Assembly: GCF_037975245.1 (NCBI RefSeq)
Contig: NC_092579.1
Coordinates: 253,001-317,000, forward strand
Source of the DNA: Apostichopus japonicus
Taxonomy: Eukaryota > Echinodermata > Holothuroidea > Aspidochirotida > Stichopodidae
DNA: 64,000 bases
Reading direction: 5' to 3'
Numbering within the stretch: position 1 is the stretch's first letter; each line of letters begins with the position of its first letter. A model generated the notes under the pieces. It did not search any database. It was given only the letters and a program-made list of their open reading frames with translations, and had not been told where the DNA came from. Of this stretch, positions 1 to 64,000 are shown in pieces. The translations under genes were made by a program, and so were the position numbers.

Positions 1-1607
1 TAGCTTAGCTTCATAACATGCTGTTCGTGCAACAACTTAGGACGAATCATAAAAACAAGTATGAGAACGAACATTGTCGACGTCGTTGTGCATACGGTTC
101 GTGGCACTCCATCGGGTGCGGTTAGGTAGGCAATATGTATTTTATTACGCAGTGGCCAACTGTAGGCTTGTAATAGGCTATAGGCTAAATTTAGCTAATT
201 GCATCTGCCAAACTAAGTAAGTAGTTGAATCAGTTGGCCTGAATGTTGTACGATTATAATCGAGTTAACTGAGCTGACGAGTATTCAAGATCAAAAGAGC
301 ACTGACAAAATACCATTTAAGAAAAGAACAGTTTTTAAACAATTTTTTCGACACTGAAAGTCGCTCCTCCTGCCCCTCCCCCCTTGCATGGCTACGTCCC
401 TGACTGTGATCGAACTTCCTGGACTAGTTGGAGGTTTAGCCAGTCAAAATGAAATTAGTTTATGGTGGAATTCAATCAGCCATATCTCGAGTTAGGGACA
501 AGATATGGAGATAGGGTTTCAACTAGCAGTGTGGAATATAAGATTCACATTGTTTGTCACCAGAACCTTCCTTTAAAACTACCCAGTCTTAAGTAAATAA
601 TTGAAACCAATCACGGGAAGTAATTTGCATGTGACCTAAACGAGCACCGGTCGTTGACAGAAAACAGTCAATTTTTGCGATGGTTAGCAGCTCAGTGTGT
701 CGAGTAATTTAACATTTGCCACATTTGTGAAATGTTGACGTTTTTTTTCAAAACAATTGTTAGTATAGGAAATTCGAACCTTTCTTGGTCGAGGCAAACT
801 GATTTTGTTCGAGCAAACCTGCTTGTATCCCCAGTTGTCGAACCTTAGGGACACCCATGAATGGCAAGTCACTGTAGCAGGTCAGGACTGATCTTGCCAT
901 TCACCGTTTTGCATGACATGTATTGACTATGAACAAGCCAACAAAATCCATGTACGTGGAGCTCTCATCTGGTATGGGACTTGTGACACGTACGTTAAAG
1001 GTATGCTGTATTGGCCCCAAATATGCTTGATAATCAAATATAGTCACCTTTGGTCAAAATTATTGAACTGTATTTATTACAACCTTCGAGGAATTTTTAC
1101 TCATTGGGACATACACATGGAATAATAAGATACATGGTAAGGTCAAGATCTTCCCATTTCCTTAAAAATATAGTCCAAGTCCAAATTTCATTTTGATATG
1201 TTAAAGAGGAACATAATCTAAGTATTCTTGTGAAATTTGCATTCAATTCCTATGTACCGTTTTTGAGATATTGAGAGTTGATGTTATCTGATATTCTACC
1301 AAAAGTGAAGGTGAAGGTCAAGGTGAATTAATTATCTTTACTTATAGATATAGTTAGGTAGTGAGAAACACACCACGAAATAGAGCAATGTATCTTCTAT
1401 TACCCTATTAATGTTTGGTGAAGGTGCAGTGGTACTCAACAATTGCTTGTAAATCAAATTTAAGGTTCAATTCATACCACTAATGAATTGTTGATAGTTA
1501 ATCCTTCTTGTTATAGGAATAAGAAGTGCGATAAATATCACAAGATAGAGTAAAGTCCCTTATATCGGTGACGTAACTTATATCTTCGCCAAATTTCGAT
1601 TAAAAAA

Positions 1608-1632
1608 ATATATGTATATATATATATATATT
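1608..1632. repeat. TA microsatellite
   Basis: Short run of alternating T and A with one G interruption, directly visible. Confidence 0.85.
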
Positions 1633-2547
1633 AATGATTGTAATAACTTCTACTACATCGTGTTAAAACATTACTAGAGTAATAAAAGGAAATTTTCTCC
1701 GTCTCGTGATGTGTGTCGCACTTATTAGTTATTCCTATGAGAAATATTATTAATGATAAACTTTTTATTAGTGGGATGAATTGTCTGAAATTTTCTGTAC
1801 AAACAATCATTTATAACCACAGCACCTTCACCGTTGGTTATTGTCCGCTAGAAAATAGATAGCGCTCTTCGCTTTTCTCCTTATTGTCTGCACCTTAATG
1901 TCCGCTCTTAATGTCGGCTGTTAATCTCCGCTACCTTCAAACAGCTATTGCAAAGTTCACAGGATCGGAAAGGTTGACCTTTCAACAAGGAGCTGCGACT
2001 ATGCCATTGCGCGGGAGAATTTGTACGAAAGTCGCTGAGAATTTGCTACCGTGGAACGTCAACGAAAACAGCAATAATTGTGTTCCAGGGAGGCTGTTTT
2101 GAACTACTTCATATTTATCAAGAGTGACATCTTTCGTGTCTTTGTAATAGAAGTCCCAATTTGTAAGGCCAAGACGCAATCATCGTTAACTTTGCAATCC
2201 TAAGGCTCTAACTTGTGTCAGACGTGACAGTTTAGCTAAACTCGTACAAATGTTAACTCAATACAAATGTGCATAGCCAAAGGCCATACTAAGCTAGAGC
2301 CTAGTCTTCCTGTGCACCCTGACTCCCTTAAGTTAAGGCTTAACGTTAACGTTAGGAGTTTATGACCATAGATAAGTCAAGGCAAGACGATGATTTCCAG
2401 TTTGCCTTGGAAGGTGCTGCTGAGTTAACATGTCATATGAGAAGGTTTGGGCTGGGGGGCATTAAATACTCAACTTGGATGGAATTATGTGTTAAAATAA
2501 TGCCAAGGCTACAGACTTCTATAGGTTTGGAATGATGTAAACCTAGC

Positions 2548-2618
2548 CTAAGCTAGACTAAGGCCTAGGCTAGACTAAGCTAGACTAAGGCCTAGGCTAG
2601 ACTGAGGCCTAGGCTAGA
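2548..2618. repeat. Short tandem repeat of AGGCCTAGGCTAGACT-type units
   Basis: Four to five imperfect copies of a roughly 16-bp CTAG/GGCC-rich word, with partial units (GCTAGACTA) between them. Isolated copies of the same word recur near 56450, 62030 and 62160, so it is a genome-wide composition feature rather than a local array. Confidence 0.7.
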
Positions 2619-3172
2619 CTAACACAACTGCAGTGCAGTGTGTACAAACAAATTTAGGATACATGCTAGTGTAGTGACCTCGTTTTCTGTAGTGTTTGAC
2701 GGATTATATGATAATCAGCTTTAGCGATTACCGATTAGTTCCTGTGACAATCGGGCGATTACCGATTATTTCATCATTTTCATGGAACTGGCCTAATGTA
2801 TGATTTAGTGTTAGGCCTATGCATGGTTGCCAACTTCTAGGCTAATACAATCAAAGACGTAAATGAACGGCTTAACATTTCACAGTTAAGATTAATGGAG
2901 CAAATAAAGAATGTTCACTGTAATACATACATGGGGCGCAATCTCGTCCACAACACAGTTAATGACAGTGCTGTACAGACTACAGGAGGGGGGAAAAATA
3001 GCCATTGTCTACGAAAAGAAAAAAAGAAGTTTGGGACAGCTTTTACAACTGCTATTAAAACAATTATCAGTGTTGCAACTCCAATGTAAATAAAGTGAAA
3101 AGTATATCACACGTAAATAAAATATTTTTTATTTCGTTAGCTGATATCGAAATATATAATCTGGGCCTAACT

Positions 3173-3344
3173 TTAGAATCCGTACCATATGAATGGGAAA
3201 GCTTACTTCGAATCGGCAGAATAAGGTTAGGGGTTAGGGAGTAGGTTTAGGAATTAGGGTTAGGAATAGGGTTAGGGAGTAAGGTTAGGAAGTAGGGTTA
3301 GGGGTTAGCAAGTAGGTTCGTCGTTCGAATGGTACCGATTCCAA
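3173..3344. mobile_element. Small MITE-like element with a TTAGGG-like core
   Basis: The left end (TTAGAATCCGTACCAT) and the reverse complement of the right end (TTGGAATCGGTACCAT) match over about 22 bp with a few mismatches, so the ends form imperfect inverted repeats. Between them, about 3223-3310 is a degenerate run of GGTTAGGG, GGATTAGGG and GGAGTAGGG words resembling telomeric TTAGGG. No target-site duplication is clear. It could also be an old interstitial telomeric-like stretch whose flanks match by chance. Confidence 0.35.
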
Positions 3345-3382
3345 ATTAGTACCATAATCTGATATGAAAAATAATGTATAAA

Positions 3383-3439
3383 AGTAAGTTGGCCTGACGA
3401 TTCGATCCTAACAGGATCGAAATGTCAGGCCAACTTACT
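3383..3439. repeat. Near-perfect 57-nt inverted repeat (hairpin)
   Basis: The left arm AGTAAGTTGGCCTGAC (3383-3398) is exactly complementary to GTCAGGCCAACTTACT (3424-3439). Inside it, CGATCCT pairs with AGGATCG around a 3-nt loop, leaving only the GATT/AAAT internal mismatch. Weaker pairing (TGTAT/ATACA) continues outside. This could be a pre-microRNA-like precursor or a minimal foldback repeat. Transcription is not shown by the sequence. Confidence 0.7.
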
Positions 3440-3950
3440 ATACACATATTCTTACACAGGCTCTTTAGTGGATAAGCAGTTTGCTTACAGTTTATTTTAT
3501 TATGAAAAAATAAAACAATCCCGAACGTTTGCTTCAAATTTTCAATGATTACCCTCTGCTAGGGAAAACTTTCGATCGAACGTTGTTTCAAATGATCATA
3601 CACAGTAAGTCAACGGTGCTTCTCCATTGACTGAACTACATATGAAAGAAATCACACACTTAAGTCCCATTGACTTTGTCACGCGTTCCGCTGGCAATCA
3701 GACTCGCTTTAGTCGGTTGCAGTTAAGGAGTTTAGTTACTGCAAAGGGGTTATTTTAGCATGTATGGTACATGTGGTCAGGGAAGAAAAAGTTGCTTTGG
3801 GTTTTTCGCAAAAATATGCGTAAGAATGTTTGCCTAATCACAAAATAATGTAATGCAGCTGAACTACTGAGGACTGGAACCAAACATTTTTAGGTATTTT
3901 TAGGAGCTTTGGCGCCTTGATTTCGTCATTTTATGCCATTTGCAAAATCT

Positions 3951-4924
3951 TGGGCGCATTTTCAAACTGAACAGTTATGAAGCTCAACCGTTCTCTAGCC
4001 AGACGAGCCTAATATACGTAGAACTTTCAACGAGCAAAGCCTAATGTTATCGTTTTCACCTACCAGTTTTCACCTACGGTGAAACGGTCAAAGTGGTTCA
4101 AAAGTATATTGATTTGGTTTTATATTTACTCCAGACAATTAATCTTTCTCATCAATCATTAAGCATGATAACAGGAGGTTTTGTTCTATGCAAGAAGGGA
4201 AGTGAAAAAAACTTAATTACGTCGTCCCCCTAAAGCTTATCGCCGGTATACTGTATGATGTTAGCAGCCAAAACTGGATAGTATATCGAACAGCATTAGT
4301 ACAAACTCGCGGTAGATTAGCGCACCTTCCCCAGCTATGAACAGCGTTGAATCAAATGATCTACATTCTTCTCCCGTTGTGGTTGCGGTGAATCAAAAGC
4401 GCGGAAAAAGACGATCCTTTATGTGGAACATAATAATTGGGCGCATTTTCAAACTGAACAGTTATGAAGCTCAACCTTTCTCTAGCCAGACTAGCCTAAT
4501 ATACGTAGAACTTTCAACGAACAAAGCCTAATGTTATCGTTTTCACCTACCAGTTTTCACCTAAGGTGAAACGGTCAAAGTGGTTCAAAAGTATATTGAT
4601 TTGGTTTTATATTTACTCCAGACAATTAATCTTTCTCATCAATCATTAAGCATGATAACAGGAGGTTTTGTTCTATGCAAGAAGGGAAGTGAAAAAAACA
4701 TAATTACGTCGTCCCCCTAAAGCTTATCGCCGGTATACTGTATGATGTTAACAGCCAAAACTGGATGGTGTATCGAACAGCATTAGTACAAACTCGCGGT
4801 AGATTAGCGCACCTTCCCCAGCTATGAACAGCGTTGAATCAAATGATCTACATTCTTCTCCCGTTGTGGTTGCGGTGAATCAAAAGCGCGGAAAAAGACG
4901 ATCCTTTATGTGGAACATAATAAT
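3951..4924. repeat. Tandem segmental duplication, two 487-bp copies
   Basis: Copy one (3951-4437) and copy two (4438-4924) are head-to-tail and differ at only a handful of bases, for example CCGTTC/CCTTTC and GACGAGCC/GACTAGCC. Each copy contains a short open frame starting MNSVESNDLHSS. No splice context or homology supports it as an exon. The high identity implies a recent duplication. Confidence 0.88.
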
Positions 4925-6542
4925 TGGTAGCGCAATGGATTTTGCCGATGCCAAATATTTACCAAATATTATTTAACCGATTTTCGGTCAAACACTAGTA
5001 TTCTGTTGTGTTTACAAACATAGTGCCCTGTTATTTCTGTTGTTCTTCTGTTTCTGGGATAGGTTCTCTGTTTAGTTATGTGACACTTTTTTAAACAACT
5101 CTCCTTTTTCTTGATGTATATTTTTGTGTGTTTTTGTTTGGTAGACCAGTTGACTTTAAGGTAAACTATCAATTATTCTACTGTACTATAATTTGTTTCA
5201 GTTCAAGTAGGTTCGACAGTGGCCCTTCAAGTCTCTGGACAGGGTGAGAAATTTGGCAGGATATTTTACTAAGTCAAACATTTATTGCAGGGGTTCTGGG
5301 CAACCTCTGTACCAGTGGAATAGTTGAGGTATCCCGGGGGGGGGGGGTTTGTGGGTTTCTTAACTAAGCTAGACATTTAGTGCAGGGCTTCTGGGCCATC
5401 TCTGTACCAGTGGTATAGTTGAGGTATCCTGGGCAGTAGATCCTTCTGTTGGTTAGGAAGGGGCTGCAGGGATTGGGATTTCATGGAGGGCATTTGGCGG
5501 GGTTTTGGAGGCTTGCTGTCATAAAGTTTGTTTTGTTACAAGTTAAAACATATCTTTTGTTCCCTTCAAGATAAACATTTTCAATGTCTACGGACACCTA
5601 GCTAATTTGCCCAATATTCAGTACATTTGTTGTTTGTGATAATATCATTCAAAATCTGTTTAATTTGTTTGAAAGCTCTTTTTGTTTCCAAGATATACAC
5701 ATTTGAAGTTTTGATGAATCTGAGGAAACTCATTAGATATGTGCAAACTATGACGTAGTGTTGCAGTCAAAATTTCTTAGTTTAGCCCGTAATAAGTTAA
5801 CCCCTAACTACAAGTCCACATGTATCCTTGAATAATGTGGTGTTCCTCTTTTCGAAGAAGACAAAGTCATTCCCAAATATCACAATAGGCCACAAACCTG
5901 TGTTCAGTGTCCTTGAAAAGAAGGTTGTAAAAACAAAAGTTTAACATAGCAGAAAATTAGGGGGTCACTCCCATGACATCATCAGTGTGCATAATTAGCT
6001 AATGTTTATTCATAAATGAAACTAGAATTAAGAGAAGACTTGTAAAATGATCAATTTTGATGGATTTTGATGTGAGTTGCAGCTATTTTCATGATTTCTG
6101 ATGCATATTGGAGTGATAAGAACAATGTTGTTCCTAGGTGTTGAAAGTACTGCCTCCAAACCTCATGTTGTCTTACAGTATTTCAGCCTTCAGCCACATA
6201 TCCCATGTTACCCCAGTAGTCACCCCTCCTAGTATCGGACCTGGGCTTTACACTAAGTACCTTTACAAGACTTCAGGCCTAAGTTAAAACTATTGTAGCC
6301 TAACATTAAGATTTATTGCAGGGAAAGGAAGGAACTGAAGAGTAGTAACAGGCCTACTTATAAGGCCTAAATTGTTTTCCCCTTTTTAAGTTATCCACTT
6401 ATCTGGATGGCATTACATGCAAAACAATGTTTTAAACTGGACATGATGGACATCATCACAAGTGCTCAATAAAAATGAGCCTACATCTATAAATAATTAA
6501 ATGTCGTACCATTATTCTGATGCTATGGAAAATTTATGAAAC
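4925..6542. other. Non-coding region with a two-copy 95-bp repeat and a G-run
   Basis: About 5260-5338 and 5355-5432 are two diverged copies of a unit containing TCTGGGC and TGTACCAGTGG, at 95-bp spacing. A run of about 13 G lies at 5335-5347. I see no coding exon here. Confidence 0.55.
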
Positions 6543-8067
6543 TTCCACAAGTCCCACATAATAGGTCCCTCAACGATGCTGCATCACTGGTCCCACATCA
6601 TAATAGGTCCATTAACGATACTGCATCACAGGTCTCACATCATAATAGGTCCCTCAACCATATTGCATCATAGGACTGCATTAAAATAGGTCCCTCAACC
6701 ATACTGGATCACAGGTCCCACATAATAGGTCCCTCAACCATTCTGCATCACAGGTCTCACATCATAATAGGTCCCTCAACCATACTACATCACAGGTCCC
6801 ACATCATCATAGGTCCCTCAACCATACTGGATCATAGGTCCCACATAAAAGGTCCTTCAACCATACTGCATCACAGGTTCCACATCATAATAGGTCCCTC
6901 AACCATTCTGCATCACAGGTCTCACATAATAGGTCCCTCAACCATACTACATCACAGGTCCCACATCATAATAGGTCCCTCAACCATACTGGATCATAGG
7001 TCCCACATAAAAGGTCCTTCAACCATACTGCATCACAGTCCCACATCATAATAGGTCCCTCAACCATACTGCATCACAGGTCTCACATCATAATAGGTTC
7101 CTCAACCATACTGCATTACAGGACTCACATAATAGGTCCCTCAACCATACTGCATCAGAGGTCTCACATCATAATAGGTCCCTCAACCAAACTGCATTAC
7201 AGGACTCACATAATAGGTCCCTCAACCATATTGCATCATAGGTGCCACATCATAATAGGTCCCTCAACCATACTGGATCATAGGTCCCACATAAAAGGTC
7301 CTTCAACCATACTGCATCACAGGTCCCACATCATAATAGGTCCCTCAACCATACTGCATCACAGGTCTCACATCATAATAGGTTCCTCAACCATACTGCA
7401 TTACAGGACTCACATAATAGGTCCCTCAACCATATTGCATCATAGGTGCCACATCATAATAGGTCCCTCAACCATACTGGATCATAGGTCCCACATAAAA
7501 GGTCCTTCAACCATACTGCATCACAGGTCCCACATCATAATAGGTCCCTCAACCATACTGCATCACAGGTCTCACATCATAATAGGTTCCTCAACCATAC
7601 TGCATTACAGGACTCACATAATAGGTCCCTCAACCATACTGCATCAGAGGTCCCACATAATATGTCCTTCAACCATAATGCATCACAGGTCTCACATCAT
7701 AATAGGTCCCTCAACCAAACTGCATTACAGGACTCACATAATAGGTCCCTCAACCATATTGCATCATAGGTCCCACATCATAATAGGTCCCTCAACCATA
7801 CTGGATCATAGGTCCCACATCATAATAGGTCCCTCAATCATACTACATCACGTCTCACGTCATAATAGGTCCCTCAACCATACTGCATCACAGGTCTCAC
7901 ATCATAATAGGTTCCTCAACCATACTGCATTACAGGACTCACATAATAGGTCCCTCAACCATACTGCATCAGAGGTCCCACATAATAGGTCCCTCAACCA
8001 TACTGCATCACAGGTCCCACATCATAATAGGTCCCTCAACCATACTGCATCACAGGTCCCACATAAT
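6543..8067. repeat. 42-bp minisatellite, left block
   Basis: Tandem units built from AGGTCCCACATCATAATAGG and TCCCTCAACCATACTGCATC. Most are 42 bp, with 36-bp units lacking one CATCAT-type hexamer. Both lengths are multiples of three, so one frame stays open from 7231 to 8070 and would encode a 12/14-residue HHRSHIIIGPSTIL-type repeat. I regard this as a by-product of the array. A transposon at 8068-9363 splits the array, which resumes on the other side. Confidence 0.92.
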
Positions 8068-9363
8068 TAGGTATGCACCGGATCCAAATTTTTGGATCTG
8101 GCCGGAACCGGATTTTGCCGGATAGTACATGAAATCCGGCCGGAACCGGATTTTTTCATTACACAAAAGAAAATCATTAATAAGAAGTAGAAGTATGAAA
8201 CAAGGAGCAAATCTTAGGTGAGGTATACGCATACTATAACGAAGGTGAAATTAAGACCCCATTTATGAGATAAAATATGACTTGATGTGGTGTAATCTAC
8301 ATTCTTTAATAAAATAACTACAATATAGTTGTTGAAGAGCTTGATACAGTATGTAAATTTGTTTGCTGGAAAAATACTGCATACTACATGAAGTTTGTTT
8401 TAAAACGGGAAGCTACATTTCACAAATCTCATACTTTATACTGAATAAAAAGATTATTTAATTGTTGTAATAACACTACATACAGTGAAAGCGGGAAATT
8501 AAATTTGTTTACATTCCCAAATAGCAACGTTACAATATATATGAAGAAGACTTGCATGCTCTGCAACAAATCATTTTAAAGATATAATTATTTAAGGAAT
8601 GATAGCTTGAAACCTCAAAAAGAAATAAATATGGAAATCATTTTGTTAGATCAGTCACGTGTTGTTAAAATATTTACTAAGATAGTTGTCTCTGTATGTG
8701 ATAACTGTAGAAAGGTTACTTTTGAAATTGTTTTCATTGTCAGTTCTGGAATTAATCTTTTTTGATGAGAATTAAAGTTATCCTAAGGTTTAAGAATGAA
8801 CTTTAAGATGAAGTGGTTTTTGTGGAATTAAAAAAAATTCAGACGTATTTAACCATATAAGAGATTGTTTCACACATAAAAATTCTGAGAAAACATGAAT
8901 GCCAACAATAATGGGAAAGTAAAGATTCAATGGAACAGTATTTTGACTGATAAGTATATGAATGGTCTATTTTAACTGCACAATATTAAAATGATGAAGG
9001 CTGCAAGAAATGATTTCACTGCAAACTGTATTTGTTGTATATAGCTTCATATTATTACAGTAGTTGTATTATTTTGGTTGATCTTTAGAAACAGTGGGTC
9101 AGACCATTGAGAAAATTAAATTATACATGTTAAACCTAATTTTTCCTTACTTTGAATGTTTTTATTAATTTTTGGAAACAGTTTACATTGATTTAAGTTA
9201 ATACCAACACCTTTTTGAGGAATAATTCAGGCCAGATTTTGAAGATCCGGCCAGATTTTGAATAAGATCCGGCCGGATTTTGAAAAATATCCGGCCGGAA
9301 CCGGATAATTGCTCACTATCCGGCCGAATAGTCCGGCCGGACCGGATATCCGGTGCATCCCTA
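8068..9363. mobile_element. Non-autonomous hAT-type element, copy A (1.3 kb)
   Basis: The left end TAGGTATGCACCGGATCC and right end GATATCCGGTGCATCCCTA are inverted repeats shared with the copies at 25428-26243 and 29043-29507. CCGG-rich subterminal blocks at both ends flank an AT-rich interior of about 1 kb with no transposase frame. It sits inside the 42-bp minisatellite. Flanks read CACATAAT and ATCATAAT, consistent with an 8-bp target duplication blurred by the repeat context. It is the longest of the three copies, so the others look like internal deletions of it. The hAT assignment rests on the exact 8-bp duplications of the other two copies. Confidence 0.82.
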
Positions 9364-9771
9364 ATCATAATAGGTCCCTCAACCATACTACAACACGTCC
9401 CACATCATAATAGGTCCCTCAACCATACTGCATCATAGGTCCCACATAATACATCCCTCAACCATACTGCATCACAGGTCTCACATCATAATAGGTCCCT
9501 CAACCAAACTGCATCACAGGTCTCACATCATAATAGGTCCCTCAACCATAATGCATTACAGGTCCCACATAATAGGTCCCTCAACCATACTGCATCACAG
9601 GTCCCACATCATAATAGGTCCCTCAACCATAATGCATCATAGGTCCCACATCATAATAGGTCCCTCAACCATACTGCATCACAGGTCCCACATCATAATA
9701 GGTCCCTCAACCATAATGCATCATAGGTCCCACATCATAATAGGTCCCTCAACCATAATGCATCACAGCTG
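9364..9771. repeat. 42-bp minisatellite, right block
   Basis: Same unit family as 6543-8067, continuing after the transposon insertion. About ten units are present before the sequence becomes unique at TGCTTTCAATAATC. Confidence 0.9.
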
Positions 9772-10387
9772 CTTTCAATAATCTCTAGACTGCATATTTA
9801 ATGAACATGCAAATATTGCTGGATCTGCTTTGACCATTCCAGTCAGTGCTGTTCCCTGACATTACTTCTGTTTTCAGAAAGGACAATTTTCACTTTATCA
9901 TCAAGGCCACAATAGCAAGCTCACTGTAGGCCCTGTAGAGTGCATTATTCTCAATATGAATGTTGCTGCAATGGTATCAAGTAGTTGCTATACAATGATG
10001 TAATATAATGAGTAAAGGAAGTTGTTACTTGTAGTCTTGTTACATATATTCAAGGGCAATCAGCTAGATTGGGACAGACTTTCTGCTGTAGTTTATAACG
10101 ACAGTTAAAAGTTGTTGTGTTAGATTTTTCTGGATATTTGCACTGGTGAGAAACCATTGGACTATAATTTTAATCTCTACACCATAATTTGTCAAAAGTT
10201 GTTACTTTGTAGCACTGTCACACAATGGATACTTAATTCTTATATTCTTACACAAATATATTCAACAATGAAGAGTGTGTGTTTTAATTGTAATTTTTCA
10301 AGATTGTGAATACAATTACATGTGAACACATGGACTAGCCTATTGGCCATTAATTAATTTACTTATTTGCAATTTTATTTTTTACAG
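9772..10387. other. Unique intron or upstream sequence before the USP1 ATG exon
   Basis: AT-rich unique sequence ending in a polypyrimidine-AG acceptor (TTTATTTTTTACAG, ending at 10387) directly before the ATG exon of the USP1 gene. It is probably the end of a 5' UTR intron. No coding potential is seen. Confidence 0.5.
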
Positions 10388-10414
10388 TATGGGTGAGGTT
10401 GTCTGATTATTAAA
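10388..10414 (+). other. 5' UTR part of the USP1 ATG exon
   Basis: It follows a good acceptor and has an in-frame TGA at 10394-10396 upstream of the ATG. Translation therefore starts in this exon at 10415, and an unseen non-coding exon probably lies upstream. Confidence 0.6.
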
Positions 10415-10509
10415 ATGGCTTGTGAAAGTCCCCCAAGGAAGAGAGCCAAATTATCACTGAAGTTTTCAAAGAATCCACCAACAAAACCAATGAGAAAATT
10501 AAAAATCGG
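10415..10509 (+). CDS. USP1: USP1 coding exon 1 (start exon)
   Basis: Encodes residues 1-31 plus two bases of Gly32. It begins MACESPPRKRAKLSLKFSK, which matches the RLSLKF segment near the start of vertebrate USP1, known to direct the enzyme to FANCD2. PRKRAK is a likely nuclear localisation signal. The donor is GG|GTAAGA at 10510. A short antisense open frame over this exon is only a shadow. Confidence 0.85.
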
Positions 10510-13500
10510 GTAAGAAGAAACATTCTTTCTAACAGTTACAGTATGTTTAAATTTATGGGCAGGTTTACTCAAGTCTAGCCTGCTTGGAAAGCATATACTG
10601 TAGATTAAGTTTTGTTGTTTATAGTAGATTGCTAACTTATGAAGGGATGTAAGTGGCAGTGGTCCTTTCTTGTTGTTTATGGTAGATTGCTAACTTATGA
10701 AGGGATGTAAGTGGCAGTGGTCCTTTCTTGTTGTTTATAGTAGATTGCTAACTTATGAAGGGATGTAAGTGGCAGTGGTCCTTCCTTGTTGTTTATGGTA
10801 GATTGCTAACTTATGAAGGGATGTAAGTGGCAGTGGTCCTTTCTTGTTGTTTATAGTAAATTGCTAACTTATGAAGGGATGTAAGTGGCAGTGGTCCTTC
10901 CTTGTTGTTTATGGTAGATTGCTAACTTATGAAGGGATGTAAGTGGCAGTGGTCCTTTCTTGTTGCTTATAGTAGATTGCTAACTTATGAAGGGAAGCAA
11001 GTGGCAGTGGTCCTTTCTTGTTGTTAATAGTAGATTGCTAACTTATGAAGGGATGCAAGTGGCAGTGGTCCTTCCTTGTTGTTTATGGTAGATTGTAACT
11101 TATGAAGGGATGTAAGTGGCAGTGGTCCTTTCTTGTTGTTAATAGTAGATTGCTAACTTATGAAGGGATGTAAGTGGCAGTGGTCCTTTCTTAACATTGC
11201 TTATAGTAGATTGCTAACTTATGAAGGGAAGCAAGTGGCAGTGGTCCTTTCTTGTTGTTAATAGTAGATTGCTAACTTATGAAGGGATGCAAGTGGCAGT
11301 GGTCCTTCCTTGTTGTTTATGGTAGATTGTAACTTATGAAGGGATGTAAGTGGCAGTGGTCCTTTCTTGTTGTTAATAGTAGATTGCTAACTTATGAAGG
11401 GATGTAAGTGGCAGTGGTCCTTTCTTGTTGTTAATAGTAGATTGCTAACTTATGAAGGGATGTAAGTGGCAGTGGTCCTTTCTTGTTGTTTATAGTAGAT
11501 TGCTAACTTATGAAGGGATGTAAGTGGCAGTGGTCCTTCCTTGTTGTTTATAGTAGATTGCTAACTTATGAAGGGATGTAAGTGGCAGTGGTCCTTTCTT
11601 AACATTGTTTATAGTAGATTGCTAACTTATCAAGGGATGTAAGTGGCAGTGGTCCTTTCTTGTTGTTAATAGCAGATTGCTAACTTATGAAGGGATGTAA
11701 GTGGCAGTGGTCCTTTCTTGTTGTTTATAGTAGATTGCTAACTTATGAAGGGATGTAAGTGGCAGTGGTCCTTTCTTGTTGTTAATAGTAGATTGCTAAC
11801 TTATGAAGGGATGTAAGTGGCAGTGGTCCTTTCTTGTTGCTTATAGTAGATTGCTAACTTATGAAGGGATGTAAGTGGCAGTGGTCCTTTCTTAACATTG
11901 TTTATGGTAGATTGCTAACTTATGAAGGGATGTAAGTGGCAGTGGTCCTTTCTTGTTGTTTATAGTAGATTGCTAACTTATGAAGGGATGCAAGTGGCAG
12001 TGGTCCTTCCTTGTTGTTAATAGTAGATTGCTAACTTATGAAGGGATGTAAGTGGCAGTGGTCCTTTCTTAACATTGTTTATAGTAGATTGCTAACTTAT
12101 CAAGGGATGTAAGTGGCAGTGGTCCTTTCTTGTTGTTAATAGCAGATTGCTAACTTATGAAGGGATGTAAGTGGCAGTGGTCCTTTCTTGTTGTTTATAG
12201 TAGATTGCTAACTTATGAAGGGATGTAAGTGGCAGTGGTCCTTTCTTGTTGTTAATACAGTAGTAGATTGCTAACTTATGAAGGGATGTAAGTGGCAGTG
12301 GTCCTTTCTTGTTGCTTATAGTAGATTGCTAACTTATGAAGGGATGTAAGTGGCAGTGGTCCTTTCTTAACATTGTTTATGGTAGATTGCTAACTTATGA
12401 AGGGATGTAAGTGGCAGTGGTCCTTTCTTGTTGTTTATAGTAGATTGCTAACTTATGAAGGGATGTAAGTGGCAGTGGTCCTTTCTTGTTGCTTATAGTA
12501 GATTGCTAACTTATGAAGGGATGTAAGTGGCAGTGGTCCTTTCTTAACATTGTTTATAGTAGATTGCTAACTTATGAAGGGATGTAAGTGGCAGTGGTCC
12601 TTCCTTGTTGTTTATGGTAGATTGCTAACTTATGAAGGGATGTAAGTGGCAGTGGTCCTTTCTTGTTGCTTATAGTAGATTGCTAACTTATGAAGGGAAG
12701 CAAGTGGCAGTGGTCCTTTCTTGTTGTTAATAGTAGATTGCTAACTTATGAAGGGATGCAAGTGGCAGTGGTCCTTCCTTGTTGTTTATGGTAGATTGTA
12801 ACTTATGAAGGGATGTAAGTGGCAGTGGTCCTTTCTTGTTGTTAATAGTAGATTGCTAACTTATGAAGGGATGTAAGTGGCAGTGGTCCTTTCTTAACAT
12901 TGTTTATAGTAGATTGCTAACTTATCAAGGGATGTAAGTGGCAGTGGTCCTTTCTTGTTGTTAATAGTAGATTGCTAACTTATGAAGGGGTGTAAGTGGC
13001 AGTGGTCCTTTCTTGTTGTTTATAGTAGATTGCTAACTTATGAAGGGATGTAAGTGGCAGTGGTCCTTCCTTGTTGTTTATAGTAGATTGCTAACTTATG
13101 AAGGGATGTAAGTGGCAGTGGTCCTTTCTTAACATTGTTTATAGTAGATTGCTAACTTATGAAGGGATGTAAGTGGCAGTGGTCCTTTCTTGTTGTTAAT
13201 AGCAGATTGCTAACTTATGAAGGGATGTAAGTGGCAGTGGTCCTTTCTTGTTGTTTATAGTAGATTGCTAACTTATGAAGGGATGTAAGTGGCAGTGGTC
13301 CTTTCTTGTTGTTAATAGTAGATTGCTAACTTATGAAGGGATGTAAGTGGCAGTGGTCCTTTCTTAACATTGTTTATGGTAGATTGCTAACTTATGAAGG
13401 GATGTAAGTGGCAGTGGTCCTTTCTTGTTGTTTATAGTAGATTGCTAACTTATGAAGGGATGCAAGTGGCAGTGGTCCTTCCTTGTTGTTAATAGTAGAT

Positions 13501-16500
13501 TGCTAACTTATGAAGGGATGTAAGTGGCAGTGGTCCTTTCTTAACATTGTTTATAGTAGATTGCTAACTTATCAAGGGATGTAAGTGGCAGTAGTCCTTT
13601 CTAGTTGTTAATAGCAGATTGCTAACTTATGAAGGGATGTAAGTGGCAGTGGTCCTTTCTTGTTGTTTATAGTAGATTGCTAACTTATGAAGGGATGTAA
13701 GTGGCAGTGGTCCTTTCTTGTTGTTAATACAGTAGTAGATTGCTAACTTATGAAGGGATGTAAGTGGCAGTGGTCCTTTCTTGTTGCTTATAGTAGATTG
13801 CTAACTTATGAAGGGATGTAAGTGGCAGTGGTCCTTTCTTAACATTGTTTATGGTAGATTGCTAACTTATGAAGGGATGTAAGTGGCAGTGGTCCTTTCT
13901 TGTTGTTTATAGTAGATTGCTAACTTATGAAGGGATGTAAGTGGCAGTGGTCCTTTCTTGTTGCTTATAGTAGATTGCTAACTTATGAAGGGATGTAAGT
14001 GGCAGTGGTCCTTTCTTAACATTGTTTATGGTAGATTGCTAACTTATGAAGGGATGTAAGTGGCAGTGGTCCTTTCTTGTTGTTTATACGTAGTAGATTG
14101 CTAACTTATAAAGGGATGTAAGTGGCAGTGGTCCTTTCTTGTTGTTTATGGTAGATTGCTAACTTATGAAGGGATGTAAGTGGCAGTGGTCCTTTCTTGT
14201 TGTCAATAGTAGATTGCTAACTTATGAAGGGATGTAAGTGGCAGTGGTCCTTTCTTGTTGCTTATAGTAGATTGCTAACTTATGAAGGGATGTAAGTGGC
14301 AGTGGTCCTTTCTTAACATTGTTTATGGTAGATTGCTAACTTATGAAGGGATGTAAGTGGCAGTGGTCCTTTCTTGTTGTTTATAGTAGATTGCTAACTT
14401 ATAAAGGGATGTAAGTGGCAGTGGTCCTTTCTTGTTGTTTATGGTAGATTGCTAACTTATGAAGGGATGTAAGTGGCAGTGGTCCTTTCTTGTTGTTTAT
14501 GGTAGATTGCTAACTTATGAAGGGATGTAAGTGGCAGTGGTCCTTTCTTAACATTGTTTATGGTAGATTGCTAACTTATGAAGGGATGTAAGTGGCAGTG
14601 GTCCTTTCTTAACATTGTTTATGGTAGATTGCTAACTTATGAAGGGATGTAAGTGGCAGTGGTCCTTTCTTAACATTGTTTATGGTAGATTGCTAACTTA
14701 TGAAGGGATGTAAGTGGCAGTGGTCCTTTCTTGTTGTTTATGGTAGATTGCTAACTTATGAAGGGATGTAAGTGGTAGTGGTCCTTTCTTGTTGTTTATG
14801 GTAGATTGCTAACTTATGAAGGGATGTAAGTGGCAGTGGTCCTTTCTTAACATTGTTTATGGTAGATTGCTAACTTATGAAGGGATGTAAGTGGCAGTAG
14901 TCCTTTCTTGTTGTTAATAGTAGATTGCTAACTTATGAAGGGATGTAAGTGGCAGTGGTCCTTTCTTAACATTGTTTATGGTAGATTGCTAACTTATGAA
15001 GGGATGTAAGTGGCAGTGGTCCTTCCTTGTTGTTTATAGTAGATTGCTAACTTATGAAGGGATGTAAGTGGCAGTGGTCCTTTCTTGTTGTTTATAGTAG
15101 ATTGCTAAATTATGAAGGGATGTAAGTGGCAGTGGTCCTTTCTTAACATTGTTTATGGTAGATTGCTAACTTATGAAGGGATGTAAGTGGCAGTGGTCCT
15201 TTCTTGTTGTTTATAGTAGATTGCTAACTTATGAAGGGATGTAAGTGGCAGTGGTCCTTTCTTAACATTGTTTATAGTAGATTGCTAACTTATGAAGGGA
15301 TGTAAGTGGCAGTGGTCCTTTCTTGTTGTTAATAGCAGATTGCTAACTTATGAAGGGATGTAAGTGGCAGTGGTCCTTTCTTGTTGTTTATAGTAGATTG
15401 CTAACTTATGAAGGGATGTAAGTGGCAGTGGTCCTTTCTTGTTGTTAATAGTAGATTGCTAACTTATGAAGGGATGTAAGTGGCAGTGGTCCTTTCTTGT
15501 TGCTTATAGTAGATTGCTAACTTATGAAGGGATGTAAGTGGCAGTGGTCCTTTCTTAACATTGTTTATGGTAGATTGCTAACTTATGAAGGGATGTAAGT
15601 GGCAGTGGTCCTTTCTTGTTGTTTATAGTAGATTGCTAACTTATGAAGGGATGCAAGTGGCAGTGGTCCTTCCTTGTTGTTAATAGTAGATTGCTAACTT
15701 ATGAAGGGATGTAAGTGGCAGTGGTCCTTTCTTAACATTGTTTATAGTAGATTGCTAACTTATCAAGGGATGTAAGTGGCAGTGGTCCTTTCTTGTTGTT
15801 AATAGCAGATTGCTAACTTATGAAGGGATGTAAGTGGCAGTGGTCCTTTCTTGTTGTTTATAGTAGATTGCTAACTTATGAAGGGATGTAAGTGGCAGTG
15901 GTCCTTTCTTGTTGTTAATACAGTAGTAGATTGCTAACTTATGAAGGGATGTAAGTGGCAGTGGTCCTTTCTTGTTGCTTATAGTAGATTGCTAACTTAT
16001 GAAGGGATGTAAGTGGCAGTGGTCCTTTCTTAACATTGTTTATGGTAGATTGCTAACTTATGAAGGGATGTAAGTGGCAGTGGTCCTTTCTTGTTGTTTA
16101 TAGTAGATTGCTAACTTATGAAGGGATGTAAGTGGCAGTGGTCCTTTCTTGTTGCTTATAGTAGATTGCTAACTTATGAAGGGATGTAAGTGGCAGTGGT
16201 CCTTTCTTGTTGTTTATAGTAGATTGCTAACTTATGAAGGGATGTAAGTGGCAGTGGTCCTTCCTTGTTGTTTATGGTAGATTGCTAACTTATGAAGGGA
16301 TGTAAGTGGCAGTGGTCCTTTCTTGTTGCTTATAGTAGATTGCTAACTTATGAAGGGAAGCAAGTGGCAGTGGTCCTTTCTTGTTGTTAATAGTAGATTG
16401 CTAACTTATGAAGGGATGCAAGTGGCAGTGGTCCTTCCTTGTTGTTTATGGTAGATTGTAACTTATGAAGGGATGTAAGTGGCAGTGGTCCTTTCTTGTT

Positions 16501-19500
16501 GTTAATAGTAGATTGCTAACTTATGAAGGGATGTAAGTGGCAGTGGTCCTTTCTTAACATTGTTTATAGTAGATTGCTAACTTATCAAGGGATGTACTGT
16601 AAGTGGCAGTGGTCCTTTCTTGTTGTTAATAGTAGATTGCTAACTTATGAAGGGATGTAAGTGGCAGTGGTCCTTTCTTGTTGTTTATAGTAGATTGCTA
16701 ACTTATGAAGGGATGTAAGTGGCAGTGGTCCTTCCTTGTTGTTTATAGTAGATTGCTAACTTATGAAGGGATGTAAGTGGCAGTGGTCCTTTCTTAACAT
16801 TGTTTATGGTAGATTGCTAACTTATGAAGGGATGTAAGTGGCAGTGGTCCTTTCTTAACATTGTTTATAGTAGATTGCTAACTTATGAAGGGATGTAAGT
16901 GGCAGTGGTCCTTTCTTGTTGTTAATAGTAGATTGCTAACTTATGAAGGGATGTAAGTGGCAGTGGTCCTTTCTTAACATTGTCTATGGTAGATTGCCTA
17001 CTTATGAAGGGATGTAAGTGGCAGTGGTCCTTTCTTGTTGTTTATAGTAGATTGCTAACTTATGAAGGGATGCAAGTGGCAGTGGTCCTTCCTTGTTGTT
17101 AATAGTAGATTGCTAACTTATGAAGGGATGTAAGTGGCAGTGGTCCTTTCTTAACATTGTTTATAGTAGATTGCTAACTTATCAAGGGATGTAAGTGGCA
17201 GTAGTCCTTTCTTGTTGTTAATAGCAGATTGCTAACTTATGAAGGGATGTAAGTGGCAGTGGTCCTTTCTTGTTGTTTATAGTAGATTGCTAACTTATGA
17301 AGGGATGTAAGTGGCAGTGGTCCTTTCTTGTTGTTAATACAGTAGTAGATTGCTAACTTATGAAGGGATGTAAGTGGCAGTGGTCCTTTCTTGTTGCTTA
17401 TAGTAGATTGCTAACTTATGAAGGGATGTAAGTGGCAGTGGTCCTTTCTTAACATTGTTTATGGTAGATTGCTAACTTATGAAGGGATGTAAGTGGCAGT
17501 GGTCCTTTCTTAACATTGTTTATAGTAGATTGCTAACTTATGAAGGGATGTAAGTGGCAGTGGTCCTTTCTTGTTGCTTATAGTAGATTGCTAACTTATG
17601 AAGGGATGTAAGTGGCAGTGGTCCTTTCTTAACATTGTTTATGGTAGATTGCTAACTTATGAAGGGATGTAAGTGGCAGTGGTCCTTTCTTGTTGTTTAT
17701 ACGTAGTAGATTGCTAACTTATAAAGGGATGTAAGTGGCAGTGGTCCTTTCTTGTTGTTTATGGTAGATTGCTAACTTATGAAGGGATGTAAGTGGCAGT
17801 GGTCCTTTCTTGTTGTCAATAGTAGATTGCTAACTTATGAAGGGATGTAAGTGGCAGTGGTCCTTTCTTGTTGCTTATAGTAGATTGCTAACTTATGAAG
17901 GGATGTAAGTGGCAGTGGTCCTTTCTTAACATTGTTTATGGTAGATTGCTAACTTATGAAGGGATGTAAGTGGCAGTGGTCCTTTCTTGTTGTTTATAGT
18001 AGATTGCTAACTTATAAAGGGATGTAAGTGGCAGTGGTCCTTTCTTGTTGTTTATGGTAGATTGCTAACTTATGAAGGGATGTAAGTGGCAGTGGTCCTT
18101 TCTTGTTGTTTATGGTAGATTGCTAACTTATGAAGGGATGTAAGTGGCAGTGGTCCTTTCTTAACATTGTTTATGGTAGATTGCTAACTTATGAAGGGAT
18201 GTAAGTGGCAGTGGTCCTTTCTTAACATTGTTTATGGTAGATTGCTAACTTATGAAGGGATGTAAGTGGCAGTGGTCCTTTCTTAACATTGTTTATGGTA
18301 GATTGCTAACTTATGAAGGGATGTAAGTGGCAGTGGTCCTTTCTTGTTGTTTATGGTAGATTGCTAACTTATGAAGGGATGTAAGTGGTAGTGGTCCTTT
18401 CTTGTTGTTTATGGTAGATTGCTAACTTATGAAGGGATGTAAGTGGCAGTGGTCCTTTCTTAACATTGTTTATGGTAGATTGCTAACTTATGAAGGGATG
18501 TAAGTGGCAGTAGTCCTTTCTTGTTGTTAATAGTAGATTGCTAACTTATGAAGGGATGTAAGTGGCAGTGGTCCTTTCTTAACATTGTTTATGGTAGATT
18601 GCTAACTTATGAAGGGATGTAAGTGGCAGTGGTCCTTCCTTGTTGTTTATAGTAGATTGCTAACTTATGAAGGGATGTAAGTGGCAGTGGTCCTTTCTTG
18701 TTGTTTATAGTAGATTGCTAAATTATGAAGGGATGTAAGTGGCAGTGGTCCTTTCTTAACATTGTTTATGGTAGATTGCTAACTTATGAAGGGATGTAAG
18801 TGGCAGTGGTCCTTTCTTGTTGTTTATAGTAGATTGCTAACTTATGAAGGGATGTAAGTGGCAGTGGTCCTTTCTTAACATTGTTTATAGTAGATTGCTA
18901 ACTTATGAAGGGATGTAAGTGGCAGTGGTCCTTTCTTGTTGCTTATAGTAGATTGCTAACTTATGAAGGGAAGCAAGTGGCAGTGGTCCTTTCTTGTTGT
19001 TAATAGTAGATTGCTAACTTATGAAGGGATGCAAGTGGCAGTGGTCCTTCCTTGTTGTTTATGGTAGATTGTAACTTATGAAGGGATGTAAGTGGCAGTG
19101 GTCGTTTCTTGTTGTTAATAGTAGATTGCTAACTTATGAAGGGATGTAAGTGGCAGTGGTCCTTTCTTAACATTGTTTATAGTAGATTGCTAACTTATCA
19201 AGGGATGTAAGTGGCAGTGGTCCTTTCTTGTTGTTAATAGTAGATTGCTAACTTATGAAGGGATGTAAGTGGCAGTGGTCCTTTCTTGTTGTTTATAGTA
19301 GATTGCTAACTTATGAAGGGATGTAAGTGGCAGTGGTCCTTCCTTGTTGTTTATAGTAGATTGCTAACTTATGAAGGGATGTAAGTGGCAGTGGTCCTTT
19401 CTTAACATTGTTTATAGTAGATTTCTAACTTATGAAGGGATGTAAGTGGCAGTGGTCCTTTCTTGTTGTTTATAGTAGATTGCTAACTTATGAAGGGATG

Positions 19501-22500
19501 TAAGTGGCAGTGGTCCTTTCTTGTTGTTAATAGTAGATTGCTAACTTATGAAGGGATGTAAGTGGCAGTGGTCCTTTCTTAACATTGTTTATGGTAGATT
19601 GCTAACTTATGAAGGGATGTAAGTGGCAGTGGTCCTTTCTTGTTGTTTATAGTAGATTGCTAACTTATGAAGGGATGCAAGTGGCAGTGGTCCTTCCTTG
19701 TTGTTAATAGTAGATTGCTAACTTATGAAGGGATGTAAGTGGCAGTGGTCCTTTCTTAACATTGTTTATAGTAGATTGCTAACTTATCAAGGGATGTAAG
19801 TGGCAGTAGTCCTTTCTTGTTGTTAATAGCAGATTGCTAACTTATGAAGGGATGTAAGTGGCAGTGGTCCTTTCTTGTTGTTTATAGTAGATTGCTAACT
19901 TATGAAGGGATGTAAGTGGCAGTGGTCCTTTCTTGTTGTTAATACAGTAGTAGATTGCTAACTTATGAAGGGATGTAAGTGGCAGTGGTCCTTTCTTGTT
20001 GCTTATAGTAGATTGCTAACTTATGAAGGGATGTAAGTGGCAGTGGTCCTTTCTTAACATTGTTTATGGTAGATTGCTAACTTATGAAGGGATGTAAGTG
20101 GCAGTGGTCCTTTCTTAACATTGTTTATAGTAGATTGCTAACTTATGAAGGGATGTAAGTGGCAGTGGTCCTTTCTTGTTGCTTATAGTAGATTGCTAAC
20201 TTATGAAGGGATGTAAGTGGCAGTGGTCCTTTCTTAACATTGTTTATGGTAGATTGCTAACTTATGAAGGGATGTAAGTGGCAGTGGTCCTTTCTTGTTG
20301 TTTATACGTAGTAGATTGCTAACTTATAAAGGGATGTAAGTGGCAGTGGTCCTTTCTTGTTGTTTATGGTAGATTGCTAACTTATGAAGGGATGTAAGTG
20401 GCAGTGGTCCTTTCTTGTTGTCAATAGTAGATTGCTAACTTATGAAGGGATGTAAGTGGCAGTGGTCCTTTCTTGTTGCTTATAGTAGATTGCTAACTTA
20501 TGAAGGGATGTAAGTGGCAGTGGTCCTTTCTTAACATTGTTTATGGTAGATTGCTAACTTATGAAGGGATGTAAGTGGCAGTGGTCCTTTCTTGTTGTTT
20601 ATAGTAGATTGCTAACTTATGAAGGGATGTAAGTAGCAGTGGTCCTTTCTTGTTGCTTATAGTAGATTGCTAACTTATGAAGGGATGTAAGTGGCAGTGG
20701 TCCTTTCTTAACATTGTTTATGGTAGATTGCTAACTTATGAAGGGATGTAAGTGGCAGTGGTCCTTTCTTGTTGTTTATACGTAGTAGATTGCTAACTTA
20801 TAAAGGGATGTAAGTGGCAGTGGTCCTTTCTTGTTGTTTATGGTAGATTGCTAACTTATGAAGGGATGTAAGTGGCAGTGGTCCTTTCTTGTTGTCAATA
20901 GTAGATTGCTAACTTATGAAGGGATGTAAGTGGCAGTGGTCCTTTCTTGTTGCTTATAGTAGATTGCTAACTTATGAAGGGATGTAAGTGGCAGTGGTCC
21001 TTTCTTAACATTGTTTATGGTAGATTGCTAACTTATGAAGGGATGTAAGTGGCAGTGGTCCTTTCTTGTTGTTTATAGTAGATTGCTAACTTATAAAGGG
21101 ATGTAAGTGGCAGTGGTCCTTTCTTGTTGTTTATGGTAGATTGCTAACTTATGAAGGGATGTAAGTGGCAGTGGTCCTTTCTTGTTGTTTATGGTAGATT
21201 GCTAACTTATGAAGGGATGTAAGTGGCAGTGGTCCTTTCTTAACATTGTTTATGGTAGATTGCTAACTTATGAAGGGATGTAAGTGGCAGTGGTCCTTTC
21301 TTAACATTGTTTATGGTAGATTGCTAACTTATGAAGGGATGTAAGTGGCAGTGGTCCTTTCTTAACATTGTTTATGGTAGATTGCTAACTTATGAAGGGA
21401 TGTAAGTGGCAGTGGTCCTTTCTTGTTGTTTATGGTAGATTGCTAACTTATGAAGGGATGTAAGTGGTAGTGGTCCTTTCTTGTTGTTTATGGTAGATTG
21501 CTAACTTATGAAGGGATGTAAGTGGCAGTGGTCCTTTCTTAACATTGTTTATGGTAGATTGCTAACTTATGAAGGGATGTAAGTGGCAGTAGTCCTTTCT
21601 TGTTGTTAATAGTAGATTGCTAACTTATGAAGGGATGTAAGTGGCAGTGGTCCTTTCTTAACATTGTTTATGGTAGATTGCTAACTTATGAAGGGATGTA
21701 AGTGGCAGTGGTCCTTCCTTGTTGTTTATAGTAGATTGCTAACTTATGAAGGGATGTAAGTGGCAGTGGTCCTTTCTTGTTGTTTATAGTAGATTGCTAA
21801 ATTATGAAGGGATGTAAGTGGCAGTGGTCCTTTCTTAACATTGTTTATGGTAGATTGCTAACTTATGAAGGGATGTAAGTGGCAGTGGTCCTTTCTTGTT
21901 GTTTATAGTAGATTGCTAACTTATGAAGGGATGTAAGTGGCAGTGGTCCTTTCTTAACATTGTTTATAGTAGATTGCTAACTTATGAAGGGATGTAAGTG
22001 GCAGTGGTCCTTTCTTGTTGCTTATAGTAGATTGCTAACTTATGAAGGGAAGCAAGTGGCAGTGGTCCTTTCTTGTTGTTAATAGTAGATTGCTAACTTA
22101 TGAAGGGATGCAAGTGGCAGTGGTCCTTCCTTGTTGTTTATGGTAGATTGTAACTTATGAAGGGATGTAAGTGGCAGTGGTCGTTTCTTGTTGTTAATAG
22201 TAGATTGCTAACTTATGAAGGGATGTAAGTGGCAGTGGTCCTTTCTTAACATTGTTTATAGTAGATTGCTAACTTATCAAGGGATGTAAGTGGCAGTGGT
22301 CCTTTCTTGTTGTTAATAGTAGATTGCTAACTTATGAAGGGATGTAAGTGGCAGTGGTCCTTTCTTGTTGTTTATAGTAGATTGCTAACTTATGAAGGGA
22401 TGTAAGTGGCAGTGGTCCTTCCTTGTTGTTTATAGTAGATTGCTAACTTATGAAGGGATGTAAGTGGCAGTGGTCCTTTCTTAACATTGTTTATAGTAGA

Positions 22501-25500
22501 TTGCTAACTTATGAAGGGATGTAAGTGGCAGTGGTCCTTTCTTGTTGTTTATAGTAGATTGCTAACTTATGAAGGGATGTAAGTGGCAGTGGTCCTTTCT
22601 TGTTGTTAATAGTAGATTGCTAACTTATGAAGGGATGTAAGTGGCAGTGGTCCTTTCTTAACATTGTTTATGGTAGATTGCTAACTTATGAAGGGATGTA
22701 AGTGGCAGTGGTCCTTTCTTGTTGTTTATAGTAGATTGCTAACTTATGAAGGGATGCAAGTGGCAGTGGTCCTTCCTTGTTGTTAATAGTAGATTGCTAA
22801 CTTATGAAGGGATGTAAGTGGCAGTGGTCCTTTCTTAACATTGTTTATAGTAGATTGCTAACTTATCAAGGGATGTAAGTGGCAGTAGTCCTTTCTTGTT
22901 GTTAATAGCAGATTGCTAACTTATGAAGGGATGTAAGTGGCAGTGGTCCTTTCTTGTTGTTTATAGTAGATTGCTAACTTATGAAGGGATGTAAGTGGCA
23001 GTGGTCCTTTCTTGTTGTTAATACAGTAGTAGATTGCTAACTTATGAAGGGATGTAAGTGGCAGTGGTCCTTTCTTGTTGCTTATAGTAGATTGCTAACT
23101 TATGAAGGGATGTAAGTGGCAGTGGTCCTTTCTTAACATTGTTTATGGTAGATTGCTAACTTATGAAGGGATGTAAGTGGCAGTGGTCCTTTCTTAACAT
23201 TGTTTATAGTAGATTGCTAACTTATGAAGGGATGTAAGTGGCAGTGGTCCTTTCTTGTTGCTTATAGTAGATTGCTAACTTATGAAGGGATGTAAGTGGC
23301 AGTGGTCCTTTCTTAACATTGTTTATGGTAGATTGCTAACTTATGAAGGGATGTAAGTGGCAGTGGTCCTTTCTTGTTGTTTATACGTAGTAGATTGCTA
23401 ACTTATAAAGGGATGTAAGTGGCAGTGGTCCTTTCTTGTTGTTTATGGTAGATTGCTAACTTATGAAGGGATGTAAGTGGCAGTGGTCCTTTCTTGTTGT
23501 CAATAGTAGATTGCTAACTTATGAAGGGATGTAAGTGGCAGTGGTCCTTTCTTGTTGCTTATAGTAGATTGCTAACTTATGAAGGGATGTAAGTGGCAGT
23601 GGTCCTTTCTTAACATTGTTTATGGTAGATTGCTAACTTATGAAGGGATGTAAGTGGCAGTGGTCCTTTCTTGTTGTTTATAGTAGATTGCTAACTTATA
23701 AAGGGATGTAAGTGGCAGTGGTCCTTTCTTGTTGTTTATGGTAGATTGCTAACTTATGAAGGGATGTAAGTGGCAGTGGTCCTTTCTTGTTGTTTATGGT
23801 AGATTGCTAACTTATGAAGGGATGTAAGTGGCAGTGGTCCTTTCTTAACATTGTTTATGGTAGATTGCTAACTTATGAAGGGATGTAAGTGGCAGTGGTC
23901 CTTTCTTAACATTGTTTATGGTAGATTGCTAACTTATGAAGGGATGTAAGTGGCAGTGGTCCTTTCTTAACATTGTTTATGGTAGATTGCTAACTTATGA
24001 AGGGATGTAAGTGGCAGTGGTCCTTTCTTGTTGTTTATGGTAGATTGCTAACTTATGAAGGGATGTAAGTGGTAGTGGTCCTTTCTTGTTGTTTATGGTA
24101 GATTGCTAACTTATGAAGGGATGTAAGTGGCAGTGGTCCTTTCTTAACATTGTTTATGGTAGATTGCTAACTTATGAAGGGATGTAAGTGGCAGTAGTCC
24201 TTTCTTGTTGTTAATAGTAGATTGCTAACTTATGAAGGGATGTAAGTGGCAGTGGTCCTTTCTTAACATTGTTTATGGTAGATTGCTAACTTATGAAGGG
24301 ATGTAAGTGGCAGTGGTCCTTCCTTGTTGTTTATAGTAGATTGCTAACTTATGAAGGGATGTAAGTGGCAGTGGTCCTTTCTTGTTGTTTATAGTAGATT
24401 GCTAAATTATGAAGGGATGTAAGTGGCAGTGGTCCTTTCTTAACATTGTTTATGGTAGATTGCTAACTTATGAAGGGATGTAAGTGGCAGTGGTCCTTTC
24501 TTGTTGTTTATAGTAGATTGCTAACTTATGAAGGGATGTAAGTGGCAGTGGTCCTTTCTTAACATTGTTTATGGTAGATTGCTAACTTATGAAGGGATGT
24601 AAGTGGCAGTGGTCCTTTCTTGTTGTTTATAGTAGATTGCTAACTTATGAAGGGATGTAAGTGGCAGTGGTCCTTTCTTAACATTGTTTATGGTAGATTG
24701 CTAACTTATGAAGGGATGTAAGTGGCAGTGGTCCTTTCTTGTTGTTTATGGTAGATTGCTAACTTATGAAGGGATGTAAGTGGCAGTGGTCCTTTCTTGT
24801 TGTTTATGGTAGATTGCTAACTTATGAAGGGATGTAAGTGGCAGTGGTCCTTTCTTGTTGTTAATAGTATATTGCTAACTTATGAAGGGATGTAAGTGGC
24901 AGTGGTCCTTTCTTGTTGTTAATAGTATATTGCTAACTTATGAAGGGATGTAAGTGGCAGTGGTCCTTTCTTAACATTGTTTATGGTAGATTGCTAACTT
25001 ATGAAGGGATGTAAGTGGCAGTGGTCCTTTCTAGGAAGGTAGAAATATGTGATGTTTATAAGTAGGGATGCACATGATTTGGAAATTCAAATATGGCCAG
25101 ATACTGGATTGACCTATTCAGCCAAAAAAATGAAAGAAAAACGGCTAGAATTCTGGCTGGATTTTACCTGATTTTGAAAATAAATAAAGTCCAGCAATTT
25201 CTTTAGGGTGCAGGCTGAGGGGGGGGGATAAAGGGGGGGGATAAAGGGCAGAGTTTGGATGGGGGATGGGTACTTTGTGCATACATGTATACAGGAAGAA
25301 TACTTTTTCCTTTCTATTCATGTTATTCAGTGGTTGAAGTTTAACAAAGAGATCTTCTTTTGAATGACTTTGTACAAGGAATAACTACTAAGTGGAACAC
25401 TACTGCTTTTAAGGCTACAGTGTAAAATCGGGATGCACCGGATATCTGTTCCGGCCGGACTATCCGGCTGGATAGTGAGCAATTATCCGGTTCCGGCCGG

Positions 25501-28500
25501 ATGGTTTTCAAAATCCGGCCGGATCTTTTTCAAAATCTGGCCTGAATTATTCCTTAAATAGGTGTTGGTATTAACTTAAATCAATGTAAACTATTTCCAA
25601 AAATTAATAAAAACATTCAAAGTAAGGAAAAATTAGGTTTAACATGTTTAATTTAATTTTCTCAATGGTCTGACCCACTGTTTCTAAAGATCAACCAAAA
25701 TAATACAACTACTGCAATAATATGAAGCTCTTTTTTTTTTTTTTACAGATAATATTGCAGTGTAAAAATTTGTTACCAAATAATGAATAATAAAAGACAA
25801 TTCTAAATCCAGATAGTAGTGTTATGACAAAAATTAAATAATCTTTTTATTCAGTATAAAGTATGAGATTTGTGAGATGTAGCTTCCCGTTTTAAAACAA
25901 ACTTCATAGACGTATGCAGTATTTTTCCAGCAAACAAATTTACATACTGTATCAACCTTGTCAACAATTATATTGTAGTTATTTTATTAAAGAATGTAGA
26001 TTACACCACTTCAAGTCATATTTAATCTCATAAATGGGGTCTTAATTTCACCTTCTTTATAATATGCAGATACCTCACCTAAGAATTGCTCCTTGTTTCA
26101 TAATTCTACTTCTTATTAATGATTTTCTTTTGTGTAATGAAAAAATCCGGTTCCGGCCGGATTTTATCCGGCCGGATTTCATGTACTGTCCGGCAAAATC
26201 CGGTTCCGGCCGGATCCAAAAATTTGGATCCGGTGCATCCCTAGTGTAAAACTCTGGCACCAATATACTCAGGCCTCCTGTAGGGCATTTTAAACGCTAC
26301 TGCTTTTAAGGTTACAGTGTAAAACTCCACCAATATACTCAGGCCTTCTGTAGGGCATTTCAAACGCAACTGCTTTTAAGGCTACAGTGTAAAACTCCAC
26401 CAATATACTCAGGCCTCCTGTAGAGCATTTCAACCAGCAAGACAATTCAAGACAACCTACTGCAGAGTGCAAAAGATAAATACAAACATAAAGGGGACAT
26501 TCCCAGCCCTTGAATGCTGACAGTGATTAAATCCAGCATATCATGAAAAAGATCTTGAGATACTACCTCACAATATTTTCAAAAGAAGTCAAAGTCTGAA
26601 ATCACCAACTTGAAAAGTAAAATTTGATGACACTCATACCATGCATCTTTACACAGAAGAAAGTAAATGTGGTTTTCAACAATCATCTTGTGTTAATAAC
26701 AACAGACAAACAGTGTGCAACCCATTATGTATGTTTGACAGTAGCCTGTATCAAATGGTACAGTATTACGATCAACAAACTAAGTCTCATGTTGATGAAT
26801 TTCCAGTCAGTTCTGACATATGTTATTTACAAGACAGTGAAGTATGTGAATCAGTAACATAGGAGGATCACATGCTACAAATGTTCTTTAAACCATAGAA
26901 CTTGTCTTCTACTTTGTAGTTCTGTGGATGAACAAATGAAGTCAGATGTGTGTCACACTACCACAACAGAGGACGGAAAGCAAAGGTCAAAGACAGGACT
27001 GACCCAAGATGGAGAGCCAAAACTCCCTCTTCAGCCATATGTTGGCTTCTACAATATTGGTAATACCTGCTACTTGAACAGTGTACTACAAGCATTAAGA
27101 TACTGCCCAGACTTTGTTACCGTCCTTGCAAATGTTTTAGAAGTGGGTGAAAAATGGCTAAATAAGAAAAGCAGAGAAGTGGTCCAGATAGACGGGAAGG
27201 ATCCTGCAAATGGTAACCAAGAGGCAGATAAGGAAGAAATAGACAATATTAGTAGGATCTTGCAACTACTAAAGGAGATGCACAAGGTATGCTTTATTCA
27301 AATATTCAAACTTTATCTCACAGTTACATGTTAGAAATATTTGAACAAAATTAAGGGGCCCAAAAACACCCCAAGTGTAATGAACAAGAAAACAAGTTGT
27401 TTTTGGGAGATATCACAGGCTATCTCATAAATGCAATATTTCTGGGAGCTGCTTCTTGAAATTATTCATCACAAAGATCTCTCAAATATTATAGCAAAGG
27501 ATGATAATTAGTTTTGTGTCTCCTTGACAACCCCCAAGTACACACTCACAACCAGGCCTATGCAAAACATTACAAAACACATTTTGAATGAACGTCTTCC
27601 TTTGTTAAGTAAACCCATAAATTCTACTCTAAAGAACCAAAATTTTCTTCCAATCTGACAGATGACTGAATTTGTTTTAAAACAAGTCATAAGGTACAGC
27701 TCTAGTTAACAACATTCCATTACAGAGATTTTAATGCTAAAAATAGTCAATGATGCTTTTCCATATTTCCCGTGATCTGATTGGCTAATACTCCCTTACC
27801 TATTGTCTGGAAACATTCTTGCATCTGTAGTGCTCAATGAACACGTAGTATGTTGTTTAACAACAATTACTTGTAAGGTTACATTCCCTGTGTAGAGGTA
27901 GCGAAGTTTGTGATTTAGGCTATCATATGTGTGCACTCAAATATCATAATGTTAGGCCAAAAGTTGTAGTTGGATTGTTGCTAAGAATATCACTTAAGAT
28001 TTGAATCATGTTTTGATCACAAAATGTTATGAGTTGAGACAATTTATGAATTTTGTGGGAAGCTTACATCTCTGATACTGAAAAGAATATTTCATCTCAC
28101 TGTATGTTTGTTCTCTCTGCATTGAGAATTGTTAAAGTAAAATGTGCATTCATAACACAGTAATTTCTTCGTAGCAAACTTTTTCGTGGTCCCTTTGACC
28201 AATTTATTTTCATGTGCGACGTTCATACATCGTCAAAAGTAGCTATTGAAGCTTGAGTTCTTTAATTGACATTATGTAAAATATAATTTACATACTGTAA
28301 TGGGAAAGGGGTCTGATCTGGCAGGGGATTGGGCCGAATTGCCTCTGTTGGATGGAGAAAAGTAAAACTTTGTTAAACTTTGAATAAAATTGCATTGTGT
28401 AACTGTCAATGGTAACTTACGACGGGTTCATAAAAGTTGTGAGCAATTGCTAGGCCTTTTAAGGGCTCATTCTTGTGACACCAAGATAGTAATATTTTCT

Positions 28501-31500
28501 ACAAACTTTAAAGGGGCTCAATAAAATCATTTAAAAGTGAAGTATTTTTATGCTTGCATTTTCTCTCTAGGACACTGTTTCACTCTACTGTACATTGATT
28601 TCCAACATCACAGTGTATTCATACCCTATAACATTTAAACAGGCGCTATGTAAGGGAGTTGTTTACCATACAGTTGCATGCATTGCATGATGTCTAGGTC
28701 ACTAGGCCAGCATACTGTATCTGCTACAGTAATTGTAAATAGTCTAAGGCAAAATTTCCTGCTTCTAAATTTGACAGTCATTTTGTTCTTGTATATTAGT
28801 TACAAGTTTCATAATTTGATTTTTCTTCTGTGCACATTATAGACCAATCACTGTAGGCTTCCATTGAGCACAAGCCAATGTTTGTCTGGGGTCATTATAA
28901 CTATAAGTTTTGTGTGTTCCCGTAGAGGTATCTTAAAGTGCATATTTTCATGGAGGACTGCAGTGATGCAAGTTCTCAGAGAGGACGCAAACATTTTGAA
29001 GACATTGTGTCTCGCAGACGCAACTTTTTAAATCCTAGTAACTAGGGATGCACCGGATCCAAATTTTTGGATCCGGCCGGAACCGGATTTTGCCGGATAG
29101 TACATGAAATCCGGCCGGATAAAATCCGGCCGGAACCGGATTTTTTCATTACACAAAAGAAAATCATTAATAAGAAGTACAAGTATGAAACAAGGAGCAA
29201 ATGTACCTGTGAGGTATACGCATATTATAAAGAAGGTGAAATTAAGACCCCATTTAGTGGGACAGACCATTGAGAAAATTCAATTAAACATGTTAAACTT
29301 AATTTTTCCTTACTTAGAATGTTTTTATTAATTTTTGGAAATAGTTTACATTGATTTAAGTTAATACCAACACCTTTTTAAGGAATAATTCAGGCCAGAT
29401 TTTGAAAAAGATCCGGCCGGATTTTGAAAAATATCCGGCCGGAACCGGATAATTGCTCACTATCCGGCCGGATAGTCCGGCCGGACCGGATATCCGGTGC
29501 ATCCCTACTAGTAACATCACTGGGTTAAACCTTGAAACTCTGTCTGCTGTGTGGCATTCAATGCAGTATTGTTTTGTGACATAAATGTGGCAAGAATCAC
29601 TGGCTTTTTCTGTTTAGTTGATTTATTTGCAAGCACATTTCACATTTACAGGGCATTTGACTTTGTCACTTATGGCATGAATATCTGCACCATTATTGTT
29701 TTAGTAGCATTTAAGTTGCTTATTCAATGAAATGGTACTTGGTACCAGACTGTAAGTCACCAAGGATGCACCAGAATCAAAATCTGGCTGGATGTAAGGA
29801 ATTTTTCAAGCGGGCATCTGGCCTGATTTTTTTTCTAAATCTGTCTAGATTTGCCATATTTACAAGTAACTTAACATGGCATAATAACTACAAATATCAG
29901 CAGTTTGATTTGTGTTTTTTCGCCTTAAAATAAGTATTTCAAAATCTTTATAGAGAAAACATTATTATGCAAGTCAAATGTTCTGATAAATTCACCATTT
30001 TACAAACTTCAATAATTAGAACTTCAGAATTTAAAAAAAAAAAAAGTGTACAGTATTCCAATTTCCACCATTCTTTGCTATGAATAAATATAATTTTGAA
30101 AGGAAATTTATAGCATGTACTTGTCATACAAAATTGTGAGGTACTACTGTACCTCAAGATTGTGAGGTACTACTGTACCTCAAGATTGTGAGGTACTACT
30201 GTACCTCAAGATTGTGAGGTACTACTGTACCTCAAGATTGTGAGGTACTACTGTACCTCAAGATTGTGAGGTACTACTGTACCTCAAGATTGTGAGGTAC
30301 TACTGTACCTCAAGATTGTGAGGTACTACTGTACCTCAAGATTGTGAGGTACTACTGTACCTCAAGATTGTGAGGTACTACTGTACCTCAAGATTGTGAG
30401 GTCCTAATGTACCTCAAGATTGTGAGGTACCATTGTACCTCGAGATTTTTTTCATGATTTAGATCCAGCAACACTTATGGGGGTTAGAACTCGGGATTTC
30501 CTCTTTATACAGTAGTTGTATTATCTTTCCTAGCTGTGCTTCTTTACAGTTGTGGCTTCATGTACCATACTGTGCAGTAAGTTGTCCTGAAATATCTTGT
30601 TGGTTGAAATGCCCTATAGGATGCCAGATTATAGTTGTGGCATTTTACACTTTAGCCTAAACTTCACCACTGAACAACATGAATAGAAACGTAAGAGTAT
30701 ATGTCCTTCACACTACTGTCAAGCACTGCTCTGCAACTCATCCCCCCCCCCCCCCCCCGCCCAGCCAACACTCTTTACCCTAAAGAAACTTGGATGACAT
30801 TGATTGTCAAAATTTTTTACACGGCCAGATTAGTTTGCTGAATCTGGCAAACCTGGTGCAATGTGTCACATTGTTCACATTGGAGTTGTTTCTTTGCAAT
30901 CATCAAGTGTGAACTGCAGCTTGACAGATGTTTTGGTTCTTCATTTTAAGGTCTTTGAGTTTATGAGAGATAAAGAAGATAACTTTATCCTGATGCCTTC
31001 ACCAGACACTGACATGGCTGTTAACCCTGAGCTTGTCTTGGAAGCCTTAAGGTATGTAGACCTGCTGATGATGGGTATGTAGACCTGCTGATGATGGGTA
31101 TGTAGACCTGCTGTATGTAGACCTGCTGATGATGGGTATGTAGACCTGCTGATGATGGGTATGTAGACCTGTATGTAGACCTGCTGATGATGGGTATGTA
31201 GACCTGCTGATGATGGGTATGTAGACCTGCTGTATGTAGACCTGCTGATGATGGGTATGTAGACCTGCTGATGATGGGTATGTAGACCTGTATGTAGACC
31301 TGCTGATGATGGGTATGTAGACCTGCTGATGATGGGTATGTAGACCTGCTGATGATGGGTATGTAGACCTGCTGATGATAGGTATGTAGACCTGCTGTAT
31401 GTAGACCTGCTGATGATGGGTATGTAGACCTGCTGATGATGGGTATGTAGACCTGCTGATGATAGGTATGTAGACCTGCTGATGATGGGTATGTAGACCT

Positions 31501-34500
31501 GCTGATGATGGGTATGTAGACCTGCTGATGATAGGTATGTAGACCTGCTGTATGTAGACCTGCTGATGATGGGTATGTAGACCTGCTGATGATGGGTATG
31601 TAGACCTGCTGTATGTAGACCTGCTGATGATGGGTATGTAGACCTGCTGTATGTAGACCTGCTGATGATGGGTATGTAGACCTGCTGATGATGGGTATGT
31701 AGACCTGCTGATGATGGATATGTAGACCTGCTGATGATAGGTACCTGTATGTAGACCTGCTGATGATAGGTATGTAGACCTGCTGTATGTAGACCTGCTG
31801 TATGTAGACCTGCTGATGATGGGTATGTAGACCTGCTGATGATGGGTATGTAGACCTGCTGATGATGGGTACAGTATGTAGACCTGCTGATGATGGGTAT
31901 GTAGACCTGCTGATGATAGGTATGTAGACCTGCTGTATGTAGACCTGCTGATGATGGGTATGTAGACCTGCTGTATGTAGACCTGCTGATAATGGATTAC
32001 ACAATCTGCTGGGATTTGTCTAATTATATGTGAAATGGGTCCATTCCTCACGGAAACATGGTGTGGTGTTTTTTCAATATCGACATAGTCAAGGTCAGAC
32101 AGTGACTCATTAATATGACATAGTGAGTCTTTAAAATTCATACCATTGTAGCAGAAACTTCTCAATGAATGTCACTTCAGCATCACCATGAGTGTCCGTT
32201 GATTTAGGAAGTGGGTGCAAATTTTTTAAGTTACTTGATGTTTTGATTTTATATGGTGGTTCAATGTTTGTATTGTGATGAGAATCTAGTGAATCTATCA
32301 CAAAGTTCTTTTACTTTCCTCTCAGAACTGTCAATCCGATGTTTGAAGGCTACCTCCAGCACGATGCCCAAGAGCTTCTTTGTTCCTTACTTTCATCTCT
32401 AGAGGAAGTTCGCGAAAGGATATCCAAGGATATGAGCTGTGGTAATAAAGATGCCATGAACAACAACATCTGTGAGGTTGTCTGCAGAACTCCAACCACC
32501 TCAAAGACTGAGGGGTCTCTCAAAGGTGGATGTAGCCCTAGCATGAACAAATCACAAAAGAGAGGTGTGGAGAGTCCATCTGCTGCTAGAAAGCATCTCT
32601 CTTATGGCCCTCCTTCTGGAGACTTGGTGGTCAGAAATAGTACAGTTGCAGGAGTGTCAAATGAGAAAGGAGATGGGCAAAGAAGCAAAGAGTTCAGACG
32701 AAAGAGTATGAGAAATAAACAATTGGAATGTGAACACCCCAAAAGAGGAGAAAATACTCACGATAAAAAGGATGTCCTGAAAGATATGAAACTAGAGAAG
32801 AAAAAATCTCTGGGTATCAAGAGACTTTATAAGTTGACCAATCAACCAACTATTTTCAGTAAATTAAATATATTAAAGAAAAAGAAACAACATATTCCAC
32901 CCTCCTCACCTTTGGGAGATATTAACAAGGAGGGTGACTGCATTGGAGATGTAAAGAGTTCAGATGAGATGGAACCTGGGCTGCAGTCTCCTTCTAGGGA
33001 CACTACCATGTCTGGTGCACCAGTTGTTATTTTGCAACACCAGGGCATAAGCCAGAGTCTGTTTCAGGGGTCACTAGTTCTGAGGACAAAGTGTATGGAA
33101 TGTGAGAACTATACAGAAAGATGCGAAGAGTTTCAGGACATTAGTGTACCTGTCCATCGTCTGAAGAAAGAAGAGGAAGATTTAGAATTAAACCAGATTG
33201 AACCACCGACAGAGTCAAATGATTCTTGTGGTAGGAATAAAAGTCATATCACATACTTTAACTGTGTTTGCCGTACTGTTATCTGCTGAATGCTACTGTG
33301 TTTGCACAACTGTTGTTCAGCTGAATGCTGCTGTGTTTGCTCTACTGTTGTTCTGCTGAATGGTACTGTGTTTGCTCAACTGTTGTTCTGCTGAATGCTA
33401 CTGTGTTTGCTCAACTGTTGTTCTCCTGAGTGCTACTGTGTTTGCTCAACTGTTTTTCAGCTGAATGTTACTGTGTTTGCTCAACTGTTGTTCTGCTGAA
33501 TGCTGCTGTGTTTGCTCTACTGTTGTTCTGCTGAATGGTACTGTGTTTGCTCAACTGTTGTTCTGCTGAATGCTACTGTGTTTGCTCAACTGTTGTTCTG
33601 CTACTGTGTTTGCTCTACTGTTGTTCTGCTGAATGGTACTGTGTTTGCTCTACTTTTGTTCTGCTGAATGCTACTGTGTTTGCACAACTGTTGTTCTGCT
33701 GAATGCTACTGTGTTTGCTCAACTATTGTTCAGCTGAATGCTACTGTGTTTGCACAACTGTTGTTCTCCTGAGTGCTACTGTGTTTGCTCAACTGTTTTT
33801 CAGCTGAATGGTAATGTGTTTGCTCAACTGTTTTTCAGCTGAATGTTACTGTGTTTGCTCAACTGTTGTTCTGCTGAATGCTACTGTGTTTGCTCAACTG
33901 TTTTTCAGCTGAATGTTACTGTGTTTGCCGTACTGTTATCTGCTGAATGCTACTGTGTTTGCACAACTGTTGTTCAGCTGAATGCTGCTGTGTTTGCTCA
34001 ACTGTTGTTCTCCTGAGTGCTACTGTGTTTGCTCAACTGTTTTTCAGCTGAATGTTACTGTGTTTGCTCAACTGTTGTTCTGCTGAATGCTGCTGTGTTT
34101 GCTCTACTGTTGTTCTGCTGAATGGTACTGTGTTTGCTCAACTGTTGTTCTGCTGAATGCTACTGTGTTTGCTCAACTGTTGTTCTGCTACTGTGTTTGC
34201 TCTACTGTTGTTCTGCTGAATGGTACTGTGTTTGCTCTACTGTTGTTCTGCTGAATGCTACTGTGTTTGCACAACTGTTGTTCTGCTGAATGCTACTGTG
34301 TTTGCTCAACTATTGTTCAGCTGAATGCTACTGTGTTTGCACAACTGTTGTTCTCCTGAGTGCTACTGTGTTTGCTCAACTGTTTTTCAGCTGAATGGTA
34401 ATGTGTTTGCTCAACTGTTTTTCAGCTGAATGTTACTGTGTTTGCTCAACTGTTGTTCTGCTGAATGCTACTGTGTTTGCTCAACTGTTTTTCAGCTGAA

Positions 34501-37500
34501 TGTTACTGTGTTTGCTCAACTGTTGTTCTGCTGAATGCTACTGTGTTTGCTCAACTGTTGTTCAGCTGAATGCTGCTGTGTTTGCTCTACTGTTGTTCTG
34601 CTGAATGGTACTGTGTTTGCTCAACTGTTGTTCTGCTGAATGCTACTGTGTTTGCTCAACTGTTGTTCTGCTGAATGCTACTGTGTTTGCACAACTGTTG
34701 TTCAGCTGAATGCTGCTGTGTTTGCTCTACTGTTGTTCTGCTGAATGGTACTGTGTTTGCACAACTGTTGTTCAGCTGAATGCTGCTGTGTTTGCTCTAC
34801 TGTTGTTCTGCTGAATGGTACTGTGTTTGCTCAACTGTTTTTCAGCTGAATGTTACTGTGTTTGCTCTACTGTTGTTCTGCTGAATGCTGCTGTGTTTGC
34901 TCTACTGTTATCTGCTGAATGCTACTGTGTTTGCACAACTGTTGTTCAGCTGAATGCTGCTGTGTTTGCTCTACTGTTGTTCTGCTGAATGGTACTGTGT
35001 TTGCTCAACTGTTGTTCTGCTGAATGCTACTGTGTTTGCTCAACTGTTGTTCTGCTACTGTGTTTGCTCTACTGTTGTTCTGCTGAATGGTACTGTGTTT
35101 GCTCTACTGTTGTTCTGCTGAATGCTACTGTGTTTGCACAACTGTTGTTCTGCTGAATGCTACTGTGTTTGCTCAACTATTGTTCAGCTGAATGCTACTG
35201 TGTTTGCTCTACTGTTGTTCTGCTGAATGTTGCTGTGTTTGATCTACTGTTGTTCTGCTGAATGCTACTGTGTTTGCTCTACTGTTGTTGTACTGAATGT
35301 TACTGTGTTTGCTCAACTGTTGTTCAGCTGAATGTTGCTGTGTTTGCTCTACTGTTGTTCTGCTGAATGCTACTGTGTTTGCTCTACTGTTGTTCTGCTG
35401 AATGCTACTGTGTTTGCTCTACTGTTGTTCTGCTGTGTTTGCTCAACTGTTGTTCTGCTGAATGCTACTGTGTTTGCTCTATTGTTGTTCTGCTGTGTTT
35501 GCTCAACTGTTGTTTTGCTGAATGCTACTGTGTTTGCTCTACTGTTGTTGTACTGAATGTTACTGTGTTTTCTCAACTGTTGTTCAGCTGAATGTTGCTG
35601 TGTTTGCTCTACTGTTGTTCTGCTGAATGCTACTGTGTTTGCTCTACTGTTGTTCTGCTGAATGCTACTGTGTTTGCTCTACTGTTGTTGTACTGAATGT
35701 TACTGTGTTTGCTCAACTGTTGTTCAGCTGAATGTTGCTGTGTTTGCTCTACTGTTGTTCTGCTGAATGCTACTGTGTTTGCTCTACTGTTGTTCTGCTG
35801 AATGCTACTGTGTTTGCTCTACTGTTGTTCTGCTGTGTTTGCTCAACTGTTGTTCTGCTGAATGCTACTGTGTTTGCTCTACTGTTGTTCTCCTGAATGC
35901 TACTGTGTTTGCTCAACTGTTGTTCTGCTGAATGTTGCTGTGTTTGCTCAACTGTTGTTTTCGAACAAAGGTTTATGAAATGTGGTTTGAGTGTGAGAGT
36001 GTATTATGTGCACCGCTGTGTACCGCTGTGTACGTACCAACTGGGCATGGTAGGCTGTATACCTACGATCGCAATGTGTACGTAATATATCATAGGCAAT
36101 CACATGTAAGAGTCTATTTGTTGTGGAAATGGGAGTGCTAACTTCAAGTTGCTCGTTTTGCCTATTTGCCGACGTAACTTCATTCACCAAATTGATGCGT
36201 TCGAACAAACGGTGCTTTTGGTGAGTAACTGGTGAATTTGAAAACTTAACTCTCATTCATTAATAACAAATGAAAGGAATGGATGCTGGTAGAGCTGATT
36301 GTCGAGCTTAATATTGGTAAAAGAAGATGTCCATTTGCTCAGACATCTATGTGTCATATTTCACATAGGAAGACTGTTTCTTCTGGATATTGAAACATTT
36401 TGGAATAAACATTCTATACTTATCAGTGAATTAATGCTAAATGCCCACATGGGAGTGCTTCAGATAAGGGCTGGAAATCTCTGATCTTTTCTGGTTCTCA
36501 CTTAATTCTTGGACAAATTTAACTAACTTGCTCTACATTAGTCAGATAGTTATGTGGAATTTTGAGCAAATTATATGGTAAGGAATGACAATGCTTGCTG
36601 GCTCTCTGGTTGATATCATTCCTCAGGTTCACACTGGTAATATACCCCAACTTGTAAGTTCCATGGATTATATGTAACTGTTTTGAAATCATTTGACTGT
36701 TGTGATGTTTTTTTCTTCAGATGTGACTTTATCCCAGGGATCCCTTGATTGGGCCCTCTCAGAGTTTACCCTTGGTGAAAGGCTTACAGACACTAATAAA
36801 TATTTCTGTGACAGCTGTCTCCATCTCACAGAAGCAGAGAGGTTTCTCCTATTTGATGACTTACCAGATGTTATGGTTGTACATTTAAAGCGCTTCAGTG
36901 CCCTATCACACACGTAAGTAGTTTTGTTGCCCTCCCTATGATGAGTAAAATTGCTGTGTCATTCATTTAAAGTTATTCAGTTACTACCACTCAAGTCAAT
37001 AGTTCTATTGCCTCCTTATGATGGTTAGAGTTGCTGAATCATTCATTTAAACTAATGTAGTTACTACCACTCAAGTCAATAGTTCTATTACCATCCTTAT
37101 GATGGGTAGAGTTGCTGAATCATTCATTTAAACTAATGTAGTTACTACCACTCAAGTCAATAGTTCTATTGCCCTCCTTATGATGGGTAGAGTTGCTGAA
37201 TCATTCATTTAAACTAATGTAGTTACTACCACTCAAGTCAGAAGTTCTATTGCCATCCTTATGATGGGTAGAGTTGCTGAATCATTCATTTAAACTAATG
37301 TAGTTACTTCCACTCAAGTCAGAAGTTCTATTGCCATCCTTATGGTCGGTAGAGTTGCTGAATCATTCATTTAAACTAATGTAGTTACTACCACTCAAGT
37401 CAGAAGTTCTATTGCCCTCCTTATGATGGGTAGAGTTGCTGAATCATTCATTTAAACTAATGTAGTTACTTCCACTCAAGTCAGAAGTTCTATTGCCATC

Positions 37501-40500
37501 CTTATGGTCGGTAGAGTTGCTGAATCATTCATTTAAACTAATGTAGTTACTACCACTCAAGTCAGAAGCTCTATTGCCCTCCTCATGATGGGTAGAGTTG
37601 CTGAATCATTCATTTAAACTAATGTAGTTACTTCCACTCAAGTCAGTAGTTTTGTTGCCTCCTTATGATGGGTAGAGTTGCTGAATCATTCATTTAAACT
37701 AATGTAGTTACTTTCGCTCAAGTCAGAAGTTCTATTGCCATCCTTATGATGGGTAGAGTTGCTGAATCATTCATTTAAACTAATGTAGTTACTTCCACTC
37801 AAGTCAGAAGTTCCATTGCCTCCTTATGATGGGTAGAGTTGCTGAATCATTCATTTAAACTACTGTAGTTACTACCACTCAAGTCAGAAGTTCTGCCTCC
37901 TTATGATGGGTAGAGTTGCTGAATCATTCATTTAAACTAATGTAGTTACTACCGCTCAAGTCAGAAGTTCTATTGCCATCCTTATGATGGGTAGAGTTGC
38001 TGAATCATTCATTTAAACTAATGTAGTTACTTCCACTCAAGTCAGAAGTTCTATTGCCATCCTTATGATGGGTAGAGTAAACTAATGTAGTTACTACCAC
38101 TCAAGTCAGAAGTTCTATTGCCATCCTTATGGTGGGTAGAGTTGCTGAATCATTCATTTAAACTAATGTAGTTACTACCACCCAAGTCAGAAGTTCTATT
38201 GCCATCCTTATGGTGGGTAGAGTTGCTGAATCATTCATTTAAACTAATGTAGTTACTACCACTCAAGTCAGAAGTTCTATTGCCATCCTTATGGTGGGTA
38301 GAGTTGCTGAATCATTCATTTAAACTAATGTAGTTACTACCACTCAAGTCAGAAGCTCTTTTGCCCTCCTTATGATGGGTAGAGTTGCTGAATCATTCAT
38401 TTAAACTAATGTAGTTACTACCACTCAAGTCAGTAGTTTTGTTGCCTCCTTATGATGGGTAGAGTTGCTGAATCATTCATTTAAACTAATGTAGTTACTT
38501 TCGCTCAAGTCAGAAGTTCTATTGCCATCCTTATGATGGGTAGAGTTGCTGAATCATTCATTTAAAATAATGTAGTTACTTCCACTCAAGTCAGAAGTTC
38601 CATTGCCTCCTTATGATGGGTAGAGTTGCGGAATCATTCATTTAAACTAATGTAGTTACTACCATTAAGTCATAAGTTCTGCCTCCTTATGATGGGTAGA
38701 GTTGCTGAATCATTCATTTAAACTAATGTAGTTACTACCGCTCAAGTCAGAAGTTCTATTGCCATCCTTATGATGGGCAGAGTTGCTGAATCATTCATTT
38801 AAACTAATGTAGTTACTTCCACTCAAGTCAGAAGTTCTATTGCCATCCTTATGATGGGTAGAGTTGCTGAATCATTCATTTAAACTAATGTAGTTACTTC
38901 CACTCAAGTCAGAAGTTCTATTGCCATCCTTATGATGGGTAGAGTTGCTGAATCATTCATCTAAACTAATGTAGTTACTACCACTCAAGTCAGAAGTTCT
39001 ATTGCCATCCTTATGATGGGCAGAGTTGCTGAATCATTCATTTAAACTAATGTAGTTACTACCACTCAAGTCAGAAGCTCTATTGCCATCCTTATGATGG
39101 GTAGAGTAAACTAATGTAGTTACTACCACTCAAGTCAGTAGTTCTATTGCCATCCTTATGATGGGCAGAGTTGCTGAATCATTCATTTAAACTAATGTAG
39201 TTACTACCACTCAAGTCAATAGTTCTATTACCATCCTTATGATGGGTAGAGTTGCTGAATCATTCATTTGTACTAATGTAGTTACTTTTGCTCAAGTCAG
39301 AAGTTCTATTGCCTCCTTATGATGGGTAGAGTTGCTGAATCATTCATTTAAACTAATGTAGTTACTACCACTCAAGTCAATAGTTCTATCACCATCCTTA
39401 TGATGGGCAGAGTTGCTGAATCATTCATTTAAACTAATGTAGTTACTACCACTCAAGTCAGAAGTTCTGCCTCCTTATGATGGGTAGAGTTGCTGAATCA
39501 TTCATTTAAACTAATGTAGTTACTACCACTCAAGTCAATAGTTCTATTGCCCTCCTTATGATGGGTAGAGTTGCTGAATCATTCAAACTAATGTAGTTAC
39601 TACCACTCAAGTCAGTAGTTTTGTTGCCTCCTTATGATGGGTAGAGTTGCTGAATCATTCATTTAAACTAATGTAGTTACTACCACTCAAGTCAGAAGTT
39701 CTATTGCCATCCTTATGGTGGGTAGAGTTGCTGAATCATTCATTTAAACTAATGTAGTTACTACCACTCAAGTCAGAAGCTCTTTTGCCCTCCTTATGAT
39801 GGGTAGAGTTGCTGAATCATTCATTTAAACTAATGTAGTTACTACCACTCAAGTCAGTAGTTTTGTTGCCTCCTTATGATGGGTAGAGTTGCTGAATCAT
39901 TCATTTAAACTAATGTAGTTACTTTCGCTCAAGTCAGAAGTTCTATTGCCATCCTTATGATGGGTAGAGTTGCTGAATCATTCATTTAAAATAATGTAGT
40001 TACTTCCACTCAAGTCAGAAGTTCCATTGCCTCCTTATGATGGGTAGAGTTGCGGAATCATTCATTTAAACTAATGTAGTTACTACCATTAAGTCATAAG
40101 TTCTGCCTCCTTATGATGGGTAGAGTTGCTGAATCATTCATTTAAACTAATGTAGTTACTACCGCTCAAGTCAGAAGTTCTATTGCCATCCTTATGATGG
40201 GCAGAGTTGCTGAATCATTCATTTAAACTAATGTAGTTACTTCCACTCAAGTCAGAAGTTCTATTGCCATCCTTATGATGGGTAGAGTTGCTGAATCATT
40301 CATTTAAACTAATGTAGTTACTTCCACTCAAGTCAGAAGTTCTATTGCCATCCTTATGATGGGTAGAGTTGCTGAATCATTCATCTAAACTAATGTAGTT
40401 ACTACCACTCAAGTCAGAAGTTCTATTGCCATCCTTATGATGGGCAGAGTTGCTGAATCATTCATTTAAACTAATGTAGTTACTACCACTCAAGTCAGAA

Positions 40501-42133
40501 GCTCTATTGCCATCCTTATGATGGGTAGAGTAAACTAATGTAGTTACTACCACTCAAGTCAGTAGTTCTATTGCCATCCTTATGATGGGCAGAGTTGCTG
40601 AATCATTCATTTAAACTAATGTAGTTACTACCACTCAAGTCAATAGTTCTATTACCATCCTTATGATGGGTAGAGTTGCTGAATCATTCATTTGTACTAA
40701 TGTAGTTACTTTTGCTCAAGTCAGAAGTTCTATTGCCTCCTTATGATGGGTAGAGTTGCTGAATCATTCATTTAAACTAATGTAGTTACTACCACTCAAG
40801 TCAATAGTTCTATCACCATCCTTATGATGGGCAGAGTTGCTGAATCATTCATTTAAACTAATGTAGTTACTACCACTCAAGTCAGAAGTTCTGCCTCCTT
40901 ATGATGGGTAGAGTTGCTGAATCATTCATTTAAACTAATGTAGTTACTACCACTCAAGTCAATAGTTCTATTGCCCTCCTTATGATGGGTAGAGTTGCTG
41001 AATCATTCAAACTAATGTAGTTACTACCACTCAAGTCAGTAGTTTTGTTGCCTCCTTATGATGGGTAGAGTTGCTGAATCATTCATTTAAACTAATGTAG
41101 TTACTTTCGCTCAAGTCAGAAGTTATATTGCCATAATTATGATGGGCAGAGTTGCTGAATCATTCATTTAAACTAATGTAGTTACTACCACTCAAGTCAA
41201 TAGTTCTATTGCCCTCCTTATGATGGGTAGAGTTGCTGAATCATTCAAACTAATGTAGTTACTTCCACTCAAGTCAGAAGCTCTTTTGCCATCCTTATGA
41301 TGGGTAGAGTAAACTAATGTAGTTACTACCACTCAAGTCAGTAGTTCTATTGCCATTATGATGGGTAGTTGCTGAATCATTCATTTACACTAATGTAGTT
41401 ATTACCACTCAAGTCAGTAGTTCTTTTGCCATCCTTATGATAGGCAGAGTTGCTGAATCATTCATTTAAACTACTGTAGTTACTACCACTCAAGTCAGAA
41501 GTTCTATTGCCATCCTTATGATGGGTAGAGTTGCTGAATCTAGGGACATCAGTGTGTTTAAGTCATATAATATTCATCCCTCCTAATATATGGACATCAG
41601 TGCCTTCAAGTCATTACAATACCTGCTTGCCTATCCCAGGAAATTTGAACATCTCACGACATGTAATCAAACTGCAAAAAATTAATTTTCTTCATTTAAT
41701 TTTGTTTTTGATTGACCTTTATTTGTTCAGGTTCTCACCAGGAGGAAGCATACCAAAGTTAAATGATGTTATGGTTACACCTTTAAGCATTAGAATGGAG
41801 AGGTGGTGCACCAAGGCCTGTCAGCAGAGGATGGATACATACCAGTTAATGAGTGTTGTTTCTCACACTGGATCCTCTAGCTCCAGTGGTCATTATCTTT
41901 CCTATGTCCGAGTACCCAAGCTGAAAGCTGTGTGCACACAAGATAGTAAATCCAGGGAGAGTCCACAACCAGTGGATCAATATGAATGGGTGCTGTTCGA
42001 TGATGACCAAGTATCTGCCTTATCAGAGCAAGAATTTGAAAGCTGCATCAACCAACCGTCTGAATCTCAGGAATTATTTGATACCCCATACCTCTTATTT
42101 TACTCTCGTGTGACGACGGAGAAAAATGACTGA
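10415..42133 (+). CDS. USP1: Ubiquitin carboxyl-terminal hydrolase 1 (USP1-like deubiquitinase), complete six-exon gene
   Basis: Coding exons 10415-10509, 26920-27286, 30951-31051, 32326-33230, 36721-36913 and 41731-42133 have GT-AG borders and compatible phases (2, 0, 2, 1, 2). They join to 2064 nt, or 687 residues (human USP1 is 785). The family is a cysteine protease that, with WDR48/UAF1, removes monoubiquitin from FANCD2 and PCNA in the nucleus. Visible features: a basic N-terminus PPRKRAKLSLKF like the vertebrate FANCD2-recognition segment; Cys box NIGNTCYLNS with Cys82; EGYLQHDAQE at 195-204; a lysine-rich insert (about 210-420); zinc-ligand pairs Cys444/447 and Cys519/522; VVHLKRF at 542-548; His box SSGHY with His608; and FDDD with Asp644 as likely catalytic acid. 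The segment between His608 and Asp644 is only 35 residues and has no Gly-Gly, unlike vertebrate USP1. Each intron carries a minisatellite. The gene is convergent with the secreted-protein gene ending at 49977. Confidence 0.93.
10610..25032. repeat. 14.4-kb satellite array, 58/61-bp units, in USP1 intron 1
   Basis: Head-to-tail units combine TTGTTTATAGTAGATTGCTA, ACTTATGAAGGGATGTAAGT and GGCAGTGGTCCTTTCTTG (58 bp). A 61-bp variant has TTAACATTG in place of TTGTTG. Length divided by unit gives about 240 copies; I did not count them individually. Private variants recur at fixed offsets: AGTGGTAGTGG at 14771, 18384, 21463 and 24068, and CTAAATTATG at 15105, 18718, 21797 and 24402. Both sets show steps of 3613, 3079 and 2605 bp, so the array grew by kilobase-scale duplications. 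No open frame of note occurs. The array ends abruptly at CTTTCT|AGGAAGG. Confidence 0.97.
25073..25250. mobile_element. Degenerate relative of the TAGGGATGCAC element
   Basis: Starts TAGGGATGCACATGATTTGG and continues with GGCCAG, CTGGATT and GGCTGGATTTT words resembling decayed CCGGCCGGATTTT motifs of the intact copies nearby. No right end is resolved. G-runs at about 25216-25245 follow. Confidence 0.35.
25428..26243. mobile_element. Non-autonomous hAT-type element, copy B (816 bp, inverted)
   Basis: Ends TCGGGATGCACCGG and CCGGTGCATCCCTA are inverted repeats. The flanks are a perfect 8-bp duplication, GTGTAAAA, at 25420-25427 and 26244-26251, the hallmark of hAT insertions. The orientation is opposite to copies A and C: the palindrome GGATCCAAAAATTTGGATCC lies at its right end. 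The interior matches copy A with internal deletion and has no transposase frame. It inserted into one unit of a 70-bp tandem repeat. Confidence 0.9.
26244..26440. repeat. 70-73-bp tandem repeat, about three copies
   Basis: Units contain CTGCTTTTAAGGCTACAGTG, TAAAACTCCACCAATATACT and CAGGCCTCCTGTAGGGCATT. GTGTAAAA recurs at 26244, 26317 and 26387. A further partial unit lies just left of copy B (about 25402-25427), so the element split this array. Confidence 0.8.
26441..26919. other. 3' end of USP1 intron 1
   Basis: Unique AT-rich sequence ending in the exon 2 acceptor at 26919. Small open frames at 26624-26862 lack homology and splice context. Confidence 0.6.
26920..27286 (+). CDS. USP1: USP1 coding exon 2 (catalytic Cys box)
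   Basis: The acceptor TCTACTTTGTAG is followed by TTCTGTGGATG; its first base completes Gly32. The exon encodes a variable acidic and threonine-rich stretch, then PYVGFYNIGNTCYLNSVLQ, which holds the nucleophile Cys82. It ends in LLKEMHK at an AAG|GTATGC donor, phase 0. The 16.4-kb intron before it contains the 14.4-kb satellite array. Confidence 0.95.
27287..30131. other. USP1 intron 2, mostly unique sequence
   Basis: AT-rich intron sequence with no coding exon. It holds the hAT-type copy C (29043-29507) and, near 29760-29860, a decayed relative (AAGGATGCACCAGAATC followed by CTGGCTGGAT). Confidence 0.6.
29043..29507. mobile_element. Non-autonomous hAT-type element, copy C (465 bp)
   Basis: Ends TAGGGATGCACCGG and CCGGTGCATCCCTA are perfect 14-bp inverted repeats. 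An exact 8-bp target duplication, CTAGTAAC, lies at 29035-29042 and 29508-29515. Near the left end is the perfect palindrome GGATCCAAATTTTTGGATCC; near the right end is ACTATCCGGCCGGATAGT. Most of the interior of copy A is deleted. It lies in USP1 intron 2, in the same orientation as copy A. Confidence 0.93.
30132..30441. repeat. 26-bp minisatellite of tandem hairpins in USP1 intron 2
   Basis: About twelve near-identical units of AAGATTGT plus GAGGTACTACTGTACCTC. The 18-nt part is an inverted repeat, GAGGTAC and GTACCTC around a 4-nt loop, so each unit can fold alone and the arms can also pair between units. The last two units have lost part of the symmetry. Confidence 0.93.
30442..30950. other. 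3' part of USP1 intron 2
   Basis: Unique sequence with a run of 17 C at 30742-30758 and a weak GGCCAGATT/AATCTGGC echo of the hAT-type ends at 30821-30850. It ends at the exon 3 acceptor. Confidence 0.5.
30951..31051 (+). CDS. USP1: USP1 coding exon 3
   Basis: The acceptor TTCATTTTAAG precedes GTCTTTGAG. It encodes VFEFMRDKEDNFILMPSPDT through LVLEALR. Vertebrate USP1 has a comparable helical segment ending LLNTLRELNPMYEGY, so LEALR|TVNPMFEGY joins correctly to exon 4. The donor AAG|GTATGT at 31052 is also the first unit of the 23-bp array that follows. Use of any downstream GTATGT would read into TAG or shift the frame. Confidence 0.9.
31052..31994. repeat. 23-bp minisatellite starting at the exon 3 splice donor
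   Basis: Units are GTATGTAGACCTGCT plus GATGATGG (23 bp), with shortened 15- and 12-bp units interspersed. The first unit begins exactly at the exon 3 donor, so each later unit repeats a GG|GTATGT donor-like sequence. Because 23 is not a multiple of three and the antisense strand has no stop in the unit, long antisense open frames (31021-32004 and 31047-32165) arise. They are artefacts. Confidence 0.95.
31995..32325. other. Remainder of USP1 intron 3
   Basis: Unique AT-rich sequence leading to the polypyrimidine tract and AG of the exon 4 acceptor. No other feature seen. Confidence 0.6.
32326..33230 (+). CDS. USP1: USP1 coding exon 4 (QHDAQE box, lysine-rich insert, first zinc-ligand pair)
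   Basis: The acceptor TTTCCTCTCAG precedes AACTGTCAATCC. The exon encodes TVNPMFEGYLQHDAQELL, then a long low-conservation insert rich in Ser, Lys and Arg. The insert contains TNQPTIFSKL (359-368), resembling KQPSILSKF of vertebrate USP1. The core resumes at LFQGSLVLRTKCMECENYTE, with Cys444 and Cys447, and EEFQDISVPV. The donor TGTG|GTAGGA leaves one base, giving an Asp codon with exon 5. Confidence 0.95.
33259..35961. repeat. 35-bp minisatellite in USP1 intron 4
   Basis: Units are CTGTTGTTCTGCTGAATGCT plus ACTGTGTTTGCTCAA, with variants CTCTA/CACAA and TTTTTCAGCTG for TGTTCTGCTG. At 35 bp per unit the array holds about 77 copies. It starts about 30 bp after the exon 4 donor. Variant blocks recur, for example a shortened GTTCTGCTACTG junction at 33595, 34182 and 35049, showing block duplication. 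The TGTTTTTCAGCTG variants look like splice acceptors. Confidence 0.95.
35962..36720. other. Remainder of USP1 intron 4
   Basis: Unique sequence with no recognised feature apart from the exon 5 acceptor at its end. Small open frames on both strands lack support. Confidence 0.55.
36721..36913 (+). CDS. USP1: USP1 coding exon 5 (second zinc-ligand pair, HLKRF)
   Basis: The acceptor TTTTTTTCTTCAG precedes ATGTGACTTT. It encodes SLDWALSEFTLGERL, then KYFCDSCLHLTEAERFLLF with Cys519 and Cys522, and DVMVVHLKRFSALSH. Vertebrate USP1 has KYFCENCHHYTEAERSLLF at the same place. The donor CAC|GTAAGT is strong. The 81-bp intron array starts immediately at this donor. Confidence 0.95.
36914..41540. repeat. 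81-bp minisatellite filling USP1 intron 5
   Basis: Units include GTTGCTGAATCATTCATTTA, AACTAATGTAGTTACTACCA, CTCAAGTCAGAAGTTCTATT and GCCATCCTTATGATGGGTAG. At 81 bp per unit there are about 57 copies, with short variants. The first unit starts at the exon 5 donor: GTAAGTAGTTTTGTTGCC corresponds to GTCAGTAGTTTTGTTGCC in later units. A 1424-bp superunit is duplicated: AGAAGCTCTT recurs at 38351 and 39775, and ACCATTAAGT at 38661 and 40085. The array ends about 190 bp before exon 6. Confidence 0.95.
41731..42133 (+). CDS. USP1: USP1 coding exon 6 (His and Asp boxes, stop)
   Basis: The acceptor TTATTTGTTCAG precedes GTTCTCACC. It encodes FSPGGSIPKLNDVMVTPL, then VVSHTGSSSSSGHYLSYV with catalytic His608. 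After a short Ser/Gln linker comes YEWVLFDDDQVS with Asp644, then TPYLLFYSRV and a TGA stop. The frame is open from the His box to the stop, so the usual large vertebrate insert is absent here rather than hidden in a missed exon. Confidence 0.95.
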
Positions 42134-42563
42134 ACAAATTTGATTGTTTGGATTTGTTTTAATCCTGCACCAGTGTACAAACTCCCTCATTCAGAGGATA
42201 TCATTAGCTGGTCCCAGTTAATATTCAACAATACATTGGGCTTCCCCTTTTATGCCAAATTACCCCAATTAAGTCTAACACATTGCTTCATTCACTTTGC
42301 AAGCATTTTCAAAGATGCTAAAGGATTGTCAACCTTGTCCAAGGGATTGTGAACAACCTGGTGAAATTTCAAGCTATGTTAGCATTTGATAATAATGCAG
42401 ATGTAACAGTTTCAGCCCAAGCAGCCGCATTAAAATGAGGCTTATGATCAGTGATGAGTTGTAGTTTTATGTTTCACTTGAATACTAAGTATTGCAAATA
42501 TTTATTTCAAGATAAATCAGTGACTTCAAACCATGTCAAATAGCTTGTCTGATTATCTTAATG

Positions 42564-42710
42564 AATAAATTGAAAGTCGCTGCAAATTTTCTAATCTTGA
42601 TAGGCTGTTCTTTTGTGAATAAATGTTCTTTGATTCTTTGCTGAAGGCCAAAGGTATCAATGTGATGGTGTGTGCATATATGAATGGGTGTAAATGTGTG
42701 TGTGTGAGGC
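42564..42710 (+). terminator. Probable USP1 polyadenylation region
   Basis: AATAAA occurs at 42564-42569 and again at 42618-42623, about 430-490 bp after the stop. A T-rich stretch follows, then a strongly GT-rich tract at 42660-42710, resembling a downstream GU-rich element. Which site is used cannot be told from sequence. Confidence 0.55.
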
Positions 42711-42859
42711 CTAAGCATGTAACATAACAGAAAAGGTACATATTGGATGATTTCTTGCACTTTGGGCACAAGAAATTGGTGGAGGTCAAAGGTAATTTGT
42801 GGTCAACAGAGGTCAAAAATTGGAAAGCTTGGAAGAATTTCAAACTTTGTAGACACCAA

Positions 42860-43870
42860 CATCTACAATAGATCATTGCAAACCTCAGTATGCATGTACA
42901 ACAATAATAGCAAACCTCACTCAGCATGGACAACAATAAATGCAAAGTTTATTCTAGCATGTACAACAGGGTGATGCAAATGTTAGTTCAGGTGTATAAC
43001 ATTTGATTGCAAACCTTGGTCCAGCTTATGCACAGGTGATCACAAATCTTAGTCCAACATGTATAACAGATAATGGCAAACCTCAGTCTGCATAAACAAC
43101 GGAAACAGTAATTGCAAACTGTTTTCCTGTGTGTACCAATGATTGCAACCATTATTCTGCATAAACAACAATGGCAAACCTCAGCCTGCATGTACAACAA
43201 TAATAGCAAACCTCAGTCTGCATGCACAACAATAGCAAACCTCAGTCTGCATGCACAACAATAATGGCAAACCTCAGTCTGCATGCACAACAATAATGGC
43301 AAACCTCAGTCTGCATGCACAACAATAATGGCAAACCTCAGTCTGCATGCACAACAATAGCAAATCTCAGTCTGCATGTACAACAATAATAGCAAACCTC
43401 AGTGTTCATGCACAACAATAGCAAACCTCCGCATATACAACAATATTAGCAAACCTCAGTCTGCCTGCACAACAATAATAGCAAACCTCAATCTGCGTGC
43501 ACAAAAATAGCAAACCTCAGTCTGCATGCACAACAATAGCAAACCTCAGTCTGCATGCACACCAATAGCAAACCTCAGCCTGCATGCACACCAATAGCAA
43601 ACCTCAGCCTGCATGTACAACAATAGCAAACCTCAGCCTGCATGTACAACAATAATAGCAAACCTCAGTCTGCATGTACAACAATAATAGCAAACCTCAG
43701 TCTGCATGCACAACAATAGCAAACCTCAGTCTGCCCGTACAACAACAGCAAACCTCAGTCTGCATGTACAACAATAATGGCAAATCTCTGTCTACATGTA
43801 CAAAGATAATAGCAAACCTCAGTTATCTGCATATACAACAGACACAGTAAATGCAAAGTTTAAGGCCAAC
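42860..43870. repeat. 29/32-bp minisatellite downstream of USP1
   Basis: Units are ACAACAATAGCAAACCTCAG plus TCTGCATGC, with an optional extra ATA. The edges are diverged and the centre (about 43180-43700) is more regular. It lies in the convergent intergenic space beyond the likely USP1 poly(A) region. Confidence 0.85.
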
Positions 43871-45420
43871 ATGTACAACAGGTGATTTCCAATCGGAGTC
43901 TCAACTCGTACATAGTTTGTTGCAAAACTTACTTCTTATCAATTCTGAGTGGTGTCAGCATTCTATTTTCTTATGGATGTGATGTCTGAGTCTGTTGAGT
44001 TTTGCAGTATCAATATGCTCTAGGCAATTTGTTGATTCTGAAGAGTGATTAGTAATCAATGTTGTTGAGGAGTTAAAGTCCCATAAAGTGCTTCACAATT
44101 AATCCCCTTTTACCGTTCAGTTCAGTACCAGAAATGCAATCATCTTCTCACTATTAGAATACTTTGTAGTAATATTTGAAGTAGGAGGATGGTTAGGAAC
44201 CATGTCTATTCAGCATGGACTACTCAGAACCAATGACTTACACTAGTGTGATGCAGGATCAATACTTTTCTTTTAATATGCAAATGAACTTGTATCCTTT
44301 GTCGCAAGATAACTTGTTTTTAATAATTGGAACAAAATATATATTTAAATTCTTTTCTTAAAATAAAATTGTTATCTTGACGATAAGATTCCAGTGTTTT
44401 CTTTTGAAAAGTAACAACATAAATGGAGTAGATTCATAGTTTCTCCCATGGATGACAGATTGAGAAGCATAAACATCAAATGGAATTGGTAAGTGGGTGT
44501 ATTTTCCCTCGGATTAAAGGCAAAATGTGGAGAGGGGATCCCCCAGCAATAACAGAACGCAAAATGTAAAAAGTGCATTTGAGGTTTGGATGAGGTAAGT
44601 AGCTGGATCTTTTTCGAGTGAATAGTAAGTTTCTAAAGATTGTTGTTTCACTATCAAACTTGAATTGACTTTTTACATCCCAAAATCAGCCAGAGAGATT
44701 CAAGAGTTTTAACAGCACAACTTTTCCGTTAGACCTATAAATTCTAGTTGAAATTTACCACAGAATATAGCTTTAAAAGGGGAGGGACCCTCTACATGGA
44801 GTTGGCTTCAAAGACCCCAGGGGCACACCGCCTCCATTATAGATTTTTTGATTTGCCCCTGAGTTTTCCATTAAGTTCCATGCCTCTATCTGAACCAACT
44901 GGGGATTTCAAATTTGGCGGTATTGCTGCCCTCCCCAAATCCACTTTAGAAAAACTGGGCACCCCACTGATTACACCTTCAGTAACTCAAAAATTAGGAC
45001 ATATATAATTGTACTTTCAAAATTTACACTTTTCTATGAGCAGTCGAAAACGTTAAAAGATAGAATACAGATAAACAATCAAGCATTATCCTAACAATTA
45101 TTTGATTGACTGTGAGTGTTGACTGGTCCTGAGTCAAAAACTCAATGGTAATCAAATATGATAATTTTTCAGTGTGAACAGTATTTAACTCAGGCCTAAG
45201 TTGATGCACTATACAATGCACTGGTCGAAGTTTGATGCCTTTACCACAGCAATAAAAAGTGTTAAACCCTACTTGACACCAGCTGCTTTAAAGACTTTGT
45301 CACAAAGTGAAGTGCCAAAATATAAGTCAATTATAAGTAAAAATATCTCTATCCAGTGCTTATATTTGGTTACTTGTGTCAGCACATTTGCTACTTGTTT
45401 GTAACAAATTAAAGCAATTT
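43871..45420. other. Intergenic, no feature recognised
   Basis: AT-rich unique sequence. An 86-codon open frame at 44748-45008 has no recognisable domain, no splice partners and no start context I can defend. Confidence 0.5.
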
Positions 45421-46262
45421 TATCCTAAAATGTTTCTTTGTATCATATTAGGACAGTAAGTGTCACTAATCCAAGGCTGAGTTAAATGTTTCTTTCTGTC
45501 ATATTAGAACATCTAAGATAGTATGTGTATCTCCTCCGAGACTGAGTTAAATGTTTCTTTCTGTCATATTAGAACATCTAAGATAGTATGTGTATCTCCT
45601 CCGAGGCTGAGTTAAATGTTTCTTTCTGTCATATCAGAACATCTAAGATAGTATGTGTATCTCCTCCGAGGCTGAGTTAAATGTTTCTTTCTGTCATATT
45701 AGAACATCTAAGATAGTATGTGTATCTCCTCCGAGGCTGAGTTAAATGTTTCTTTCTGTTATATCAGAACATCTAAGATAGTATGTGTATCTCCTCCGAG
45801 GCTGAGTTAAATGTTTCTTTCTGTCATATTAGAACATCTAAGATAGTATGTGTATCTCCTCCGAGGCTGAGTTAAATGTTTCTTTCTGTCATATCAGAAC
45901 ATCTAAGATAGTATGTGTATCTCCTTCAAGGCTGAGTTAAATGTTTCTTTCTGTCATATCAGAACATCTAAGATAGTATGTGTATCTCCTTCAAGGCTGA
46001 GTTAAATGTTTCTTTCTGTCATATCAGAACATCTAAGATAGTATGTGTATCTCCTCCGAGGCTGAGTTAAATGTTTCTTTCTGTCATATCAGAACATCTA
46101 AGATAGTATGTGTAACTCCTCCGAGGCCGAGTTAAATGTTTCTTTCTGTCATATCAGAACATCTAAGATAGTATGTGTATCTCCTTCAAGGCTGAGTTAA
46201 ATGTTTCTTTCTGTCATATTAGAACATCTAGAATAGTATGTGTATCTCCTCCAAGGCTGAGT
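45421..46262. repeat. 65-bp minisatellite, about 13 copies
   Basis: Units contain ATGTTTCTTTCTGTCATATT, AGAACATCTAAGATAGTATG and TGTATCTCCTCCGAGGCTGA. Copies differ at few positions (TATT/TATC, CCGAGG/TCAAGG). It is intergenic between the two convergent genes. Confidence 0.93.
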
Positions 46263-47634
46263 CCCTTATTAGCTTCAGTGTATATACCCTTTGAAGAAGA
46301 CTAAGTGTGCATTATTATTGCAATTCATAGTGTTCATGGCACAAATTTGCATGTGAGGGGGAGGGGCATCTCCTTACACCCCTTCCCCATTTGCAGATCA
46401 CATGTATGATGACCAGGAATTACATCAGGAAAAGTTGGGAGCTATGCACTATAATGATGCTGGTGTTTCTTCTCTACAGTCCAGTGTATGGTACTTCAAA
46501 ATTCAATCATTTACACACTAGCGTCTTGCCGTTTTGCATTATACTAGACATATAATTACAAATGCACCAATCACAGGGAACCCTGGTCTCTTTGTTTCTT
46601 TGTATAGGTCTGGTCCTGAGATGGCTGAATAATTTAGGTTTTACTGTATATATCCACAAAGAAAGTATCACCACAGACAATTTGCCATCAATCCTTTCAT
46701 CACCTTTAGCTTCTACTGCACTGTTTAGATATAAAATGAGTTTAAAATAAATACAAGTTTAGTCAGATGGAGACTTTTGCCCAAAAAAGTATATATATAG
46801 TTATTGATCCCACAATTTTACTCTTTTATTCAAGAAAATTCATAACAATCCCTCAAACTCAAAATGCATTTGTAACATTTGTAACAAGTACATGGCATGC
46901 ACAGATCTTCACAGTTTGGAAGCTATTACTGTACTATGCAACAACAACAAACAAAGTGCAGCCTTGAAACCTGGATGTATTTTAATCTCAAATTGGGCAG
47001 AAGTTTGGTTCATATAACCTTACCATAAATTGATGGATTATGTCAACATTAGCAAATAAATGGCTTTCAATAATTTTTCATAACTGAGCAGGGATTTTAA
47101 TGTTGATTTGTTATCTTTGGAAAAGTTTTTTAAATGCTTTAAATTACAGATTGAGGATCAGTTACAGCAAAATATGAAAACTTGAAGAACAGTTTTCTCT
47201 TGAGCCAAAATTGGACCCCAGGGAAAACTACCTCATTTGTTTTAATTAAGTCAGCCTATTATTTGATAAGAGAAAACCCAATTTAAAACAGTGATAACTC
47301 CTATATCGTACTTATTAAACAATTCATGAGGTAATATATATGAGCACTTTATAGACCAGAAGAGAAGCAAGATTAATTGGTCCAAAAGATGTATAGCTAC
47401 AGGAAACTCAAAACTTCTCAATAATAAAAGTAAATAATCTCCATTCCTCTATCTGTATTTGTTAATATATTATTAATTTAAAATTATTTCTAGACAGAGC
47501 TAAGAACATTGTTTATCTACATATTGTACAGTTAAAATCAAATTTAACAACTAAATTTTGATGCAACATTATCACACATTTTATCACTGGATCCATGATG
47601 AAATGTTATTATAAACTTTATTACCGTACATGAA
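46263..47634. other. Intergenic, no feature recognised
   Basis: AT-rich unique sequence with only short unsupported open frames. Confidence 0.5.
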
Positions 47635-49130
47635 TGCATTAGGATGGCATCTGTCCTGTCAATGGGTGGCTTATTACATTTGCTAACACTAAGATGGCAT
47701 CTGTCCTGTCAATGGGTGGCTTATTACATTTGGTAACATTAAGATGGCATCTGTCCTGTCAATGGGTGGCTTATTACATTTGGTAACATTAAGATGGCAT
47801 CTGTCCTGTCAATGGGTGGCTTATTACATTTGGTAACATTAAGATGGTATCTGTCCTGTCAATGGGTGGCTTATTACATTTGGTAACATTAAGATGGTAT
47901 CTGTCCTGTCAATGGGTGGCTTATTACATTTGCTAACACTAAGATGGCATCTGTCCTGTCAATGGGTGGCTTATTACATTTGGTAACATTAAGATGGTAT
48001 CTGTCCTGTCAATGGGTAGCTTATTACATTTGCTAACACTAAGATGGCATTTGTCCTGTCAATGGGTGGCTTATAACATTTGCTAACACTAAGATGGCAT
48101 TTGTCCTGTCAATGTGTGGCTTATTACATTTGGTAACATTAAGATGGCATCTGTCCTGTCAATGGGTGGCTTATTACATTTGGTAACATTAAGATGGTAT
48201 CTGTCCTGTCAATGGGTGGCTTATTACATTTGGTAACATTAAGATGGTATCTGTCCTGTCAATGGGTGGCTTATTACATTTGGTAACATTAAGATGGTAT
48301 CTGTCCTGTCAATGGGTGGCTTATTACATTTGGTAACATTAAGATGGTATCTGTCCTGTCAATGGGTGGCTTATTACATTTGGTAACATTAAGATGGTAT
48401 CTGTCCTGTCAATGGGTGGCTTATTACATTTGCTAACACTAAGATGGTATCTGTCCTGTCAATGGGTGGCTTATAACATTTGCTAACACTAAGATGGTAT
48501 CTGTCCTGTCAATGGGTGGCTTATTACATTTGCTAACACTAAGATGGTATCTGTCCTGTCAATGGGTGGCTTATTACATTTGCTAACACTAAGATGGTAT
48601 CTGTCCTGTCAATGGGTGGCTTATTACATTTGCTAACACTAAGATGGTATCTGTCCTGTCAATGGGTGGCTTATTACATTTGCTAACACTAAGATGGTAT
48701 CTGTTCTGTCAATGGGTGGCTTATTACATTTGCTAACACTAAGATGGCATTTGTCCTGTCAATGGCTGGCTTATTTCATTTGCTAACACTAAGATGGCAT
48801 TTGTCCTGTCAATGGGTGGCTTATTACATTTGCTAACATTAAGATGGCATCTGTCCTGTCAATGGGTGGCTTATTACATTTGCTAACACTAAGATGGTAT
48901 CTGTCCTGTCAATGAATGCCATTTTACATTTGCTAACATTAAGATGGTATCTGTCCTGTCAATGGGTAGCTTATTACATTTGGTAACATTAAGATGGTAT
49001 GTCCTGTCAATGGGTCGCTTATTACATTTGGTAACATTAAGATGGTATCTGTCCTGTCAATGGGTGGTTCATTACATTTGGCAACACTGAGGTGGCAGCC
49101 GTGCTGTCAATGGGTGGCTTACTACTGTTG
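47635..49130. repeat. 50-bp minisatellite, about 29 copies
   Basis: Units contain AAGATGGCATCTGTCCTGTC, AATGGGTGGCTTATTACATT and TGGTAACATT. Two interspersed variants end TGGTAACATT or TGCTAACACT. The right edge (after about 48900) is more diverged. A related but diverged block lies at 49650-49925. Confidence 0.94.
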
Positions 49131-49649
49131 TTGTGTGTCCTGTAATCGGTACCAGGCCTCGACAAATACAGTTGCCAACTCGCCATTGGCGAGTAGAATA
49201 TTAGCTTTGGCAAATAGAAAATACACTATGCACTACATTTCAGCTAGTGACTTGTGGGCAAGGCTATCGTTACAAACATTTCACAGAATGATGCAAGCAG
49301 TACTTTGGCCAACTTGAAGCATGTTTAAGATGTAAACTGATTTTTATCAATGAACAATCTCAGTAAAATGGTTCGCTATCTGCACATGCATTATGTACGG
49401 GAAGTTTTCATGTGCGGAGATTGTTCACGGGCGTTTATAAACATACAGCGGATAAAATCATTTAAAATATTATATAAAAATTAATACAGGGAACGGTTTG
49501 AGCTTACGATGTACGTAACATGTTTAAAGGCATTCATATATATGTTGTTCATATATTAATTTCTCAACCAAATAAAAAAGTTTATTGAACATCGATATCA
49601 CCACGGCTTGGTTATGCACAGGCAACCCATACACCTACCCATACCTTAG
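49131..49649. other. Unique sequence between two related arrays
   Basis: Contains a small hairpin, ACTCGCCATTGGCGAGT, near 49181-49197. The right part probably includes the 3' end of the - strand gene. No coding exon is recognised. Confidence 0.45.
49581..49586 (-). terminator. Possible polyadenylation signal of the - strand secreted-protein gene
   Basis: TTTATT on the + strand reads AATAAA on the - strand, about 390 bp after the stop at 49977. If used, the 3' UTR would span the 48-bp repeat block. It is the first AATAAA I see downstream of the stop. Confidence 0.35.
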
Positions 49650-49925
49650 TACAGTTGCTAACACTAAGATGGTGTTTCCTGCTAATGGGTACCTTTCTAC
49701 TGTGATAACACTAAGATGCCGGATGGTGTGTCCTGTTAATGGGTACCTTTCTACTGTGGTAACACTAAGATGGTGCATGTCCTGTTAATGGGTACCTTAC
49801 TACTGTTGCTAACACTAAGATGGTATGTTTCCTGTTGAATGGGTACCTTACTACTGTTGCTAACAATAAGATGGTGTATCCTGTTAATGGGTACCTTACT
49901 ACTGTTGCTAACACTAAGATGGTGA
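49650..49925. repeat. Diverged 47-50-bp repeat block, five to six copies
   Basis: Units contain GCTAACACTAAGATGGTGT, CCTGTTAATGGGTACCTT and ACTACTGTT. They are clearly related to the 50-bp array at 47635-49130 (AAGATGG, CCTGT, AATGGGT in the same order) but older and less regular. The block lies just downstream of the stop of the - strand gene and may be in its 3' UTR. Confidence 0.8.
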
Positions 49926-49976
49926 AATAAAGCAAAGTCAAAGTAGGTTTGAAGCAAAATGGGGGTATAAACAGGG

Positions 49977-50218
49977 TCATGGGATATTAATGTCATATGA
50001 TGGCCTGTCATCGATTCTATTCCAGCTGCAGTTGTTCCATAGGTGCTGGACAAGATAGAATGGATACTTGCGGCAATTGTCATCCTCTATGCAATGGCCC
50101 TCACAGTTGTTTCCCCACCAAGCGTTAAACTTGGACACTTGATCCTCCGAGCAGGTGGTATAGCCATCTCTGGTCCATGTAGCATTCTCAAAGGCAGCAT
50201 TTTCTATGGATCGTTTCC
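49977..50218 (-). CDS. Secreted-protein gene, last coding exon
   Basis: The acceptor TGCTCATTTCAG ends at 50219. The first two bases complete Arg82, then KRSIENAAFENATW leads into a Cys- and Trp-rich stretch that includes WWGNNCEGHCIEDDNC and LWNNCSW. The stop TGA is at 49979-49977. Composition (many Cys, Trp, Asn) contrasts sharply with the surrounding low-complexity repeats and supports real coding. Confidence 0.75.
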
Positions 50219-53200
50219 CTGAAATGAGCAATGAGTTAATCAGAATGATGACTGAAAGGTAAGTGACAGCAATGCCATCAAAGGTCAGGGCTATCTATGC
50301 TACCACATCTGGCAAGAGATAGTCATGCCATAAAACCCAGGAATATCAGGGCTATCTATGCTACCACATCTGGCAAGAGATAGTCATGCCATAAAACCCA
50401 GGAATATCAGGGCTATCTATGCTACCACATCTGGCAAGAGATAGTCATGCCATAAAACCCAGGAATATCAGGGCTATCTATGCTACCACATCTGGCAAGA
50501 GATAGTCATGCCATAAAACCCAGGAATATCAGGGCTATCTATGCTACCACATCTGGCAAGAGATAGTCATGCCATAAAACCCAGGAATATCAGGGCTATC
50601 TATGCTACCACATCTGGCGAGAGATAGTCATGCCATAAAACCCAGGAATATCAGGGCTATCTATGCTACCACATCTGGCGAGAGATAGTCATGCCATAAA
50701 ACCCAGGAATATCAGGGCTATCTATGCTACCACATCTGGCGAGAGATAGTCATGCCATAAAACCCAGGAATATCAGGGCTATCTATGCTACCACATCTGG
50801 CGAGAGATAGTCATGCCATAAAACCCAGGAATATCAGGGCTATCTATGCTACCACATCTGGCAAGAGATAGTCATGCCATAAACCCAGGAATATCAGGGC
50901 TATCTATGCTACCACATCTGGCAAGAGATAGTCATGCCATAAAACCCAGGAATATCAGGGCTATCTATGCTACCACATCTGGCGAGAGATAGTCATGCCA
51001 TAAAACCCAGGAATATCAGGGCTATCTATGCTACCACATCTGGCAAGAGATAGTCATGCCATAAACCCAGGAATATCAGGGCTATCTATGCTACCACATC
51101 TGGCAAGAGATAGTCATGCCATAAACCCAGGAATATCAGGGCTATCTATGCTACCACATCTGGCAAGAGATAGTCATGCCATAAACCCAGGAATATCAGG
51201 GCTATCTATGCTACCACATCTGGCAAGAGATAGTCATGCCATAAACCCAGGAATATCAGGGCTATCTGTGCTACCACATCTGGCAAGAGATAGTCATGCC
51301 ATAAAACCCAGGAATATCAGGGCTATCTATGCTACCACATCTGGCGAGAGATAGTCATGCCATAAAACCCAGGAATATCAGGGCTATCTATGCTACCACA
51401 TCTGGCGAGAGATAGTCATGCCATAAAACCCAGGAATATCAGGGCTATCTATGCTACCACATCTGGCAAGAGATAGTCATGCCATAAAACCCAGGAATAT
51501 CAGGGCTATCTATGCTACCACATCTGGCGAGAGATAGTCATGCCATAAAACCCAGGAATATCAGGGCTATCTATGCTACCACATCTGGCAAGAGATAGTC
51601 ATGCCATAAACCCAGGAATATCAGGGCTATCTATGCTACCACATCTGGCAAGAGATAGTCATGCCATAAAACCCAGGAATATCAGGGCTATCTATGCTAC
51701 CACATCTGGCGAGAGATAGTCATGCCATAAAACCCAGGAATATCAGGGCTATCTATGCTACCACATCTGGCGAGAGATAGTCATGCCATAAACCCAGGAA
51801 TATCAGGGCTATCTATGCTACCACATCTGGCAAGAGATAGTCATGCCATAAACCCAGGAATATCAGGGCTATCTATGCTACCACATCTGGCAAGAGATAG
51901 TCATGTATTAAACCCAGGAATATCAGGGCTATCTATGCTACCACATCTGGCAAGAGATAGTCATGCCATAAACCCAGGAATATCAGGGCTATCTATGCTA
52001 CCACATCTGGCAAGAGATAGTCATGCCATAAACCCAGGAATATCAGGGCTATCTGTGCTACCACATCTGGCAAGAGATAGTCATGCCATAAAACCCAGGA
52101 ATATCAGGGCTATCTATGCTACCACATCTGGCGAGAGATAGTCATGCCATAAAACCCAGGAATATCAGGGCTATCTATGCTACCACATCTGGCAAGAGAT
52201 AGTCATGCCATAAAACCCAGGAATATCAGGGCTATCTATGCTACCACATCTGGCAAGAGATAGTCATGCCATAAAACCCAGGAATATCAGGGCTATCTAT
52301 GCTACCACATCTGGCGAGAGATAGTCATGCCATAAAACCCAGGAATATCAGGGCTATCTATGCTACCACATCTGGCGAGAGATAGTCATGCCATAAAACC
52401 CAGGAATATCAGGGCTATCTATGCTACCACATCTGGCGAGAGATAGTCATGCCATAAAACCCAGGAATATCAGGGCTATCTATGCTACCACATCTGGCAA
52501 GAGATAGTCATGCCATAAACCCAGGAATATCAGGGCTATCTATGCTACCACATCTGGCAAGAGATAGTCATGCCATAAACCCAGGAATATCAGGGCTATC
52601 TATGCTACCACATCTGGCGAGAGATAGTCATGCCATAAAACCCAGGAATATCAGGGCTATCTATGCTACCACATCTGGCGAGAGATAGTCATGCCATAAA
52701 ACCCAGGAATATCAGGGCTATCTATGCTACCACATCTGGCAAGAGATAGTCATGCCATAAAACCCAGGAATATCAGGGCTATCTATGCTACCACATCTGG
52801 CGAGAGATAGTCATGCCATAAAACCCAGGAATATCAGGGCTATCTATGCTACCACATCTGGCGAGAGATAGTCATGCCATAAAACCCAGGAATATCAGGG
52901 CTATCTATGCTACCACATCTGGCGAGAGATAGTCATGCCATAAAACCCAGGAATATCAGGGCTATCTATGCTACCACATCTGGCAAGAGATAGTCATGCC
53001 ATAAAACCCAGGAATATCAGGGCTATCTATGCTACCACATCTGGCAAGAGATAGTCATGCCATAAACCCAGGAAAATCAGGGCTATCTATGCTACCACAT
53101 CTGGCAAGAGATAGTCATGCCATAAAACCCAGGAATATCAGGGCTATCTATGCTACCACATCTGGCAAGAGATAGTCATGCCATAAACCCAGGAATATCA

Positions 53201-56200
53201 GGGCTATCTATGCTGCCACATCTGGCAAGAGATAGTCATGCCATAAAACCCAGGAGTATCAGGGCTATCTATGCTACCACATCTGGCGAGACATAGTCAT
53301 GCCATAAAACCCAGGAGTATCAGGGCTATCTATGCTACCACATCTGGCAAGAGATAGTCATGCCATAAAACCCAGGAATATCAGGGCTATCTATGCTACC
53401 ACATCTGGCGAGAGATAGTCATGCCATAAAACCCAGGAATATCAGGGCTATCTATGCTACCACATCTGGCGAGAGATAGTCATGCCATAAAACCCAGGAA
53501 TATCAGGGCTATCTGTGCTACTTACCACACCTGCAAGCAGATAGCCATGTCATCAAACCCATGGCTACTATGCTACTTACCACACCTGGAAGGAATCCAT
53601 GTCATCAAATCCATGTAACTCAGGGCTACCCATGCTACTTACCACACCTGCAAGCAGATAGCCATGTCATCGAATCCATGGCTACCTATGCTACTTACCA
53701 CACCTGGAAGGAATCATCAAACCATGTAACTCAGGGCTATCCATGCTACTTAACTTTGAGGGAATTGTCCATGCCAGCAAACCCATGTAACTCAGGGCTT
53801 CCCATGCTACTTATCTTTGAGGGAATTGTCCGTGCCAGCAAACCCATGTAACTCAGGGCTATCCATGCTACTCAACTCTGAGGGAATTGTCCATGCCAGC
53901 AATGCCCATGTAACTCAGGGCTACCCATGCTACTCAGCTTTTAGGGAATTGTCCATGCCAGCAAACCCATGTAATTAGGGCTACCCATGCTACTCAACTT
54001 TGAGGGAATTGTCCATGCCAGCAAACCCATGTAACTCAGGGCTACTCAACTTTGAGGGAATTGTCCATGCCAGCAAACCCATGTAACTCAGGGCTACTCA
54101 ACTTTGAGGGAATTGTCCATGCCAGCAAACCCATGTAACTCAGGGCTACCCACACTACTTAACTTTGAGGGAATTGTACATGCCAGAAAACACTTGTAAC
54201 TTATAGCAATCTATGCTATTCACATGGAAAGAGACAACAATGCCCTGGAAACAAGTCATGGCTACTAATGCTGCTATAGGAGATACCCTGGATGTGACCA
54301 ACATGGAACCAGCTTATGGCCATTTGTCATTGAATCACAACCACTAGGTTGTATGACTGTTACTATATTAGTTCCTACAAAATATTGGCTTTACATGCTT
54401 TGTAATTTTGAAGTCCTCAGATATTCCACAACAGTACTTACGGATGTGGCAATCAGTTGCACTTGCGTCATTATAGTCATAAACCCCCTCTAAGAACAGA
54501 ACATTTTCATGGTGAACAAAGCCTTCATTCCCAATAGCAGAAGCGTATCCTTCCCAATACCGCAGAAAAACATTCAAACAGGATCCTGAGTCGTCGTCTA
54601 TGATGACACAGCTTTCGAAGTGCTGTAAATTACAGCTGGCTTCAACTTTAAAGGAAGGGAAAGTTCATTTCAATAGCATAGGAATAACAGCACATGAACT
54701 TATGTTTACTAGGTACAACTTTGCATCCGTTCGACAGTGGAATTTTGCTTAAAATGTCAGACCATTATAATGATAAAAATTTCAAACAACACTGCAATTA
54801 CTCTACGTAGTTACCTGCAATTCTATGAAACTGAAATGACTTCCCATGAAATGTTTCATATTTGGATGTGAATGACAAATGCTAAAATTCTGTCTAGTTG
54901 CCCTTTATCATAGCAAGGTAAATGTAAAGGTACTGTTCAAAGTAAATGCCTGCCCAACAGTAATTTAAGAACCACATTTCCAAACTACAATACATGCACA
55001 GCAACACAAAGGTTTTGTTACAGAAATGTTTTCGTCAGTACGGCTTGCAGACAAGAAGAATGGAAAGAGCTTTGAGGAGTACTAGTAAGATGAGTAGATA
55101 AGTAGAGTAACATGAGTAGACACAAGATTGGACTTAAGAAAACTTACAGTAAACAGTGAGGGTACCATGTAGCTTAGACAGCTAGACAGCGTGAGCATGG
55201 AGGGACAGGGTGTGCATGAAGGGACAAGGTGAGCATGGAAGGACAGGGTGTGCATGAAGGGACAGAACATGGAGGGTTAAGGTGTGCTTACAGGGGCAGG
55301 GTGTGCATGGGACAACACATTGAAAGAGATCCACACAAACAATATGTGCTGTACAGTGGTTAATATACTCAAATGTTCTGTTTACAACCTGAACTGCAAT
55401 ACAAGCATACATTAATTTATGGCCAAGTTGGAAACCTGAAAGATATCTAAGACTTTGGGAAAGTCTGTCCTTAGGACAGTATTTTGGCCTATCTGTATAA
55501 TACAGTTATTGTAATTTACTGGGAGGGCTAACTACATATAAATAGCTCCACTCTGGAAAAGAGCTGATCAGATTACTCTAGAGTGTGAATCTGTTAGTCT
55601 GGTAGTAAAGTGTACAATAAGTTCCTACTACCTTGTTGCAAACTGTCCTGATAGGCTGATACATTACCTTTCTTGGACTACCATCCTCAGGAGAGCCATT
55701 AATGGAATGAGAAACAAAACAGTTTCAAGTTCTCAATTAAACTTCCATTTACAATAGTCTAGTGTAATACTAGGACCAGAAGGCCAAACGCTTATTGTTC
55801 TGACGCTTCTCAATATGCCAATTGAAATCCAGATGCTAGTAAATCAATGAACCTAATTGGACCTACTAAAACATCTTCAGCCAAGTTCGGAGAAAATTAT
55901 TAAATACCGTTTGAGCTATCATCTTTTGACAGTTAAATGGCTACCTCCAGACCTGGTGTTCCAATGATGCTTAGGCCTATATCATGACCTGTGAATTGTG
56001 GTCACAGGAATCAATATTTAATGGCCAATTTAAAGAACACTTGTCCTGTTCTGGTATTATCTCTGACAGTTGGCCGCATAAGCGTCACCCAAAGGCTTAT
56101 TTAGCCGTAAATAAGCAACCCATATTGAACAGACTATCAGTATCACTATCATCAGGTTAAAAGTAACTAAGCATGAGACTGAGAGCGCTTCATCTTTATT

Positions 56201-56670
56201 TAACCTACGATTAGGTAAATAAGCAACAATACGTACAACACTAACGGAATCGACGATACTGTAAATACTCAACAGTGTAACGCTAAATATTCGTTAAAGA
56301 AGCAAAAGTGCAACGATAATTTAACAGACGAAAGCCTACTAAAAGAGTTAAGCCTAACATTGCGCATACATAGGCCTAGTATTATTTGTATTACTATTAG
56401 ATAGACATGCAGGCTTAGCGACACTACAGACTACAGTGCCATAGCCTAGGCCTACGGCCAATTGGCTAGGCTAGCATGGGCTTGAGTTGGCTACCTTATT
56501 CTAGCCTAACTCAGGCCAGGCCTGGTATTGACTTGTTTTGTTCTTCTAGTTGCTGAATTTAACGTTGGACTCAGTTTTGTAATATCGCGGAAAAGCAAGT
56601 TCATAATCAAAGGAGTATGTCGCCATTTACCCACGTAAAACAAGACCAGTGCTGTTGCCAGGAACGCCAT
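49977..56670 (-). CDS. Predicted small secreted cysteine-rich protein, three coding exons, family unknown
   Basis: Exons 56631-56670, 54442-54645 and 49977-50218 on the - strand join with matching phases (1, 1) to 486 nt, or 161 residues, with GT-AG borders. The start MAFLATALVLFYV continues across the first junction as V-E-A|S-C, a textbook signal peptide with a likely cut after Ala16. The mature part has nine cysteines (18, 26, 36, 79, 104, 120, 124, 130, 145), an N-A-T sequon at 93-95 and a possible N-C-S at 144-146. A dibasic RKR at 82-84 lies between the cysteine-bearing halves and could be a processing site. The spacing C-x3-C-x5-C near EGHCIEDDNC loosely recalls PAN/apple-type modules. 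That is a weak impression, and I do not recognise the family. It is probably extracellular. Its second intron is mostly a 60/61-bp array. Confidence 0.6.
50283..53520. repeat. 60/61-bp minisatellite in intron 2 of the secreted-protein gene
   Basis: Units contain ATATCAGGGCTATCTATGCT, ACCACATCTGGCAAGAGATA and GTCATGCCATAAAACCCAGG plus A. About 53 copies are present. A 60-bp variant (AAACCC) and a 61-bp variant (AAAACCC) alternate in runs. Where 60-bp units run together, a + strand frame stays open (51028-51354, 51755-52141, 52482-52688) and repeats every 20 residues. These frames are not genes. Confidence 0.96.
53521..54190. repeat. Diverged flank of the 60/61-bp array
   Basis: Older, less regular units such as CAGGGCTACCCATGCTACTT, AACTTTGAGGGAATTGTCCA and TGCCAGCAAACCCATGTAACT-like words share CAGGGCTA, ATGCTAC and AACCCA with the homogeneous array. 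This is the typical decayed edge of a homogenising satellite. Confidence 0.8.
54442..54645 (-). CDS. Secreted-protein gene, coding exon 2
   Basis: The acceptor TCCCTTCCTTTAAAG ends at 54646 and the donor ATCC|GTAAGT begins at 54441, a strong site. Only one frame is open across the exon, and it agrees with the phases of both neighbours. It encodes EASCNLQHFESCVIIDDDSG, a Tyr/Trp/Gly-rich stretch, and ends in ATDCHI. Confidence 0.72.
54646..56630. other. Intron 1 of the secreted-protein gene
   Basis: Unique sequence apart from a short minisatellite at 55185-55315. Open frames within it show no family similarity. Confidence 0.45.
55185..55315. repeat. Short minisatellite, about 20-bp units
   Basis: Imperfect repeats of GAGCATGGAGGGACAGGGTG-type units alternating with TGCATGAAGGGACA, about six units. 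Confidence 0.75.
56631..56670 (-). CDS. Secreted-protein gene, coding exon 1 (signal peptide)
   Basis: The ATG at 56670-56668 has a good context (GCCATGG). It encodes 13 hydrophobic residues, MAFLATALVLFYV, and ends with one base before GTAAAT at 56630. That base plus TT of exon 2 gives Val. An in-frame stop lies upstream of this ATG, and two out-of-frame ATGs precede it. The donor lacks G at +5, so this exon is the least certain of the three. Confidence 0.5.
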
Positions 56671-56719
56671 GGCATAACCGATGTGATTGCAGCGCACGTA
56701 TGGAACGCCATGTTAACAT

Positions 56720-57150
56720 TTACTCAATAATTAAAGATATCTTCATTTAATTCGAGATATCTGCAATTAATTTCAAGTCAATTTTCGAATTAAATTGAAG
56801 ATATCTCTAATTATTTCAGATATCTCCAATTCAATTTGAGATATCAGAAATTGCATTTTCGATATCTTGAATTTTATTTAAGATAGCTCAAATTGATTTT
56901 TAAGTATCAAGCAATAAATTAAAGATATCAAAAAATGGAAACATTATTTAAGCTATCTCGAATTGAGATATCCAAAATTGAATTCTAATATCAAGAATTG
57001 AATTCGAGATACCCAAAATTGAATTCGAGGTATCCAAAATTGAATAAGAGATATCAAGAAAAGAATTAGATATATCCAAAATTGGTTTCGGGATATCAAG
57101 AAATTGAATAAGAGATATCCAAAGTAGAAATTCAAGATATCAAGAATTCA
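56720..57150. repeat. AT-rich degenerate repeat of GATATC/GAATTC palindromic words
   Basis: Irregular units of about 20-25 bp such as GAGATATCCAAAATTGAATT and GATATCAAGAATTGAATT, rich in self-complementary words. It lies just upstream (in the - strand sense) of the first coding exon of the secreted-protein gene. A shorter stretch with the same words occurs near 60225-60255. Confidence 0.75.
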
Positions 57151-57840
57151 GAAAAATGTTGAGTTGACGAGATACGATAAGTTTTCAATTAAACATTTTT
57201 CAGAAAATTGTTCAATTGCTCAGTTGGAATGAAGGGAACTATAATAAACATAATGGAGATCCGTTTCTCTACGTCCGAGCTGTGCACTTGTGGCATAGTC
57301 ACGTATCCCCTGGTAACTGCAGTAGAGTGAGCTTGGCTTGCTTGGCTGTAGGCTAACAGAGGGCGGGACCGATGTCTGGGCGGTATATCCTGGGCCGGAA
57401 GAAGGCAATGGCAAACCACTTCTGTAATCTGCCAAGAAAATGACCATGACATAAAACCCTCACTTCCACTGGAAGCACAGATCCTGAGGCAGTAACTACA
57501 TTTTTTCGGTCATATCATGCGAGCGGACGACTCCCTGGAAAAATCAATAATGGTGGGAATGGGAGATGGATCACGAAAGAGGGGCAGGCCACGAGCACGA
57601 TGGATGGATGGTGTCAAGCAGGCGACTGGGCTGACTCTGGGTGGACTGCGAGGGGCAACCAGGAGCCGGAAGGATTGGAGGATGAAAGTCATGGTCATCA
57701 CCAGGGGTAGGACACGACTCGACGGCACAAGGTGACAAGGTGATAATAAACATACTGCAGAAAAATGTTGAATTGACGAGGTATGATGAGTTGTCAATTA
57801 AACATTTTGCAGAAAAATGTGCAACTGCTCAGTTAAAGCA
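57150..57840. repeat. 85-bp direct repeats flanking a LINE fragment
   Basis: About 57152-57232 and 57758-57838 are similar copies, sharing CAGAAAAATGTTGA, TTGACGAG, TCAATTAAACATTTT and CTGCTCAGTT in order. The RTE-type fragment lies between them. Confidence 0.7.
57481..57735 (+). pseudogene. C-terminal remnant of an RTE-type LINE reverse-transcriptase polyprotein
   Basis: The + strand encodes FFGHIMRADDSLEKSIMVG, then GSRKRGRPRARWMDGVKQAT, LRGATRSRKDWR and GRTRLDGTR before a stop. GHIMR, KRRRGRPRxRWxDxIK and DRxxWRxxV...RTRL are the standard C-terminal signatures of RTE/BovB-like retrotransposon proteins. Upstream (57390-57450), GAAGGCAATGGCAAACCACT, CTGCCAAGAAAA and the GGACACGACT-type end also resemble RTE-derived sequence. 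Endonuclease and polymerase domains are missing and stops lie upstream, so this is a 5'-truncated dead copy. Confidence 0.8.
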
Positions 57841-60305
57841 ACTGAGCAATCCAACCATTTTCTGATTTTTTACATGATATTATCTTGTTATCTAAACAAT
57901 TTACTGAAAAATGTCAACTTATGGGGCAAAGTTTTTTCTTATGTTGATGGCATTTTTAAGCTTCCGTACATAAGCATCATAAAGGCGCATGAAACGTTTT
58001 TTGAAGGGCATGTTATTCAGATTCCCGGTTCTATTGGACGTTTTCCGTCGTATTGATTTCAGGTTGGATGTAGTTTCGTTGTGACCAGGCAGCGTTTATG
58101 AAACGCAACAGTTCTTCTAGTATAATTTACTATGACTAACCTCAATGCGAAATAATTGTGTAAAACGGTCTTAGTTTGGCAGTGAGTTCATGAGTTTTGT
58201 CTTGATCGGCTGTTGATCTCAATTTGTGTAGTCTCTTCCACCAGTTTCAGCATAGCTAGGCCTTAAAGTAACGTTCGACTTTCGTCAGGTTTATGATTAT
58301 GGGACAACTTGAACAAACCTGGCCAGGCCTGTGAGCAATGTTATGTTGTCTAGGCCAGCAACGTCTGGGTAGAATAGGGTTCGTTAAAGGCATTGAAGAC
58401 TCGCCCAAACCGCGTGCGGCCATCTGAAAAAGTTAACTTTCCGTTGCTTGCAAGTGACGTTTTGTTCATGTCGCTACAAAATGCATGCAGACAATAATGA
58501 AACGTGATACCTTGTTATCTTTAGCTGGACCTGAAATGTCCATCGCTGTATTGTTTGTACACTGTGCTATGGGTATTGACCGCAGCTGTATGTACTGACT
58601 GTACACTAGTGTCTAATTATTACGATGGTAGCAAGCAGTGTGTGTATTTTCTGGGATCGATGGTGGTGTCTAACAATTCTGTTACACCTCATTCGAAACT
58701 AGGTCAGATTACCGGCATTAGACGTTTCTTTTTGCGCGAGTCTTCACACCCTTTAACACAACAACGTGAAGAATACCAGTCAGAATACCAATACACTTAA
58801 GATGGCAAAACATCTCCTTAATTATTTCTTTGGGCATTTTCCTACTGGCTATCAGTCATAATTCGCAAAGTATAGTTTTGAGACAAGTTTGATGTTGTTG
58901 CTGCTAGGAGCTTTGGAAGATAGATGCTCTTAGGCCTACAACCTCAGATTTTCATTGCGTAAAAGATCACTTTGATTTTGGGAGTGTATACAGTAATAGG
59001 GATATTTTTTTCGCGCATCAATCTGCAGCTAAAAGACAAAATAAATAACGGGGCAAATGTACGAGGTCGCGCTAATTGAGTAGCGGTTAAAAGTAGCAGT
59101 AATGTATTGTTTAGGCTTAGGACTTGCGCACACTCGCGCACACCTTCATACTGCATATACCTAGTATTATAGGAGCCATAATATAACAGATTCCAAGCTA
59201 TCTCAGTAGGCGTTTTTACAGACGTTTTACTTTTAATTGTTTAAGACATTACTGTAGGCCTAGCTGCTTATTAATGATTCTGCTGCGACATGTTTGACTT
59301 TGTTCAACACTTACTTTTGGTGAAAAATCATACTACAAAGAAACATGACTTTCCAATGCGCAATTACATAGCACAATGTATCTACCTAACTGCATAACCT
59401 TTGTTCATAGAAAGTATTGATGTTGCATATCTGTACTTTGTCGAGGCCTGAAAACCTTCAAAACATGATTTCTCATAGTAGAAATCATGGATACTTTTCA
59501 TATGTACATGGTATATGGATTTGCCATATTGAGTACAAGAACCCTATTGCTTGTGATGTCAAATCTCCCATAGGTCACCAGAGGTCAAACTCTGAAAAAC
59601 CTTTTGTATGATATCTAACGATGGAACTCGTTTATACCTCTTATACTTGGTGTGTGGATTCATAACATTGAGTACAATACCCCTATTTTTTTTGTGGAGG
59701 TGTGTATAGCCAAGCACAATAGACTGACCTGTGTTTATCATGCCATATTGCTATTGTAACAGCTAGTTCTGGTTATACTAACAAGCAGAAGTCTAGTGCA
59801 TTGAAGTCATCAAAACCTCAATGTATTTTGCATTCTGGTTTAAAGGGCATGTTATTCAGATTCTAGCAGCAGTGGCAGGCTTCGGATCGTGTTATGATTT
59901 CGTATAGCATGGCAATGTGAGCTACACATAAACTACCGATGGGCCAATCATATAAATGTTATTCCTGCTCTTCATGCATTAGCAAATTTTCTTGAATTTC
60001 TTTCATATCCGTCACATTTCTATAATTCCAGCTCATGGATTTTCTTTGATTTCCGTAAGGTTTCCGTAATTTTACTTATATCAAGAAGTTCAACTTTGAA
60101 ATATATATCCTTCGCTCATCGACTTTCCTTACAATCAGAAAATGTCATTGAAAGTGGAAGTGCTGCTAAGACTACTTGTTCGCGTTCATGCAGTTCAGAG
60201 GAAAGTCACGTGTACCGGATACCGATTTTGGATATCTCGAATTCTTGATATCTCTACTTGGGACTGGGTTTGTGACTGGGCTTTGGACATTTGCAACCCC
60301 TCACG
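57841..60305. other. No gene recognised
   Basis: Mostly unique sequence with short open frames on both strands, none with recognisable domains or phased splice sites. Confidence 0.5.
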
Positions 60306-61283
60306 GTATGGCGGGTCATCAGTCTCAAATCGTGGGGAATCGACTTATACCGATTTAAATCGACAAATACCAAATTTCCTTCGACTTATACCAGTTTCCA
60401 GCATCTTCAATTGACTTATACCGTTTTAATCGACATATACCAGTTTAATTCGACATATCATCGATTTAAATCGACATTTACCAATTTAAATCGACATATT
60501 TATATCGATGATAAGACAAATTAAATAGATATATGTCAATTCAAATCGATTATATACCAGTTTAAATCGATGATATGTCAAATTAAATCGGTACATGTCA
60601 TTTTAAATCGACATATACCAATTTATTTCGACTTATGCCAGTTTAAATCGACATATAAGCCTACCGATTTAAATCGACATATACCAATTTAAATCGATGA
60701 TATGTATATAAAATAAATCGGTATATGTCAATTTAAATAGTGACCAGTTTAAATCGATGATATGTCGAATTAAATCGGTAGAAGTCAATTTCCTTGGACT
60801 TATACCAGTTTCTAGCAACTTAAATTGACATATACCTATTTAAATCGACATATCATCGATTTTGCTCATTAACATATTCCAAATCCCGATTTCGATGATG
60901 ATTGACATGTGAAGATACATCACGTGCAGTCACCTGACAAGGCGGGCGATGTCGATTTAAATTGACAAATACCGATTAATTTTACATATCATCGATTTAA
61001 ATTGGTATATGTCGATTTAAATCGGTATATGTCGATTTAAACTGGTATAAGTCGAATTAAATTGGCATATGTCGATTTAAATTGACGACATATACCGATT
61101 TAATTTGACATATCATCGATTTAAACTGGTATATGTCGATTTAAATTGGTTTATGTCGATTTAAATCGGTACAAGACAATTTAAGCTGCTAGAAACTAGT
61201 ATAAGTCGAAGGTAATTGGTATATGTCGAATTAATTCGGTATTTGTCGATACCCCACGATTTGAGACTGATGGCCCGCCATAC
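60306..61283. mobile_element. Foldback-type inverted-repeat element (about 1 kb)
   Basis: The left end GTATGGCGGGTCATCAGTCT and the reverse complement of the right end GTATGGCGGGCCATCAGTCT match and continue into CAAATCGTGGGG. Both arms are built of about 20-bp units such as GACATATACCAATTTAAATC, in opposite orientations, meeting near 60880-60950. TTTAAA, ATCGAT and ATCATCGAT words make most of it self-complementary. No target duplication is clear and no protein is encoded. It could be a foldback transposon or MITE, or a locally inverted satellite. Confidence 0.7.
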
Positions 61284-62851
61284 GCCATATCACGGAGCTA
61301 ACACGAAGTCAATGGGAGCTGTTTGCTAACGCACTACACATGCATTTTTCACCCTTTTACAGAGCCGTATATAGAAACGCTATAGCCCCCTCCCAACAAC
61401 TCCCGGGATATAAGCCGCTTTGTGTACATGCACTTCCCATCTTCCCCTACCTAGAATTCTAATCTATGACTAAGATGTTAGCAAAGATGTTTATAATATC
61501 TTATTCCCCTGCTTTGAGTTGGTGTTAATTTTTAACATAAGGTCAAGAAATCCAAAGAACTTGATGTCTCTAGCCTCTAGCTCTTTCATCGAGATTGTAA
61601 CCATATATATAATATGTTACTTGTATGTTACTCTTGTTCCTGTACTTACAATACATAGAATCATGTAATGCAGTTTCCGCCTTCCCAAGCCCAGCTTTGA
61701 ACTTGAATTTAAGTGAAGGGTAAGGCATAACCAGGCTAGACGAGGTAGTAATAACAATTTTCATTTTCTGCATGTGAAACTGAATGCCTAGCTGAATTGT
61801 TAATGATATTCGCCATGTTCACGTGGATGTTTGCAGGTGTGATTCCGCGGCAGAACGTTACGCATATGGGGCTTTAAATCGAGCTGATTCAATTCAAATT
61901 GATATTCTCACATGCACACATTTAATACAGGTGTCTTGCATACAACAATAAGAACATAAGAACAATGAGAACAGTACGACACTGGAAAAAAGAAGTTATT
62001 TTTACCTAGGCTAGGCCTAATAATAAGTCTTAGTCCGACTCGTAGGCTAGCTAGTTAGCCCTATTTAGACTAGGCCTAACTGAGATACGACGCTAACCAT
62101 TGGCTGGTGTGCAGGCTAATATTCTTAGTCTGGGCAAGGTGGCAGGTTAGGCATAGATGAACCTAGCCTAGATGGTTATGGGCGAGGTAATCAGATAATG
62201 TAACGTTCTAAAGATTGCAACTATACTCTAGGCCTTTAAAGCCTAACCTAATGTTAAACCTAGTCATGTACTATAGTAGTAGTAGTATAACCTAGCTGCA
62301 ACACACCGTGATGAACATAAGATTTCAACACATTACACTTTGTAGACATAACAACTGTCATGAAACATGCCAAAGCCTAATAGCGAATATCTAATTGCAG
62401 AAATATTTCATTGTTTCATTCAAATGTTAAATTCAAATGTTATAATCATGCAACTAGGCCTATAGGAGTAGTGTTAGTTGTTCTGTTCACTCACTATCAT
62501 AAATTACATTAAGTAAAGTAAATATTGGTTAGATTGTGATGTGTACCTTGGTCTGGGAAATTGTGTTGGCCATATTCCACAACACTGCAAAGCTTTGGTG
62601 TGCTTCGACTTCCCTTACTAAGTGGCATAGCTATGAGTGCCTGAACAAAGTGTCTGTCTAAAAAATACATACAAAATATCTGGGGATGGGGATGGGCAAG
62701 GTAGGTGCAAACTTTAAATCCTTTAAAGTGTTTCTCCCATGATTATAGTCAGATCTGGATGAAAATGTTCGGAAGTTGTCATAGGCTAAGAATGCTTCAA
62801 ATGTGAGATACTCCAACAGTAGAGGCTTGTTCAGATTTTCAGTAACATTGA
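61284..62851. other. No gene recognised
   Basis: Unique sequence; AGGCCTA/TAGGCCT words are frequent at 62010-62290. No supported coding exon. Confidence 0.5.
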
Positions 62852-63403
62852 CAGACCTGTCAACCTGATTGACCCCAAAATAGGGAGAAAAACATTTTTC
62901 AGGGCCAAAAATAGGGAGAACAAGGGGAAATTAGGGAGGTTGGTAATTTTCAACTGAAATGATATAAATACTCCTAAATAAGTATAGTCTACTTATGCAA
63001 TACAGTGAGAGAATCATCCAATCAGTGTTTCTTGTTGTAGTTTACAGCAGCTCGCTTCGCTTTCTCCAGGGTTTCTTTAGTAGGCTTCCATTTGAAACAG
63101 GGAACAGTGGACTCTGGGTACTGCGACTTCATGGCTAGTATGCTAGATAGAGTCCCATCAAGCTCGAGACTTGACCGACTGTCTGTCTTGTTCTTGCGAA
63201 CTACACTGAAAAGCTTTTCCTGTTCAGCGTTACTGTGGGGAATTACTAAGCATAGGACTAATTGTTGGCTATTTTCAGATATGTCGCAAGTGATGAAACA
63301 TTAAAAACCGGGAGAATAGAATATGATTATGAAACCGGGAGGCCGGGAGATTCGGGTAAAAACCAGGAGTCTCCCGGTAAAACCGGAAGAGTTGACGGGT
63401 CTG
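62852..63403. mobile_element. Truncated hAT-like element with inverted ends
   Basis: The left end CAGACCTGTCAAC and right end GTTGACGGGTCTG are inverted repeats with one mismatch. The sequence CATTGA directly abuts both ends (62846-62851 and 63404-63409). GGGAG/CTCCC-rich subterminal sequence lies inside each end. The element encodes only the C-terminus of a hAT-like transposase on the - strand. A hAT insertion would give 8 bp rather than the 6 bp seen, so outer bases may have mutated. Confidence 0.65.
63022..63300 (-). pseudogene. C-terminal fragment of a hAT-family transposase (dimerisation region)
   Basis: The - strand frame includes LVLCLVIPHSNAEQEKLFSV, VRKNKT and LDGTLSSILAMK, and ends in ETLEKAKRAAVNYNKKH and a stop. 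PHSNAExExxFSxxxxxKT is the conserved core of the hAT C-terminal dimerisation region, and the last part matches the tail of hAT-derived animal proteins as I know the family. A stop lies just upstream in frame and the zinc-finger and catalytic parts are missing, so this is a relic inside the 552-bp element. Confidence 0.65.
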
Positions 63404-64000
63404 CATTGATTAACAAAATTCAGTCTTGGCAGTGGCACAATATACAGTACAGAAGAATACTTCAGGGCTCATTTTCAGCATATTACAGGAGAAAACATGA
63501 AAGCAATTACAGTAAATGGATAGTTCTCTCAGCAGTCTTTGAGTCTCTTTTTGACAGAATATTATCTTTGCTTGGTGGGTTGAAGTAGAACAAGGTTGAA
63601 ATTTATCACAGTGTACCAAAACTGCCCAAGTTTTATATCAAGTAAATGAAAATTTATGCTAGAGGGATCCATTAATTGTCAAACTGTTTTTGAAGTATGG
63701 GCTTGAGCCAGGTTGCCTGAAATTAGCAAGTGTTATAGAGAACACAGGGAGTAATTTGGTGTTCAAATTTTATTTGACATTTTGGAAGGCTCAGAATGTT
63801 TTTCTCTCATTTTGTAACATAAATCCAATGTAGAAAACGGCTACACATCTTTACACATATAGCAACTTGACCTTTTGTATAGCATTTCGTGACGCTATAT
63901 CTAATATTCCCCAGAGTGTCTGATACATCTGGTACTAAAAGTATACATAAGTTGCTTATTGCAACATGGTGATTTTATTTCCATAAATTTGGAGTTTTTG
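63404..64000. other. No feature recognised
   Basis: AT-rich unique sequence to the window end; no supported open frame. Confidence 0.5.

What the first reader, a model, noticed from the sequence alone, without database searches (positions are those of the whole stretch)
10388..42133. Every intron of a DNA-repair deubiquitinase gene carries its own unrelated satellite array
The reconstructed USP1 gene has five introns within the coding region, each with a different tandem repeat: 58/61 bp (14.4 kb), 26 bp (0.3 kb), 23 bp (0.9 kb), 35 bp (2.7 kb) and 81 bp (4.6 kb). Arrays make up roughly 70% of the gene span while all exons stay intact. Five independent births in one gene suggest a strong genome-wide or locus-specific bias toward intronic tandem amplification. 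That such a repair gene is the host is notable but may be coincidence.
Basis: partly seen in the sequence, partly recalled or inferred. Interest (0 to 1): 0.7.

Follow-up and report, generated by a model that had tools for sequence, protein, structure and literature searches.

The report
Intron minisatellites born at splice sites
An animal DNA-repair gene (USP1) is mostly made of different tandem repeats in its introns; one repeat is an amplified copy of the gene's own exon-intron border and another starts exactly at such a border, a kind of repeat described before in lancelets.

Summary
A USP1 gene with a complete reading frame (6 coding exons, 687 aa, five GT-AG introns) can be built, and each intron holds its own array (58, 26, 23, 35, 81 bp units). 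Repeats cover 74% of the coding span. The gene is not special in array number: 6 of 16 strong arrays in the window lie in its introns, 10 in the flanks. What is new is position. Four of the five arrays lie near the splice donor (102, 0, 30 and 6 nt away; the fifth 2,842 nt), unlikely under uniform placement (p = 0.0006 to 0.003, tested after the fact). The intron 5 array derives from the exon 5/intron 5 border: the exon's last 32 nt, which encode a conserved protease stretch, match the first unit in phase (23/32; 0 or 1 of 4,000 control positions as good, by scoring). All 58 copies carry GTC where the true donor has GTA. The intron 3 array starts at intron base 1 and carries 29 donor copies whose computed U1 pairing nearly equals the true one. 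These two resemble the "mirages" of lancelets. No donor-motif enrichment, shared core motif or selection on decoys was found. Species and transcripts are unknown.

The parts
10415..10509 (+). USP1 exon 1 (from ATG); donor cgg|GTAAGA
10612..25032 (+). 58-bp array in intron 1, about 244 copies, 97.5% mean identity to consensus; 226 copies of GTAAGT on the sense strand; starts 102 nt from the donor
26243..26433 (+). second array of intron 1, 70-bp unit, 2.7 copies; a further piece seen by eye at about 25400-25427, on the other side of an inserted hAT-like element
26920..27286 (+). USP1 exon 2, catalytic Cys box GNTCYLNS
30129..30447 (+). 26-bp array in intron 2, 12.3 copies, 2,842 nt from the donor (the exception)
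30951..31051 (+). USP1 exon 3; donor aag|GTATGT
31052..31995 (+). 23/15/12-bp array that begins at base 1 of intron 3; units begin GTATGTAG, i.e. copies of the splice donor
32326..33230 (+). USP1 exon 4
33261..35959 (+). 35-bp array in intron 4, about 77 copies, 30 nt from the donor
36721..36913 (+). USP1 exon 5; its last 32 nt (36882-36913, encoding HLKRFSALSH and part of the next codon) are the inferred source of part of the 81-bp unit
36914..36919 (+). true donor of intron 5, GTAAGT; the only GTAAGT from here to the end of the array (36914-41540)
36920..41540 (+). 81-bp array in intron 5, about 57 copies; unit = about 32 nt exon-derived + about 49 nt intron-derived; donor-equivalent site GTC in 58 of 58 places
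41731..42133 (+). USP1 exon 6 with GHY His box, DDD motif and stop

Best explanation
The window is animal genomic DNA in which minisatellites arise and grow readily. USP1 is an ordinary gene in it with an intact reading frame. Its arrays were probably born separately by short tandem duplications and grew by slippage or unequal exchange, tolerated because they lie inside introns. Births, or survivors, favour the donor end. In intron 5 the founding duplication took about the last 32 nt of exon 5 plus about 49 nt of intron 5; the exon copy stayed functional, a downstream copy acquired a dead donor (GTA to GTC) and that version spread to 58 copies. In intron 3 the founding segment was the first 23 nt of the intron. 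These two are exon-border minisatellites of the type called mirages in lancelets. Shown: reading frame, arrays, positions, exon-unit similarity in phase, GTC in every copy. Inferred: order of events, growth mechanism, neutrality, correct splicing. The arrays of introns 1 and 4 lie near the donor, but no border homology was found there.
For: Gene model. Array 5' offsets 102, 2842, 0, 30, 6 nt; Fisher p = 0.00058, or 0.0034 with 150 nt kept free at the 3' end; no 3' bias, p = 0.90-0.95. Exon 5 tail matches the first unit in phase: anchored score reached by 0 or 1 of 4,000 random control positions for the exon part, 0 or 2 of 4,000 with the donor hexamer, depending on scoring, and 1 of 1,500 in a repeat; the in-phase rotation is the best of 81. 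The first unit is the closest of 58 to the exon, 23/32 against a median of 19/32, as expected of the least homogenised edge copy. The exon is the older side: HLKRF aligns with human HLKCF. GTC in 58 of 58 copies. Array number in the flanks comparable.
Against: Only five introns; the border idea came from looking at them, so the offset test is post hoc, and it leaves out the second (70-bp) array of intron 1, which lies near the far end. Border homology was found at 1 of 5 intronic array edges (intron 5); the intron 3 edge shares only one exon base, and introns 1, 2 and 4 show none. A shuffle test of the exon 5 flank against the array consensus was not significant (263 of 1,000), nor was exon 5 alone without fixing the phase (843 of 2,000): the signal rests on phase and on the first unit. 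Intron 2 breaks the pattern. Part of the 5' bias could be survivorship, since a donor needs few intron bases and the acceptor side needs many.
Confidence: 0.72

Rival explanations
1. Neutral genome-wide minisatellite growth with survivorship: arrays are born anywhere, and those that damage the branch point, pyrimidine tract or exon are lost, which leaves them nearer the donor. The exon 5 match is chance.
For: Flanks are array-rich too; none of the five main arrays ends closer than 190 nt to an acceptor; donor-like content of units is not above shuffles; unphased exon 5 tests not significant.
Against: 5' bias stays at p = 0.0034 after reserving 150 nt at the acceptor end; exon 5 match 0 or 1 of 4,000 in phase with the edge unit closest of 58; intron 3 array starts at base 1 exactly.
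Confidence: 0.2
2. Donor-copy arrays have a function: they bind U1 snRNP to protect long introns from early polyadenylation, or act as decoy donors that lower USP1 output.
For: 226 GTAAGT copies in intron 1, sense strand; 29 of 43 decoys in intron 3 with computed U1 pairing of -8.1 or -8.3 kcal/mol against -8.4 for the true donor.
Against: GTAAGT is not better kept than the rest of the unit (rank 28 of 58 windows); donor scores not above shuffles in any intronic unit (sense strand p = 0.08 to 0.80); intron 5 copies are all GTC and pair weakly.
Confidence: 0.05
3. Locus-specific hot spot tied to USP1 (repair gene, transcription or replication stress).
For: All five introns carry an array; P = 0.002 if births scale with array-free length at the flank rate.
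Against: P = 0.11 if births scale with total length; intronic share 6 of 16 arrays is not in excess; the 12 kb downstream is 60% array.
Confidence: 0.03

Closest known systems
Amphioxus mirages (Adh3, globins BflGb6 and BflGb9, TnC) and the similar repeats of lancelet PGBD5
   Same: Minisatellite-like tandem copies that include an exon-intron border or splice signal, with the true exon kept (passages of PMC3087553; passage of PMC3902484).
   Different: Here about 57 copies and 4.6 kb in intron 5, against 6 and 3 units in the two BflGb6 haplotypes; all copied donors carry one common change that weakens them; other introns of the gene hold non-border arrays; organism unknown.
Intron gain by tandem duplication of AG/GT segments (Rogers idea, as cited in PMC3087553; Cryptococcus CNN00420)
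   Same: Tandem duplication that copies splice signals or whole introns (passages of PMC3087553; PMC2395259).
   Different: No new intron is seen here; copies lengthen an existing intron.
CeRep25B intronic minisatellite of C. elegans
   Same: Minisatellite largely in introns, linked to splicing motifs (passages of PMC4039745).
   Different: One family of 24-base units in many genes; here a different unit in each intron.
USP1 deubiquitinase (human, PDB 7AY1, 9DI1 and others)
   Same: Host gene is a near full-length relative with Cys, His and CxxC motifs.
   Different: Linker regions diverged; introns filled with arrays.

Membership tests
Mirage (exon-border minisatellite) | Minisatellite-like tandem repeat | tested here: met
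   81-bp and 23-bp arrays
Mirage (exon-border minisatellite) | Repeat unit contains an exon-intron border | tested here: met
   Intron 5: exon tail plus donor in phase. Intron 3: border reached, but at most one exon base in the unit. Introns 1, 2, 4: not met
Mirage (exon-border minisatellite) | Copies carry splice signals (many, not all) | tested here: met
   Intron 3 decoys GTATGTAG; intron 5 copies degraded to GTC
Mirage (exon-border minisatellite) | Normal splicing despite the copies | not testable with these tools
   No RNA data; the intact reading frame suggests it
Mirage (exon-border minisatellite) | Length instability between haplotypes | not testable with these tools
   One haplotype only, no genome held
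Mirage (exon-border minisatellite) | Described in cephalochordates | not testable with these tools
   Organism not identified; no genome held
USP1 | Best relative is USP1 along nearly the full length | tested here: met
   E = 1.4e-73; best chain of another USP is USP46 at 2.1e-26 (PDB sequences only)
USP1 | USP catalytic Cys, His boxes and CxxC pairs | tested here: met
   GNTCYLNS, GHYLSY, CMEC, CDSC in the spliced product; Pfam UCH above its cut-off in 2 of 3 exon pieces and just below in the third

The most novel reading that the evidence does not exclude
In this genome splice donors are themselves seeds of tandem amplification: transcription-linked duplication repeatedly starts at exon ends, so that introns grow from the donor side by arrays born from the border, and only copies whose donor is dead or out-competed by the true exon end can spread. 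Intron growth would then be a by-product of splice-site copying, recorded in the unit sequence.
Probability: 0.18. Interest if true: 0.7.

Novelty: new member of a known kind. Interest (0 to 1): 0.42.

Why it matters
Exon-border minisatellites have been proposed as a route to new introns (PMC3087553 passages). Here one gene shows a readable case: an 81-bp unit whose exon part can still be recognised, with a weakened donor in all 58 copies, next to an intron with 29 strong-looking decoy donors. It gives a direct test of how the spliceosome picks the true exon end and of what lets donor copies spread.

Tried and rejected
Donor-like motifs as a common feature of units: rejected, best sense-strand donor score per unit against shuffles p = 0.08 to 0.80 for the intronic arrays. 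Selection on the GTAAGT of intron 1: not seen, rank 28 of 58 six-base windows. A shared core motif among 11 units: not above shuffles in five settings (46 to 60 of 60 shuffles as good). Border homology at other edges: tested at 5 intronic and 6 flanking edges, not at all arrays of the window; positive at intron 5 and at two flanking arrays (43156 and 45470), where it shows that faded units lie beyond the TRF border; negative elsewhere. Similarity of units to the array's 3' flank or to the next exon with its flank: nothing convincing; smallest value 16 of 500 shuffles (intron 1 unit against exon 2 and its flank) among ten such tests. Other genes in the flanks: six-frame Pfam scans of 1-10001, 42134-50235 and 54200-64000 found no family above its curated cut-off; three families came up below cut-off in 42134-50235 (DUF7244, FMP23, TGT_C1). 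Not scanned: 50236-54199, and the gene's interior apart from three exon pieces. RNA families: 0 hits at gathering threshold. Species: not identified. Papers: four were seen in passages only (PMC3087553, PMC2395259, PMC4039745, PMC3902484); everything else as titles and abstract starts in search listings. Titles that may bear on this and that I did not open: PMC2812944, PMC11782384, PMC4974935.
Full report
Observation. The five arrays and their sizes are as described. The gene model closes without any change of sequence: six coding exons (10415-10509, 26920-27286, 30951-31051, 32326-33230, 36721-36913, 41731-42133), 687 codons and a stop, all five introns GT...AG. The product is a USP1 relative over nearly the whole length (E = 1.4e-73 to human USP1 chains; best chain of another USP is USP46 at 2.1e-26, PDB sequences only), with the catalytic Cys and His boxes and both CxxC pairs. 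Introns measure 16410, 3664, 1274, 3490 and 4817 nt and are 90, 11, 74, 77 and 96% repeat.

Is the gene special? In number of arrays, no. With TRF score 200 or more there are 16 merged arrays in the window, 6 in USP1 introns and 10 outside. The ten include a two-copy 487-bp duplication, and two of them are probably one 42-bp array split by a hAT-like element. The intronic share is not in excess (p = 0.16 by array-free length, 0.86 by total length). That all five introns carry an array has P = 0.002 if births scale with array-free length, 0.11 with total length, so this point depends on the model. The 12 kb after the gene is 60% array, the last 9.7 kb 12%. A genome-wide comparison was not possible.

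Are the units unrelated? Mostly. No motif was shared by more of 11 units than in shuffles. Of 66 pairs among 12 units, five reached the floor of 100 shuffles, about 0.7 being expected: three within the downstream 50/48/65-bp group, one between introns 3 and 5 (both hold ATGATGGGTA), one between intron 4 and the downstream 30-bp unit. The last two were not followed up.

Position. The main arrays of introns 1 to 5 begin 102, 2842, 0, 30 and 6 nt after the donor. Under uniform placement within each intron, Fisher's combined p is 0.00058; with 50 or 150 nt kept free at the acceptor end it is 0.0009 and 0.0034; the 3' end shows no bias (p = 0.90 to 0.95). The test was thought of after seeing the borders, n is five, and the second, 70-bp array of intron 1 was left out.

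Intron 5. Upstream of the TRF border the periodic pattern continues into exon 5. The exon's last 32 nt align in phase with the first unit at 23 of 32, a score reached by 0 or 1 of 4,000 random control positions depending on the scoring. The in-phase rotation is the best of 81 and the first unit is the closest of 58. The exon side is conserved with human USP1 (HLKRF against HLKCF), so the exon is taken as the source. Unphased shuffle tests were not significant (843 of 2,000; 263 of 1,000), as the interior units have drifted. At the donor-equivalent place all 58 copies read GTC, the true donor GTA; their computed U1 pairing is -1.4 to -3.1 against -7.3 kcal/mol.

Intron 3. The array starts at intron base 1 and its units (mostly 23, 15 or 12 nt) begin with GTATGTAG. 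Of 43 decoys counted, 24 have tgg and 5 tag before the GT and pair with U1 at -8.1 and -8.3 kcal/mol, against -8.4 for the true aag donor; 14 are weak, at -3.2 to -3.4. By the donor matrix the true site scores higher (8.9 bits against 5.8 for tgg and 7.4 for tag). Reading on from exon 3 meets a stop at the 11th codon. If the gene is made normally, choice of the true donor must rest on exon context or order more than on U1 pairing; this is inference, and U1 sequence and matrix are recalled.

Intron 1. The 58-bp unit carries GTAAGT in 226 copies, with no comparable site on the other strand. It is no better kept than the rest of the unit and such a site is not rare by chance (p = 0.10), so no function is claimed. 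Introns 1, 2 and 4 show no border homology.

Comparison. Lancelet genes carry mirages, minisatellite-like copies of exon-intron borders, in globin, Adh3 and TnC genes, with similar repeats in PGBD5; they are said not to disturb splicing, and length instability is reported for them (passages of PMC3087553; of PMC3902484). Of seven library searches only these two papers, among the rows shown, came up as dealing with such exon-border minisatellites; I judged the rest by title and abstract start, and this is an open-licence library only. A DOI that I recalled for the original Adh3 paper is not held. The intron 5 array meets the definition, the intron 3 array nearly; the other three do not. Whether the organism is a lancelet is unknown.

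Verdict. The better finding is that the donor end of introns looks like the favoured place and that at least one array is built from the exon border itself.

Noticed in passing
25428-26243, 29043-29507, 8068-9363: Three related hAT-like elements (ends TAGGGATGCACCGGAT or near; aligned main pieces about 90-96% alike). The first two have 8-bp target duplications, GTGTAAAA and CTAGTAAC; the third an imperfect one (6 of 8). Two landed inside minisatellites (the 70-bp array of intron 1, the 42-bp array upstream), so those arrays are older than the insertions.
   Followed up: partly
3950-4927: Tandem duplication of a 487-bp segment, 98% alike, upstream of the gene.
   Followed up: no
60306-61283: AT-rich 20-bp repeats arranged as a long imperfect palindrome, 72% over about 1 kb.
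   Followed up: no
45470-49923: The 65-, 50- and 48-bp arrays downstream share a stretch like AAGATGGTAT and may be one lineage.
   Followed up: partly
31052-31995 and 36920-41540: The units of introns 3 and 5 share ten bases, ATGATGGGTA, and their similarity reached the floor of the shuffle test; chance among 66 pairs or a shared feature.
   Followed up: no
10374-10387: A T-rich tract ending in ACAG just before the USP1 start suggests a 5' UTR intron that may contain the 42-bp array at 6546-9768 (by eye).
   Followed up: no
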